NCBI GenBank assembly: GCA_014155875.1
Contig: JACEFZ010002133.1
Span: 115,001 to 179,000 of the forward strand
Direction of reading: 5' to 3'
Origin: Cepaea nemoralis
Taxonomy: Eukaryota; Mollusca; Gastropoda; Stylommatophora; Helicidae
DNA length: 64,000 bases
Program-made: the position numbers and the translations under genes
The notes under the pieces: model-generated
What the model saw: the letters and a program-made list of their open reading frames with translations, nothing else
Told to the model about the DNA's origin: nothing
The model's database searches: none
In this document: positions 1 to 64,000 of the stretch, piece by piece
Position numbering within the stretch: the stretch's first letter is position 1
How the letters are laid out: the number at the start of each line of letters is the position of its first letter

Positions 1-640
1 AGACATAGAGAAAGACAGTGAAAAATAGAGAAGGACAGTGAGAGATAGAGAAAGACAGTACGAGAAAATCCTTGTGTCACTATACGAAAGGATATCAGTG
101 CATGATCTGATACATGCTGTTGGAGATAGCAGGGTGTCGAGAAGCTTCATTGCCAATGTCAGTCAAGAAAACTGTGAATGTTGATGATTAAGAACTCCAT
201 TTCATCCTGACTTCCAAGAGTACTGTGAAATCCAGCATTGCGTAGTGGGGTTGGCTTCCGTGTGAGTGAGAAGCTTTTCTAGAAAACATATCTGCTCGAG
301 TTAATTATGAATTATCAAGAGCGTAGTTCAATCTTGACTCGGTAAAATATTTGTATGGCTGATCAAAATCTAAACATCATCTTCACTGGTAATTTCTCAA
401 AAGTAATAAATCTGGGAAGACACATGAGGCACACTCGACTGTGATAGCCAATACTTGCCATGCTGTGTTAATGTGATTAACTCACTGTAAGATGTGTAAG
501 TATCAGTTTCATCTTCTTCTTCTTTTGTCCTGATGGCCCCTGTTGGGGGATATACCCACAGCTACCGATGCCAAGCTTTTGTAGCCCAGGTCATGGTTGG
601 TTGGATGTTGACTGGTTAGTTTATATGGTTTGAGTTAGCC
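1..640. other. Non-coding flank with the edge of a short tandem repeat
   Basis: Bases 1-60 hold about three copies of a unit of roughly 24 bp built on 'atagagaaagacagtga', probably the end of an array that lies outside the window. The rest to 640 shows no open frame with family resemblance, no tRNA-like fold and no repeat that recurs elsewhere in the window. Confidence 0.5.
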
Positions 641-3213
641 TTCTCAGACCAACCCTGGTTAATATAGCCAGTATCAGACCAACCCTGGTTAATATAGCCA
701 GTATCAGACCAACCCTGGTTAATATAGCCAGTCTCAGACCAACCCTGGTTAATATAGCCAGTCTCAGACCAACCCTGGTTAATATAGCCAGTCTCAGACC
801 AACCCTGGTTAATATAGCCAGTCTCAGACTAACCCTGGTTAATGTAGCCAGTCTCAGACCAACCCTGGTTAATATAGCCAGTCTCAGAACAAACCTGGTT
901 AATGTAGCCAGTCTCAGACCAACCCTGGTTAATATAGCCAGTCTCAGACCAACCCTGGTTAATGTAGCCAGTCTCAGACCAACCCTGGTTAATGTAGCCA
1001 GTCTCAGACCAGCTCTGTTAAATATAGCCAGTCTCAGACCAGCTCTGTTACATATAGCCAGTCTCAGACCAACCCTGGTTAATATAGCCAGTCTCAGACC
1101 AACCCTGGTTAATTTAGCCAGTCTCAGACCAACCCTGGTTAATATAGCCAGTCTCAGACCAGCTCTGTTAAATATAGCCAGTCTCAGACCAGCTCTGTTA
1201 CATATAGCCAGTCTCAGACCAGCTCTGTTACATATAGCCAGTCTCAGACCAGCTCTGTTACATATAGCCAGTCTCAGACCAGCTCTGTTACATATAGCCA
1301 GTCTCAGACCAGCTCTGTTACATATAGCCAGTCTCAGACCAGTTCTGTTAAATATAGCCAGTCTCAGACCAGCTCTGTTACATATAGCCAGTCTCAGACC
1401 AGCTCTGTTACATATAGCCAGTCTCAGACCAGCTCTGTTACATGTAGCCAGTCTCAGACCAGCTCTGTTACATATAGCCAGTCTCAGACCAGCTCTGTTA
1501 CATATAGCCAGTCTCAGACCAGTTCTGTTAAATATAGCCAGTCTCAGACCAGCTCTGTTACATATAGCCAGTCTCAGACCAGCTCTGTTACATATAGCCA
1601 GTCTCAGACCAGCTCTGTTAAATATAGCCAGTCTCAGACCAGCTCTGTTACATATAGCCAGTCTCAGACCAGCTCTGTTACATATAGCCAGTCTCAGACC
1701 AGCTCTGTTAAATATAGCCAGTCTCAGACCAGCTCTGTTACATATAGCCAGTCTCAGACCAGCTCTGTTACATATAGCCAGTCTCAGACCAGCTCTGTTA
1801 CATATAGCCAGTCTCAGACCAACCCTGGTTAATATAGCCAGTCTCAGACCAACCCTGGTTAATTTAGCCAGTCTCAGACCAACCCTGGTTAATATAGCCA
1901 GTCTCAGACCAGCTCTGTTAAATATAGCCAGTCTCAGACCAGCTCTGTTACATATAGCCAGTCTCAGACCAGCTCTGTTACATATAGCCAGTCTCAGACC
2001 AGCTCTGTTACATATAGCCAGTCTCAGACCAGTTCTGTTAAATATAGCCAGTCTCAGACCAGCTCTGTTACATATAGCCAGTCTCAGACCAGCTCTGTTA
2101 CATATAGCCAGTCTCAGACCAACCCTGGTTAATGTAGCCAGTCTCAGACCAACCCTGGTTAATGTAGCCAGTCTCAGACCAACCCTGGTTAATGTAGCCA
2201 GTCTCAGACCAACCCTGGTTAATGTAGCCAGTCTCAGACCAACCCTGGTTAATGTAGCCAGTCTCATACCAACCCTGGTTAATGTAGCCAGTCTCAGACC
2301 AACCCTGGTTAATGTAGCCAGTCTCATACCAACCCTGGTTAATGTAGCCAGTCTCATACCAACCCTGGTTAATGTAGCCAGTCTAAGACCAACTCTGGTT
2401 AATATAGCCAGTCTCAGACCAACCCTGGTTATTGTAGCCAGTCTCAGACCAACCCTGGTTAATGTAGCCAGTCTCAGACCAACTCTGGTTAATATAGCCA
2501 GTCTCAGACCAACTCTGGTTATTATAGCCGGTCTCAGACCAACCCTGGTTAATGTAGCCAGTCTCAGACCAACCCTGGTTAATGTAGCCAGTCTCAGACC
2601 AACCCTGGTTAATGTAGCCAGTCTCAGACCAACCCTGGTTAATGTAGCCAGTCTCAGACCAACCCTGGTTAATGTAGCCAGTCTCATACCAACCCTGGTT
2701 AATGTAGCCAGTCTCAGACCAACCCTGGTTAATGTAGCCAGTCTCATACCAACCCTGGTTAATGTAGCCAGTCTCATACCAACCCTGGTTAATGTAGCCA
2801 GTCTAAGACCAACTCTGGTTAATATAGCCAGTCTCAGACCAACCCTGGTTATTGTAGCCAGTCTCAGACCAACCCTGGTTAATGTAGCCAGTCTCAGACC
2901 AACTCTGGTTAATATAGCCAGTCTCAGACCAACTCTGGTTATTATAGCCGGTCTCAGACCAACCCTGGTTAATGTAGCCAGTCTCAGACCAACCCTGGTT
3001 AATGTAGCCAGTCTCAGACCAACTCTGGTTAATATAGCCAGTCTCAGACCAACTCTGGTTAATATAGCCGGTCTCAGACCAACCCTGGTTAATGTAGCCA
3101 GTCTCAGACCAACTCTGGTTAATGTAGCCAGTCTCAGACCAACTCTGGTTAATATAGCCAGTCTCAGACCAACCCTGGTTAATATAGCCAGTCTCAGACC
3201 AACCCTGGTTAAT
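641..3213. repeat. 30-bp tandem satellite array (about 86 units, two unit types)
   Basis: The unit is exactly 30 bp and stays in register for the whole block. Type A units read 'cagaccaaccctggttaat'; type B units read 'cagaccagctctgttacat'; both share 'atagccagtct'. The types come in blocks: A to about 1010, mostly B at 1151-1810 and 1901-2110, A in 1061-1150, 1811-1900 and after 2111. Bases 2161-2580 and 2581-3000 are identical by eye (14 units, 420 bp). A rarer variant, 'aatttagcca', recurs 750 bp apart (1111 and 1861). Because 30 is a multiple of three, the minus strand is open for 718 codons of a ten-residue repeat. No start, splice or family signal supports a gene there. Confidence 0.95.
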
Positions 3214-3774
3214 ATAGCCAGTATGGCACGTTACATCTTTCTTAGGTATTTATAATGCCCATGTTAATAATTGCCTCGGTGAGTCATGTATTATTGATTA
3301 TTTTTCATGCTTATTAATGCTTATTGTTCTTTTGTTGTCTTAGATTAGCTCCATAAGTGGTGTTGAGTGAAATAATGTATGAGAGGAAATAGAGAAAAAG
3401 GGCAGAATGTCAGACAGGACTGCGTGCCCAACTCTTAACTCTTTGAAAATAAAGAAAGAATGAAAGATTGATATCATACAATGATGTTGAAACAGAGAGA
3501 TTTGAGACATTAATGTAGGATACAGTGCTGTTAAAATAGAGAGACATCATCAATATATCATACAGTTCTGCTAAAACAGAAAAATGTATCCATCATCAAT
3601 ATATCATACAGTGCTGTTAAAACAGAGGGATAGAGCCATCATCACTTTGTTCAGTCAGATACTCCAAGTATCTCATAAACAGAAAAGCACAATGTGATGC
3701 CATTTCCATGCTCATGGGGACACCGTTGATTTTTTTTTTCAAAGTAGTGAGCATTGAACTTAAATTATTTCACG
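3214..3774. other. AT-rich non-coding stretch with a three-copy short repeat
   Basis: No gene seen. Around 3505-3640 a unit of about 46 bp ('catcatcaatatatcatac' followed by 'agtgctgttaaaac') appears about three times with decay. The remainder shows nothing I recognise. Confidence 0.4.
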
Positions 3775-3868
3775 GGTCAGCAATGCCGAATGGATAAGAA
3801 TGTTTTTAAACATCCGGTGTGCGATGCCGAGGGTAAGGGGTTCAACCCCTACACCGGATAGTTGAACT
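3775..3868 (+). repeat. Possible tRNA-derived SINE head
   Basis: 'aatgccgaatggataagaatg' is spaced from 'ggggttcaacccctac' as an A box and B box of an RNA polymerase III promoter would be, and the B box sits in a self-complementary T-arm-like stretch. No good acceptor stem or anticodon arm forms, so it is not called a tRNA gene. Only one copy is seen in the window. Confidence 0.3.
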
Positions 3869-3879
3869 AAAATGTTGAC

Positions 3880-5290
3880 CTATCGTCCTTAATTTGGGGA
3901 TGTGAAATTACAAGTACTTCTGAAGTCGGAGTCGGTTCGCCTGATGTTGAGAGGCACTGTTAATACGGGAAAGCTTATCTACACGCAAAATTCAGTCAAG
4001 AACTACTGGAAGTAGTGTGTATGGACAACCCCTTGAGACCGGTGTATGTCTTTTAAGGTTCATGTGGAGGCTTTTGGTGGTGAAGGCTGGTAGGGGACTT
4101 AATGCTTTAAGGTCGATGGCAGCAATCGGAGTAGAGCAGAGGATGCTTTACAGGCTCTTTTATTACTTAATAATTTCTGTCATTGAGTATGGTTTGGGGC
4201 TCCTGACAATATCAAAGAGCCAGCTTGAAAGGTTGGAGCGCATACAGAATGCGGTCATGGGGATGATCCTGGGATGCACACAGGACACACCAATTATATG
4301 CACTGGCATATCCTGGCGCTACCAACAATGGCGGATAGGCATTGTTTCCTTCAAGCCAAATGGTACCTGAGAGTTGCTGTAGATAGGGACTACCCCTGCA
4401 TGAAACCATAGATATGATCAAGGGTAATAGACTAAGACGAGGCAGGTCCTGGATGGCATAGGCAGGTGTGTAATCTAGAGACCATAAACCGTGAAAAAGA
4501 AGGGGTTGAAGTCAGGACGGACTGGCACAATGCCATAGTAACACTGGGCCGTGAGTGCAGAGAATTAGCAGCTGGCCGCACAGAGTTTCAGGTGCAACAA
4601 CTGATCCAGAGTAACACACGTCAATTTGACATAGTGATCTATACTGATGGGTCAGTGCTGAGAAACAAACTGAGTGGTTGGGGTTTCATTGTGAAGGCTA
4701 ATGGACGATTCTTAAAAAAGGGAAGAGTCTGGCATATGAGGCTATGACATCCATCTTTAGAATGGAGGTGGAAGCAGTCACAGCGATATTCCGTTAGTTA
4801 GAGGAGACCACTGCAATGCCCTTGATATTCATTACAAACTCAATGAGTATGTTTAGTAAGGGGGCGAAAGGAATGTTTCGTGTGGAATGGATCACCTCGC
4901 TTCAGAGATCACAGACTGTGAGAATTGTATGGATGTTTTGCCCTGGCCACGCGGGAGTGCGAGGGAACGAACAGGCTGATAGGCTGGCAGGGAATGCACC
5001 TATTTGTGGTAGATTACCTATGGACAAGGGGGAGGTGGTCGTGCGCCTTTGGAACCAAGTAGAGAAGGTAAGGGAACGGATTGAGAATCCGAATGAGGAA
5101 AAGATGATATTGCGGGAGAACGGCAAGGTTCTGGTTGAATCTCAAAACTGAGTGGGAAGACCTGGACAACTTTCAATCAGATAGCGGTTGGAACGATTAG
5201 TGGTGTGACTCTGTGCTGGCTGTTGAACGAGGGACGGAGCGCGTATAGGAATGTCCTGAGTGTAGTGACGGCAGTTCTTAGCTCAACTCA
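3880..5290 (+). pseudogene. Dead LINE fragment: reverse transcriptase C-terminus plus RNase H
   Basis: Three overlapping frames cover the 3' half of a non-LTR retrotransposon ORF2. Bases 4017-4370 read as the segment after the polymerase palm (EYGLGLLTISKSQLERLERI). Bases 4466-4747 contain the RNase H start IYTDGS, and 4816-5151 contain the RNase H end PGHAGVRGNEQADRLAG. RNase H after RT is typical of I/Jockey-like LINEs. Frame breaks and stops make it non-functional. The tail 5150-5290 matches the block at 32525-32690 and, more distantly, the LINE 3' ends near 20.0, 39.6 and 41.7 kb, so it is the 3' end of the same broad family. Confidence 0.8.
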
Positions 5291-5394
5291 AAGCGAGCGA
5301 GAGCAACCAAAAAAATTAGTTCACTGTGGAAACCAGTCCAACGAGTGGTAGAAGAAGGGGAGTGATAATTATTGGATCTGTGGTTGAGGGAACA

Positions 5395-5960
5395 ATGTAG
5401 GGCCTTGAGATCATCAGAGTGGGGCATGGGTGTGTAAAGAGAATAAGCATCACATAGACAAAATGGGGTGTAGGTGTGTAAAGAGAACATACGTCAAATA
5501 GAAAAAGTTGGGCGTGGGTGCGTAAAGAGAACACACCTCAAATATAAAAAAATGGGGAGGGGTGTGTAAAGAGAACCTAGATCAAATAGAAAACTCGGTG
5601 CATGGACGTGTAAAGAGAACATCTAACAGAAAAAGTGGGAAATTGGTATTTAAAGAGAACATTTAAGAGAAAAACCTAAGAATGAGCGTGTAAAGAGAAA
5701 CAGGGGGGAATGGGTTTTTTAAGTGAACATACATCAAATAGAAAAAGTGGGGCGTTTGTAAAGAGAACATACATCAAATAGAAAAAGTAGGGCATGTGTG
5801 TGTAAAGAGAACATAAATCAAAAAGAAAAGTGGGGATAGGGTGTATAAAGAGACCATCTAACAGAAAAAGTGGGGAATGGGTGTGTAAAGAGAACATCTA
5901 ACGGAGAAAAGTAGAAAATGGGTATATAAAGAGACCATAACCCAATAGAAAAAGTATGTA
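5395..5960. repeat. Degenerate minisatellite, unit about 43 bp
   Basis: 'gtgtaaagagaacatacatc' followed by 'aaatagaaaaagtggggc' recurs about thirteen times with substitutions and length changes. The short minus-strand frames over it (rich in FSLHTH) are a by-product. A decayed piece in the opposite orientation lies at about 8005-8100. Confidence 0.85.
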
Positions 5961-6349
5961 AATATTACGAGGCGTAAGCTGAAGAAAATTAAGGAAATTA
6001 AGGCATGTGTGATGTCTTTAATGTAACTGTGTCGATCTGTGACCAGACGTTGGGAAATGCTGTTGGGAAACTCTGAAATACCTTCCGTAGTACAAGAAAA
6101 GGGAGCGGGAATTTTGGACGTCATGATCGAGTTTTTCCAGCAGTCCTTGATGAGATCGATCTACTGTAAATAATCTGCTTTACGATGACTGCAATGTACC
6201 AGTTTACGGACACACACGAATTCCTAACATGAAGATTCTGTAAACATTCTTGTTTCAGATAACAGATACAACAAGCGCCCTGTTAGCATAATCACAATAT
6301 TTGGTGATGATGCGTATCAGAAAATATATTTCTGTTATCTCCACAGGAG
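5961..6349. other. Non-coding, nothing recognised
   Basis: Moderately AT-rich; no repeat shared with the rest of the window and no convincing open frame. Confidence 0.4.
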
Positions 6350-6456
6350 TCTCCGAAAAAACTTCACTCGTGAAGCGAAGGGCGCGGCCCGGAATCGAAT
6401 CCACAACCTTCGGAGCCCGAGTCAAACGGCTTGAGCACTTCGCCACGGAGACTCCA
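6350..6456 (-). repeat. SINE family 1 (tRNA-headed), head fragment
   Basis: On the minus strand the block begins 'ggagtctccgtggcgaagtg' (A box) and carries 'ggattcgattccgg' (B box), a clear tRNA-like pol III promoter. The same head occurs at 12590-12705 and 47450-47553 on the minus strand and, diverged, near 22133 on the plus strand. Confidence 0.8.
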
Positions 6457-6605
6457 TGGATCACATCACCCAATTAGTACCGTTTGTTCTATTTTTTGTT
6501 TAAATATATGAGTCGACTTCTTATGACCGACGTGGCTTTGTCGCGTAACAAGGGCCCTTTTGTGTTATCTTGTCTAGACCCGACGTTATCTGTTTTCCAT
6601 TCTAG

Positions 6606-6774
6606 GTTATCTTAATGCTGCTGAGGACTACTTCAATCACAACGTTTCTTGGAGACAGGTGCGATGCCTTGATCTCGGAGATAACAACGGACCTGTCAGA
6701 AACGAAACTGGGCATTATTCAGCTCACCTGTTCACAAAGCCACTGATGTTGTACAGTCACACAACACATGCAAG
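6606..6774 (+). pseudogene. Arylsulfatase exon-4-like pseudo-exon
   Basis: This block matches the real fourth exon at 46757-46929 in sequence and in both borders: it follows a 'tctag' acceptor and ends at 'gcaag|gtaaac'. Shared residues include LDL.DNNGPVRNET.HYSA.LFT. It is 169 bp against 173 bp, a net loss of four bases after the LFT segment, so the downstream frame is broken. The first bases of the following intron also match (gtaaactgtcacgtcaca against gtaaattgtcacgtcaca), so this was copied as genomic DNA, not from mRNA. It lies upstream of exon 1, so it may be left over from an upstream tandem arylsulfatase gene. Confidence 0.85.
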
Positions 6775-6789
6775 GTAAACTGTCACGTC

Positions 6790-7135
6790 ACACATCAATA
6801 GTGGGAACAAAATGGGATGAGAGAATCACCCGTGTAGAGCTCATGGAGAGAACTAGACAAATCCCAGTGAACCAAGAGATGAGGAAAAGACACTGGCACT
6901 GGATAGGACACACACTGAGAAATCCCATGGACAATATAACCAGACACTCTCTTGTCTGGAACCTAGAAGACAAACGAAATAACGGGAGACCAAACACATA
7001 CACGGACAAGAGAATTACGGACAGCGATGAATAATACTGGAAGGATATGGGGACAGCTGTAGGAGAAAGCCAAGGATAGGACAGTTTGGCGTTGGTTGGT
7101 TGAAAGGAGGGAAGAAGGAGGAAGCAGAAGAAGAA
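6790..7135 (+). pseudogene. Dead LINE ORF2 C-terminal fragment
   Basis: The frame from 6768 contains the characteristic end of many EN-type LINE polyproteins: RVELMERTRQIPVNQEMRKR, then HWHWIGHTLRNP, then NNGRPNTYTDKR, followed by stops. No polymerase core is present. It starts only about 15 bp after the arylsulfatase pseudo-exon, so an insertion may have cut that intron. Confidence 0.75.
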
Positions 7136-7253
7136 GAAAATGGTGAAAAGTAAAATGCCTACATCATCGCCAGTCAACCAGCGTATCCAACCTTTCATCT
7201 TCCTACCCCTAAAACTACTTAAATAAATATCATAAAACCTTGCCTTTGAATAT

Positions 7254-7396
7254 GGTGTATTTTTAATGAGTGTGCAGTGTTTGAAAATATTGCCGGTCCA
7301 AGTACAACCCTCTGTAAAGTTCATGAAACATAATAGGTAAATACAAACTTGGACCGGCAATATTTTCAAACACTGCACAGTCATTAAAAATACACC
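7254..7396. repeat. 143-bp foldback (50-bp inverted arms, 43-bp loop)
   Basis: Bases 7254-7303 are the reverse complement of 7347-7396 with one mismatch by eye (near 7270/7380). The arms start ggtgtatttttaatga and end ccggtccaagt. The 43-bp loop is unrelated. It could be a MITE-like insertion or a transcribed hairpin; no coding frame explains the symmetry. Confidence 0.9.
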
Positions 7397-8164
7397 CGAC
7401 ATCTTCTTCTTATAGCCTATCCCGTGTGACTGTAGCTTTCACCTCATATAATATCTGTACAAAGAACTGGTAATCTAATGCTGACTTAATAATTTAATGT
7501 TGACCTACTTACCTACCCGACCTCAACTTACCTACCTTAGTTATATAAAACTTGTTGTATTTGAAGATATATAAGAAAAGTCATAGCATACAAATTTCGT
7601 GGTATAGTATAAAGTGATTACTGATACCACGATATTGCTATATGTTTTGAAAGCACGGAAGGCAACGGGTGAGTCTTTAGATTATTCACTGTTCCACATT
7701 ACTTGCTTAAAATCTAACAGTATGCTTAAATAGAATCAGATACCGGCGTATATGCATTTGTATTCTAGATTCTTCTTCAAATGCATGGTCTGGAGTCTGG
7801 AACAGACATTGGCGATAATGACTAATTGTTCACGAATGCCTGACGTCCGATTGTTTCCGTCTTCTACTGCTGTCCTACGGAACGTATTTCGGAGTTTTTC
7901 GGCAGCATTTCTCAATGTCTGGTTACAGATCACCCCACTTACATTACAGATTCCACACATGCCTTAACCTTAATTTCTCTTCAACTTACTTCTGGTCATA
8001 TTTACATACTTTTTCTATTGGATTATGGTCTCTTAATACACTAATTTCCCACTTTTTCTGTTAGATGAAATAGATGTATATTAATGTTGTCTTTACACAA
8101 CCATTGACCAATCTGAAGGTCTCATGGCCCTCATATAACATTTGTATTTGAAAGTCTCATGGAC
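7397..8164. other. Non-coding; inverted scrap of the 43-bp minisatellite at its end
   Basis: At 8005-8100 the minus strand matches the minisatellite unit of 5395-5960 ('cccactttttctgttagatg' on the plus strand). A 9-bp inverted repeat, tcgtggtat/ataccacga, surrounds about 7597-7632. Nothing else recognised. Confidence 0.45.
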
Positions 8165-10323
8165 AAACGGGGCTATGGCTCGCCATAGGGGATGGATTCC
8201 CTGTGGTTAGATTTGTGTCCTAAACGTGCGACTGGCCTAGCAAGCAGGCAGGGGATCTTCATACTGCTCGTAGAAAAACTAAGATGTATAAACGGACTGA
8301 CCCAAACGGCTATCGACCAGGCAATGTTAATGGACTACGACATAGATCAGCGACTCGAAATATAAGCACAATGAACGTCTGCGGTTTCAATAGTAAAGAA
8401 GAAGAGCTTATAGAAACAATGGAAGAGGGGAGAATTGGACTGATGGGAATAGCGGACATCAGAACAAAGGGTAAAGGATGCAAGGAGCTCCACCACAGTT
8501 ACACTTTTGTTTACTCTGGAGTAGAACAGCAAGAAAGGGCAAGACACTGTGTGGGAATAGTCATCGAACCACGGCAAGCAAGAGGAATACTAGAAATAAA
8601 ATATATATCAGAATGAATCATAACAGTGAGAATAAAAGAACAAAAAATTACAACATATGTACAAATATACGCACCATGTAATGCAAACAATAATGAGCAA
8701 GAATGCGAAGAATTCTATGAAGACATACATGACGTGCTAAATCAAATAGATAAGCAGGACAACATCATAGTTATGGGAGACATCAATGCAAGACTAGGAC
8801 ATAACAGAGTAGGCATAGAAAAACATCTGGGAGCATTTGGAGATAAGCATAATGAAAGGAATGATAAGGGAAGTAGACTGATAGAGCTCTGCAGCCAACA
8901 CGACCTCTACATAACAAACACATTCTATAAACATAAAGACTCACAAGTATACACCTGGTATAAATGGAAAGATCTAGATACTAAAAGCCAAATTGATTTT
9001 ATATTACCAAGAAATAACAGAAAGAGAAATATATTAGATGCAGGGGCAGTCGCGAATTTTAAGTATAAACACAGATCATAAGCAGTCATTGCCACAATAA
9101 GAACCATCAGAAGAAGACAACAAAGAGCAGGAAAATAAATGCCATGAGAATCAGTAAACGTTAAAAAAATCTTAATAGATGGAAGCAGTATTTCGAACAA
9201 CTTCTCAACATCCCATCAGATGTCACAGGAATTCTAGAGGTCTACACAGATGCCATCGAAGAACTAGAACCAGACATACTAAAAGAAGAAATTATAGAAG
9301 CCATCAGATTAGCCCCATTGAACAAATCACCGGGACAAGATGAAATACCAATTGAACTAATTAAAGCAGTAAGAGAAGCAGGAACAGCTTGGCTACATAG
9401 AATATTCAACCATGTTTGAGTAGGACAACAGACACCACGAGACTGGGGAAACTCCATAATTATCCCAATTTGGAGAAACAAAGGCAGCAAAAGAGATTGC
9501 ACACATTACAGAGGCATTTCACTGTTGAGTCATACTGGGAAAATATTTTGCAAAATTCTTGAGAAAAGATTACGAACTATTATAGAACCCCGACTAAGCG
9601 AAACACAAATTGGATTTAAGAAAAACAAAGGATGCACAGATGCCATTTTTGCTCTTAGACAATTTATAGAAAAATCAATCGAATTCAATGAAACACTCTA
9701 CTTAGCCTTTTTCGACCAAGAAAAGGCATTCGATAGAGTAGACAGAAACAAGCTGTGGGAAATCCTTAAACAATATGAAGTGAGTACACATCTAACAAAC
9801 CTATGTGGAAGCTTATGCAACAACAATGAATGCATAGTGAGAGCAACCAGAGGACACTCAGAATCCTTCACCATAAGATCTGGAGTACGATAAGGTTGTG
9901 TCCTGTCCCCTCTCTTGTTCATAACATATATAGACAACATATGTAAAGAAACCAGCCAACAGAGATCGCAAGAATACCGCATGACGAAATGTATAGGGAA
10001 CATAACATGAAAATTAGCACAAGCAAAACAGAGGTAATGACTATGATTAAAGAAGAAACAACAACAACAATTCACCTAAATGAACATCCCTTGAAACAAG
10101 AAAAGAGTTTCAAGTACCTAGGAAGTATAATATCATCAAATGGCAGATCAGAAGACGAGATCGACAATAGATGCAGTAAGGCAAACAAACTCATTGGACA
10201 AATGGCACCAATACTAAAGAACAAACATACATCAATAACTACTAAGAAAGTACTTTACAACACAATCTTCCTACCAGCTCTATGCTACCAATGTCAAACC
10301 TGGACAATGACAGAAAAAGACCC

Positions 10324-10354
<31 letters not shown>

Positions 10355-10735
10355 ATCGCAACATTAGAAATGAGATTACTGAGAAAAATAGTCAACGTAT
10401 CAAGAAGAGATAAGATCAGAAATGAAGACATCAGAGTAGGTGTTATAGTAGCATTAAATTTTTTTAGAAAGCAGCAAAATCAAATGGCTTGGCCATGCAA
10501 GTAGGTTACCAGTCAACAGCATGCCACAACAAGCAATGATGTACAGACCAGATGGAAACAGAGGAAGAGGCCCACCACGTAAACGTTGGACGGAGGGAAT
10601 AGCAGAGTCCATGGGAATATCGATACATGAAGCCCATAATCGGGCACTTTCACGATGTTTATACTTCACCTCGACAGCGCAAGGTACAAGAGGAACATGA
10701 TGAGATGAGATGAGATGAGTATTTGAAAGTCTGGA
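8165..10735 (+). pseudogene. Dead LINE with endonuclease and reverse transcriptase, 3' (ATGAG)n tail
   Basis: The parts of a non-LTR retrotransposon appear in order but in different frames. An apurinic-type endonuclease spans about 8365-9080 (VQIYAP at about 8660; the catalytic IIVMGDINARLG near 8767; SQIDFIL near 8988). The RT fingers and palm span 9290-9905 (QIGFKKNKGCTDAI; DQEKAFDRVDRNKLW; GCVLSPLL). The YADD catalytic box is missing, since the sequence jumps from the FITYIDN region into the thumb at about 9990. The C-terminal part (FKYLGSIISSNGRSEDEID) runs to about 10500. A run of 24 C then 11 A at 10321-10355 interrupts the C-terminal segment. The 3' end is a short (gatga)n run at 10698-10718. 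Confidence 0.85.
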
Positions 10736-10838
10736 TCTGTTACAAATTGACACGACGCAGTAAATGTAAAGCCATAATTAGACATACAAGAACACTGAAA
10801 ATCATCATTATTTCACAGATTCTGGAAGGTATACAGCC
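10736..10838 (+). promoter_or_regulatory. Upstream flank of arylsulfatase exon 1 with a possible 5'UTR acceptor
   Basis: 'ttatttcacag' ends at 10817, 21 bp before the first ATG, and would serve as a 3' splice site for a 5'UTR exon. No TATA box or other core promoter is clear in the 100 bp upstream, so the transcription start may lie further away. Tentative. Confidence 0.3.
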
Positions 10839-11015
10839 ATGATGTGGCTAGTTTTTGTCATCTGTGTCACGGTTATAGTGCCGGCAACATCGGCAGAGAC
10901 GAGGCAAGATGCTAAATCTGGTCAACCCAATATTGTGTTTGTGTTAGCAGACGACTACGGCTTCCATGACATTGGTTACCATGGTTCTGAGATTAACACC
11001 CCGACACTTGATGCG
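10839..11015 (+). CDS. Arylsulfatase (B/I/J type), coding exon 1
   Basis: The exon encodes the N-terminus of a secreted or lysosomal sulfatase that hydrolyses sulfate esters, probably of glycosaminoglycans if it follows ARSB. Residues 1-19 (MMWLVFVICVTVIVPATSA) are a signal peptide with a likely cut after TSA. PNIVFVLADDYGFHDIGYHG is the N-terminal sulfatase signature; its two Asp are calcium ligands. The exon ends in phase 0 at GCG|GTAAGT, a near-ideal donor at 11016. The first of two adjacent ATGs (10839, 10842) is taken; either would keep the signal peptide. Exons 2, 3 and 4 below join in phase. Assignment to the ARSB/I/J group rests on the wording of exons 2-4. Confidence 0.88.
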
Positions 11016-11254
11016 GTAAGTTGTAAACAATGTTTGCTTTAACACTTACTGGGTCGTAGATCATTTATATTTTAAGCAAGAATATAATCCCTCAAAATTG
11101 TTTTTGACTCTTTTAGAAGGTCACAGCAGCTGCTAAACTGAGTACATAACAAAATCACACAAGTTAAAGAAAATATATGACCAGAGTTTGTTAGTCTGTT
11201 CTGATTAAATCTATGAATGAATCACCCAAAAAAACGAGAAGTAGATTGTGAGCT

Positions 11255-11330
11255 TTACTAAAACACGACTACAAGAGACAAATTGGACGTTGCGGCCAAA
11301 GCCTTCGTCAGCACAGGACAAACAAATACA
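11255..11330 (-). ncRNA. Hammerhead-ribozyme-like core of a Penelope-like element scrap
   Basis: On the minus strand 'ctgacga' is followed by a short hairpin 'ggc-tttg-gcc' and then 'gcaacgtcc'. A hammerhead core needs CUGANGA, stem II, then GAAA; here the last box reads GCAA, which should impair cleavage. Penelope-like elements are known to carry minimal hammerhead motifs in their terminal repeats. No Penelope coding sequence is nearby, so this would be a terminal scrap. Confidence 0.4.
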
Positions 11331-11589
11331 AACCAACAGAAACCTACATGAAACACACTATGACAATATTAAACTATTAAACTAATTGAATGTACTCATC
11401 TGAATTCTGTGTCCTTGCTTGGAAAGACTGACACGCGTAGGGCTCCAGTGGATTAATAGACCGGATGTATGGTACACGGGTCAAAGGTCAAGCGGGAGGG
11501 GAGTGGGGTGGAGAAGTGCCCATGTGTGCGGAAAAGCGAAATTTAAGATCGGCAAAGATGTCGCGGACGCAGTTGACAATTAGCAATTC

Positions 11590-11750
11590 TCGTTAAGCGC
11601 TCGAAACACCGCTGCGGAAAATTACATAGTGTTAGTCTACACAGAGGGGCATGAGTGGCGGTCGTTCAGAAAACGATGGCAAAACACCGAACGCAAACCT
11701 GCCAAGAAAGTTGACTGTGATGTCCTATAAAGGACCTGCACGTACCCAGA
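11590..11750 (+). repeat. SINE family 2, partial copy
   Basis: 'gtcgttcagaaaacgatggc' and 'acgcaaacctgccaagaaa' match the body of the SINE at 43385-43620 and the reverse complements at 16498-16738 and 40273-40512. The tRNA-like head (up to about 11620) is badly decayed. Confidence 0.6.
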
Positions 11751-11766
11751 TAGTGGACTGTAAGCT

Positions 11767-11786
11767 GGGGGATGGGAGGGGTGGGG
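11767..11786 (+). other. Potential G-quadruplex in intron 1
   Basis: Four G runs (5, 3, 4, 4) are separated by loops of two, one and one bases, a compact quadruplex pattern on the sense strand. A weaker G-rich stretch lies at about 11491-11512. Function unknown. Confidence 0.5.
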
Positions 11787-11914
11787 TAATGAGTTAAATG
11801 AAGCTGTGTTGGACATTAAGGCCGTGAGGGGTGAGTGTGCCCAACTGGAAGATAATCAATGGGCTTGATTAAATCTATAAAGCACATTGACACAATGATT
11901 AGTTATAGTTGCAT

Positions 11915-12155
11915 ATCCTTTACAGGACGTGGCAGTCGACTCCAGCATTTTTTACTGTTTGTGATTCCTGGCCAAATGTTACGTTTAGTAGTTTGCCATT
12001 GCTTTCTGAACGCCCGGCACTCATACCATTGTATGGAATCCAACGCAAGACTGTCTGCTTCCAAATTGCCCACAGCTGTTTTTCAACGCGGTATGCGGGA
12101 TTACCAATTGCGTTCCTTAACCCTTTGCCACAGCGTTGGTTAGTGCACATGAAGA
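11915..12155 (-). repeat. SINE family 2, diverged copy
   Basis: From 'catatcctttacaggac' to the decayed head near 12155 it follows the same order as the better copies at 16498-16738 and 40273-40512, including 'gtttgccattgctttctga'. A second, shorter copy with the same middle follows at 12294-12400. Confidence 0.7.
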
Positions 12156-12293
12156 AATGGCATGCTGTTGTGTTGGGGAATGAGCAGGCGATCATCATTG
12201 TTAGATTGTGAACAGGACACAGGAGAGTGAAAAATCATCGGTATCACAGGTTTAAGATAGATTCGTCAGATCTTTGTGTGCACGGTTAAAAAG

Positions 12294-12400
12294 TTAGTTG
12301 CATGCCCTTTTACAGCATTTTTTGGCTGCTACTGATTTTCTAAGTAATGTATGTTCAGTCGTTGGCCATTGTTTTCTGATTGTCCAATGCTCATACCATT
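12294..12400 (-). repeat. SINE family 2, short fragment
   Basis: Contains 'tgcccttttacagcatttt' and 'gttggccattgttttctga', the tail and core of family 2, with many changes. Confidence 0.5.
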
Positions 12401-12479
12401 ATGAAAATATATACAAAGCGATCTACTCTCAAATATGTCCAATGCTCATGCGATTATGAAAAACACATTCTCTTAAAAA

Positions 12480-12705
12480 TCGACAGGGTCGGCTTCATTG
12501 CACCGGGTTTTATCCCATATGGCTCGGTCTCTTTCCGCAGCGCGGAAAACGTCACACAAAGCACGAACTCCGTAGCTCTAGCGACGACCCACAGGAGTCT
12601 CCGAAAATTTCAACTCGTGAACCGAAGGACGCGGCCCGGAATCGAATCTACAACCTTCGGAGCCCGTGTCAAACGGCTTGACCACTTCACCACGGAGACT
12701 CCAAC
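12480..12705 (-). repeat. SINE family 1, near full-length
   Basis: Read on the minus strand: tRNA-like head (A box 'gtggtgaagtggtcaagccg', B box 'gattcgattccgg'), a middle with 'cacgagtt', and a tail ending 'ccctgtcga'. The copy at 47338-47553 aligns end to end. Flanking copies of 'accattatgaaaat' at about 12396 and 12707 suggest the insertion split or duplicated about 45 bp of target. Confidence 0.85.
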
Positions 12706-12779
12706 CATTATGAAAATCTATACAAAGTGATCTGCTCTCAAATGTGTCCTATACTCATACCATTAAGAAAGACTTAATA

Positions 12780-12975
12780 CCAGGACTTCCGGCCGCCAAC
12801 ATGGCGGTTAGGGCATTGAACCGTTAACGCCTGTGGCGTGTTTATGCTTGTAGTTACGGTTTGCAATTGCATTTTCCTCATGTTGGACTGGTAGTACTGC
12901 GTGAGTGCGTGGGCGACACTATGAGCTGTGAAATTCGCGTGGAATGCTTTTACATCTGTCCTGTACAGTGACCTG
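12780..12975 (+). promoter_or_regulatory. LINE 5'UTR-like block with ETS and YY1-like sites
   Basis: 'acttccgg' (ETS site) followed within 13 bp by 'caacatggcgg' (YY1-like) resembles the internal promoter of LINE elements. A similar pair, 'acttccgg' then 'caagatggcg', opens the LINE at 28798. The following bases show no ORF. Confidence 0.4.
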
Positions 12976-13019
12976 CATGTTCGGAACAATGGCTACCGGC
13001 TGTTTCTGAATTGACTGTT

Positions 13020-13175
13020 TTGCCTTTTCGGTTCACGAGTGCATTTTACAGGAGACTCCTGGGAGTCGACACTGAAGCTGCGGAGTTCGTGCTTTATGCG
13101 ACACTGTCGGCGGGTCGCCCTGTGGAAAAAGACCGAGCCATGTGAGTAAACCCGGGTCAATGAGGTCTTTCTGGT
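13020..13175 (+). repeat. SINE family 1, tail part
   Basis: 'ggttcacgagtgcattttac', 'ggagactcctgggagtcg' and 'gagccatgtgagtaaacccg' follow the order of the family 1 body and tail seen in reverse at 12480-12600. Confidence 0.6.
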
Positions 13176-13352
13176 GACTGACGAGTCCATCGACGATGAA
13201 CTGTGGCTTTCGTGGATGACTTTTGTGTTGGCATTCTGGCGGCGGCATTATGCACATTGTACCTGTGCGGGTTGTTGGATTGCCGAGACTCCTGTCTATT
13301 CCACTTTTCACATTGGACAGTGGGGAGCATTTTGTATGATATTCACTGGCAC

Positions 13353-13402
13353 GTGAATGGAGCATAACGGGGACGACCCGTTGCCGTGAAGTTGGAACCT
13401 CG

Positions 13403-13456
<54 letters not shown>

Positions 13457-13540
13457 CAACTAACCAACCAACTAACTAACCAACCAACTAACTAACTAAC
13501 TAACTAACTAATTAACTAACTAACTAACTAACTAACCATT
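13353..13540 (+). repeat. Retroposon 3' end with a long (CTAA)n microsatellite
   Basis: 'gttgccgtgaagttggaac' at 13380 leads into an almost pure CTAA run at 13404-13536. The same 3' end recurs at 23380 with a short CTAA run, and the LINE at 28798-29770 also ends in CTAACTAACTAA. Such tails are typical of retroposons whose end is copied by a shared LINE enzyme. Confidence 0.75.
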
Positions 13541-13865
13541 ACGAAAACCTATACAAAGTGATCCGCCATAAAAACGCTTGCAACTGACTTCGAACCTGGC
13601 ATACCAGGATTGTGAAACTAAGTTCACAACCCCTAAGTCACAGATGCTGACAACCAATACGTTAATAGAGACAGCAACGTTGAGTTTTGGGTGCCAGTGA
13701 AGAAGAGGAAGAAGAAGAAACATATTGTATTGCAATAAAGAGACTTGAATATGATGAAGAAGAAGTGATGTGGAAGGATTATGAAAACATGACTATTATG
13801 TAGTCAGTGTCAATGGTTGGTAATTCAAGTGGGTGTTGCATCTGTGTCTCTCATTCTGCTTCCAG
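13541..13865 (+). other. End of intron 1, no gene seen
   Basis: Begins with a third copy of 'acgaaaacctatacaaagtg' (also at 12400 and 12711), then unremarkable sequence up to the pyrimidine-rich acceptor 'ctcattctgcttccag' at 13850-13865. Confidence 0.5.
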
Positions 13866-13955
13866 CTGGCGGCAAGTGGTCTGAAACTGGAGAATTACTA
13901 TGTCCAGCCAATCTGCTCTCCAACCAGAAGCCAGCTGTTGTCTGGGAGATATCAG
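13866..13955 (+). CDS. Arylsulfatase, coding exon 2 (catalytic cysteine exon)
   Basis: A 90-bp, phase 0/0 exon of 30 codons: [15 protein letters not shown], then [15 protein letters not shown]. The Cys codon at 13914-13916 heads the sulfatase motif C-x-P-x-R, which is converted to formylglycine by the SUMF1 enzyme and forms the active centre. Most arylsulfatases have CTPSR or CSPSR; here it is CSPTR, still within the consensus. The acceptor is 'gcttccag|' and the donor '|gtactc'. It is too short to stand out as an ORF and was found by searching for the segment missing between exons 1 and 3. The donor itself is the start of a minisatellite. Confidence 0.9.
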
Positions 13956-14345
13956 GTACTCAATTAATATGTATATCCTGTTGTGTGGGAGGTGTCAGAT
14001 ACTCAATTAATACGTGTATCCTGTTGTGTGTGAGATAGCACGTGCATGTTTATACTGCTGTGTGGGAGGTATCATATACATGTGGATCTTGTTTGGTTGG
14101 AAATATGTAAATGTGTATCTTGTTTGGTTGGAGATATGTACATGTGTATCCTATTGTGTACAAGGTGTCAGGTAACCAGTTAATATATGCATTTTATTGT
14201 GTGGAAGATATCAGTTACTCAGTATGCTATCCCGTGATGTGGGAGATATCATGTACATGTGTATCCAGCTGTGTGGGAGATATCAAGTACTCAGTATGTG
14301 TATCTTGTTGTGTGGATGATCTCAGGACTAGTATAAGACATTGGG
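13935..14345 (+). repeat. Minisatellite built on the exon 2 / intron 2 donor
   Basis: The last 20 bases of exon 2 plus the first bases of intron 2 ('gggagatatcaggtactcaa') are repeated downstream as 'gggaggtgtcagatactcaa' and so on, with 'tgtatcctgttgtgtg' between, about nine decayed units of roughly 42 bp. Related units resume at 40663-40850. Several units keep a CAG|GT-like junction and could act as decoy donors. Confidence 0.8.
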
Positions 14346-14700
14346 GGACCAGCACACCCACATTTTTTCTTTTTCTTTTTTTATTTTTTTATTTTGCTTC
14401 TCGTATCCCCCCCCCTCCCCCCCCCCCCCCCCCACCTCCCCCGAAGGAAAAATTTTTATTATTATTTTATGTGTGTAAGCTAGCGACCCAATTACCTATA
14501 TTACTATACACCTCCAATAAAAACTGTTTTTCTATTTGCGAAAACTAGTATTCACCACTACAAATAAAAATATTCATCAAATATTAAATCGCCTAAAATA
14601 ACAATACATATATAAAAACGAACACCAGTGAACTGCAGAAAACTTGTTTTGTGTGCAATCATTGAAACCTTAAACAGACTATTCAAAAGAAACATTCGGC
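14346..14700. other. T-rich and poly-C stretch at the left edge of the Maverick relic
   Basis: A T-rich run (14361-14395) precedes an almost pure C tract at 14407-14442. Then the base composition drops to AT-rich and stays so through the virus-like region. No terminal inverted repeat of the kind Maverick elements have could be found here. Confidence 0.5.
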
Positions 14701-14722
14701 CTCAGAGCGAACTGTCAAGAAT

Positions 14723-15205
14723 GTGATCGAGAAAGAAAACTTCTCAATAATGGATCGTCTTATAATAAACACGCTACGCTTGAATAAATTGTCAACCTGT
14801 GGTAAAATAGGTAAAATATATATTCAATCTGTGAATCGATGCGGAAACATAACTATTGGAATGACCGAAAAAAAATGGTATGTTTTAATTGCGTTGTTGA
14901 ATAAATTTGACTATTATATCATAAATAAAAAGCCAAAAGGCGGCCGCAATTATTTAACAACTTTATGAAACTGAACGGAATAGAACTTTTAAATGAATTG
15001 GAGAAACATTTGATTGGTGTAGACGATAATAATGAGTATAAAATTCCGGTTTTCAAACCAGATGAAAGTGATGTGAACTCTGTTGAAAATATCCTATGTG
15101 GTGGAGAAATGTGTTTAAAACAATATAATTCATGTTCTCTGAACGATGTCGCAAAATGCTTGTATGTTGGGCATAAAAGGACAAGCGAAAACTCGGGCAT
15201 AAAAA
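14723..15205 (+). pseudogene. AT-rich ORF pieces, probably Maverick-derived, unidentified
   Basis: Two overlapping frames, 14723-14968 (81 codons; contains GKIYIQSVNRCGNITIGMTE) and 14965-15200 (about 78 codons before it meets a different sequence; contains ENILCGGEMCLKQ). I recognise neither. Their composition, orientation and place just upstream of the ATPase suggest genes of the same mobile element. The second frame changes character at about 15205, where a GC-rich block begins, so it is probably cut. Confidence 0.4.
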
Positions 15206-15920
15206 CAACTGGGTCGGGCCGCCGAAAAGGCCTCGTGTTGGCTATGGAACTGCTGAAACATAGATTTGGACATGTCTCGAGAACAGTATGGTTAAAGCGG
15301 TAACTGCATAGCGACTAACGTTGGATCCAATCTCTCAACTAAGAGCAATAACTTGCACTGTCTTGTATCGACTCCATAACCTTCCCCCCGAGCGAGGGTA
15401 GTGCATCTAGGAACATGACTGTTCAGAGGGGCAATCGCCTCATAGTAGAAGCCGTCAAATCATGCAAATCGGCCGAAGTCCAACCTCCATACCAGGGCGG
15501 TAGTCGTCTTCCGTAAGTCGCGCTCAGCTGCAGAGACCAAGAGGTGGGTGGAGGAACCCAGAGGAAGAATCGGCTTCCTAGCGTGCAGCGCCGTGAACGG
15601 GTCACGAAGAAGGAACATGGCAACAAAGACGAACGGAGGCGATAGAGGCCGTGGCTGGGGAAGAAGCAGGCTCCCCACGACCACATGTGCTGGGATGGTG
15701 TGAGGGCACCAAGCAACGTGTGCACAGGCTCTCCTCGCTGAGGGAGGGGAGGCTTGAGAGTGGACATGTTCACTGCTAAGGGGCAGGCACAAACAACAAG
15801 GACAACGAAATCGACCGAACGCCTCGCACGGCATGGGTAAGACGCCCAACGTCATGACCGGACGGGCCCGCCCTTAGAGAATGTTAAGAAGGTAAAAGGA
15901 CCGAAATATTTGGGGAAGGG
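15206..15920. other. GC-rich block of unknown origin inside the AT-rich relic
   Basis: Base composition shifts sharply at about 15205 and back at about 15920. Open frames on the minus strand (to 131 codons) show no domain I recognise. It is probably a later insertion, perhaps a LINE 5' region. Confidence 0.4.
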
Positions 15921-16029
15921 GGGCCACTTCTGACGATCAGAAACTCCCTGCTGTGTTTGCACTGCTGCGGAGTTTTTAATCGCAATATAATGTAGTTAGA
16001 CAGTCTTAGTGAAATAAACTTCGGAGGAT

Positions 16030-16222
16030 TTCAGAAATTGGTCATAGAAAAACTAAAGTATTCACCAAGTTTGATCAGAAAAGTTCGTCAAATGACTAAA
16101 TTATGTACAAAATTTAATAAACTGCAAAATGTTGATATTTATGTAATAGAAGCTATAAAAATTACCCCGACTATTGAGAAAGCATCTGAGCTAAATCCTT
16201 TACAGGAACGCGATTGGAAATG
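16030..16222 (+). pseudogene. Short AT-rich ORF, unidentified (Maverick region)
   Basis: 61 codons, lysine- and isoleucine-rich, ending QERDWK. It sits between the GC-rich block and the packaging ATPase and has the composition of the virus-like genes. Function unknown. Confidence 0.3.
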
Positions 16223-16369
16223 ATTTTTTTTTCATATGTTTACTGGTTGCTATGCTAAGGACCGCTGCTTTTGTAATGTAAAGACACACAATGTTGACAG
16301 GTGGTTATGTTTTTGTGTGAATGTTTATCTCCTTTACAATGGACATAGAAAATCGTGAAGTGATTGTAG

Positions 16370-17413
16370 ACTTTACATTAAAGAAATGACGATCCTCTAT
16401 TACCAAGAAATATAAGGGGGTTAATTATTGGCGACTCTGGGTGAGGTAAAACTATAATACTTTTAAATATGCTTTTTAAAGGATGGTTTTTTTTTTTGCA
16501 TATCCTTTACAGGACATTGCAGTCAACACCAGCATTTTTCAGTTGCTGTTGATGTCTTGGCAAGATTACGCTCAGTAGTTTGCCATTGCTTTCTAAGCGA
16601 CGGGCTTACATACCCCCGTAAGTAGCCAACGCGAAGCGAACCGCTACAGAATCGCATGCAACTGCGTTACCCACGTGAATATACTGGATTACGGAGAAAT
16701 CGTTAACCTCTAGGCCAGGGAGACCGGCAAAAAGATGGTTACATTTTAATAAACTATATGTCCTTGAAAAGGCCCTTCATCGACCTGTATATAAGATAAA
16801 ATAAGTGTTTTGAAGAAAAGATACCCAAATTATCACTATTAAATATCATCAGAAACATAACAGAAATACAGAATACATATATATCTCCATATTCTTTAAT
16901 AGAGAAGTTGCACAATGTGTTAAACAGAAAGAAGGCATAGAGTGTAATTTTTGTGACAGTGCACAAAACGTACTCGATCCACATAAACTCAACACCATAG
17001 ATAAAAAATCTAACAATTTTTGATGATCTTATGCGAGAAAGAAACAAGAAAAGTGTGAAAATTATTATACTAGCTAGATGGAGGCGTAACAACATAGATT
17101 GTTTTATTTAGATCAAAACTACTTCAATGTACCAATACAAAGAATAAGAGAATATACTACAAACAATAAGAGAATATACTAATTTGATTTGCTTGTTTGA
17201 ACACGATGACAGAAATGTATCTAATATATATTATGATTATTCTGGTGGAGACATGCCATATGAAGAATTTAAAAAGCTATGAAGTAAGTGCTGGGAAGAA
17301 CCTTATGGTTTTCTTGTGACTGATAAATCTAGTGATAAATACAATGGAAAATATAGATGTAAATTAGATACCTTTTATTTTCCTGAAAAGACATTATCTT
17401 CCCTTCATTGATT
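16370..17413 (+). pseudogene. Maverick/Polinton packaging ATPase, broken
   Basis: Seen in pieces. Near 16391-16470 is PLLPRNIRGLIIG followed by a Walker A-type GDSG-stop-GKT, where the stop replaces the residue before GKT. Later pieces include a Walker B-like FDDLMRER near 17016, NNIDCFY-like residues near 17085-17110, CLFEHDDRNVSNIYYDYSGG near 17191, and the end piece EEPYGFLVTDKSSDKYNGKY at about 17295-17355. This is the order of the FtsK/HerA-type DNA packaging ATPase of Maverick/Polinton elements and adintoviruses, which pumps DNA into capsids. A SINE (16498-16738), several frameshifts and at least three stops disable it. The next ORF, penton-like, follows at once, as in those elements. 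Confidence 0.75.
16498..16738 (-). repeat. SINE family 2 inserted in the ATPase pseudogene
   Basis: Minus-strand SINE with tRNA-like head at the right ('gccggtctccctggcctaga') and tail at the left ('tcctgtaaaggatatgc'), followed by a run of A on its own strand. 'ggatggtt' (16482) and 'agatggtt' (16732) flank it as a near-perfect target duplication, so it entered the ATPase gene after the element had arrived. Confidence 0.85.
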
Positions 17414-17455
17414 AGAAAAGTGTATGATAAAACTATTATAATTCATTATAAAACA

Positions 17456-17878
17456 ATGGGAGAACTTCTAAAAGAAATAGCCAGAAATGCCAGACCTAAA
17501 TTCTCTGATCAGTTTGTTGTCTCCAGTAATAAAACATCGTATAATACAAAATTTAACGCCCCGTTAGAACCAAATGAATATAAACCCTATAAAATTGCAC
17601 TAGTTGATCTAGAAACTTATTTATTCCTTTCCAAACATTAGTAAAGACAACAAATAGTTTATTTACTCCAAAGACAATGGGAACAGATGGACGATGGACC
17701 ATACAATCAATACCAGAGAGGGCTTATGAAATCAAAGCTATCAATACGAGAATACAAAGTATGACAGGAAAAGATTCTATAAAACTTGAACCAAATAAAC
17801 AAACTTTGAAATCCACCATGACTATTAAACCAGGAAACAAAGTTAGTTTTACAGATTTAAAAAAAAACACTGGCTAAT
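17456..17878 (+). pseudogene. Maverick-type capsid (penton-like) protein, N-terminal part
   Basis: The first frame (MGELLKEIARNARPKF... to LVDLETYLFL, ending 17641) shifts to the frame 17642-17876 (SIPERAYEIKAINTRIQ; KLEPNKQTLKSTMTIKPGNK). This pattern, beta-rich with an 'ETY' segment and a 'YEI..IN' segment, matches the conserved ORF next to the ATPase in Maverick/Polinton and adintovirus genomes, usually considered the penton base or minor capsid protein. A LINE has been inserted at 17878, and the ORF resumes at 18727. The family call comes from memory of the family pattern. Confidence 0.6.
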
Positions 17879-18726
17879 CTATTCAATCAATAATTTGCCA
17901 TGCCGGAAAGCGTGGGCGCCATTTCACTCGATCACTAGTGTCGTGGATCAGCTCAGTGTTCCTGTCTAGTCCATGCCATGTGGCCAAGCCATCCAGATAT
18001 TTTCCTCTTGGTCTGTTCCCTTCGATCTTGCCAGTTGTCACTAAGTTCTCCAGTCCATTTCTTCTCATAACATGTCCAAAAAATGTTGACTGTCTACGTC
18101 TAATTTCTCTAATCAATTTACGATGTTCATTTGTCTCCTGTAGTACCTGGTAATTGGTTTTTCTATATGTCCATGGTATTCTTTGCATTTTCCTCAGAAA
18201 CCACATTTCTGCAGCCATCAGATGTTTTTCAGCTTGACTGCACATTGTCCAAGTTTCACATCCATACAAAAGAACAGGCTCTATGTATCCCTCAACACTC
18301 TTTTTCTCGTTTCAATTGACATCTTTTTATTGGTCAGAATGTTTTTCATCTTGCTAAAGGCTATTTTCGCCATGGCGATTCTTGTTCTAATCTCTTCAAG
18401 GCATCTTCCATCAGATTTTATGACTGTTCCGAGATAATTGTATCGATTCACTTGTTGAAGAATATTCCCATTTACTTGTATATTACATTGTAGTACTTCG
18501 TTCTTCCTAGTGACGGCCATAACCTGTGTCTCTTACAATTTAATTCCAACCCCAGCTGCTCACTGTGGACAACAACCGCGTCTACTAATTGTTGCAGATC
18601 CTGTGCATTGTCTGCAATCAATACTGTATCATCTGCATATCTAATGTTATTTATGTTTCGTCCTCCAATGCTGATTCCATTTATGTCTTCTACATTTCTG
18701 AAAATATTAGGATTCCACAATAACAT
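17879..18726 (-). mobile_element. LINE 3' fragment inserted in the capsid ORF
   Basis: Minus strand. Reads the second half of a reverse transcriptase ORF: NNIRYADDTVLIADNAQDLQ (18611-18670), RYNYLGTVIKSDGRCLEEIR near 18395-18455, YGCETWTMCSQAEKHLMA near 18215-18270, ending with the GHVMRRNGLENLVTTGKIEG region. It matches 36241-37165 closely, with small deletions that shift the frame. The 3' end at the left follows a short 'caatcaat' tail. 5' truncated, like most LINE copies. Confidence 0.85.
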
Positions 18727-19282
18727 TTATGAAGAGGGTACTCACGAATCAGAACACATTGTAAATATTATGAGTGTTAATCCAGTTAAACATCATACAT
18801 GGAAGTTTCTCTAATGGTTCAGGAATTCGAATTATTTATTGTTTCTTCCCAAACGGTTCTCCGGGAGGTAAAATTTTGAGAAACCAAGCAATCTGGTTTT
18901 TCTTCCTGTATCGATGTAGAAATTCTATTGGGGTTGGATTTAGAATTGACCAAGGATATCACCTATCTATCTTAAAATATTCAACTGGTGATTCTGCAGA
19001 CCCCTTGGACTCAATGATTACAACACATAGAGAGACTGCCAGGCAATTTTGTCACAATCGATGAAAACTATAAACAATTTGACAGTAAGAATCACTGATC
19101 AAAATAACAAGCTTTTAAATTTAAGAGATAAAACTGTTATTATAAGATTTCTTATAAGAGAAATTTTACACGTAAAAAATAATTGCACAATTTATGAACA
19201 AGTTAACTTAAATATTTCAGAAAACCAAACAGATAAAATACAAAAAGCCATAAAAAATAATACCCCAGTTGCTAACTATTAG
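18727..19282 (+). pseudogene. Maverick-type capsid (penton-like) protein, C-terminal part
   Basis: Continues the ORF cut by the LINE. Visible pieces: EEGTHESEHIVNIMSVNPVK (18730-18790), CFFPNGSPGGKILRNQAI-like residues in a shifted frame (18840-18900), and NNLTVRITDQNNKLLNLRDK ending in FLIREIL (19070-19170). These segments follow each other in the C-terminal half of the penton-like protein of Maverick/adintovirus elements. At least two frameshifts. The frame ends at 19280. Confidence 0.6.
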
Positions 19283-19289
19283 AATTATA

Positions 19290-19700
19290 GAAACGGGCAA
19301 CGATGTATTAGCATTAACAAAAAGACAAATAAACAAAGGGAAAAAAAACATTATCTCAAAATAAGGGAACTCATATTACTCTGAGTAGAAAACAACTCAA
19401 ATATAACATGAAGATTGATGGAGGTTTTTTAGCGGCTCTAACAAGCATGACCTTATCTCTACTTAAAACAACGAAACCTTAGGAATAGGAGCCTTAACAG
19501 GTTTAGCTTCTAGTGGAGTTCAGAAACTTATTGGCCCCGGTTTGTTTTTAAAACGAGGAGGATGTATTTGTCAAATTGAATAGGATGGAAAAGGCCTTTA
19601 TTTAGGAACAGTAAATGGTAGTGGATTAGAGTCTTGTGGAGATGGGCTATACTTATCAAGAAAAAGTAATATATAAAATGGTGACAGATTTCTAGGTGAT
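19290..19700 (+). pseudogene. Maverick-type conserved ORF (PX-like), broken
   Basis: Pieces in two frames: LALTKRQINKGKKN (near 19312), SRKQLKYNMKIDGGFLAAL (19384-19440), LGIGALTGLASSGVQKLIG (19484-19540), then LFLKRGGCICQIE-stop-DGKGLYLG (19545-19610) and a GLYLSRKSN segment. The glycine-rich hydrophobic run followed by GG-x-C is the hallmark of a small protein encoded beside the capsid genes in many Maverick/Polinton elements (called PX in some schemes; possibly a core or membrane-active virion protein). Stops at about 19580 and 19675 disable it. Confidence 0.6.
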
Positions 19701-19743
19701 TTAGTTAAAATATATAAAATATGCTATTTTAAACTTGATAAAA

Positions 19744-19885
19744 ATGGAAACAAAAGAAAGCATATATCTTCGATTACCTACTGCGCCAATACAAGATCCA
19801 GTAGAAGCCAACAGTTATAGAATTCAGAAGATTCTTGATATTCAAAACTGCTTTGGAAAAAAAATAAAGAAGATAGGAGAAAGAC

Positions 19886-19890
<5 letters not shown>
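19744..19890 (+). pseudogene. Maverick-type ORF (PW-like), N-terminal fragment
   Basis: Starts METKESIYLRLPTAPIQDPV and runs 48 codons to IKKIGERH, where it meets a LINE 3' end at 19887. The remainder of the gene is found 19.9 kb downstream at 39777. The shared 12 bases 'gaaagacattga' occur at both broken ends. Confidence 0.65.
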
Positions 19891-19940
<50 letters not shown>

Positions 19941-20205
19941 TAGGAACCGACATCACAGCATTCGGGACATTCCCATAAGCGCTCCGTCCCCATCCTCAGC
20001 AGCCAGCGAAGAGTTCCAACACTAATAGTTCCAGTAGCAATCTGATTATATGTCCGTCTCGCCTTTCCTCCAAGCGCCGAGCGTCGGCCAGATCCCCACG
20101 TCACACCTCGTTGTCTCATTCTTACCAGACTATGGTGATCCATCTGCTCCTCAGAGGTGTACACGTGCTCCCACAAGGCCGCAACCACGTCTGCAGAAAG
20201 AGTGC
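19887..20205 (-). mobile_element. LINE 3' end with (AATC)n tail, left junction copy
   Basis: Minus strand. The last codons of a LINE ORF2 (HSLVRMRQRGVTWGSGRRSA, then TISVGTLRWLLRMGTERLWE, CPECCDVGS, stop), then AATC repeats (the GATT run at 19889-19939). Extends about 30 bp further 5' than the right-hand copy at 39525-39770, into STLSADVVAALWEHVY. Its 3' tail abuts 'gaaagacattga' of the Maverick ORF. Confidence 0.85.
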
Positions 20206-20598
20206 TTCTGGTAGATCAGGGGAAATTACTGTGGTTATATTTAACTTTTAAAAATGAGAATCACAATTTTCAATGTGGAAAATTAAACTTGCAACATTTT
20301 TCACAGAATGGCAAATTTGAAGCCTCATTGTGGAATTGTGTAAATTTTGCTTATGTGTTGCAACTGTACAAAGTGATAATCTCTGTGTGCTGAATGTGTA
20401 GAAAGTATTAAGACATGGGGATAGCATAGGGAAGCAATGAGGAGTGTTTACAGCTTAAAGATGTAATGATGCTTTCTCCAATAAACATTTCTATGTTGTT
20501 TTATTGTAACACACGTACACGCACAGTTTGTGTATCATATTGTTGGTGTGCTGATTTTGCCTCGTTTTCAATTAAGGGCTCGCCAGATTTGAGTTCCT
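20206..20598. other. Non-coding, nothing recognised
   Basis: AT-rich; no open frame with family resemblance, no repeat shared with other parts of the window. Confidence 0.4.
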
Positions 20599-21235
20599 AA
20601 CTAACATCATTATGTGCCATGCCAATAAGCGGGTCTATCATGTTTCGTTGTTTCACGCAATCACCAGAGTCGTGGATCAGCTCAGTGTTTTTGTCTCAAT
20701 TATGCATGTGACCAAGCCATCCAGATATTTATCTCTCTGCCTTCCCTTGTTCTTTATCCCTCAATCTTGCTAATTGTCACCAAATTCTCCAGTTTATTTC
20801 TTCTCATAAGATGCCCAAAAAATCTTGACTATCTACGTCTAATTTCTCTAATCAGTTTACAGTTTTCATGTATTTCTTGTAGGACTTGCTCATTGGTTTT
20901 TCTGTCTGTCCATGGTATTCTTTGCATTTTCTTCACAAACCACATTTTCACTGTCATTAGATGTTTTTCAGTTTGTCTGCTCATTTTACGTTTCATATCC
21001 TAACAAAAGCACGGGTTCTATGTAGCACTTCAGCACTCTTTTTCTTGTTGCAATTGACATATTTGTATTGGTCAATATGTTTCCCATCTTGCAAAAGGTT
21101 ACCTTTGCCATATCGGTTCTTGTTCTAATCTCTTCAAGGTACCTGCCATCAGATGTTATGACTGTTCCGAGAAAGTTGTACCGATTCACTTGTTTAAGAA
21201 TATTCTCATTTACCTGTATATCCTAACTATACTCC
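20599..21235 (-). mobile_element. LINE 3' fragment, same family as 36241-37165
   Basis: Read on the minus strand it contains MNRYNFLGTVITSDGRYLEE (near 21130-21189), the RKRVLKCYIEPVLLLGYET segment and a decayed GHLMRR-like end. The 3' end near 20605 reads 'atgtgccatgcc', as in the other copies. Many substitutions; no intact frame. Confidence 0.8.
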
Positions 21236-22130
21236 ACAAAATATGCATAAAAACACAGTGATTTTTTCAGTATACTTATATAACTAAAAAAAAAAAAAAG
21301 GTAATTGAGGTTTTTTAGGTTAATTGTTACCGAAAACACTGTTAAAACATTTAGATTTGCTCATAACATTTGAAACATTCCTACCTATATACAGCATGGA
21401 TGCGAATCATTGACAATTTTGCAGTTACAACAGAAGAAAACTTTTAAACTAAAATGTGACAGAACATGTCTTAGAATACCATGGATCAAGCACATGCATT
21501 ATTGAGTACGGGCTTTTGAACTAAAATGTGACAGAAAATGGCTTAGAATACCATGGATCAAGCACATGCATTATTGAGTACAGATAACAACCGTAGACCC
21601 ATCGAGTGCCCGTTGGTCTACACAAATATGCGGCTAGAACCATATACCCAGTACTCCTCAGTGGGTGGAGAAGGGTTCTGGGCTGTACTTTCTCTTATGA
21701 AACGTCAGTGCTTTGCTTTGTTCAGGTGCTAATAAGGGCCAAGTTATGTTTATACCAGTTAATCATTACTCACGGATTAACCAGGGTCAGAGAATCACGT
21801 GACAATTAATGCAGAAGTGTAAAAGACTCAGAAACAGTGATAGTCTGCTAAGATGCAGTGAGAGAAACACCATGCCGCCAGAAGGTGGCGATGGCAAATA
21901 TTGTGTTAGAAAAGTGTACATGAGGGGTGGTAAATCAAATAACTCCACAGGAAATATAAAGAATATTTGCAATAAAAAACAACTAGTAATAATATCCCAG
22001 TAAATACTTAATGGCGTTAACTGCATTTACCAATCCACTAGCTCTTGAAAGTGCTATACAGTTTCCCTTCATTGAGCTGGGTCAGTGACTGCGTTTGTAA
22101 TACTCTCCGCGACTTGAGAGGACCCGGCCA
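21236..22130. other. Non-coding with a 72-bp tandem duplication
   Basis: Bases 21441-21512 repeat at 21513-21584 ('aaaatgtgacagaa', 'ggatcaagcacatgcattat') with few changes. Elsewhere no gene or shared repeat was recognised. Confidence 0.5.
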
Positions 22131-22132
22131 TC

Positions 22133-22390
22133 TCACTCCCAGGGTGTCTCTGTGACAATATGGTTACACCGTCTGAAAGTTGTGGGTTTGAATCTGTCTC
22201 CATCATTCGGTTCATGGGTGCAATTTCTTCGAGACTCCTGGAGGTTGTCGCTGGTACTGCAGAGTTTGTGCCTTGTGCGGTGCTTCTGCAGGTTGTCCCG
22301 TGGAATGAGACCAAGCCATGTGGGATAAAACCTGGTGCAGTGATGTCGATTATCTAGCCGGTGAACAGTGTAAACTCCCGGAAATCCTTC
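22133..22390 (+). repeat. SINE family 1, plus-strand copy
   Basis: Order of parts as in the minus-strand copies: decayed A box 'gtgacaatatggttacaccg', B-box region 'gtgggtttgaatctgtctcc', 'cgagactcctggaggttgtc', 'gagaccaagccatgtgggat' and the tail 'aaaacctggtgcagtgatgt'. Confidence 0.7.
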
Positions 22391-22410
22391 CAGGCATTGG
22401 GTTAGAATGT

Positions 22411-22950
22411 TCTCAAGAACAACAAACAAACGTGAGGAATGTTCTCAAGAGCAACTGGCATATGAGGAATGTTCTCAAGAACAACCGGCATGTGAGTAAT
22501 GTTCTCAAGAACAACTGGCATATGAGGAATGTTCTCAAGAACAACTGGCATATGAGGAATGTTCTCAAGAACAACTGACATGTGAAGAATGTTCTCTAGA
22601 ACAACTGACATGTGAGGAATGTTCTCAAGAACAACTGGTATGTGAAGAATGTTCTCAAGAACAACCGACATGTGAGGAAAGTTCTCAAGAACAACTGGTA
22701 TGTGAGGAATGTACCCAAGAACAACTGGTATGTAAGAAATGTTCTCAAGAACAACTGGTATGTAAGGAATGTTCTTTACAACAACTAGTATGTGAGGAAT
22801 GTTCTCAAGAACAACCAACATGTGAGGAAAGTTCTCAAGAACAACTGGCATCTGGGGAAACTTTTCAACAACTAACATGTGAGGAATGTTTTCTAGAACA
22901 CCTGGCATGTGAGGAATGTTCTCTAGAGCAACTGACATGTGAAGATAAAA
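22411..22950. repeat. 30-bp minisatellite with a palindromic core
   Basis: About eighteen units of 'gaatgttctcaagaacaac' plus 'tggcatatgag', in register at 30 bp. Each unit holds the near-palindrome gttct-ca-agaac. It is open on both strands because the unit is a multiple of three. No coding signal. It begins right after a SINE. Confidence 0.9.
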
Positions 22951-23512
22951 TCGAAGCTATAGAAATATAGACTAAAGGGAAGAATATTATGATAGGAGAA
23001 TAAAACAACTTATTACAGAAACTGGGATTTAAGAAAACTGCTGAAGGGAATGAAGGCCAGAAAATTAAGGTATATCGGCCGTATAAAAGGGTAGAACCTC
23101 TAGTTAAAGGATATGTTTGGGGTACAGTTGGTTGGAAAGCATGGAGGAGGAGCAATACAGGTGAGTGAACAACAACATGGGATGGACTTGAAGAAGCATT
23201 AATGAACGCACCATGACGATATGGGACATAGGAGGGCACATGACCTACTTGGGCCTAATTACAGCAGGACCGTGCGTGTTGTGCTGAATCGTGATCAGGT
23301 TACATTCTATTATGTTTCCCAGGATGTTAAGTTTCAGATCCGGTAAGGCACAGCTCGCTGGTTTTAATGCATAGAAGTTGCCGTGAAGTTGGAACAGCGA
23401 CTAAATTAACTAACTTACTGTCTGAAGCTTCATAATCTGTTTTTCATTTTTGCTGTCATTACCATGAGCTAGTCCTACTGCTATCAGTCAGCTATCTTCC
23501 CGTCTGCCTGAC
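22951..23512. other. Non-coding with a retroposon 3' end
   Basis: 'gttgccgtgaagttggaaca' at 23380 followed by 'actaaattaactaac' matches the 3' end at 13380-13410. The rest is unrecognised. Bases 23508-23512 ('ctgac') are the target duplication of the LTR element that follows. Confidence 0.5.
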
Positions 23513-24168
23513 TGTCAAGGTGTTGGACCGACTAGTGACAGAAGAGGGGCAAGGACTAAGAGGACATAGAGACAGGACCTCTATAAAGGTATAGACAGAA
23601 TACAGACAGCATCCAAGCTAGGACGTAAGAACACTAATTAGACTAGACTCGGGTGGGGACACTAATGTGTTATAGTTAGAACAACGGAGGGACCTACCCG
23701 AGAACAGGGGCGGGTACAATAGGTCACGGAGAATACCGTGACGACGTAAACTAGAGTAGAACTTTAGAGAGTGACGAGTGCTAAGTAGACAGTGCTGCGT
23801 GCAAAGAGAACGGCATGCAGAGTTGCGAACCCCACGAGGAGGTTTGACCACGTGGGCAAGCGACAACCTGAGCGGCTTCAGACAGGGACATGACGGCCTT
23901 CGGACTGAACGTAGTGTTGTTCTGAAGCCATTATCTATTGTTGTGAATGCATGCGATATTTAACGAGAGAGTGATCATGTGTGATAATATGCATTTATAT
24001 ATTATGTAATGAGTGATGATTATTATGATGGTGTGTCAGGCAGAACGCCTTATTTTGATTGTCAGGCTTGCCTGAAATAAACTCTGTATAAAAACATCTG
24101 TGCGAGCGAAGTTGTAATTGAGTTACGGATGATGTGGCCTGATTGTGAGTGAACGCAAGACTGTGACA
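23513..24168 (+). repeat. 5' LTR of retrotransposon 1
   Basis: Starts TGTCAAGGTGTTGG and ends CTGTGACA. Contains a TATA-like 'ctataaagg' near 23580 and a poly(A) signal 'aataaa' at about 24076. Confidence 0.93.
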
Positions 24169-24174
24169 GGCCAC

Positions 24175-24365
24175 ATTCTAATGGTGTCAGAAGCTACTGA
24201 TTGAACACACACCCAAGCGCACGGCTGAGTGGGGAGACAGTCAGTGAAAAGAAAATATCTGACACCAACATTCTAATGGTGTCAGAAGTCACTGATTGAA
24301 CGCATACCCAAGCGCACGGCTAAATCTGAAAACGAGCAGTGAAAGAAAGTCAGCACTAACATTCT
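24175..24365 (+). promoter_or_regulatory. Primer-binding region, present twice (95-bp tandem duplication)
   Basis: 'tggtgtcagaagc' at 24182-24194 and 'tggtgtcagaagt' at 24277-24289 both complement the 3' end of a tRNA-Leu type (..CTTCTGACACCA). The surrounding 95 bp ('attctaatgg', 'acccaagcgcacggct') are repeated. The first site is 13 bases from the LTR, further than the usual 0-3. Confidence 0.6.
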
Positions 24366-25082
24366 ATATGGCTAATCTAATGACTCCACGCATGCCTGAT
24401 TCTAATTGTGTACAGTAAAGTTGGGTAACAGAATTTTGGTTCGAGCTAATATAAAATGCCGCACACTAACGTGTTTACACATGCCTAAAGATATTAGCAA
24501 AGTAGCGAGAAAGAAAAATTGTGAAGTGCGCGGAATGACCTTTAATTGAACTGGTTACCGTCGCCAGCGTGTTAGCGTGTATTTATTGATTGAATTAATT
24601 TAGAGCAAAGTCAAATGTATTGTTCTGATTCTACCATGTGTTGTGTAAGACTTTTCAGCTGAAAGTCAAACCCGAAGACAGACGACAGACAGAGACATTA
24701 CGACATTTATAATTAAGAACATTCTAATAAACCACATTTCAGTTTTTCTGTACAGGCAATGTGCCCAGTCAACTCATGATACATTTGTGTATTTCTGTAT
24801 AATTTAATTATATCAGATAATAATTGTTTGCGCTCTATACACCAGGATGTGCATGAATTTAGTTGTACCATCCAGCCAAAAGTAGCGATAGAAGCAGAGA
24901 AGATCTTGTTTTCCCCAACCGAAAGAAAGATTCTGATCATCGTCAACGATCAGATAAGTAACAATAATTTTGACTTGCATCCTAAGATAGCATCTTTATT
25001 TTTTATTTTGTCACTGTAAATTGAGTATTATACAATTGACTATTATTGTATTTGCAAGTGCATGAAAAATAAATAACAACCA
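24366..25082 (+). other. Leader of retrotransposon 1, non-coding
   Basis: No open frame of note. Corresponds to the long leaders of elements A and B. Confidence 0.5.
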
Positions 25083-27224
25083 TGTCTACACTTAAAGAAT
25101 GTATAGAAGCAGGGATAGCATTAGGTTATAGTGGGATAAACTAGAAAAATGGGCAAAAGCTGAATTCAAAGAATACACTGATAGACAAGCTGCAGCAGAT
25201 AAAGAAGAAAAAGACAAAGAAAGAGATGAAAGGGCAAAAGAACGGTTGCAACAGAAGGAGCTTGCAGAGATAGCTGAAAATACTAAAATAAAACAACAAG
25301 AAATAGCTGAAAGTGCTAAAATGAAACAACAGGAGTTAGCTGAGACCAATAAATTAAAATAAGCAGAGATTGAATCCCAAACACAGATTAAGATGAAAGA
25401 GCTCGAAATTGAGTCTCATGTTCAGATTGCTACAACTAAACTCAAAAGTAAAGAGGAAGAGAATAAGTTTGCCAAATATAAAGGGATTGTAAAGCCATTT
25501 TGCCAAGGCGATTCCATCTCAGCTTGGTCAGAAAAATTATAATACCAGCTAAAAGTCCAGGAAATACCAAAAGAGCACTGGGCAATGATCTACATGAAGA
25601 ATCTATCCGGGGAGCCTTTAAAGGTAATAGAATCCATTCCCCAAGAACTTAGGAATAACTATGAATATATTCACCAAAGGGTAATGCACCATTTTCTGTT
25701 AGACGCCTCAGGGTACCAAATTCAATTCTTCAAGCTAAAGCCTAAGAGTAACCAAACATTCATCGACTACGTCTCAACAGTCCAGGACGTTTATAACAAA
25801 TGGCTTAAGGCATCTAAAATTAACAATAATTACGATAAACTTAGAGATCTCATGATCATGGACAAAATTATCTCAACCATCCCCAGTCCATTTGCTACGT
25901 TTTTGCAACAATCAGATGTAGATTCTCTCGAACAACTAGAGAAACTAGGGTCTGCATATTTCTCATCGAATAGGGATGTTTTCAAATCTGTGATAGAAGA
26001 AAGTGAAATTGTAGCAGCGGCGATAGACAAACCACAGAAACTGTATAAATTTAAGGAAAAGCAAAGGGGCAACCTACGACAATGTCCATATTGTAGATTT
26101 CAACATCCAGAGTATGCTATGTGCGATAAAAATCCTAAATACCCAGAGCACTTAGAGATGATGATAAAGAAACAGCAAACTAAGAGAGAAACATTTAGAA
26201 GTGCTGTAAAATGCTTCTTTTGCCATTGTTTTGGGCACTATTCCAATGCTTGTAATGGAAGAAAGAGGCTGAAGGCAGTGAATGCAGTGTTAGTTGAGAC
26301 ATCATCTGAGAGCGAGAGTGATATGGAAGAGATGTGTGAAAATGGTGAAAATGTAGTAGCATCGATTGATGTATTGAATTACAGTAATTGCACAACATGC
26401 CATCAGTTTCATAATAACGGAATACTTAAATGTGGGTATGCAGTGTCGTGTTCGCTTGAAAACGCAAATGCAGCAATAGCCTCCAGAGGCACTTTAGAGT
26501 TCCATCACAGAATAGTCAATGACATGCCATGTAAAGTTCTTCTTGATAGTGGCAGTACATTAATCGGGTTGAAAAGTGAACTAGCCAAGCCAGAAGATTA
26601 TACGGGAGAAACAGTTAACTGCCGCACATTTTCAGGCAGCATAGAAACGTACCCGTTGGCCAGAGCTGACATAAACACCCCTTTCTTGTCTGGCACATTT
26701 ACTTGCGCAGTTTTAAAGAACCCATGTGCGGACTTGATAATTGGCTGTTTGCCACTGGTGAAGAAATGTACCACTGAACAGATAACAGTCTGGAGAGAAA
26801 CCTCCTGTCAGGCTGAGTCAAAAACTAGGTCAAAAACTAGTAGACAAGAGAATGAACTACAAAACAAAACAATACACCTCAGTGCATCCAGTGGTACGGT
26901 GAACAACGACACCACACAAAAGGTCATACAGGCGCAGCGCGCCAAATCAAACAAACCACCGTATTTGGAACAGCCTAATACAAGTGTAAACAGTGTACAC
27001 TTTGAGCCGAATCAAGATGTTTTGTTACTATTACCAGATAAATGTGACTTGTTGTTGACCTCATGGCAAGGTCCGTTTAAAATGGTGAGAAAGATTTCAG
27101 AAGTTGACTATGAGATATCCTTGAACAAACTCAAGATATTTCATATCAACATGTTAAAGCCTTATTACAGAAGACAAGAACAGGAGACGGAAGATCAACA
27201 CAACGCAACCACACCAGTAAACTA
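25083..27224 (+). pseudogene. gag-protease-integrase tail of retrotransposon 1, defective
   Basis: Begins MSTLKECIEAGIALGYSG, parallel to MSSLNDFIDMGLKLK of element A, but shifts frame at about 25140 and has stops near 25360 and 25540. A Lys/Glu-rich coiled-coil stretch spans 25190-25480. From 25585 the frame is open for 546 codons: capsid-like helical region, zinc knuckle CFFCHCFGHYSNAC (26215-26256), a second Cys/His cluster near 26390-26440, and aspartic protease DSGSTLIG (near 26547). At about 26760-27000 it jumps directly to the end of integrase (DVLLLLPD; SWQGPFKMVRKISEVDYEIS; KIFHINMLKPYY). The zinc-binding domain and DDE core of integrase are missing. Confidence 0.85.
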
Positions 27225-27385
27225 AACTCCAGACAAACAATGACAAACACAATAGTGAACTATGAAGAACACAAACACATTACAGCAACAGTTATCAACC
27301 AGACAGAAGAAGATGACTTTGAATTACCAGTACCGACTGTAGAAAGCACCACAACAATCAGCAGCATACACCTAGAACAAAAGAG

Positions 27386-28363
27386 GTGCAAAAGATGACA
27401 GACGAACTGAAACAGCAGACAATAGCAATGTTGACTGAATACAAACAAATTTTCTTAGACAAACCAGTTAGGACAGATAGGATACAACATTCCATTGTTT
27501 TCATAGATGATATGTGCATCCATACAACAGACTGGACAACACATCTACAAACGTTAAGACTCGTCTTCGAAAGAATAATATTGTTTGGACTGACAGTCAA
27601 ACAAACGAAAGTAGAGATGGCGTTGGAGGAGATAGATTTCCTTGGCCACACGATATCCAAGGGCCAGTTAAAAACTGACAACAAAATTATAACCAAAATC
27701 CTAAATCTCACTATTCCAACAACAAAGAAACAAGTGAGAAGCCTGCTGGGGCTAGTGAATTACTACAGCAAATTTATCTCCAATTTGGCACAAGTAACAT
27801 GTGTATTTTCAAATTTGTTAAAGTCATCTGCAAAGATAAATGTGCAAGATGCTACTTTAGTCAATGCTATGTCAGAATTAAAGTACCTTTTCAGTAAAGT
27901 TCCCTTCCTCCGCTTACCTAACCATGATTTACAATACATCCTTAGATGTGACGCCAGCGCAACTACAATCTCTGGTGTACTGCTTCAAGAGCATGAAAAG
28001 ATCCTCCATCCAATCTTGTATGTCAGCCGCAAACTGACCACAGCTGAATCACATTATGATGTCTCTCAATTGGAGGCTCTCGCCATCGTATATTGCATTA
28101 CGAAGCTTCATAGATATTTGGCTGGAACTCACTTTGTCGTCGAGACCGACAACTCTCCACTGTTATTTATGGAGAAAGGCCTACCTAAAAATAACAGAAT
28201 TTATTGCTGGGCCTTAATTCTGCAAAATTACTCCTTTTCCCTGCGACATATTAAAGGGAGCAACAACACCCTTGCAGATCTGCTCACAAGACCATCAGGC
28301 ATGAAAGTGGTGCAGAAAGCAGATAAAACACTGCCACAGGTACCTTCAGTTACTACCGAGTAG
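27386..28363 (+). pseudogene. Shortened reverse transcriptase-RNase H of retrotransposon 1
   Basis: 325 codons. After the DRIQHS segment the frame passes directly to FIDDMCIHT (27502-27528), the catalytic 'x-x-DD' box, so roughly 150 residues of fingers and palm seen in element A are missing. The connection (EEIDFLGHTISKGQLKTDNK; QVRSLLGLVNYYSKFI) and RNase H (LRCDASATTISGVLLQEHEK; ETDNSPL; HIKGSNNTLADLLTR) are complete. The join keeps the frame open, so it could still be translated, but it cannot polymerise. Confidence 0.85.
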
Positions 28364-28797
28364 TTCACATAGAAATTGTTTTAGTAATGATAAGACATTA
28401 GACACTGTGTGAGATAGATATCATTACGTGAACTTACAAAGAACTCTACTATTACCTAAACGCATGAACAATGAAGTGATAGAGTCATAGAATCATCTAG
28501 TGCGTAGAAACTGTGATACTAGTGTGAACATATTGTGACACGTCATATCGTCACGGAAACTGCAGTGACAATTGTATATACACTATCATAAGGAAGAACC
28601 CAGAGGAACGACACGTTGTCATCACCATCGCCTGGACCTACGATTACTTAAATAGTTAGATTATTATGTAACATATTTATGTATATAATATGTATGTATT
28701 ATTGTTGTATAACATATTTTAACGAAGTTGCACTAAAGCAATCTAGTGGTTCATCATAGTAGAAACATTAGCATTAGTAGAATCACTAATACTTCAA
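28364..28797 (+). other. 3' non-coding part of retrotransposon 1
   Basis: AT-rich with no frame; ends where a LINE begins at 'cacttccgg'. Confidence 0.5.
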
Positions 28798-29770
28798 CAC
28801 TTCCGGTTTTAGGTCAAGATGGCGAGATGTGTTTCTTTCTAGCTCGGCTTAGAACGGTTGATCGGCGGTCCGACAAACCACCATCGTAAAACTTCCCGTT
28901 GTTTCAGAACCAGATTTCTGGCTCTAAATGTTACGTTGCTTCGCTGAAATTTGTTGAATTCCAATGGACTTTGCCGACGACATAGTGCTTTTGAGTTCAA
29001 CACACCCGGATGCCCAAGAGAAAATAAACCACCTCCAAAATGTTTCAGGGCAAATTGGTCTCCAAATTAACACCACAAAAACAAAGACTATTGATCTTAC
29101 CAACAGTTCAGATGACACCAAATTGAACAGCTACGTTCTTGAAAAAGTCAACAGCTTCACACACCTAGGAAGCAAAATGACATCTACAGGGGACTCAACA
29201 CCAGAAATATCATCTAGAATCGCACTGGCATCTAATAAACCTTCAATAAACTGTCAAACATCTGGAAGTCAAAGACACTCAGCAAACACACAAAACTTAA
29301 AATCTTCAACTCTTGTGTGATTCCAGTGTTAACGTATGGATGTGAAAGTTGGAAATCAACGGTAGCTTTAGATAAACAAAATTAGACAATTTTGAGAACA
29401 AATGTCTTAGAAGACTTCTAAACATCCACTGGACAGACTTCAGAACCAATTCGCAAATAAGACAAGAGACTAAGCAAGATACAGTATCCAATTTCATAAG
29501 AAGACGCCGTTGGAACTACATCGGCCATGTACTCAGAATGGACCAGACAAGACTCCCCTACCAAGCCCTCATATGGTCACCGGTAGGGAAAAGAAAACGG
29601 GGAAGACCAAGAGAGACCCTGCGTAGAACCATCATCAGAGAAGGCTCATTCAATGGCCAAGTAAATATCCAAGATCTACAACAGGTAGCAGCGAACCGCC
29701 AGGCATGGAGAGACAGGACTTCTGCCCTATGCGCCGCCTTAGGCTCAAGAGGAAAGACTAACTAACTAAT
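28798..29770 (+). mobile_element. LINE with 5'UTR joined to 3' half of RT; (CTAA)n tail
   Basis: Opens with an ETS-type 'acttccgg' and YY1-type 'caagatggcg' (28800-28825), like LINE internal promoters. At about 28960 it enters a reverse transcriptase at its catalytic box (DFADDIVLLSSTHPDAQEKI), continuing to VNSFTHLGSKMTSTGDSTPE, the broken YGCESWK region, and the end GKRKRGRPRETLRRTIIR (29585-29640), then 'gactaactaactaata'. The 5' half of the ORF is missing, so the copy is internally deleted. It sits inside the 3' region of retrotransposon 1. Confidence 0.8.
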
Positions 29771-31506
29771 ACTTCAACGGATAGTTTAGTTGAAACAGTT
29801 GTAGCATTATCCACCATTTAATTAGATTAGAAACCTTTACAATTATTGCTTAGATTTAGAAATGTAGATACTATTTAAATTTAGTTAGTAAAGCATAGGA
29901 AACGGTTCTCTAAAAAGACTGCTACCGATAAAACCATTTAAAGCGGCGAGGTAATATAGTTAGATTTAATTAGAAATGTAATAGATTAGTTGTTAAAATA
30001 ATTTAGAAATTTAGCAATTTGTAACTTTAGTACATTTAAGGGAACTAACACATTTCTCTTACAGAATGTTAATTTAGTTAATTATCTTCCCTTTGAAACA
30101 TCCATAAATTGATACTTAGTTAATTATATACCCATATTTAACAAACAGTTATTATTTAGTTTATTTATTTTAAAATTATTTATTTATTACACCCATTATT
30201 TAGTTAATTAGATTAAGTATATTGTTTAGTTCAGTAACATCCTTTATTTATTAAATAACATCTTTGTTTTACTTAATATCAGAAATTAATAATTTAATTA
30301 ATTTATTTCCCTTTAATATTTATTTAATTTAATTTAGATTAAATCCCTTAGTTATTAGTATTAGACATCATCCCGTAGAATAAGAGTAATGCTAGTAATC
30401 ATCAGTCTAGTGACTGATCAAACCGATTGTACATTACAATAGCTAGAGATAGTTAAACTTATTTAGTTTCTGTTGTATTGCCGTAAGCAATACATTTAAA
30501 ATTGTACATAACAATGTGATATATATGAAACAATTTATTTCGGCTCTATATTGTTTAACACGAGCCCATTTTTACGTCAATGACAAAACTTTTTTAAAAT
30601 TGACAAGGTATGAATGAGTGAATATGAGATGAATATACGGACGAATGAAAGAAGTAAAATTATGAGTGTGAACAGTGGTGCAATTTTTTTCGCACACACG
30701 TGTTTTTATGACTTGTCCGCGTCTTCTGTGTAAACCATGTAAAGTGTGTATTTTTATGTGTGTTATAGTCACTATTGCATTATACGAATGGTTGTTTTCT
30801 AGAATCCCAGATCGGCGAAGTACGTCATAAATTAAGCAAAGGCATCACTTTGTGACGAACATCAACCTACCTGTGATAATGGAAACCTGAATACATCAAT
30901 TATAGACATATAGTTATGTTTCTAATTACAACACAGATAAATTAAATTGTTACACGCAGACAAACAGGAATACAAACAGATAATTATACAAACAACAGTT
31001 GATTTCAAGGGGACGGAACACTGTATCAGGGGACACTACAGACTTAGAATAAGTGGAAGGGCGAGTTGAATATTTAGCCACAAGCGGAAACGAGATAGGC
31101 AAGTATCAGCATACACACAAATAACAAGAGAAGCGAAAGTACATGTCACGGGAGCCATGAATTATAGATTCATGTATTGCATCCTTAACAGGAGCAATTT
31201 ATATTGGGATATCGGAGAATCGGTATTTCGAGGGGCTTAGTTTGTTAACGCGCCCTGGTTCTACACAGCTCCCAAGAGTGTAATGTAATGACTCTTGCTT
31301 AGAGTGAAGACGTGTTAAGCTGATCTAAAACCAGTGGTTAGATACAGCAAATTGTGACCAGACTTATTTGAGACACAAGTGAACCTTAAGATATAGCAGT
31401 GAACCCCTTGACTAAATTAGATCAGACTAATTTTATATGCTACGATGACATTGCGTCACCCTTACTACATTAATCTGGTGACGCAACACGAGGGACGACG
31501 AGAGAA
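29771..31506 (+). other. Long AT-rich 3' region of retrotransposon 1
   Basis: No coding frame with resemblance to any family. 30000-30360 is very AT-rich with many 'ttagtt' and 'atttatt' repeats. 31488-31506 ('cgagggacgacgagagaa') is the purine tract expected before a 3' LTR. Confidence 0.55.
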
Positions 31507-32164
31507 TGTCAAGGTGTTGGACCGACTAGTGACAGAAGAGGGGCAAGGACTAATAGGACATAGAGACAGGACCTCTATAAAGGTATAGACAGAATACAGA
31601 CAGCACCCAAGCTAGGACGTAAGAACAGTAATTAGACTAGACTCGGGTGGGGACACTAATGTGTTATAGTTAGAACAACAGAGGGACCGACCTGAGAACA
31701 GGGGCGGGTACAATAGGTCACGGAGAATACCGTGATGACGTAAACTAGAGTAGAACTTTAGAGAGTGACGAGTGCTAAGTAGACAGTGCTGCGTGCAAAG
31801 AGAACGGCATGCAGAAATGAGAACCCCACGAGGAGGTTTGACCACGTGGGCAAGCGACAACCTGAGCGGCTTCAGACAGGGACATGACGGCCTTCGGACT
31901 GGATGTAGTGTTGTTCTGAAGCCATTATCTATTGTTGTGAATGCATGCGAAATTTAACGAGAGAGTGACCATGTGTGATAATGTGCATTTATATATTGTG
32001 TAACGAGTGATGATTAATATGATGATGTGTCAGGCAGATAACGCCTTATTTTGATTGTCAGGCTTGCCTGAAATAAACTCCGTATAAAAACATCTGTGCG
32101 AGCGAAGTTGTAATTGAGTTACGGATGATGTGGCCTGATTGCGAGTGAACTCAAGACTTTGACA
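31507..32164 (+). repeat. 3' LTR of retrotransposon 1
   Basis: 658 bp against 656 bp in the 5' LTR, same ends, followed by the target duplication 'ctgac' at 32165-32169. Confidence 0.93.
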
Positions 32165-32169
32165 CTGAC

Positions 32170-32524
32170 TAACTTGATTCAGCATCATCACGATGCCCAG
32201 AGTGTCACAACTCTGACACTAACAGCACCATCTATAAAAATACTTCTTAGAAACTCGTTTTCATAGTGGACTCTCCATTTTGTGATGAAATGATTTTGTT
32301 AATGTCGGTCTTTATTGTTTATAATGAATTAAAAGCTGTCAAATCAGATGTTGAACTCATCACATTCTGAGAACATACATTAAACATAGATTCCAAGATC
32401 TTTTATTTATAACAAGCCGCTTGTAGGACCATGTAGAGAATGCGAGGGGGGGGGGGGGGCAAAGACTGAGAACCATTATGCGGAAATAATGATATGTAGG
32501 AGGATCAGCAGGGGGTTCTGGAAA
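32170..32524. other. Non-coding; G run
   Basis: A run of about thirteen G at 32446-32459. No gene or shared repeat seen. Confidence 0.4.
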
Positions 32525-32690
32525 AATCTCGAAACTGAGCGGGAAGACCAGGAGAACTTTCAATCAGATAATCGGTGGGAACGATTTGTAGTATGACTCT
32601 TTGCTGGCCGTTTAACGAGGGACAGAGCGCAAATGGCAATGACCTGAGTGCAGTGATGTCTGTTCTTAACTCAACTTTTCATTCAAATTT
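32525..32690 (+). mobile_element. LINE 3'-end fragment (matches 5150-5290)
   Basis: 'gcgggaagaccaggagaact', 'acgagggacagagcgcaaat' and 'tctgttcttaactcaact' parallel 5150-5290. No coding frame survives. Confidence 0.7.
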
Positions 32691-35035
32691 TAGGAATTAG
32701 TGAACATCGCTGGAGCGGCAAGGGACATTTTACAACTGAAAATGGAAATATTTTCATTATTCTGGTAGAGACGCCGGAGGCCAGAGTGGAGTGGCATTTT
32801 GTTTAGATAAGACAACTGCAAAAGCTTTAATGGGATATAATCCAGTTAGTGATAGAATCCTCACTATTAGACTTAAAGGCCGTCCATAAAACACAACTCT
32901 CATACAGATATATGCACCTACTTCAACAGCAGAGGAGGACGAAATTGAAGATTTTTACAACACACTACAAGACACATTAAATAAGATTGGTCATAATGAT
33001 ATAGCAATAATAATGGGAGATTTTTATGCAAAAGTAGGTGCAGGAAGAGCTGAAAATGATAGACACGTTTTAGGAAAATTTGGATTAGGAAATAGAAATG
33101 ATGCAGGTGACAAATTAATTTAATTTCGCACAGAAAATGAGTTAACGATAGCCAACACACTTTTTAAACAACATCCAAGACGACTCTTCACATGGAAGTC
33201 TCCAGACAGTTTTACCAAAAATCAGATAGATTATATTTTAATACAAAGAAGATGGAGATCAAGCATAACATCTGCAAAAACCTTACGATGTGCAGACTGT
33301 GATACAGATCATCAGTTAATAGAAGCAGATCTGAAATTAAAACTCAAAAAGCTTTCCCGAGGACCAAGGCCACTTCGTTTTGATCTCACAAAAATACCAG
33401 ACGCAAACAACATAGAAGTTAGGAATCGCTTTGGGGGTCTTGATGTCTGTACAAGAAGAAATGACACCTGATGAACTGGCAGTACAAGCTAGAGATATCT
33501 TGATAACTGCAGCCAAAGATTTAATTCCGACCAAGAAAAAGCAACTTAAGCCATGGATTACATCAGACACGTTAGAATTAATAAAACAACGAAGGGAGCT
33601 GAAACAGAAAGGAGATGAATCCGATAGCAGGATGAAGTATAAATCTTTAACTCGAGAAATAAGAAAGAACACAAGAAAGGACAAAAATCAATATATACAA
33701 GATTGCTGTACCAGAATAGAACAATATCATAAGGCTGGAAGAGATTATGAAATGTTCAAAGAAATGAAGTTATTGACAAGAAATGTTCAACCTCAATTGA
33801 ATGTTATCTGTGACAAGATGGGAAATACCTTAACAGAATCTAGACAAATTCTAGAAAGATGGCAGGAGTACTGCAGTGGAATGTATGATATGAGTGATAG
33901 TGAGGATATGAATGAAATACATGAGCCAATGACAGCAGAGACAGAACCTGAACCCTCATTAGATGAAATTGCTTGGGCTATAAGGAACCTGAAGAATGGT
34001 AAATCACCTGGATGTGATGAGATACCAGCTGAACTAATTAAAGCGGGAGGAGAAGAAAGCATACACATATATCATGCATTATGTACAAAGATTTGGAAAT
34101 ATGGTATATGGCCAAAAGATTGGAAGAGAACTATCTTCATTCCAATACCAAAAAAGGGCAACCTGAAATTATGCACTAACTATAGAACTGTTGCCCTGAT
34201 CAGTCATGCAAGTAAAATTCTACTAAAAGTCATAATGCGAAGACTTAGTAAGAAAATGGAAGAAGAGATTAACGTGGTTCAAGCTGGATTTAGACAAGGA
34301 AGAGGAACAAGAGATCACATATTCAACATGCGTTTAATAATAGAGAAGAGCAGAGAATTTAATGTAAACCTATTCTCATGTTTTGTGGATTATTCAAAGG
34401 CATTTGACTGTGTACAGCATCAGAAACTTTGGGAAATCATGAGGTATATGGGCTTTCTATCACATGTAGTACATCTCATAAAAATGCTATATCAAGACCA
34501 ACAAGCAGCAGTTAGAATAGATGGCGAGACATCAGATTGGTTTGACATCAAGCAAGGAGTCCTTCAGGGCTGCGTGCTGTCACCCTATTTGTTTAACCTG
34601 TACGCCGAAAATATAATGAGAAATGTAAGAAATGATATAAACAGGGAGCCATATGATGACCGAAATATCGGCGGTCATGACATACCAGAGATTCGATATA
34701 CTGATGATACAGTATTACTATCCACAACACAGAATGGCATAGAAAACCTAATAGCCTCAACCCAATTAAATAGTGAAAATCACAACTTATATCTTAACAT
34801 AGCAAAAACAAAGATAATGCATACAGATAAAACTACTATGGAGAAAGAAAAATACATTAATGGGAGAAAATTGGAGGTGGTGGAAAATTTTGAATATCTT
34901 GGGTCATTGATTACCAATAATGGTGACACAATGAAAGAAATTAAACGGCGACTATCCATTGCTCTTCAAAGACTAAAACAGATGAATAAATTATGGAGTG
35001 GGACAGACAGAACTACAAAAATTAGATTTTTAAGA
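32691..35035 (+). pseudogene. LINE with endonuclease and nearly complete reverse transcriptase
   Basis: The endonuclease (32691-33440) is in a different frame from the RT and has stops: ISEHRWSGKGHFTTENG, then LIQIYAPTSTAEEDEIEDFY, AIIMGDFYAKVGAGRAE and KNQIDYIL. The RT ORF, 33431-35068, has 545 codons: a Lys-rich linker, LKNGKSPGCDEIPAELIKAG (about 33985-34050), IFIPIPKKGNLKLCTNYRTV, NVVQAGFRQGRGTRDHIFNM, FVDYSKAFDCVQHQKLWEIM, GVLQGCVLSPYLFNLYAENI, RYTDDTVLL (34695-34721, so YTDD in place of YADD) and FEYLGSLITNNGDTMKEIKR. It breaks off after WSGTDRTTKIRFL (about 35034), where a scrap of another LINE on the minus strand joins ('gtctgtccatggcattcttt'), so the C-terminus is lost. Confidence 0.88.
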
Positions 35036-35079
35036 GTCTGTCCATGGCATTCTTTGCGTTTTCTTTAGAAACCACAAAA

Positions 35080-35330
35080 GTTCAGTGAATGCGAAAGATT
35101 CTCAATGCCAATGAATTTCTTCACCTCACGTTTTCTTGACCAGGACTTCTTGAATGATATTGATATAAAGAATTAGACATGGCCGAGGACCAGTGTAACA
35201 ATTTTGAAATGGCTGTTATCCTCGGGGATTTCAACATCAGAGTAGCAACGAGAAGGTGAGTGGTGATACTGGTGGCTATGGCTTAGGTGATAGGAATGAG
35301 AGAGATGACGATGAATAGGCGAAGTGAGCA
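35080..35330 (+). pseudogene. LINE endonuclease scrap
   Basis: 'atcctcggggatttcaacat' (35218) translates to the endonuclease box ILGDFNIRV, then a shifted frame follows with GDTGGYGLGDRNERDDDE-like residues. A short orphan piece. Confidence 0.5.
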
Positions 35331-35479
35331 GGACAAAACCTGGTCTGGCACAGTCAAGGCCTATTTTCGCACTGGCGAAAGGCCGTGCAAGTTTATGGGG
35401 TTTATGTAGACAAATATTATGTTTAAAGGAAGTGTCATTTATGTTTGTAAATTTCATTCCTTTTGATCAAATATTTCTC

Positions 35480-35620
<141 letters not shown>

Positions 35621-35628
35621 ATGCCAAA

Positions 35629-36165
35629 TGCTGGTGCTATTACGTTTACATAGAGAATATTTAAAATATAATAACATGATAGTAATGCCTAGATTGATCA
35701 CTACGCTTATTAATAGCGTTTTAAATTCTGCGGAATTACTAGACATCTAAAAGAAAAGTACCTAGATACCCTATGATAAGGGGACATAAACGTCTAATAT
35801 TGTGACAAGGGAAATTAATTTGAAAAAGAAAATAATATATCTAGTATGCTATCATAATCTTATCTATAAATGTCTTACATTTTCTTGTAGAAATAAAAGA
35901 GTCAGTACTGGAGTCAGATTTAATAACCATACAATAAGACTAATAATTTTGTTATAAAATTTGTTTGTTATCTTTACGTAATTGCATTTTATAATCAAAT
36001 TTTGGACTTTGTCATTTATATTTAATTCTTAAGTTTGTACTTCTAATGATACCTAAGATAAATATATAGATAATATCCCCTCTTTGGGGAAACATTTTTT
36101 TACTGGCCTGCTAGGGCCACACAAAATTTAGAGACAATTAACCACCCCACCCCATACTTTGATAT
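35629..36165. repeat. 530-bp AT-rich duplicated block, copy 1
   Basis: From 'tattacgtttacatagagaa' to 'ccaccccaccccatactttg' it matches 38988-39517 with few changes. It includes a small hairpin 'cccctctttgggg'. No known family; its ends are sharp on both sides. Confidence 0.85.
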
Positions 36166-36240
36166 GAATTCCTAACAATTTGATACATTTAGCTCCTGCG
36201 AAAAGTAAAGACATACTAGACACAGACTAAGAACTGCATC
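36166..36240. other. Short spacer
   Basis: Separates the duplicated block from the LINE tail. Nothing seen. Confidence 0.4.
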
Positions 36241-37165
36241 TTCAATCAATCAATCATGTGCCATGCCGGAAAGCGTGGGCGGTCATGACTCGCCATTTCA
36301 TTCGATCACCAGAGTCGTGGATCAGCTCAGTGTTCCTGTCTCGTCCATGCCATGTGGCCAAGCCATCCAGGTATTTTCCTCTCGGTCTTCCTCTTGTTCT
36401 GTTCCCCTCGATCTTGCCAGTTGTCAATAAGTTCTCCAATCCATTTCTTCTCATAACATGTCCAAAAAATTTTGACTGTCTTCGTCTAATTTCTCTAATC
36501 AGTCTACGATTTTCATTTGTCTCCTGTAGTACTTGGTCATTGGATTTTCTATCTGTCCATGGTACTCTTTGCATTTTCCTCAGAAACCACATTTCTGTAG
36601 CCATCAAATGTTTTTCAGCTTGACTGCACATTGTCCAAGTTTCACATCCATACAAAAGAACAGGCTCTATGTACCCCCTCAACACTCTTTTTCTCGTTTC
36701 AATTGACATCTTTTTATTGGTCAGAATGTTTTTCATCTTGCTAAAGGCTACTTTCGCCATGGCGATTCTTGTTCTAATCTCTTCAAGGCATCTCCCATCA
36801 GATGTTATGACTGTTCCGAGATAATTGTATCGATTCACTTGTTGAAGAATATTCCCATTTACTTGTATATTACATTGTGGTACTTCGTTCTTCCTAGTGA
36901 CGACCATAACCTGTGTCTTCTTACAATTTAATTCCAACCCCAGCTGCTCACTGTGTACAACAACCGCGTCTACTAATTGTTGCAGATCCTGTGCATTGTC
37001 TGCAATCAATACTGTATCATCTGCATATCTAATGTTATTGATGCTTCTTCTTCCAATGCTGATTCCATTTATATCTTCTATATTTCTGAAAATATTTTCA
37101 CTGTATAGGGAAAAAAGATCTGGAGACATTACATATCCCTGCCTAATGCCTCTCTTAATAGGTTG
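36241..37165 (-). mobile_element. LINE 3' half, open reading frame intact (291 codons)
   Basis: Minus strand. MSPDLFSLYSENIFRNIEDI at the start, catalytic INNIRYADDTVLIADNAQDL, QVNRYNYLGTVITSDGRCLE, GYIEPVLLYGCETWTMCSQA, FFGHVMRRNGLENLLTTGKI, TRGRPRGKYLDGLATWHGRD, ending MTAHAFRHGT, stop at 36254. The open frame and YADD box make it the freshest copy of this family here. 5' truncation is at about 37165; the 3' tail is 'gattgattgattga' at 36241-36253. Related copies: 17879-18726, 20599-21235, 40985-41190 (minus) and 42915-43330 (plus). Confidence 0.9.
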
Positions 37166-37785
37166 ATATCTTACTGCATCTTACAAGGGTGAAAGCAAAG
37201 TGTGACTTATTCAAAATGAGAAGCAATTCCAATTCCAGTTCCAATTTTCGAGAAAAAAAAATTCAAAATTCGGTCTCGTCAAACCTGCTTCCTCAGCGTC
37301 GGTTATTGTTGAGATCCGTGGTTGTGTGGATTGTTAGTCCTAATTCATACTGGTTTTATTGGTTCCGCTCTGTTTGTCGGATAAAGTTCTTTTGTGCTGT
37401 CTGGTTATTTTCTTCTGTCTTATGCTGTGTTGTTCTCACCTGGGGCTGGTCCCGGTCATGTTCAGTTCTCCATAAGGACTCGATATTGGCAAAGGCAGAG
37501 AATTTAAGTGCAGTCTCAGGTTGTTCTCCCGGCCACCTGCCCGTCCTCCTCTACGTTCGCTTTCTTGTTTTCGTCATCGGTGTATGGGTTGGTGCGACAA
37601 CAAGACGACCAGGTCTCCCTGTCATCCCCGTTCAGGAGCTCTCCGTTAGAGCCAACTCACCATCCTGCCACTCACCCCGCCACTCAGGTTTTTTTTTTTA
37701 AATTAAAGATATATGTGTATATATACGCACATACATTTTAAAAAAAATAAACATTATAGGCATATAAATATATACAATGTAGGGA
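37166..37785. other. Non-coding block of unknown origin
   Basis: A plus-strand frame of 170 codons (37189-37701) shows no family resemblance and no codon pattern that convinces me. It ends at a T run and an AT-rich stretch. Possibly a retroposon 5' region. Confidence 0.35.
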
Positions 37786-38975
37786 GGTTATGTGGCCTTC
37801 CCAGTTCTGCAGATGAACTGTCTGACCAGCCGCTGTATTTCTGGGTTGCTGTTTATGTGTAGGCACTCCGTCATTGTCAATGGAGTCCCAGCTTTGACGA
37901 AGTGATCTCTTAGCTCCCTTCGTTCACTATTGTACTTGTCGCATGCTAGTAAATAGTGTTCAATGGTGTTGTTTTCTAGGCATGCTCTGCAGAATGGGTT
38001 TTCTCTTGTGTCTTTCCAGTTACCTAGCCTGATTCTCCACAGCTGTCTGTTTGTCGGTGCTTTCATTTTGGTCTTGACTTATGGCTTGTAGCTGGGTTCA
38101 CCCAAGTACTTGTATGCATGGCGATCCTTTAGCGCTGTCTACGCCACTGTTTCCTCCATTCCTGGAGAATGTAGTTTTTGATGATATTCTTCCCTTCTAC
38201 TTTACCTAGGCCTGTGCTGATTTTATTATTGCTGGTTAGTCCTCGTTTCGCCGCTCTGTCTGCTTGTTCGTTTCCCAGGATACCCTTGTTGACTGGTATC
38301 CATCCGATGGTGACTTGGCATCCCATGTATCTGAGGTTGGTGGCTGTCGCTAATATCTCCTCTTTTATGTCGGGTCTGTTTCCTCTAGCGAAGTTCCCGA
38401 GCGTTTGTACTGAGGACAGGGAGTCTGTTAATATACACAGTCTCAGTGGTGGTTTTTCAGCTGCAATCTCCAGGCCTTTCGTTATGGCTACCAGTTCTGT
38501 CGTGCATACTGCTGTCTGGTCTGTTAGTTTGAACTGTTTCTTCAGCTTCCAGATCTGGGACCACTACTCCTGCTCCTACCTGTCCATGTTCGCTCTTAGA
38601 CCCGTCTGTGTATATTATGAGGTTGTCCTTACTGATTTCTTGTATGTACGTCTCTTGCATCTGTGTCCTCCGTGTCCCTGGTGATGGTCTTTGCCAGATT
38701 AGAGTCTGTGAATGGGACTGTTAGTTCCCATGGTGGGATTGTTGGCTTGAACCGGCTAGTCTGTTTCAGGGTTTCTGCTAGCTCGATTTCTTCCTTCATC
38801 TTCTCTGCTGCTTCCCATCCTGCCGGTCTTTGCAGTTTTACTATTGGGATGCCCCCCCCCCCCCCTTTGCTGTGGTTGTCACTGAACGTTTGGTATCCAG
38901 GGTGGTCTTCGTCTTGTGCTATTTACGCCTCAGACTCAGTGGTAGAACACCCAGTGCTACCTCAATGCATTCTTC
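37786..38975 (-). pseudogene. LINE RNase H and C-terminal zinc region
   Basis: Minus strand. RNase H pieces: DNLIIYTDGSKSEHGQVGAG (38577-38640), LCILTDSLSSVQTLGNF-like residues near 38400-38450, and IGWIPVNKGILGNEQADRAA (38240-38300). Then the C-terminal segment MKAPTNRQLWRIRLG.. with FCRACLENNTIEHYLLACDK (37935-37995), a zinc-knuckle-like CX2C..HX4C, ending at 37791. This order is that of I/Jockey-like LINEs with RNase H. Frames are broken between pieces; a C run at about 38855-38870 marks one break. Confidence 0.82.
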
Positions 38976-38987
38976 TCCAGGTAGAAT

Positions 38988-39517
38988 GTTATTACGTTTA
39001 CATAGAGAATATTTAAAATATAATACCATGACAGTAATGCCTAGATTGATCACTACGCTTACTAATAGCGTTTTAAATTCTGCGGAATTACTAGACATCT
39101 AAAAGAAAAGTACCTAGATACCCAATGATAAGGGGACATAAACATCTAATATTGTGTCAAGGGAAATTACTTTAATTTGAAAAAGAAAATAATATATCTA
39201 GTATGCTATCATAATATTATCTATAAATGTCTTACATTTTTTGTAGAAATAAAAAGAGTCATTACAGGAGTCAGATTTAATAACCATTACAATAAGACTA
39301 TTAATTTTGTTTTAAAATTTGTTTGTTATCTTTACGTAATTGCATTTTATAATGAAATTTTGCATTTTGTCATTTATATTTAATTCTTAAGTTTGTACTT
39401 TTAATGATACGCAGGAAATTTGAAGATCACAATATCCCCTCTTTGGGGAAACAATTTTTTACTGGCCTGCTAGGGCCACACAAAATTTAGAGACAATTAA
39501 CCACCCCACCCCATACT
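38988..39517. repeat. 530-bp AT-rich duplicated block, copy 2
   Basis: Matches 35629-36165 in direct orientation. Its right end, 'ccatactttgat', runs straight into the (GATT)n tail of a LINE 3' end, whereas copy 1 continues 'ccatactttgatatgaattc', so copy 2 is cut by that LINE. Confidence 0.85.
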
Positions 39518-39519
39518 TT

Positions 39520-39772
39520 GATTGATTGATTGATTGATTTAGGAACCCACATCACAGCATTCGGGACATTCCCATAAGCGCTCCGTCCCCATCCTCAGCA
39601 GCCAGCGAAGAGCTCCAACACTAATAGTTCCAATAGCAATTTGATTATATGTCCGTCTCGCCTTTCCTCCGAGCGCCGAGCGTCGGCCAGATCCCCTCGT
39701 CACACCTCGTTGTCTCATTCTTACCAGACCATGGTGATCCATCTGCTCCTCCGAGGTGTACACGTGCTCCCA
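39520..39772 (-). mobile_element. LINE 3' end with (AATC)n tail, right junction copy
   Basis: Very similar to 19887-20175 (VRMRQRGVTRGSGRRSALGG; TERLWECPECCDVGS, stop, AATC tail). Its 5' truncation point 'gtgctcccacg' adjoins 'tatgaaagacattga', the same 12 bases that adjoin the tail of the left copy. Confidence 0.85.
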
Positions 39773-39776
39773 CGTA

Positions 39777-40260
39777 TGAAAGACATTGAAAGATAATACA
39801 AAATCTGTATCTATTATTAACGGAAATGATACGGCGTTAACAGCTGCTGCAATAGGTAAGGGGGAAGCAAGAATTGGATTATGAACAACAATTGTTGCAG
39901 CGCCAATAGTTTTAGAAATGGAAATTGCAGCATTAGGAATGGGAACCGGAAGTATTATTTTAAAATATATCGATAAAAAATTAGAATATAAATCTGATAA
40001 ACATAAACAGATTTTAATTGTATCAATTAATACAATTCATAATCATATTTCCTCAACGCTGGAATATGGAAGTATTTCTGAAGAAGAATTTAAACTTATT
40101 TTAGAAGAAGAAAGCACATTTTGAAAGATAAAAGAAAAAATAAGACATCATAGTGTGAAAAAATTGTTAATGTGGATTATTCATAAGAGAAAGAAGAACT
40201 CATACAAAAAAATTAAGAGATTTTTTAGACTCTGCAAAATTAAAGTAGCTGTAAGATTAT
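39777..40260 (+). pseudogene. Maverick-type ORF (PW-like), C-terminal part
   Basis: Resumes the ORF broken at 19890. Pieces: ISIINGNDTALTAAAIGKG-like residues at 39806-39865, a stop near 39880, then a hydrophobic Ala/Gly-rich segment and 39918-40124 (MEIAALGMGTGSIILKYIDK; HNHISSTLEYGSISEEEFKL), then a Lys-rich tail. A hydrophobic 'VAAP' stretch followed by a helical tail with 'ISEEEF' is typical of a conserved ORF in the capsid cluster of Maverick/Polinton elements. It carries stops and a frameshift, and is ended by a SINE at 40273. Confidence 0.6.
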
Positions 40261-40272
40261 CAATGTTTGTTT

Positions 40273-40512
40273 TGCGTATCCTTTACAGGACATCGTTTCG
40301 AGATCAGCATCTTTCAAGTGATTGTTGATTTCTTGGCAAGATTACGCTCAGTAGTTTGCCATTGCTTTCTGAGCGGCCGGCTCATTTACCCCGCAAGTCA
40401 CCAGCGCGGGTAGAACCGCTTCCAATTCTCGCGCGCTGCGAAACCCTGCGTGGATAAACGGGATTACGGAGAAATTCGCGTAACCCCTCGGCCAGAGAGA
40501 CCGGCAGGATTA
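40273..40512 (-). repeat. SINE family 2, best-preserved minus copy
   Basis: On the minus strand: 'gccggtctctctggccgagg' (A box), a tRNA-like 70 bases, 'agaaagcaatggcaaactac', 'gtaatcttgccaagaaatca', and the tail 'gtcctgtaaaggatacgc'. Flanks 'agattatcaat' and 'ggattattaat' look like a decayed target duplication in Maverick sequence. Confidence 0.85.
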
Positions 40513-40662
40513 TTAATAAGATGCAGAAATTTGGCAAAACCAAACCGTTACTTTACAAAAATGGCCTTCTTAAGTACTAAAGATCCAATTTTAAAAAAAA
40601 AGATCCAATGGTGAATGAATATCAAAATACTAAAAGAAACAATCAGTTACATAATCTGGCTA
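40513..40662 (+). pseudogene. Start of a further Maverick-type ORF
   Basis: Residues MAFLSTKDPILKKK (from 40561), then, one frame over, DPMVNEYQNTKRNNQLHN. The DP-x-V-x-EY motif near an N-terminus is shared by a conserved ORF next to the capsid genes in these elements. It is cut at about 40660 where minisatellite sequence begins, the right border of the relic. Confidence 0.45.
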
Positions 40663-40850
40663 TTGTGTGGATGATATCAGGTACTCAATATGTGTATCAT
40701 GTTGTGTGAAAAGATAGCAGGTACTCAATGTATGTATCCTATTGTGTGGACGATATCAAGTACACAGTCAATATATGTATCCTTTTGCTTGGATGATATC
40801 AGGTACTCAGCCAATATGTGTATCCTTTTGTGTGGAGATAATCTTATTTA
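40663..40850 (+). repeat. Minisatellite, continuation of the donor-derived array
   Basis: Units 'gtgtggatgatatcaggtac' plus 'tcaatatgtgtatc' are homologous to the 13935-14345 array. The two arrays bracket the whole 26-kb block, as expected if the mobile DNA entered a single array. Confidence 0.8.
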
Positions 40851-40984
40851 AATATGTTTTTGGTTTAAAAAAAACAAATACTTATCTTCATCATTCAGCT
40901 CACAACATGGGAAACATTTTAATGTGCCACTATTTGACCGATACATTGATTGCTTTTTTTTTTCATTCTGCTGTCTGAGATTTA
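40851..40984. other. Short spacer
   Basis: Nothing recognised; ends with 'catcaccatcatcatcatg', a LINE tail. Confidence 0.4.
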
Positions 40985-41190
40985 TCATCACCATCATCAT
41001 CATGTGCCATGGAGATAAGTGTGGACTATCTCATGTGATCGCCAGAGTCTTGTATCAGTTGTGTGGTCTTGCTCTGAATATGTCGTGTGGCCAAGCTTTT
41101 CGGATATTTAATTATTTGCCTTCCCCGCGCTGTTTCCCCATCAATTCTGCCATTGTCACTACGATTCTAATTCCAAGTTCTCCTCAGAAA
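40985..41190 (-). mobile_element. LINE 3'-end fragment with (ATG)n tail
   Basis: 'atgtgccatggagataagtg' and the following 150 bases align with the 3' end of the 36241-37165 family, strongly diverged. Confidence 0.65.
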
Positions 41191-41219
41191 TGTGCTTCCA
41201 CGTATCAGTTCACAGACTG

Positions 41220-42185
41220 GCGTGTCAGCTGTGCTTACATGTATCATCACAGACTGACATGTCAGTTGTGCTTACATGTATCACATCACAGACTGACGTG
41301 TCAGTTGTGCTTACATGTATCACATCACAGACTGACGTGTCAGTTGTGCTTACATGTATCACATCACAGAATGACGTGTCAGTTGTGCTTACATGTATCA
41401 CATCACAGACTGACGTGTCAGTTGTGCTTACATATATCACATCACAGACTGACGTGTCAGTTGCGCTTACGTGTATTACATCACAGACTGACGTGTCAGT
41501 TGTGCTTACATGTATCACATCACAGACTGACGTGTCAGTTGTGCTTACATATATCACATCACAGACTGACGTGTCAGTTGCGCTTACATATATCACATCA
41601 CCTACTGACGTGTCAGTTGCGCTTACATGTATCACATCACAGATTGATTGATTGATTGATTTAGGAACCGACATCACAGCATTCAGGATATTCCCATAAG
41701 CGCTCCGTCCCCATCCTCAGCAGCCAGCGAAGAGTTCCAACACTAATAGTTCCAGTAGCAATCTGATTATATGTCCGTCTCGCCTTTCCTCCAAGCGCCG
41801 AGCGTCGGCCAGATCCCCTATATATCACATCACAGACTGACGTGTCAATTGTGCTTACATGTATCAGATCACAGACTGACGTGTCAGTTGTGCTTACATT
41901 TATCACATCACAGACTGACGTGTCAGTGGTGCTTACATTTATCACATGACAAAATGACGTGTCAGTTGTGCTTACATGTATCAGATCACAGACTGACGTC
42001 AGTTATGCTTACATTTATCACATCACAAAATGACGTGTCAGTTGTGCTTACATGTATAAGATCACAGACTGACCGTGTCAATTGTGCTTAAATGTATCAG
42101 ATCACAGACTGACGTGTCAGTTGCGCTTACATATATCACATCACAGACTGACGTGTCAGTTGTGCTTACATTTATCAGATCACAT
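41220..42185. repeat. 39-bp minisatellite with a perfect palindrome in each unit
   Basis: Unit 'cacagactgacgtgtcagtt' plus 'gtgcttacatgtatcacat', 39 bp, about twenty copies. Each holds CTGACGTGTCAG (CTGAC-GT-GTCAG), which also contains TGACGT, the core of a CRE site. Open in several frames because 39 is a multiple of three; no gene. Split by a LINE end at 41642-41817. Confidence 0.92.
41642..41817 (-). mobile_element. LINE 3' end inserted in the 39-bp array
   Basis: Same 3' end as at 19887 and 39520 (TISVGTLRWLLRMGTERLWE, CPECCDVGS, stop, AATC tail). 'tatcacatcacag' is present on both sides, fitting a target duplication, although the array's own repetition would also supply it. Confidence 0.88.
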
Positions 42186-42547
42186 ACTTTAAGTTGTGCT
42201 TAAACTCACATAGTTAAACAACTTGCCATTGTGTCCTTGTTTAACAACTCTGTGACGTTTCGTTTATAGTTGTTGTCTAGTGAAACTTATTCTATCTGTT
42301 GGGTTGGGAGTTGAGAAGCTTCAGAGAGTGAAGAAACGGAGATGAATTGTCTTGCACATTCTAAAGTTTGCTCAAGATGGGCTCTGTAAAGTCTTACAAA
42401 TGAGCACCGATTTCAAAAATACAACCTCCTTGCATATTCATATGTGCTGAGCCTCTGTCTACAAATATGCAAAACTATGACATCCGTAACTGCCTTTGAC
42501 TACCCACAATATTAATATAGTGTGTTAACCTTGATTATTTTTAAAAG
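42186..42547 (+). other. End of intron 2, no repeat seen
   Basis: Unique sequence leading to 'ttgattatttttaaaag', a usable T-rich acceptor at 42531-42547. Confidence 0.6.
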
Positions 42548-42734
42548 ATACACACAGGACTTCAGCATAGTATCATATGGGCATATCAGGCAAATGCCCT
42601 ACCAACTGACAGTCCAACTTTGGCTGATAAATTGAAGGAGTCTGGCTATGCTACGCATATGGTTGGAAAATGGCATGTGGGATTCTACAAGAAAGAGTAC
42701 TTGCCCTGGAATCGTGGATTTGACACTTATTTTG
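42548..42734 (+). CDS. Arylsulfatase, coding exon 3
   Basis: Begins [20 protein letters not shown] directly after the GRYQ that ends exon 2, as in ARSB-type enzymes. It then carries the catalytic segment [15 protein letters not shown] (the Lys and His contact the sulfate in this family) and [12 protein letters not shown]. Phase 0 start; ends in phase 1 after the first base of a Gly codon, at 'tttg|gttcgt', a weak but legal donor. The exon lies 28.6 kb from exon 2. Confidence 0.9.
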
Positions 42735-42914
42735 GTTCGTTTTGTAATTTAGAATTGTTCTTATTCAAGAAAGTTTATGTAAAATACTTATACATGCATT
42801 TACTTAAATTATAGCTTGAATTCTTGTCAATATAAATCAATGCATTTTAAAATGTGAAATTAGCTTACAGCTTCCATAAGATATTACATCCAGACACAAA
42901 AGAAATGTTATCTA
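42735..42914 (+). other. Start of intron 3, nothing seen
   Basis: AT-rich; no repeat match. Confidence 0.5.
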
Positions 42915-43330
42915 GAACCTGTTCGGCTGTATGGTAGTGAATTTTGGAGTACGAATGAACAAATTAGAGGAGCTTATAAGCATCAGAGGTGTAATTCCTT
43001 AGATTAATGTTGTGCACAGCCAGAGTAACTAACAACGCTTGGAAAGGCCAATGAAAGTAGACATTACAAACAAGCATAAGAAGGAGAAGAAGCAATCAGT
43101 GTTCTTTGGTTATTTGATGTGAAGAGAAGCCTTGGAAAATGTCTCGATGACTGGAAAAACTCTGCTGTAGAAATGAGAAATGATGCTGGGAAGCCTAAGA
43201 TAGTGGCATGGATGAATAACATCAACTGAGTTGATCCAGAACACCAAGGACCAAGATGTGGGAGAATCATGAAAGCCTGCAAGATTTGACAGGGCTCTTG
43301 AGGATGATGATCTATTCCGTATGGACAAAG
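42915..43330 (+). mobile_element. LINE C-terminal fragment, plus strand
   Basis: Decayed pieces: PVRLYGSEFWSTNEQI (the YGCETW position), then EALENVSMTGKT, then ELIQNTKDQDV-like residues, ending in a (GATGAT) run at 43304-43313. Same broad family as 36241-37165, much older. Confidence 0.65.
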
Positions 43331-43384
43331 GCTTGTTCTTCACTTGTGCCATTAAGCTTGGATTGGAATTTAGGCTTTCAATCT

Positions 43385-43620
43385 TGAACCACCGGGCTCC
43401 GTGGCAAAGGGACTTACGGACGCGATTCGTATGTCCGCTTACCCGAGTTCGAAACAAAGCTGCGACATATTTGGCAGCAGACCGTAATGCGCTTGGTTTT
43501 AACGAGTTAGTATGGGAACAAGTCGTTCAGAAGGCAATGGCAAACTACTGAACGTAAACTTGCCAAGACATCAACAACAGCAGTAAAATTCTAGTGTGGC
43601 AGCGATGTTCTATAAAAAGG
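43385..43620 (+). repeat. SINE family 2, plus-strand copy
   Basis: tRNA-like head 'gggctccgtggcaaaggga' with B box 'cgagttcgaaac', body 'cagaaggcaatggcaaac', 'gtaaacttgccaagacatca', tail 'gatgttctataaaaaggat'. Confidence 0.8.
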
Positions 43621-43974
43621 ATATGTAAAAGAAAAAAGAAAACAAACATATTGATCCAGATGATAAAACCTGTCCGTCCTGGTACTTGGTCTTCCTGTAG
43701 CTCCATAGCCAGATTTTAGGCACAATGCAGTGCCTGTCTGGACTTTCTTGCAAGATGATGTCCGAACCACTATATGTGTTGTTTATCTATAAATGCATAC
43801 TTGTTACATTTGGTCAGAGTTTGTTAATAAAATTCACAACACTTAGATCTAACCAATCAAAAGCGAAAGACAAAGATAATTAAATTAAACCAAAGAAATA
43901 ACAACTTGATCGATTATGGTGAATCTTCACTTCAAGATACACATTTACCTATTTAGGCAGCAATGTAAATATAT
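43621..43974. other. Intron 3, nothing recognised
   Basis: No open frame or shared repeat. Confidence 0.45.
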
Positions 43975-46697
43975 GTGGTAAACGGTGAATGAAAGAAGAA
44001 CATATGTGGTAAATAGCGATTGAAAGAAGAAGAACATAAGTGGTAAACAGTGAATGAAAGAAGAACATATGTGGTAAATAGCGAATGAAAGAAGAAGAAC
44101 ATAAGTGGTAACCAGTTAATGAAAGAAGAAGAACATATGTGATAAACAGTGAATGAAAGAAGAACATATGTGGTAAATAGCGAATGAAAGAAGAAGAACA
44201 TAAGTGGTAACCAGTTAATGAAAGAAGAAGTACATATGTAGTAAACAGTGTATGAAAGAAGAACATATGTGGTAAATAGCGAATGAAAGAAGAAATACAT
44301 ATGTGGTAAACATTTAATGAAAGAAGAAAAACTTATGTGGTAAACAGTGAATGGCAGAAGAAGAACATATGTGGTAAACAGTAAATGAAAGAAGAAGAAC
44401 ATATGTGGTAAACAGTGAATGAAACAAGAAGAACATATGTGGTAAACAGTGAATGACAGAAGAAGAACATATGTGGTAAACAGTGAATGAAAGAAGAAGA
44501 ACATAGGTGGTAAACAGTGAATGAAATAAGAAGAACATAGGTGGTAAACAGCGGATGAAAGAAGAACATATGTGGTAAACAGCGGATGAAAAAGGAAGAA
44601 CATATGTGGTAAATAGCAAACGAAAGAAGAACATATGTGGTAAACAGCTAATGAAAGAAGAACATATGTGGTAAACAGCGGATGAAAGAAGAAGAACATT
44701 TGTGGTAAATAGCGAACGAAAGAAGAACATATGTGGTAAACAGCGAATGAAAGAAGAACATATGTGGTAAACAGCGAATGAAATAAGAGAAACATAAATG
44801 GTAAACAGCGGATGAAAGAAGAAGAACATATGTGGTAAACAGTGAATGAAAGAAGAACATATGAGGTAAACATTGAATGAAAGAAGAAGATCATATGTGG
44901 TAAACATCGAATGAAAGAAGAAGAACATATGTGGTAAATAGCGAATGAAAGAAGAAGAACATAAGTGGTAACCAGTTAATGAAAGAAGAACATATGTGGT
45001 AAATAGCGAATGAAAGAATAAGAACATAAGTGGTAACCAGTTAATGAAAGAAGAAGTACATATGTAGTAAACAGTGTATGAAAGAAGAACATATGTGGTA
45101 AATAGCGAATGAAAGAAGAAAAACATATGTGGTAAACATTTAATGAAAGAAGAAAAACGTATGTGGTAAACAGTGAATGGCAGAAGAAGAACATATGTGG
45201 TAAACAGTAAATGAAAGAAGAAGAACATAGGTGGTAAACAGTGAATGAAACAAGAAGAACATATGTGGTAAACAGTGAATGACAGAAGAAGAACATATGT
45301 GGTAAACAGTGAATGAAAGAAGAAGAACATAGGTGGTAAACAGTGAATGAAATAAGAAGAACATAGGTGGTAAACAGCGAATGAAAGAAGAACATATGTG
45401 GTAAACAGCGGATGAAAGAAGAACATATGTGGTAAACAGCGGATGAAAAAGGAAGAACATATGTGGTAAATAGCAAACGAAAGAAGAACATATGTGGTAA
45501 ATAGCTAATGAAAGAAGAACATATGTGGTAAACAGCGGATGAAAGAAGAAGAACATATGTGGTAAATAGCGAACGAAAGAAGAACATATGTGGTAAACAG
45601 CGAATGAAAGAAGAACATATGTGGTAAACAGCGAATGAAATAAGAGAAACATAAATGGTAAACAGCGGATGAAAGAAGAAGAACATATGTGGTAAACAGT
45701 GAATGAAAGAAGAACATATGTGGTAAACATTGAATGAAAGAAGAAGATCATATGTGGTAAACATCGAATGGAAGAAGAAGAACATATGTGGTAAATAGCG
45801 AATGAAAGAAGAAGAACATAAGTGGTAAACAGTGAATGAAAGAAGAACATATGTGGTAAATAGCGAATGAAAGAATAAGAACATAAGTGGTAACCAGTTA
45901 ATGAAAGAAGAACATATGTGATAAACAGTGAATGAAAGAAGAACATATGTGGTAAATAGCGAATGAAAGAAGAAGAACATAAGTGGTAACCAGTTAATGA
46001 AAGAAGAAGTACATATGTAGTAAACAGTGTATGAAAGAAGAACATATGTGGTAAATAGCGAATGAAAGAAGAAAACCATATGTGGTAAAAATGTAATGAA
46101 AGAAGAAGAACTTATGTGGTAAACAGTGAATGGCAGAAGAAGAACATATGTGGTAAACAGTGAATGAAAGAAGAAGAACATAGGTGGTAAACAGTGAATG
46201 AAAGAAGAAGAACATAGGTGGTAAACAGTGAATGAAAGAAGAACATATGTGGTAAACAGCGGATGAAAGAAGAACATATGTGGTAAACAGCGGATGAAAG
46301 AAGAAGAACATATGTGGTAAATAGCGAACGAAAGAAGAACATATGTGGTAAACAGCTAATGAAAGAAGAACATATGTGGTAAACAGCGGATGAAAGAAGA
46401 AGAGAGCGAACGAAAGAAGAACATATGTGGTAAACAGCGAATGAAAGAAGAACATATGTGGTAAACAGCGAATGAAATAAGAGAAACATAAATGGTAAAC
46501 AGCGGATGAAAGAAGAAGAACATATGTGGTAAACAGTGAATGATAGAAGAACATATGTGGTAAACATTGAATGAAAGAAGAAGATCATATGTGGCAAACA
46601 TCGAATCAAAGAAGAAGAACATATGTGGTAAACAGCGAATGAAAGAAGAAGATCATATGTGGTAAACATCGAATGAAAGAAGAAGAACATATGTGGT
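43975..46697. repeat. 2.7-kb GA-rich satellite array next to exon 4
   Basis: Unit of about 30-36 bp, 'agaagaacatatgtggtaaa' plus 'cagtgaatgaaag', with indels of multiples of three in the 'gaa' part. Longer units exist: the rare variant 'tacatatgtagtaaacagtg' recurs at 44231, 45057 and 46010, so blocks of about 0.83 and 0.95 kb have been copied. The minus strand shows long open frames (up to 433 codons) of a repeated FFFHSLFTTYVLLLSF motif. These have no start or family support and follow from the unit lengths. Confidence 0.93.
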
Positions 46698-46756
46698 AAG
46701 AGTTTCAAATGTTTGCTAGGATAACTTTACATTTCCCATGATGTGGATAATTTCAG
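46698..46756 (+). promoter_or_regulatory. Intron 3 branch and acceptor region
   Basis: Only 59 bp separate the array from exon 4. They hold 'ataatttcag' as acceptor and a possible branch site 'ggataac' at 46719. There is little pyrimidine tract. Confidence 0.55.
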
Positions 46757-46929
46757 GCTATCTTACTGGGGGTGCAGATTATTACAGACACACACAACCA
46801 TACAACAACATAGGTTATCTTGATCTCAGAGACAACAATGGACCTGTGCGGAATGAGACTGAGCATTACTCAGCTAATCTATTCACCAACAAGGCTATTG
46901 ATGTGGTCAAGTCACACAACACATCCAAG
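46757..46929 (+). CDS. Arylsulfatase, coding exon 4
   Basis: Completes the split Gly codon, then YLTGGADYYRHTQPYNNIGY, LDLRDNNGPVRNETEHYSAN, LFTNKAIDVVKSHNTSK. The GYL.G..DYY.H and YSTN/SANLFT segments are typical of ARSB/ARSI/ARSJ; NET and NTS are likely N-glycosylation sites. Ends in phase 0 at 'aag|gtaaat'. The next segment of the family (a PLFLYLA..VH-type exon) is not found in the 17 kb that follow, so the gene is cut by the window end or truncated. Confidence 0.9.
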
Positions 46930-47337
46930 GTAAATTGTCACGTCACATAACATACCCAAGGTGTGATTATTGTCTGTCATGTCACACAAATTGTTTAGTG
47001 TAAATGTAACACATCTGAGGTGAATGGTCATTTGTTGTAGATGAAGGCTAATCACCGCATCGTCCTGTATGTGTCGTAATTCTGTTAAGTAAAGCTAAGT
47101 AAAAAGTTTTCCTGCCGTATTATATTTACCACCACCCAAGGAATATGTCTTTGATAGGTCCAAAAGCAACTTAAATCATCGAAAGAGGTGACATTTCTTT
47201 GATGTTTTAGGGAAAATGTAGTGAATTCACGCTAACAAACTAGTCTTACAGTAAACCACGTTATTTCTGGTAAGGACACAAGTACAAGGCGTAGCCAGAT
47301 TCGTATGGGAGTGGGTGCAATAAAAAAGTAGCTTAAA
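46930..47337 (+). other. Start of intron 4, nothing recognised
   Basis: No further arylsulfatase exon seen. Contains repeats of 'gtcacac/gtcacat' near the donor that also occur after the pseudo-exon at 6775. Confidence 0.5.
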
Positions 47338-47553
47338 AGTCGACAGGGTCGACTGCATTGCACCTGGTTTTTATCCCATATGGCTCAGTCTCTTTCCGCA
47401 GAGCGGAAAGCGTCGCACAAAGCACGAACTCCGTAGCTCCAGCGACGACCCTCGGGAGTCTCCGACAAAATGCACTCGTGAAATGAAGGAATCGAACATG
47501 AAACCTTCGGAGCCCGAGTCAGACGGCTTGACCACTTCACCACGGAGACTCCC
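47338..47553 (-). repeat. SINE family 1, near full-length
   Basis: Aligns with 12480-12705 over its length, with a deletion in the middle of the head ('gaaatgaaggaatcgaacat'). Same orientation. It has 'ggagtctccgtggtgaagtg' as A box on the minus strand. Confidence 0.85.
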
Positions 47554-48384
47554 GAGAGAGGTGCAATGTGTAATATTAGTAAAGACAGAGAATTTACAGT
47601 GGCATGGGGTAAATAATGTGTAAATTGACAAGAAAGTGGAAGGAATATACTTCTTACCTTATTTTTCATTTCCTTCTTGTTTCTTCAGCTGCCGGTTAAT
47701 AATTGTACACAAGTATTCATGTTACTAGGATGTATTTAGCTATTTAAACTGAGTTCGTGAAAGCTTCCAAATAGCTGTGCGTTAATGTACGTATGGAGTG
47801 ACCAGAAATGATACCGCAATTTAGTCATCATGTGTCCATTTTTAAGGATCTTTTCAGCTGTCTGTGTAGTTTGTTCACACGAACACATGTGTGACAGAAC
47901 CGCTTTGAGTCTTCGTGAAAGATTGTCTACTCTGCTGTTTACTGTTCAGAGACGGAACATGATTACATGTTTTGCACTTTGAACATAGTTGTCAGTGTCT
48001 CTGTAGTGGGCTTTCTTCTTAACGACCAAGATGTTGGTCCTCGTTTCATTGAAGTTTATAGATTGATTCGTATGCACGTGTGTTGTCCCCTAATTTTACA
48101 ACGTGTTTGCTCTCACGTTTCTTGTTATGCCACAATATGTCAGTTTCCACCGCAATATTACTCTTCTGTTGGTATTCAATGCGCTTAGTGTGTGTGTTTT
48201 TGTTTTTTTTTGTTTTGTTTTTTTTCAATACCAGTTGTTTGTCACCGCTGAGGGCTTGCGGAATTGAAAATTCATCACTGTGGAATAGAAACTGTTGCCA
48301 TTGACATTGTGCTGATGCTGTAATGTTTAGTACCTTCAATTCGTCTGAATAGTTGGAGCAAAATATCCCAGTAAGCGTGCACGC
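47554..48384. other. Non-coding or very decayed
   Basis: Short frames on both strands without recognisable domains. The part 47950-48384 may be the worn downstream end of the transposon below. A T-rich run at 48198-48230. Confidence 0.35.
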
Positions 48385-49183
48385 GGATTAAGGTCTGCGA
48401 TCTGCTCAGACCTTAATCTGTGTCGGACGATTCCAGTAGATTGATGACTGCTCTCGGTTGCATAAAATTCAATCCATCCTTTCTCCAATAGTCCTCTTCC
48501 TCTTTCAATACATGGTCCTTACATTTTCAAAGTAACCTTTGTCAATATTTAATAGCGCGGACTGGATTAGTATCTTGACGTCAGACAATTTGAATAAAGT
48601 ATTGTCAGCTGCCACCTGTCCTTTAATTTTAGCCCACACAAGTTCTATAGGGTTAAAATGAGAGTGGTACGGCGGAAGTCTCAATCACCCATGACGATGC
48701 TCTTCTATCAACTTGTCGATTTGATATTTCTTGCTTTTTGGCGTCTGTTTTACAAGGGACAACAATTCTAGCTAGAAATACCTTTCCGGAAATGGTATGT
48801 TTTCCATTCGGAACCATATCTTTATTGCTCCTTTTGTAATCGATGCCGTAGGTATTTTGTCTTTTTGGGCAACAACATTGATATCATGCATTGTCCATAA
48901 TTGGACACGACGGTCTATCTAGAGATGGAAGCACAGTATTCTCGAGCCAATCTCTAAATACATTACCATTCATCTTATTATGATAATCCCTATTGTCTGT
49001 ATGCTTTGATACGAACACGAGCCCAGTATTCTGTTGTAAGCTATAATGCGTATTACCAGCATGGGCCATGACCAAAAGCTGTCATATACTACTGGGCACA
49101 TATCGCTTTATCTGTCCATCCACTGATTGCCATTCCTTATCACTTGTGTGGTGAGCATTGATCCACATGTCATCCAAATACAC
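48385..49183 (-). pseudogene. DDE transposase (IS630/Tc1-like type), broken and truncated
   Basis: Minus strand pieces in order: VYLDDMWINAHHTSDKEWQS (first catalytic Asp; 49120-49183), VMAHAGNTHYSLQQN, DYHNKMNGNVFRDWLENTVL and CPIMDNA (second Asp; about 48884-49000), then PPYHSHFNPIELVWAKIKGQ (third acidic residue, 48605-48670). This spacing is that of DDE transposases of the IS630-Tc1-mariner kind. There are several stops and frameshifts. The N-terminal DNA-binding part is absent because an LTR retrotransposon is inserted right at 49184; the rest may lie beyond the window. Confidence 0.8.
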
Positions 49184-49804
49184 TGTCAGAGTCTTGCGTA
49201 GCGCAAGATAAGTAGCTCGTTTTCTGGCAAGTGTGAAGCAATATCAAACTATCAAATCATACGAAGTGAATATCCGAAAGTATTATTCACAAGCTTTATT
49301 TACGCGCTGCATTTATTATCGCACAAACATCGCGCACTGACAATCCATAGCAATCATTACGGCATGAACAATATCACTACAATACATAATAATACATGCA
49401 AGCAATAAACATCTCACTTACAAGTCACTCTATTCAAGCGTTCGAACCAGTCTCCCACTGTCGTACAGGCTAGCTCTAAATGCAGATTCAAACACTCCTC
49501 GCATACCCATGCGACCTGTCCATTCAAACACCTACACCCGTCTGCCAGTTCTGGCGTTCTACACGCTACACGCCAGTCGGCGCTCACGTCAGCTAGTGTG
49601 ACCCCTGCGCGGTTCACGGGGTGTACTGCTGACCAGCGGTCGTTTAAGCTTCGCTCAATTGCTGTGCTTGGCTGCTTATCCGGGCGGCGTCGAAGACGCC
49701 GCGTTCTCTCTGCAGTGTTTACCATCACTCAGGGTTGCGTGTTGTTATGTTGTCTGGCGTTGGTACAGACAACGCGTCGCAACCTCGGATGTGAGACCTT
49801 GACA
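49184..49804 (-). repeat. 3' LTR of Gypsy element B
   Basis: On the minus strand it runs from TGTCAAGGTCTC at 49804 to an end in ..CTCTGACA at 49184. It is preceded on that strand by the purine tract 'aaaaaggggtgtggagag'. The outer ends resemble those of element A's LTR (TGTCAG.GTCTT). The matching 5' LTR of B should lie beyond 64000. The left border falls exactly where the transposase reading starts. Confidence 0.8.
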
Positions 49805-51026
49805 CTCTCCACACCCCTTTTTCATGAAAGGATTTCCTTTCATGTACAATATATATCTAGGTGTTATTAAACATGTCAAAGTCGAACATTATACCTTAAC
49901 AATTATAATAAATATATACAGGTGAATAGTAAACAATATGTATACACCAATTATGTTGCACTATGAAGTACAACAGTCAAGTACAATCTATTTCATGGGC
50001 ATTACCTCGCTGTGACACAGCTAGTCCGGTAGGTATCGGCTAAACTGGCCCCTACCTCACAACCAAGAACAAAAATACTAAAATAATCAGGTCAAGCCGT
50101 GAGCATCTCCCTCTGAGATAGCTCCATCATTAGACCTCTGTTTAGAGTTTCTAATGAAGGTCAACAGTTTTGGCAATATACTGTCCATATCTAAACGATG
50201 TTACATTTACATGTTATTTATCAAGCACACATGTTAATGGTTACAATACATATTTACATATCACCAACAATTTAGAGTAATGTCCCCTGGTTATTATACA
50301 AAAAATTTAGGAACAATAATTTATCGTCGTTTACAAGACAAATTACAATTGCAAATTTATTTCTTAGTGTCATAATTTGATCCTTATTGACAAATGTGCA
50401 CAAAAAGTCACGTTAGTAAAGAAGCAATCAAGTTACAATGCTGAGATTACATCTTATAAAAATCGACATATACAATTCCGTATATGGATATATTTTAAAT
50501 CACATTTTAATACAATTGTCATACATTTATAGACTTTTTAGCGTAGTCTGATAACTTTTAACTCAATATGCAAAACATCGGAAGTATACAGCTGTACTAT
50601 TACATGTGTTGTGGTGTCATTCATACAACGTTGGTCCGTTCTGGATGGATCTTATATAAACGGAGTAGTAGTTGTTACTATCAGCTGTTGGATCGTCTCT
50701 TCCGCCTTCTGCTCGGACTGTACTGTCGCAGTCATCTTTCGTACCTTGTTAAAACGTCTTGGACAACTCGGTCTGGATACCTGCAGGATTACCTCACGTT
50801 GTAGTGGCTTGGTAAATTCCTGGATCTTGTAGTGTTGTCCAGTGACACTTCTCTGTAGTGTCCGGTTGTTACAATATTTATGTATTTACAATAATAATTA
50901 CATTCTTTCTCATATCTCACAGTTATACAACACATTGGTTTACATAATACTGATTCCATTCTTTCACATATCTCACAATTATACACGCATTCATTCGCAG
51001 TACTGAGCACTATCTACGTTAAAGTT
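49805..51026 (-). other. 3' non-coding region of element B
   Basis: AT-rich, no frame. Starts with the purine tract and an inverted repeat 'catgaaagga/tcctttcatg' (49824-49844); an equivalent 'catgaaagatg/catctttcatg' lies at the same place in element A (53903-53921). Confidence 0.6.
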
Positions 51027-52690
51027 TTATACACCCTCTGCACTGTGCTCTGGTGTCGACTGGGTATTAGGTTCGTTGTATGGACATCTCGACAAAAGGT
51101 CTGCAAGACAGTTTTGTGAACCCTTTATATGGTTAATCTCATAGCTATAGTCCTGCAGAAGAAGGGACCATCTTGCCACCTTGCTGTTACTTGGCGTTCC
51201 TCTGGTAACAATTGTCAGCGGACTATTATCTGTTTCAATAATGAAATGTTTACCTAACAAAAATCTAGAAAGTTTACGTACCGAAAATACCATGGCAAGA
51301 GCCTCGAGTTCCGGAGTACTGTAATTTCGTTCGCTGGTGTTCAGTTTTCGAGAGACGTAGTATACTGGGTACAAGATTTGGTCGTGTTCTTGGAGAAGCA
51401 CACCTCCAATGGCTACGGAGCTCGCATCACATCTTAATCTAAAAGTAATATTCAAATTTGGCAATTTCAGAATAGGTGATTTAGAAAAATATGAAAGAAT
51501 CTTATTAAATGCTGGCCTTAAACATTCACTGTTTACAATCACATTGGGGTGTTTATTTGTTAGTAGATCAGTGAAACATTTGGTCAATTCAGCAAAATGA
51601 GGAATAAACTGTCTATAATAGTTTAAAAGACCTAGCACACTTCGCAACTGTTTCTTAGTTGTCGGAAGCGACAATTTCAAAATTCTGGACATGATGTTAT
51701 TGTCAGTTGATATAAAGCCATTTGTGATCTTATAGCCCAAAAATGAAATTTCCTGAAAGGCTATATCAACTTTGGAAGGTTTTACAGTCAGTCCATGATG
51801 TCTAATCCTGTCAAATGTCTGCTGTAGTGCTGTTATGTGCTCTGTCATGTCCTTTGTGTGTATGCAAATGTCGTCCATGTACCAAATGATGTTAGCAATG
51901 TCTGTCAAAAGAATTCTTGTCATTCTGACGAAGGTAGCTGGTGCATTGACTAATCCGAAAGGTAGTTTACACCATTCGTATAAATCCCACGGTGTGACAA
52001 ATGCAGTCAGATGTATACTATCAGGATGTACAGCTATCTGCCAGTAGCCTTTTGTCATGTCAAGTTTAGTAAAATAACGTGAGTCAGATAGTTCAGTCAA
52101 GATGTCTTCACAGTTGCTCATTGGTTCTAAATCCAACTGTGTAATGCTGTTCAGTTTACGATAGTCCACACAAAGTTTAATAGTGTTGTCCTTTTTGCGT
52201 ACTAAAACTATTGGTGAACAGAAATGAGATTGTAAACGTCGAATGATATGATTTGCTTCTAAATCAATGATTTCTTTATGAAGTTTTTCTTTATAGTGTA
52301 TAGGGATGGAATATTGTCTACACTTAATAGGAACGTCAGATGTTAAGATGATTTGGTGTTGCACTAAATCTGTCTGTCCTGGGCTGTCAGAAAAGATCGT
52401 CCTGTATTCTTGTATCAGTTGTCTGCAACTGTCAGTCTGTGTCTGCGTCAGTTTAGGATTTACCTTAATGTCCTGTAAGTTGGTCGTCGTGTCAAGAACT
52501 GGTGTCGGTATCTCGTCAGTGTCGTTGTCGTCCGTCTGGTCCACTATGGAGGTTCTTGCTGCAGTCTCTACTTGTTCGTCTTGTCTGTGGTGATATGGTT
52601 TGAGCATGTTAATATGGAAAATTTTATGTTTGTCCCTAACTGCAATCTCGTAATCTACCGTCGAAATTTGCCGTAGCACTTTGAACGGTC
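51027..52690 (-). pseudogene. Element B: integrase end, reverse transcriptase and RNase H
   Basis: 550-codon open frame: KHKIFHINMLKPYHHR (end of integrase), a linker, RT with KCRQYSIPIHYKEKLHKEII, CVDYRKLNSITQLDLEPM, DMTKGYWQIAVHPDSIHLTA, LPFGLVNAPATFVRM, WYMDDICIHT (YMDD), FLGYKITNGFISTDNN, then RNase H (RLRCDASSVAIGGVLLQEHD; ETDNSPL; INHIKGSQNCLADLLSRCPY), ending AEGV at 51027. The domains look complete. The frame differs from that of the upstream piece because of a one-base shift near 52705, so the polyprotein is interrupted. Confidence 0.88.
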
Positions 52691-52705
52691 CTTGCCATGA
52701 GTCAA

Positions 52706-53347
52706 TTAGGAGATTCTATCACTTGGCAAAAGAAGAAGAACGTCCTGTCCTGGCGTCAGTGTAATAGTTCTATTTCCTCTGTTAGCGTATTGTCGGTAAA
52801 TAGCTCCTGATTTTTGGAGAGCTTCTTTAGCTAACATACATGATTTCATAATTCTATCACGCAATGATGTTACATGTTCATATGGTGAAATGGGTATAGA
52901 CAAAGTTGTACTTTCAGTCAACATAGATTCATACAGAGATAATGGGCCACGTGGTTGTGCACCATATAACATTTCGAATGGTGAGAACCCAGTGCTGGAA
53001 TGGGGCACTACCCTATATGCAAACAAAATTGCAGGCAGATAAGTATCCCAATCTTCAGGATGTTCTTGGGTTACCTTAGAGAGCATATGTTTCATATCGC
53101 CATTAATCTTTTCCACTGTACCGGTAGAATGTGGGTGGTATGGACTGTTGAAGCATTGTTTAACACCCAACATTTTGGTTTGTGTAGCCGAGGAAATAAA
53201 CTGGCTACCCCGATCTGAAAGGATGGTATCAGGGAATCCTACCCTCGCAAAAATATGAAAGAACACTTCCATGATGTCTTTGGAAGTTATGTTCTTCATT
53301 GGAATCGCTTCTGGCCAACGAGTACATAGATCAATGAGTGTTACAAT
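52706..53347 (-). pseudogene. Element B: integrase core, second part
   Basis: Reads from the integrase strand after the first Asp: KNITSKDIMEVFFHIFARVG, FPDTILSDRGSQF (second Asp), TQTKMLGVKQCFNSPYHPHS, then GTVEKINGDMKHML (catalytic Glu), FSPFEMLYGAQPRGPLSLYE and TPGQDVLLLLPSD. It ends with a stop at 52706 caused by a frameshift. Its upstream half is at 61281-61480, on the other side of element A. Confidence 0.88.
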
Positions 53348-53351
53348 GTAC

Positions 53352-53881
53352 TGTCAGGGTCTTAAACCTGGCTCGTTAAACCTAACACATGTGAGACAGT
53401 ACAAGTACAACGTGATTTGACTTGAGACTCAATGACACGAAGTTTCAATGGATTTATTTACAGATCACATGCAATACGATCTAGAGATGATCATTACAAT
53501 ACATAAGTTATAACAATACACTTACAGGCAACCCACAGCTTACAGTCTATCTCACAAGATGTACAAGCACTCGACTTTCGGGCACAGAACTACACGAAAC
53601 CTTTCTCTCTTCATACGTCCAGTCGAGTCCGAGTCCCAGAGCTGTCTGGCTATTTCTCGCAACGCGCCTGCCCACCTGAAGTGGCTTCACGAGGCCTGCG
53701 TGCGTCCTGCTTTGTCCTTGCCTGACCGCTGGCTGTCTCGTCAGCCAGCAACCTCGCAGGCAGGTAAGTAATACTCGCCTGGCGGGCGTAACGATGTTAC
53801 AGCATCCCCGCTAGGGACTATTCGCCTGGCGGGCGTAACGATGTTCCTGCATCTCTGCTGGCAATACTTTAGACTCTGACA
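53352..53881 (-). repeat. 3' LTR of element A
   Basis: On the minus strand TGTCAGAGTCTAAAG..CCCTGACA. Contains an internal direct repeat 'tcgcctggcgggcgtaacga' (53776 and 53822 on the plus strand) and a minus-strand poly(A) signal (AATAAA) near 53450-53460. The adjoining purine tract 'ccccgggggagca' is at 53882-53895. Confidence 0.93.
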
Positions 53882-53895
53882 TGCTCCCCCGGGGC

Positions 53896-55238
53896 TTCTT
53901 CATGAAAGATGTCATCTTTCATGTATACTCTATATACATAGCGGGTTAATATTTTAACCTTGTCAGAGTCAACCCTTCTGTTATATACATTGGTGTAGAA
54001 ATACATAAGCATACACATCTTGGCATAGAAACACATAAGACATGGACATTGTATCTAAAGACATGTGGTGTTCAACCTTTAACACTTGTCAAGTTTCATC
54101 CTCTCGATGGCTGATTACCTTAATTGCATTATTGACCCAGTCAGATCGGTAGTAACAGCTTCCCAAGCAACTACCTCGCAGCCTTTCAAAATAAAGTAAT
54201 AATATGCTTTTTGAAACAAAAACATCTGGCAAGACCGTAATACGGCTTTATATAAGTCGCATTCAACGCTCAAACTCTGACCTCATTTGGCCAGGAGTTC
54301 TTGTGTCGGTCTGCAATGTCGGTAACACTCTACCATGCCCAGTAGATGGCTTCTTGGCGTGTTAACAATCTGGCAACAACATGGCTATTTACTATACAAC
54401 ACATAATCGTATACATTTCAATTTATCGCCCTTGGTGTAATAATGTAATAACAATTAAATGAAAGGGACATAATTTCAAAAATTATGAAATATAATATCT
54501 TACAATAATTCTTCTATTTCTCAGCGTCATAGCTTGATGTTTCTCCATACTAGCGAAAAAATGTCGATAGTATGAATAAATTAATCAAGATATGATTCTA
54601 AGATTACACTAAATGAAAAATATTAATACACAATTCGTGTATTCGAAATTATTGAATCGTAAATAGTTTAGAAGTGTTATAACTTTTTAAGCTTTTGTTT
54701 GTCGTCTGCTAATTTTGAACTAAATTTCTAAATCATCCGGAAGTACACACGAACCGTTGATGTTGAAATCTGTAGAACACACTTGTTCCGGTCTGATGTA
54801 GTAAAACGGAATGTGCAATGTTCTGATCGTTCATGTGTTGGTTGTTTCACTGGAAAAACTTCTGGATTTCGATTGACTGCAGTGGTGTAGATGTCAATGT
54901 TCAGGTCACACTTTCACACACGGAGTTAAAATATCACTGGATATGTTCCAAATGCAGATACCACGGATAAATTTGACAGTTCGCTTGCGGTAAGTTCAGA
55001 GCGAATGTGGCACTGTTCTTGTTTCGTAATATATACAATTAATAAAGTTCACTTTCTACCACACACTACACAATTATTCACGACAATCACTACGTTAATA
55101 ATAAAATAAGAAAACTATATATATATATATTGGGCATAAACCCTATCACATCATATAATAGACATACACAGCTTGCGTGAAAAAAAAACTTCACTGATGG
55201 ATGGCTGTGTTGGTCTGAGTGTATTTTACACACTGCAC
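53896..55238 (-). other. 3' non-coding region of element A
   Basis: AT-rich, no frame; 54050-55080 shows no match to known domains. An (AT)n run lies at 55118-55130. Confidence 0.6.
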
Positions 55239-57371
55239 TCAGACATTGGTGCTTACTGGGTCGGTCGGACAACGGGACAAAAGATCGGCAATCGTGTTGG
55301 TTCTGCCCGCGATGTGTCGAACTTCAAAGCTGTAATCTTGAAGTTTAAGAGACCAGCGAGCTATCATTTGGTTGGAAGGTACACCTGAATTGATAAATCT
55401 CAATGGACTACTGTCAGACTCCACAATAAAATGACGTCCCAGGAGGAATCTGGACAATTTAGTTATACCCACCACTAGAGCTAGGGCTTCCAACTGTGGT
55501 GTTGACCAAGCACGTTCTCTCGGTTTTAATTTTCGGGAGACAAAGTACACAGGATGTAGGATGTTATTGTGCTCCTGTAACAAGACTGCTCCAATCGCCA
55601 CGGAGCTCGCGTCTGTGCGTAATCTGAAAGGGATTTGTAAATTGGGCAATTTTAGAATGGGATTGTTTAAGCTATTATCAGAAAAATAAGATAATACTTT
55701 CTGGAATGCAAATTTTAGGCATTGATTGTTTACAATTTTCTCGGGTTGATCTTTTGTTAGTCGGTTAGTAAATACCTCGGTCAGTTCAGCAAAATCTGGT
55801 ATGAACTGCCTATAATAATTTATAAGTCCCAACAAACTTCTGACTTGCTTTTTCGTAGTCGGAAGTGAGAGTTTTAGTATCTTGGACACAATGTTATCGT
55901 CTGTCGTGACAAAGCCATTAGATATTTTGTACCCCAAGAAGGATATTTCCTGATAGGCTATGTCTACTTTTGCAGGCTTTACCGTCAGTCCGTGTTGTCT
56001 AATGCGTTCAAATGTCTGTTCTAATGTCTTTATGTGGTCTGTCATCGTCTTTGTGTGAACACAAATGTCGTCTATGTAACAAATAATATTTGGTATGTCT
56101 ACTAGTAGAAGTCGTGTCATACGTACGAATGTCGCTGGGGCATTGACAAGCCCAAATGGAAGTTTGCACCATTCGTACAGTCCCCAAGGTGTGGCAAAAG
56201 CTGTCAAATGTCTGCTCTGTTCGTCTACTGCTATTTGCCAGTAACCTTTCGTCATGTCTACCTTCGTAAAGAACCTAGCGTCTGTCAGTTCTGTCAATAG
56301 ATCTTCAGAGTTTGCCATTGGCTCTAGATCTAAAAGAGTTATCTTATTTAATTTTCTATAGTCGACACAGAGTCTTATTGTGTTGTCCTTTTTGCGTACT
56401 ATGACCATTGGAGATGAGAAATTTGATTGGGATCGTCTAATGATGTTGTTTTTTTCTAAGCTAATGATCTCTTGATGTAAGTGTTCTTTGTAATGCAATG
56501 GAATGGTGTATGGTCTGCATTTTATGGGTGTATTTGACGTGAGTGTGATGTGATGTTGTACTAATTCTGTTTGTCCTGGGTTGTTGGAGAAAATGGTGTT
56601 GTACTGCTGTATGAGGTGTTTGCAACTGTCTGTTTCTGCTTGAGTTAACTTTGGGTTGATTTTAATTTCCTTCAAGCAGTTTGTCGTGTCTAATGCAGGT
56701 GTTGGAATTTCGTCACTAGCCTCGTCATCTTCATGGTCTATTATCACTGTACAGGCTGTTGTATCGTCTTGTTCGTTGTCTCTATTGTAATATGGTCTTA
56801 GCATATTGACGTGGAATATTTTGTGTTTGTCTTTTATTTGAATCTCATAGTCTACAGGTGAAATCTGTCTCGTCACTTTAAATGGTCCTTGCCAAGAATC
56901 GGTCAATAAGTGTCTGTCACTAGGTAGGAGAAGAAGAACGTCCTGTCCAGGTGTCAACGTTATTGTCCTGTTACCTTTGTCAGCATATTGTCTATATGTA
57001 GCACCAGATAATTTTAGTGCATCCTTTGCAATTATACAAGATTTGATGATTCTTTCACGCAATGATGTAACGTATACGTATGATGATATGGGTTTGAGTA
57101 AAGGAGTGGATTCAGTTAACATTTGATGATAGATGCTTAATGGGCCACGTGGTTTGGCACCATAGATAAGTTCAAAAGGAGAGAAACATGTACTAGCATG
57201 TGGCACCTCGCGATAAGCAAAGAGAATAGCAGGTAAATATACGTCCCAGTTATTGGGGTGCTCTTGCGTGACTTTAGCAAGCATATGCTTTAAATCACCG
57301 TTAAATTTTTCTATAATTCCACTCGAGTGAGGATGGTACGGGGAATTGAAACATTGCTTCACTCCTAACAT
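55239..57371 (-). CDS. Element A pol, second part: integrase core end, RT, RNase H
   Basis: 710 codons open from the base after an in-frame stop. Order: integrase catalytic Glu region (HPHSSGIIEKFNGDLKHML, residues about 14-32), FSPFELIYGAKPRGPLSIYH (62-81), GQDVLLLLPSD (about 143), the KIFHVNMLRPYY end of integrase (about 186), an acidic linker, RT (CRPYTIPLHYKEHLHQEIIS; RLCVDYRKLNKITLLDLEPM; DMTKGYWQIAVDEQSRHLTA; LPFGLVNAPATFVRM; YIDD at 56068-56079), connection FLGYKISNGFVTTDDN, and RNase H (RLRTDASSVAIGAVLLQEHN; ESDSSPL; HIAGRTNTIADLLSRCPTDP). Length and motifs look complete. Confidence 0.92.
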   Translation of the reverse strand: MLGVKQCFNSPYHPHSSGIIEKFNGDLKHMLAKVTQEHPNNWDVYLPAILFAYREVPHASTCFSPFELIYGAKPRGPLSIYHQMLTESTPLLKPISSYVYVTSLRERIIKSCIIAKDALKLSGATYRQYADKGNRTITLTPGQDVLLLLPSDRHLLTDSWQGPFKVTRQISPVDYEIQIKDKHKIFHVNMLRPYYNRDNEQDDTTACTVIIDHEDDEASDEIPTPALDTTNCLKEIKINPKLTQAETDSCKHLIQQYNTIFSNNPGQTELVQHHITLTSNTPIKCRPYTIPLHYKEHLHQEIISLEKNNIIRRSQSNFSSPMVIVRKKDNTIRLCVDYRKLNKITLLDLEPMANSEDLLTELTDARFFTKVDMTKGYWQIAVDEQSRHLTAFATPWGLYEWCKLPFGLVNAPATFVRMTRLLLVDIPNIICYIDDICVHTKTMTDHIKTLEQTFERIRQHGLTVKPAKVDIAYQEISFLGYKISNGFVTTDDNIVSKILKLSLPTTKKQVRSLLGLINYYRQFIPDFAELTEVFTNRLTKDQPEKIVNNQCLKFAFQKVLSYFSDNSLNNPILKLPNLQIPFRLRTDASSVAIGAVLLQEHNNILHPVYFVSRKLKPRERAWSTPQLEALALVVGITKLSRFLLGRHFIVESDSSPLRFINSGVPSNQMIARWSLKLQDYSFEVRHIAGRTNTIADLLSRCPTDPVSTNV

Positions 57372-59903
57372 TTAGGTGAAAGCTTGAGTAGATGCGGCAA
57401 TGAACTGACTTCCCCTATCTGATTGGATTGTGTCTGGAAATCCTATCCGTGAAAATATATGGAAGAAAACTTCCATTATATCATTGGCAGTTATGTTCTT
57501 TAGCGGAATCGCTTCAGGCCAGCGGCTACATTGATCAATGATAGTTAATATATACTTATTCCCTCTGGTTGTTATCTGATTAAGAGGGCCCACTATGTCG
57601 ACAGATATTTTCTCAAAAGGTCGACTGGCTAAGTCAGTAATTTGTAACTTTGCCTGTGGGTGTTTACCTTTCTTTACAAGTTTTTGGCAGATGTCACAAC
57701 TCCTGCAATATTTCTTAATGTCATTGCAGAATTTGGGCCAATAAAACTGTGATAATAATCTTGATCTGGTCTTAGCGTATGCCATATGCCCTGCAAGAGG
57801 TATATCATGGGCAAGATGTAAGGCTTGCTTACGATACTCAATTGGCAAAACAGTTTGCTCTGTTGTGGTGTCACCTCTGGTATAATACCTGGTGAGGATA
57901 CAATTTTTCAAAGCAAAATGCCATCTTGCATTTTTGGTTACCTTTGGCTTTTGGCTGATCAGATTAAAATATTTAGACAGTGAAGGATCAGCCTTTTGGG
58001 CTGTTACAAAAGTCTCCTTCATGGTTTTAGAAGGTAGTAATACTGGGCTAAGCATTTCTATAGCCTCAGTCTGATTAATTTCATCTTGCATTCTAGCAGT
58101 AGATCTAGTTACTGCGTTCACACATTCAATGATATCAGATGGTGATGAAACAGTGTTATCAATGATGTCATGAGATCTTAGTGCTACATTAGCTACCATA
58201 CATTCATTAGGTGGTACAACATTATCAATGATGACATTTGATGGTGATGTTGTGATCTCATTAATGCAAAGAGATGTTATGTCATGAGGCATATCATTTA
58301 CCTCTGGTAAATTTCCAATTATAATATCACACACCGGGTTTGTTAATGCTGCGCATTTTACTTTCCCAGTGAGGAAAGGTGTTTGAATATATGCCCATGC
58401 TAGTGGGTACTTTTCAATATTGCCAGAGAATGTTCTGCATGTTACGTGCCTGCCTGTATAGTCTGTAGGCATTATGAACGTTCTCTTCAGTCCAATCAGT
58501 GAACTTCCCGTGTCCCGAAGGACTGTAGCAGACTTGCCATTCACGTATCCCTGATGGATGTTTATTCTGCCTTTGGAGTCTATTACCAAATTAGCTTCTT
58601 CATTGGCAATAGGAATGGAGTGGCCGCATGTTAAAATGCCATCTTCATAAAAGGTATTACAAACAGTACATTTATTTGCGTTATACATATCAAAAGTCTG
58701 TGCTGAGTTCACAGGGTGTTTCTCTGATTGTTCTTCATCTGATGACGAACTATCAAATAAGGCGGCATTGGCTTTCTTGGTCATTTGCCTACCTTTACAA
58801 TCATGGCGATAATGTCCATACGCCTTACAGAGGAAACATTTACGCAAATTTCTAAAGGATTTACGCTCCTTATCTTGTCTGTTTACGATGTTCTGTAAAT
58901 ATGTAAGATATGCGGGGTTCTTGTCGCACATCTCACCTTGATGATGTGAAATTCTACAATATTTACAATGGTTGTACTTCTCAGATGTAGGCTTATAAGG
59001 TTTTTGCCTACTATAGGGTTTGTCATAGTTAGCCGATGCTACAAAGTTGGTTTCAGTAGCTTCACTGGCAAAACAATGTTTGTTGGCTGTGTAATAAGCC
59101 GAACCACGCCTCTCAATCTGCTCTACACTCGTACATTCATTCTCTTGCAAAAATTTCGAAAATGCTGATGGAATGGATGAAATGACTTTATCTCTAATGA
59201 TAAGATCCTCTAACTTTTGATAGTTCTTATCAATTTTAGCTGCTGAAGTCCATTTGGTAAATATGTCTCGGACTAAGCAGAGGTAGTCATAGGACGTTTG
59301 AGTCGGTTTGGGGCTCAACTTGCTGAATTGTTCTCTGTAACCTGCCTCGTCTAACATAAAATGTGCCATAATCTTTGATTTTAGATAATGGTAATCTTTT
59401 CTGAGGTCTTTGGGGATAGTCTCTATGACTTTCAGAGGCTCCCCTGATAAACTTCTCATATAAATAATATTCCATTCAGACAATGGGACCTGGTAATGGT
59501 CCATTAACGTCTCAAAATTTTGGGTGAAGGCTGCAATGCAGTCACCCGAAGTATAATTTCTTACGATACCTTGGTATTTCTTGTACTGGTTTTCTTTCTC
59601 CAGTCTCTCAGATTTCTTAGACTCTTTGTTTATGGCAGTCTCAGTATCAAGTTGTTTCATCTTTAGCTGTACCTCTAGTTCTTCTCGTTTACTTTGAGCT
59701 GCTATCTCTGCCTGCTTTAAGGCTGCGCCAGTCTCTGCCTGCTTTAATGCTGTTTCTGCCTCTACTTGCTTGGCAGCTCTTTCAGCCGCTCTTTCTTCAC
59801 GCTCGTGGTATTCAGAGTATTTCTTCTCACTACACTTCATTAACTCATCACCTGTTAACTTTAACTTTAAACCCATATCGATGAAATCATTTAATGAAGA
59901 CAT
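57372..59903 (-). CDS. Element A gag-protease-integrase N-terminal part
   Basis: Likely start is the ATG at 59903 (MSSLNDFIDMGLKLKLTGDE), since elements 1 and B begin the same way; the open frame runs 10 codons further upstream. An Ala/Glu/Gln-rich coiled coil covers residues about 35-110. A capsid-like region follows, then a Cys/His cluster CKYCRISHHQGEMC, zinc knuckle CFLCKAYGHYRHDC (58797-58838), a third cluster CTVCNTFYEDGILTCGH, protease DTGSSLIG (near 58500-58520), integrase zinc domain (HLAHDIPLAGH..CRSCDICQ, 57680-57830), and core SVDIVGPL and QSDRGSQF (both Asp). It ends at TAA 57374-57372, where element B has a lysine codon AAA. The downstream part is in the same frame. Confidence 0.92.
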   Translation of the reverse strand: MSSLNDFIDMGLKLKLTGDELMKCSEKKYSEYHEREERAAERAAKQVEAETALKQAETGAALKQAEIAAQSKREELEVQLKMKQLDTETAINKESKKSERLEKENQYKKYQGIVRNYTSGDCIAAFTQNFETLMDHYQVPLSEWNIIYMRSLSGEPLKVIETIPKDLRKDYHYLKSKIMAHFMLDEAGYREQFSKLSPKPTQTSYDYLCLVRDIFTKWTSAAKIDKNYQKLEDLIIRDKVISSIPSAFSKFLQENECTSVEQIERRGSAYYTANKHCFASEATETNFVASANYDKPYSRQKPYKPTSEKYNHCKYCRISHHQGEMCDKNPAYLTYLQNIVNRQDKERKSFRNLRKCFLCKAYGHYRHDCKGRQMTKKANAALFDSSSSDEEQSEKHPVNSAQTFDMYNANKCTVCNTFYEDGILTCGHSIPIANEEANLVIDSKGRINIHQGYVNGKSATVLRDTGSSLIGLKRTFIMPTDYTGRHVTCRTFSGNIEKYPLAWAYIQTPFLTGKVKCAALTNPVCDIIIGNLPEVNDMPHDITSLCINEITTSPSNVIIDNVVPPNECMVANVALRSHDIIDNTVSSPSDIIECVNAVTRSTARMQDEINQTEAIEMLSPVLLPSKTMKETFVTAQKADPSLSKYFNLISQKPKVTKNARWHFALKNCILTRYYTRGDTTTEQTVLPIEYRKQALHLAHDIPLAGHMAYAKTRSRLLSQFYWPKFCNDIKKYCRSCDICQKLVKKGKHPQAKLQITDLASRPFEKISVDIVGPLNQITTRGNKYILTIIDQCSRWPEAIPLKNITANDIMEVFFHIFSRIGFPDTIQSDRGSQFIAASTQAFT

Positions 59904-60746
59904 GATGGAAAATGCAAATGAAATATCAGACACACAATTTGTTACAAGTTGTTAGTAAAGTGAACAATTTACAATTGTGTTCTACTCACAATATGTGCCT
60001 AAATTTGCATCCGAAAGTATATAGAAAGAAAAATATACTCAAGTGTCCTGGATGCGGTGGAGAACGGTTGAAATTCGGGCTAGGAACTGTAGGGTCGCTA
60101 CTTCAAAACACAAATGACCTCTACGGGCAAGGGTTTCAGATGGCACAGAAAACCTGCTTTGTTTTTGTAGGAAATAAATTAGCGTCTATTTGATGTGGTG
60201 TGTATGCTTGTCACTAAGTTTTGATTCGGTTTGTATGGCGTTGAGTGTAATTGTAGGTCGTAATGTCGTCAGTCAACAATTATTTTTTTTCAAACCACAA
60301 GTTACTTTCTTTCCGAAACTTTCTGCTTTACACAACTCACTTTACCAAGACAATCTAACTATCTCAATACTTTACAACATTGATGAGACATCACTTACAT
60401 CAAGATGACATTCAGTAAGGACATAGACATCAAGTTTACAAGATGGCGACAAGGTCACAATGGCGACAACTTCACAATGTCGACAAGGTCAAAACGGTGA
60501 CAAGTTCCACAATCACAAATGTTTTACACTTTTACAAGATCAAACAATATGTATGTACTTTACGTTCACATCTAGTTTCCATGTTTAAACAATGTAATAA
60601 TATATATCAAAATGAGCCTTCACAATCACATTTAAATGTACTCTAAAGTTGGACACAAATTTCTAAGTTCACAACTCTAGGTTTAAATGTTAATTACTTA
60701 AACCACGTTCATTTTAAAGCCGGACGAATGCCACCACGTCCACACA
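59904..60746 (-). promoter_or_regulatory. Leader and primer-binding region of element A
   Basis: Non-coding leader. On the minus strand, 10 bases after the LTR, lies 'tggtggcattcgtccggc' (60736 down to 60719), a candidate primer site because its first bases complement a ..TGCCACCA tRNA end. Short 'caaggtcacaatggcgacaa'-like repeats at 60430-60510. Confidence 0.5.
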
Positions 60747-61276
60747 TGTCAGGGTCTTAAACCTGGCTCGTTAAACCTAACACATGTGAGACAGTACAAG
60801 TACAACGTGATTTGACTTGAGACTCAACGACACGAAGTTTCAATGGATTTATTTACAGATCACATGCAATACGATCTAGAGATGATCATTACAATACATA
60901 AGTTATAACAATACACTTACAGGCAACCCACAGCTTACAGTCTATCTCACAAGATGTACAAGCACTCGACTTTCGGGCACAGAACTACACGAAACCTTTC
61001 TCTCATCATACGTCCAGTCGAGTCCGAGTCCCAGAGCTGTCTGGCTATTTCTCGCAACGCGCCTGCCCACCTGAAGTGGCTTCACGAGGCCTGCGTGCGT
61101 CCTGCTTTGTCCTTGCCTGACCGCTGGCTGTCTCGTCAGCCAGCAACCTCGCAGGCAGGTAAGTAATACTCGCCTGGCGGGCGTAACGATGTTACAGCAT
61201 CCCCGCTAGGGACTATTCGCCTGGCGGGCGTAACGATGTTCCTGCATCTCTGCTGGCAATACTTTAGACTCTGACA
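60747..61276 (-). repeat. 5' LTR of element A
   Basis: 530 bp, nearly identical to 53352-53881. Followed at 61277 by GTAC. Confidence 0.95.
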
Positions 61277-61280
61277 GTAC

Positions 61281-63733
61281 CTATTTCCTTTAGATGTTAC
61301 ATGGTTCAGAGGACCAACTATATCGACCGAGATCTTTTCAAACGGTCTACTAGCCAAATCAGTAACTTGCAATTCAGCTTGTGGGTGTTTACCCTTTTTG
61401 ACAAGCTTTTGACAGATGTCACACGATCTGCAATACTGTTTGGTATCGTTGCAAAACTTTGGCCAATAAAATTGAGTAAGTTACCTTGCTCTAGTTTTAG
61501 CATACGTCATGTGTCCTGCAAAGGGTATGTCATGAGCTATATTCAATGCTTGCTTGCGGTTTTCTAACGGTAGCACTGTTTGTTCTATAGTGCTGGAACC
61601 TTTGGTGTAATACTGTGTTAGAATTCCGTTCTTCAGAGCAAAGTACCATTGAGCATTCTTTGCTACTCTTGGCTTTTGGCCTACAAGTTTAAAATACTTT
61701 TGCAGAGATCGATCGGCTTTTTGAGATGTTATAAACGTCTCCCTAGTTGTCTCAGGAGATGTTACAACTGGACTTACTCGTTGTAAAGCCTCTGTTTGAT
61801 CGATTCGATCTTGCATCTGTGCAGTAGATCTAGTTACTGCATTTACTACATTATAACGATCATTCTCATCACACATTGATGATACATTCACACAATTACA
61901 TGTATGTTCTGGCGTAGCCAGGTTGGTATTTGTACATTCATTTACAGGTGGTAATACATCATGAATGGTGATTGGTGATGAAGGTGAAATGGTAGTATCA
62001 ATATTACAACTGACAGTTGATGTACTGCTGTCATGTGGTATGTCATTCACTTCAGGAAGGTTTCCAATGATAATATCGCAGCAAGGATTGGATAATGCTA
62101 CGCATTTAACCTTTCCTGTAAGGAATGGTGTAGTTATATATGACCATGCAAGTGAATATTTCTCTATGTTCCCTGAGAATGTCCTGCATGTGACATATTT
62201 ACCACTATATTGTGATGGTAAAATATAATCTCTCTTTACACCAATGAGAGTACTCCCGCTATCACGTAAAACTGTGGCAGCTTTACCATTAACATACCCC
62301 TGGTGGATGTTTAGTTTACCTTTGGAGTTTACTACAGAATTTGCCTCCTCACTGGTAACAGGTATAGAATGGCCGCATGTTAACACGCCATCCTCATGAA
62401 ATTGATCACAAATGGTACATTTTTCCTGATGGAACACCTCAATGGAGTGTGCTGAGTTTACTAGGTGATCTTGTACACTTTCATCTTCTGACGAAGAACT
62501 GTCAAACATGGCTGCATTAGCCTTTTTGGTCATTGACTTGCCTTTACAATCTTTACGCCAGTGACCATAAGCTTTACAAAGATAACATTTGGTAACTTTT
62601 CTGTAGTTCTTCCTTTCTTTATCTTGCTTAGAAATGTAATTCTGCAAGTACGTAGTGTACCCAGGGTGTTGGTCGCACATATCATTCTCATTGTGTTTAT
62701 AATCGCAATATTTGCACTGATACAATTTCTCTGCAGCTTGTTTATAAGGTCTTTGTTTGGTATTTGACCCTGCCTGATATTTGCCATATGTAGCTGCTGC
62801 TACAAAGTCTGTGCTGGTCAGACTACTAGAGAAACAATGCTTATTGGCTGCAAAATAACCAGAGCCACGACTTTCAATCTGTTGAACACTTTCACACTGA
62901 CATTCCAACAAAAATTTAGAAAAGGGGGGTGGGAGAGATGCGATAATCTTATCTCTCAACATAAGATCAACTAATTTGTCATAAATTCCATTTACTTTGG
63001 CTGCTGACAGCCATTTAGAAAAAATATTTTGAATTTCTGAGATGTAATCAGAGAACGTGTGTGTTGGCTTAGGAGACAACTTCCTAAACTGTTCTCTATA
63101 ACCTGATTCATCTAGCAAAAAATGTGACATAATTTTTGCTTTAATGTAAAGATAATCTTCTTTCAGGTCATTTGGGATCGACTCTATGACTTTAAGAGGT
63201 TCCCCAGAAAGACTTCTTACATATACTATCCCCCATTCAGGTTTTGGAATTTTGTAATGATCCATAACAAATTCAAAATTTTGGGTGAATGCTGCTATGC
63301 AATCACCTGTGTTGTAACTTCTGATCAGACCTTGGTACTTTTTATGAGGTTGATCTTTGTCTGTTTCTCTATTCACTTTATCTTTAGAACATTCAGCTTT
63401 TAGCTGTTCAATTTTCAGTTGTGTTTCTTGCTCTTCTTTCTTACTTTGGGCTAAGATCTCAGCTTGCCTCGCTGCAGCTTCTGATTGTGCTTGTTGAAGC
63501 TTTAGGGCAGCTTCTGATTCCTTTAGAGCAGCTCCTGCTTGTGCCTGTTGAAGCTTCAAAGCAGCTTCTGATTGTGCTTTTGACGCCCTTTCGGCCGCTC
63601 TCTCATTCCGCTCAATAATCTGCTCTTGTTTCACAAGATATTCTGCATATTTACTTTCACTCCATGTTCTCAATCCCTCACCAGACATATTCAATTTTAC
63701 ACCCATTTCAATGAAATCGTTTAAAGAAGACAT
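61281..63733 (-). pseudogene. Element B gag-protease-integrase N-terminal part
   Basis: Likely start ATG at 63733-63731 (MSSLNDFIEMGVKLNMSGEG). Gln/Ala-rich coiled coil with AQSEAALKLQQAQ repeats (63420-63600), capsid-like region, CKYCDYKHNENDMC, zinc knuckle CYLCKAYGHWRKDC (near 62545-62590), CTICDQFHEDGVLTCGH, protease DSGSTLIG (near 62250), integrase zinc domain. An in-frame TAA at 61483-61481 interrupts the zinc domain where element A has leucine. Beyond it, ISVDIVGPLNHVTSKGN (first Asp) reaches the insertion point of element A at 61280. Confidence 0.9.
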
Positions 63734-64000
63734 GATGAACAATAGGTATGATGGAATAAATATAAACAAAATTACTTATGATGTTAGTAAGTTACAAATA
63801 TTTATAGCACAGTTAATGTCTAAAGCCAGACTAACGAAAGTATAAAGAGAGATGAAAAAAGTTATACTCAAGTAATCCTTGGGTAATGTGCTGGTCAGTG
63901 GTGCTCAAAATCACACTGGAACGTCTTTCGGGTTGACGCACAAAATATTTTTGAAGTTCACCAGACTCAGGTAAAGTTGACACAAAAACCCTGTACTTTT
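63734..64000 (-). other. Leader of element B, cut by the window end
   Basis: Non-coding. The 5' LTR of B is not reached: no TGT..ACA terminus resembling 49184-49804 is seen before 64000. Confidence 0.6.

Follow-up and report, generated by a model that had tools for sequence, protein, structure and literature searches.

Polinton/Maverick elements of vertebrates have ends of the form (AGT)2//(ACT)2 or (AG)3//(CT)3 and 6-bp duplications, according to the available part of the vertebrate account (PMC8097293). In placental mammals, endogenous Maverick fossils have been dated by orthology (PMC9683012, available sections). Adintoviruses are defined, in the accessible portion of their description, by a B-type polymerase (PolB) with an OTU-like N-terminal domain, a hexon recognisable by BLASTp and an integrase with a chromodomain (PMC11071296). 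For the capsid genes, the naming of Krupovic (2014) uses PX for the penton and PY for the major capsid protein.

The 64,000-nucleotide stretch of Cepaea nemoralis contig JACEFZ010002133.1 analysed here (the window) contains, with a probability of roughly 96%, a decayed, partial and nested Polinton/Maverick within an intron of a sulfatase gene. A first-pass annotation, made from the letters of the sequence, had proposed a Maverick/Polinton relic in an arylsulfatase intron. Both parts of that proposal hold: penton and PW profile matches lie far beyond decoys, relatives carry genes of the family, and sulfatase exon pieces flank the relic on both sides. The element belongs to a known kind, of which the same genome has better-preserved relatives; this copy is a fossil and, as an element, dead. 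Its features and surroundings are as follows.

10866..11015, + strand: sulfatase exon piece, followed by a GTAAGT donor (Pfam Sulfatase, E 0.002; its 17.9 bits fall short of the 25-bit cut-off)
13857..13955, + strand: sulfatase exon piece with CSPTR, left edge approximate (translation)
13935..14037, + strand: 43-nt minisatellite, whose first letters overlap the end of the exon and its 5' splice site (TRF; sequence)
14559..14740, + strand: left subterminal Polinton region (local alignment to relatives' ends)
16382..17390, + strand: packaging ATPase (A32/FtsK type), broken (tblastn with relatives' ORFs, best E 3e-34)
about 16483-16728: short-repeat insert within the ATPase (alignment to relatives)
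17456..19165, + strand: pseudogene of the penton (minor capsid protein), spread over several frames (public penton profile; right end by tblastn)
17883..18708, - strand: LINE fragment inside the penton gene (89-91% identical to copies in relatives L034 and L036)
19184..19709, + strand: small capsid-cluster gene, broken (tblastn with relatives, E to 2e-34)
19744..19890, + strand: PW-like gene, N-terminal part (PW profile, E 4.5e-16 for piece 19705-19887)
19891..39777: nested-retroelement insertion of 19.9 kb, splitting PW, with a 12-bp target duplication
39778..40154, + strand: PW-like gene, C-terminal part (PW profile; the L034 match reaches 40262)
40262..40505: short dispersed repeat inserted 3' of PW (85.9% identical to a repeat in L034)
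40561..40660, + strand: possible start of the next Polinton gene, ended by a minisatellite (by eye against a relatives' ORF)
40660..40840, + strand: 43-nt minisatellite of the same family, right side (TRF)
42548..42745, + strand: sulfatase exon piece, IHTGLQH...GKWH... (Pfam Sulfatase, E 5.9e-10)

Of the three sulfatase exon pieces, the second precedes the relic and the third follows it. The CSPTR motif of the second piece is one that we take to be of sulfatase type; 13857-13940 alone gave no Pfam match. The right minisatellite array is 76.7% identical to the left one over 103 columns. Separately, the repeat-finder output for the whole window is dominated by one 30-bp array. The relic had been annotated from 14723 onwards, whereas the leftmost stretch matching relatives lies near 14559, and the ORFs at 14723-15303 match none of 127 ORFs from seven relatives (tblastn, E 1e-3). 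Alignments of 14559-14740 to the ends of relatives scored 85 (C6327), 94 (C1360) and 73 (right end of C9843), against shuffle maxima of 31, 34 and 33, respectively. The left end of C9843 reached 34 at 14358-14390 (shuffle maximum 28), a difference judged too weak, and this candidate for the outer left end was rejected; the left end of C23257 scored 29, below its shuffle maximum of 32. An outer terminal repeat was not found in the window, where the ends of C9843 have no match at E 0.01.

The ATPase pieces annotated at 16370-17413 are borne out by tblastn with the relatives' ORFs, which cover 16382-17390. A penton profile, built from 37 public proteins and searched against 2484 window pieces, matches five collinear + strand pieces between 17387 and 19279, with E-values by position of 2.1e-17, 1e-9, 4.7e-9, 2.1e-9 and 8.1e-9. 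The penton annotated at 17456-19282 is confirmed, with its right end placed by tblastn near 19165. A protein search with its C-terminal piece gave four candidates, none at E 1; this failure may reflect decay, because 1408 proteins came back when the penton of a relative served as query in a search of this kind. The ORF called 'PX-like' (19290-19700) is matched by relatives, but its start lies near 19184, and it is a separate small gene, the published PX being the penton. The PW-like gene, annotated as split between 19744-19890 and 39777-40260, is matched by the PW profile in three pieces, the two beyond the 19.9-kb insert at E 5e-8 (39780-39881) and 2.3e-38 (39885-40121). For the ORF start proposed at 40561, a by-eye likeness to a relatives' ORF was retained, but tblastn with the relatives' ORFs gave no match there (E 1e-3). 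The individual pieces are short, as they would be if decayed ORFs had come to resemble Polinton genes by chance. Such an accident is so improbable as to be negligible, as decoys gave only E-values of about 0.5 (best 0.63 for the penton profile on 10 reversed, block-shuffled windows; best 0.54 for the PW profile), against 5e-8 to 2e-38 for PW and 8e-9 to 2e-17 for the penton. Moreover, the penton-to-PW order is kept in 28 other copies in the genome, with the middle gene between them in 26; excluded from this count were matches of the window itself, the second piece in each of C25568 and C17446, and three fragments of the middle gene, 45 bp long, in C23825, C23650 and C3849.

A short repeat that ends in a TTGA tail is present at both edges of the 19.9-kb insert, in direct orientation, the two copies agreeing at 96.9% over 256 columns; the 12-bp GAAAGACATTGA is likewise present at both. 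In L034, positions 1-676 align with 19251-19890 and 665-1156 with 39778-40262. Relatives are contiguous at this point, which, together with the 12-bp sequence at both edges, shows that 19890 and 39778 are separated by an insertion. The location of capsid pieces inside a host intron, on the strand of the host gene, could be read as host co-option, in which case a capsid gene here would have been domesticated rather than fossilised. We regard this as very improbable in view of a penton that runs across several frames and is cut by a LINE, a PW cut by 19.9 kb and an ATPase full of stops. These same LINE, short-repeat and 19.9-kb insertions, stops and frame changes agree with the first-pass description of a dead copy carrying nested insertions.

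Membership of the window copy in the Polintons rests on its relatives, because the copy itself shows no polymerase, integrase, major capsid protein (MCP), protease or terminal repeat. It had been described as partial, with polymerase B and integrase absent, and tblastn with the ORFs of relatives likewise found neither these nor an MCP in it. Of the profile searches that had been suggested, those with the penton and PW profiles succeeded, and Pfam and PHROGs searches with the window's own pieces gave no useful match. Four scans of viral contigs, which used penton pieces, PW pieces and, in addition, the alignments A1 and A2, found no relative. Among the 40 tblastn matches listed, of 44 outside the relic, ORFs from the relatives' integrase match the window at 57.2-57.6 kb (E 7e-9 to 3e-7); these were assigned to a putative retrotransposon and not to the relic, because a strong retrotransposon match (57558-59903) adjoins them.

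The relatives preserve more of the element. Pfam recognises the ATPase of one relative (Pox_A32, E 6.1e-9), the rve integrase of one (PF00665, E 9.8e-11) and a double-jelly-roll (DJR) major capsid protein (PF21738, E 2.1e-49), the latter near at least 13 of the 28 copies, with none listed for 15 (126 of 380 candidates scored). A whole-genome search placed a B-type polymerase (PF03175, over cut-off) at a constant place in at least three of the 28 copies, with no match listed near the other 25 (91 of 296 candidates scored); a match in C1135, about 113 kb from its penton, was left out of the count. The ATPase, penton, DJR capsid protein and rve integrase lie on one strand and the polymerase on the opposite one, and ankyrin and phospholipase A2-like genes are also present. 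Five ORFs of relatives taken by eye for polymerase pieces had no Pfam polymerase match, nor did those scanned, complete N-termini not being among them, match an OTU domain. A chromodomain was not found at E 1 in one scanned, possibly truncated integrase ORF, and the candidate for an adenovirus-type protease (L038:5509-5994) had no Pfam protease match. Terminal inverted repeats, which the first-pass annotation had suggested seeking together with polymerase B, were looked for in seven copies and found as a pair at the ends of C9843 only; with both ends visible, this copy has repeats of about 210 bp and a 6-bp target duplication, begins AGTAGT and ends AGTACT.

The predicted fold of a public penton homologue resembles the mavirus and adenovirus pentons. 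The penton model also matches models of mavirus (a virophage), adomavirus LO5 and giant-virus minor capsid proteins. These model matches would also suit a different endogenised capsid-bearing element, such as a virophage, an adomavirus-like element or a giant-virus fragment. Such an origin is improbable, as relatives with the same cluster carry the rve integrase, the DJR capsid protein and PolB on the opposite strand, and one copy has terminal repeats with a 6-bp duplication. On the Polinton reading, the window copy inserted into the present-day intron of the sulfatase gene, and its outermost left part and the greater part of its right half were lost. It acquired the LINE, the short repeats and the 19.9-kb compound insert as stops and frameshifts accumulated. 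By established Polinton biology, the integrase would have joined the element in linear form to the target DNA, replication would have been by the polymerase with protein priming, and the capsid genes would have served to package the element.

The N-terminus of PW may carry tandem late-domain motifs, through which these Polintons would exit cells via host ESCRT, as HIV-1 does; we put this forward tentatively, as a rather doubtful reading of the motifs. The arrangement is [LI]YPx[LI] (ALIX-binding type) immediately before PTAP (TSG101-binding type). Both occur at the PW start in 23 of the 28 genome copies, which are not independent of each other (PTAP in 25, the YPxL-type motif in 25), and in all three public PW homologues that include the N-terminus, a fourth being without it. 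When the first 40 PW residues were shuffled, the joint motif arose in 2 to 5 of 200000 cases; elsewhere it was seen in 1/127 relatives' ORFs (a PW), 0/2484 window pieces and 0/120 other proteins. In the window copy, the translation keeps PTAP, and the YPxL-type motif is altered. Against the late-domain reading, YPPI replaces YPxL in most copies, and PTAP was absent from all five sampled PW starts of apparently two other Polinton families in the genome. The PW structure model predicts helices only (mean pLDDT 53). A literature search for 'late domain' together with 'adintovirus' found no paper, one for 'Polinton' together with 'ESCRT' found two, and the main text of PMC11071296 contains neither 'PTAP' nor 'ESCRT'. 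If the reading is true, a simple binding test could address whether Polintons form particles that exit the cell.

Through its relatives, the locus is like animal Polinton/Maverick elements in ATPase, penton, DJR capsid protein, rve integrase and B-type polymerase, and differs from them in the ankyrin and phospholipase A2-like genes. With adintoviruses, the relatives share animal association, integrase, polymerase, penton and a hexon-like capsid protein; the first-pass label 'adintovirus-like' is tentative. The penton homologue is only about 11% identical in sequence to the mavirus penton (PDB 6g41). AGT-type ends with a 6-bp duplication, as described for vertebrate Mavericks, were seen here in C9843 only. 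The gene order had been said to match that of Mavericks; it differs, with the ATPase placed first in the capsid module here and within the polymerase module in vertebrate Mavericks, in the part of that source available (PMC8097293). Like the placental-mammal fossils, as the available sections present them, the window copy is a remnant fixed in its host genome (PMC9683012). It is also an ordinary one, since 96% of 3,511 vertebrate Maverick loci are degraded by the figures in the accessible part of PMC8097293. Across the whole genome there are at least 95 polymerase-domain and at least 134 capsid-domain matches, some of them pieces of one gene and many in open frames, and certain copy pairs within the window's Polinton family are 98-100% alike over short pieces. 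The relic matters more as a pointer to these many copies.

The capsid-cluster genes of the relic have been traced with query profiles made from public proteins, with the window sequence left out. The penton profile, with 37 homologues chosen among 120 listed of 1408 proteins found at E 0.01, matched five ordered + strand pieces at 17387-19279 (E 2.1e-17, 1e-9, 4.7e-9, 2.1e-9 and 8.1e-9, left to right), against a best decoy of 0.63 in 10 reversed, block-shuffled windows. The PW profile, built on four public proteins, matched three pieces at 19705-19887 (4.5e-16), 39780-39881 (5e-8) and 39885-40121 (2.3e-38), against a best decoy of 0.54. 'PW' is used here in the sense of PW-like, for a putative counterpart of the published PW. 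Also, 127 ORFs, each 100 codons or longer and taken from seven copies of the same family in the genome, were used as queries, and matched the packaging ATPase at 16382-17390 (E down to 3e-34) and the small gene between penton and PW at 19184-19709 (E down to 2e-34). The penton, the two-part PW-like gene and the packaging ATPase proposed by the first-pass annotation are thus borne out. Its name for the middle gene, 'PX-like', has to be given up: PX is the penton and PY the major capsid protein in the consulted portion of the published Polinton description (Krupovic and others, PMC4028283), which makes the middle gene an additional small member of the capsid cluster.

Features of the relic and its host gene
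10866-11015, + strand, sulfatase exon piece
about 13857-13955, + strand, sulfatase exon piece
16483-16728, short dispersed repeat in the ATPase
17883-18708, LINE in the penton, 89-91% identical to other copies
19891-39777, 19.9-kb insert cutting PW
40561-40660, possible start of the next Polinton gene, assigned by eye
42548-42745, + strand, sulfatase exon piece

The second and third sulfatase exon pieces flank the relic, which therefore lies within the intron between them. A 43-nt minisatellite at 13935-14037 starts on the end of the second exon piece and its 5' splice site, so that splice-donor-like units recur (GATATCAGGTA, with three occurrences in the window). The same minisatellite family is found again on the other side of the relic, at 40660-40840 (76.7% alike over 103 columns). 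Because the minisatellite begins at 13935 and resumes at 40660, the relic, nested inserts included, probably lies inside the array. Elsewhere in the window, 86 copies of a 30-bp unit stand in tandem at 642-3222.

On the left side of the relic, 14559-14740 matches the relatives' subterminal stretch, and a search for the outer terminal repeat at this end found none in the window. At 14666-15303, two + strand ORFs overlap, one of 100 codons and one of 124; this stretch, with the ORFs at 14723-15303, had no match among the 127 ORFs of the seven relatives. On the right side, the minisatellite directly follows 40561-40660, and what is left there may be no more than the beginning of the next gene. 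At E 1e-3, the relatives' MCP and polymerase ORFs gave no match to the window among 40 listed of 44 matches outside the relic, and the listed window matches of the relatives' integrase ORFs were confined to 57.2-57.6 kb, adjoining a retrotransposon match.

Within the relic, about 150 bp at 18910-19060 are absent from the relatives aligned at that place. Each edge of the 19.9-kb insert carries a copy of the same short repeat, which has a TTGA tail; the two copies are in direct orientation and 96.9% alike over 256 columns. A 12-bp target duplication, GAAAGACATTGA, stands at both edges outside these repeats. Recombination is a possible origin of this structure. On the simplest account, a retroelement would have inserted in PW, with further insertions later landing in or beside its tail.

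Relatives were sought across the genome (3.47 Gb, 26,579 contigs) by whole-genome DNA searches in which the end of the penton, the middle gene and PW each served as a separate query. Penton and PW occur on the same strand, at most 6 kb apart, in 28 contigs, a count made without the window's own matches and some second pieces. The order penton to PW is kept in all 28, with a middle-gene match between the two in 26. Mean identity between the window copy and 27 or 28 relatives is 75% over the penton end, 76% over the middle gene and 82% and 80% over the PW parts, whereas the relatives share 88-92% with each other over the same regions, and the window copy would therefore be either an outlying older branch or a copy with faster decay. 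Of 378 pairs of relatives, 128 reach at least 95% identity over the C-terminal part of PW. Self-complementary stretches of 130-150 bp occur in four of the seven copies (contigs C9843, C17446, C15381 and C6327), where they lie upstream of the match to the penton C-terminus, at a distance of 1.8-3.7 kb. Larger Polinton families are apparently present in the same genome. Genome-wide matches, with the relic's own family counted in, number at least 95 for PF03175 (polymerase domain), at least 134 for PF21738 (capsid domain) and 151 for PW-like sequences, and include many open frames, of 1,200-1,400 residues for the polymerase and 470-500 for the capsid.

In the relic's family, the PW N-terminus begins [LI]YPx[LI]PTAP, and the YPxL-like motif and PTAP stand in tandem in 23 of 28 copies (loci L049-L076). 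PTAP is kept in the window relic (PW 19744-19890). None of five sampled PW starts from other families of the same genome holds PTAP, and the tandem start would therefore be a trait of a single clade at best. By motif, it is predicted to resemble the tandem ALIX and TSG101 late domains, similar to HIV-1 Gag p6, whose late domains are given as PTAP and LYPXnL in the consulted text of PMC2651531. Further, the gene order of the family differs from that of vertebrate Mavericks, in which, according to the part of PMC8097293 consulted, one module comprises polymerase, ATPase and PZ, and the other the two capsid genes (minor and major) with integrase, PW and protease; the ATPase there belongs with the polymerase, whereas here it lies ahead of the penton on the same strand.
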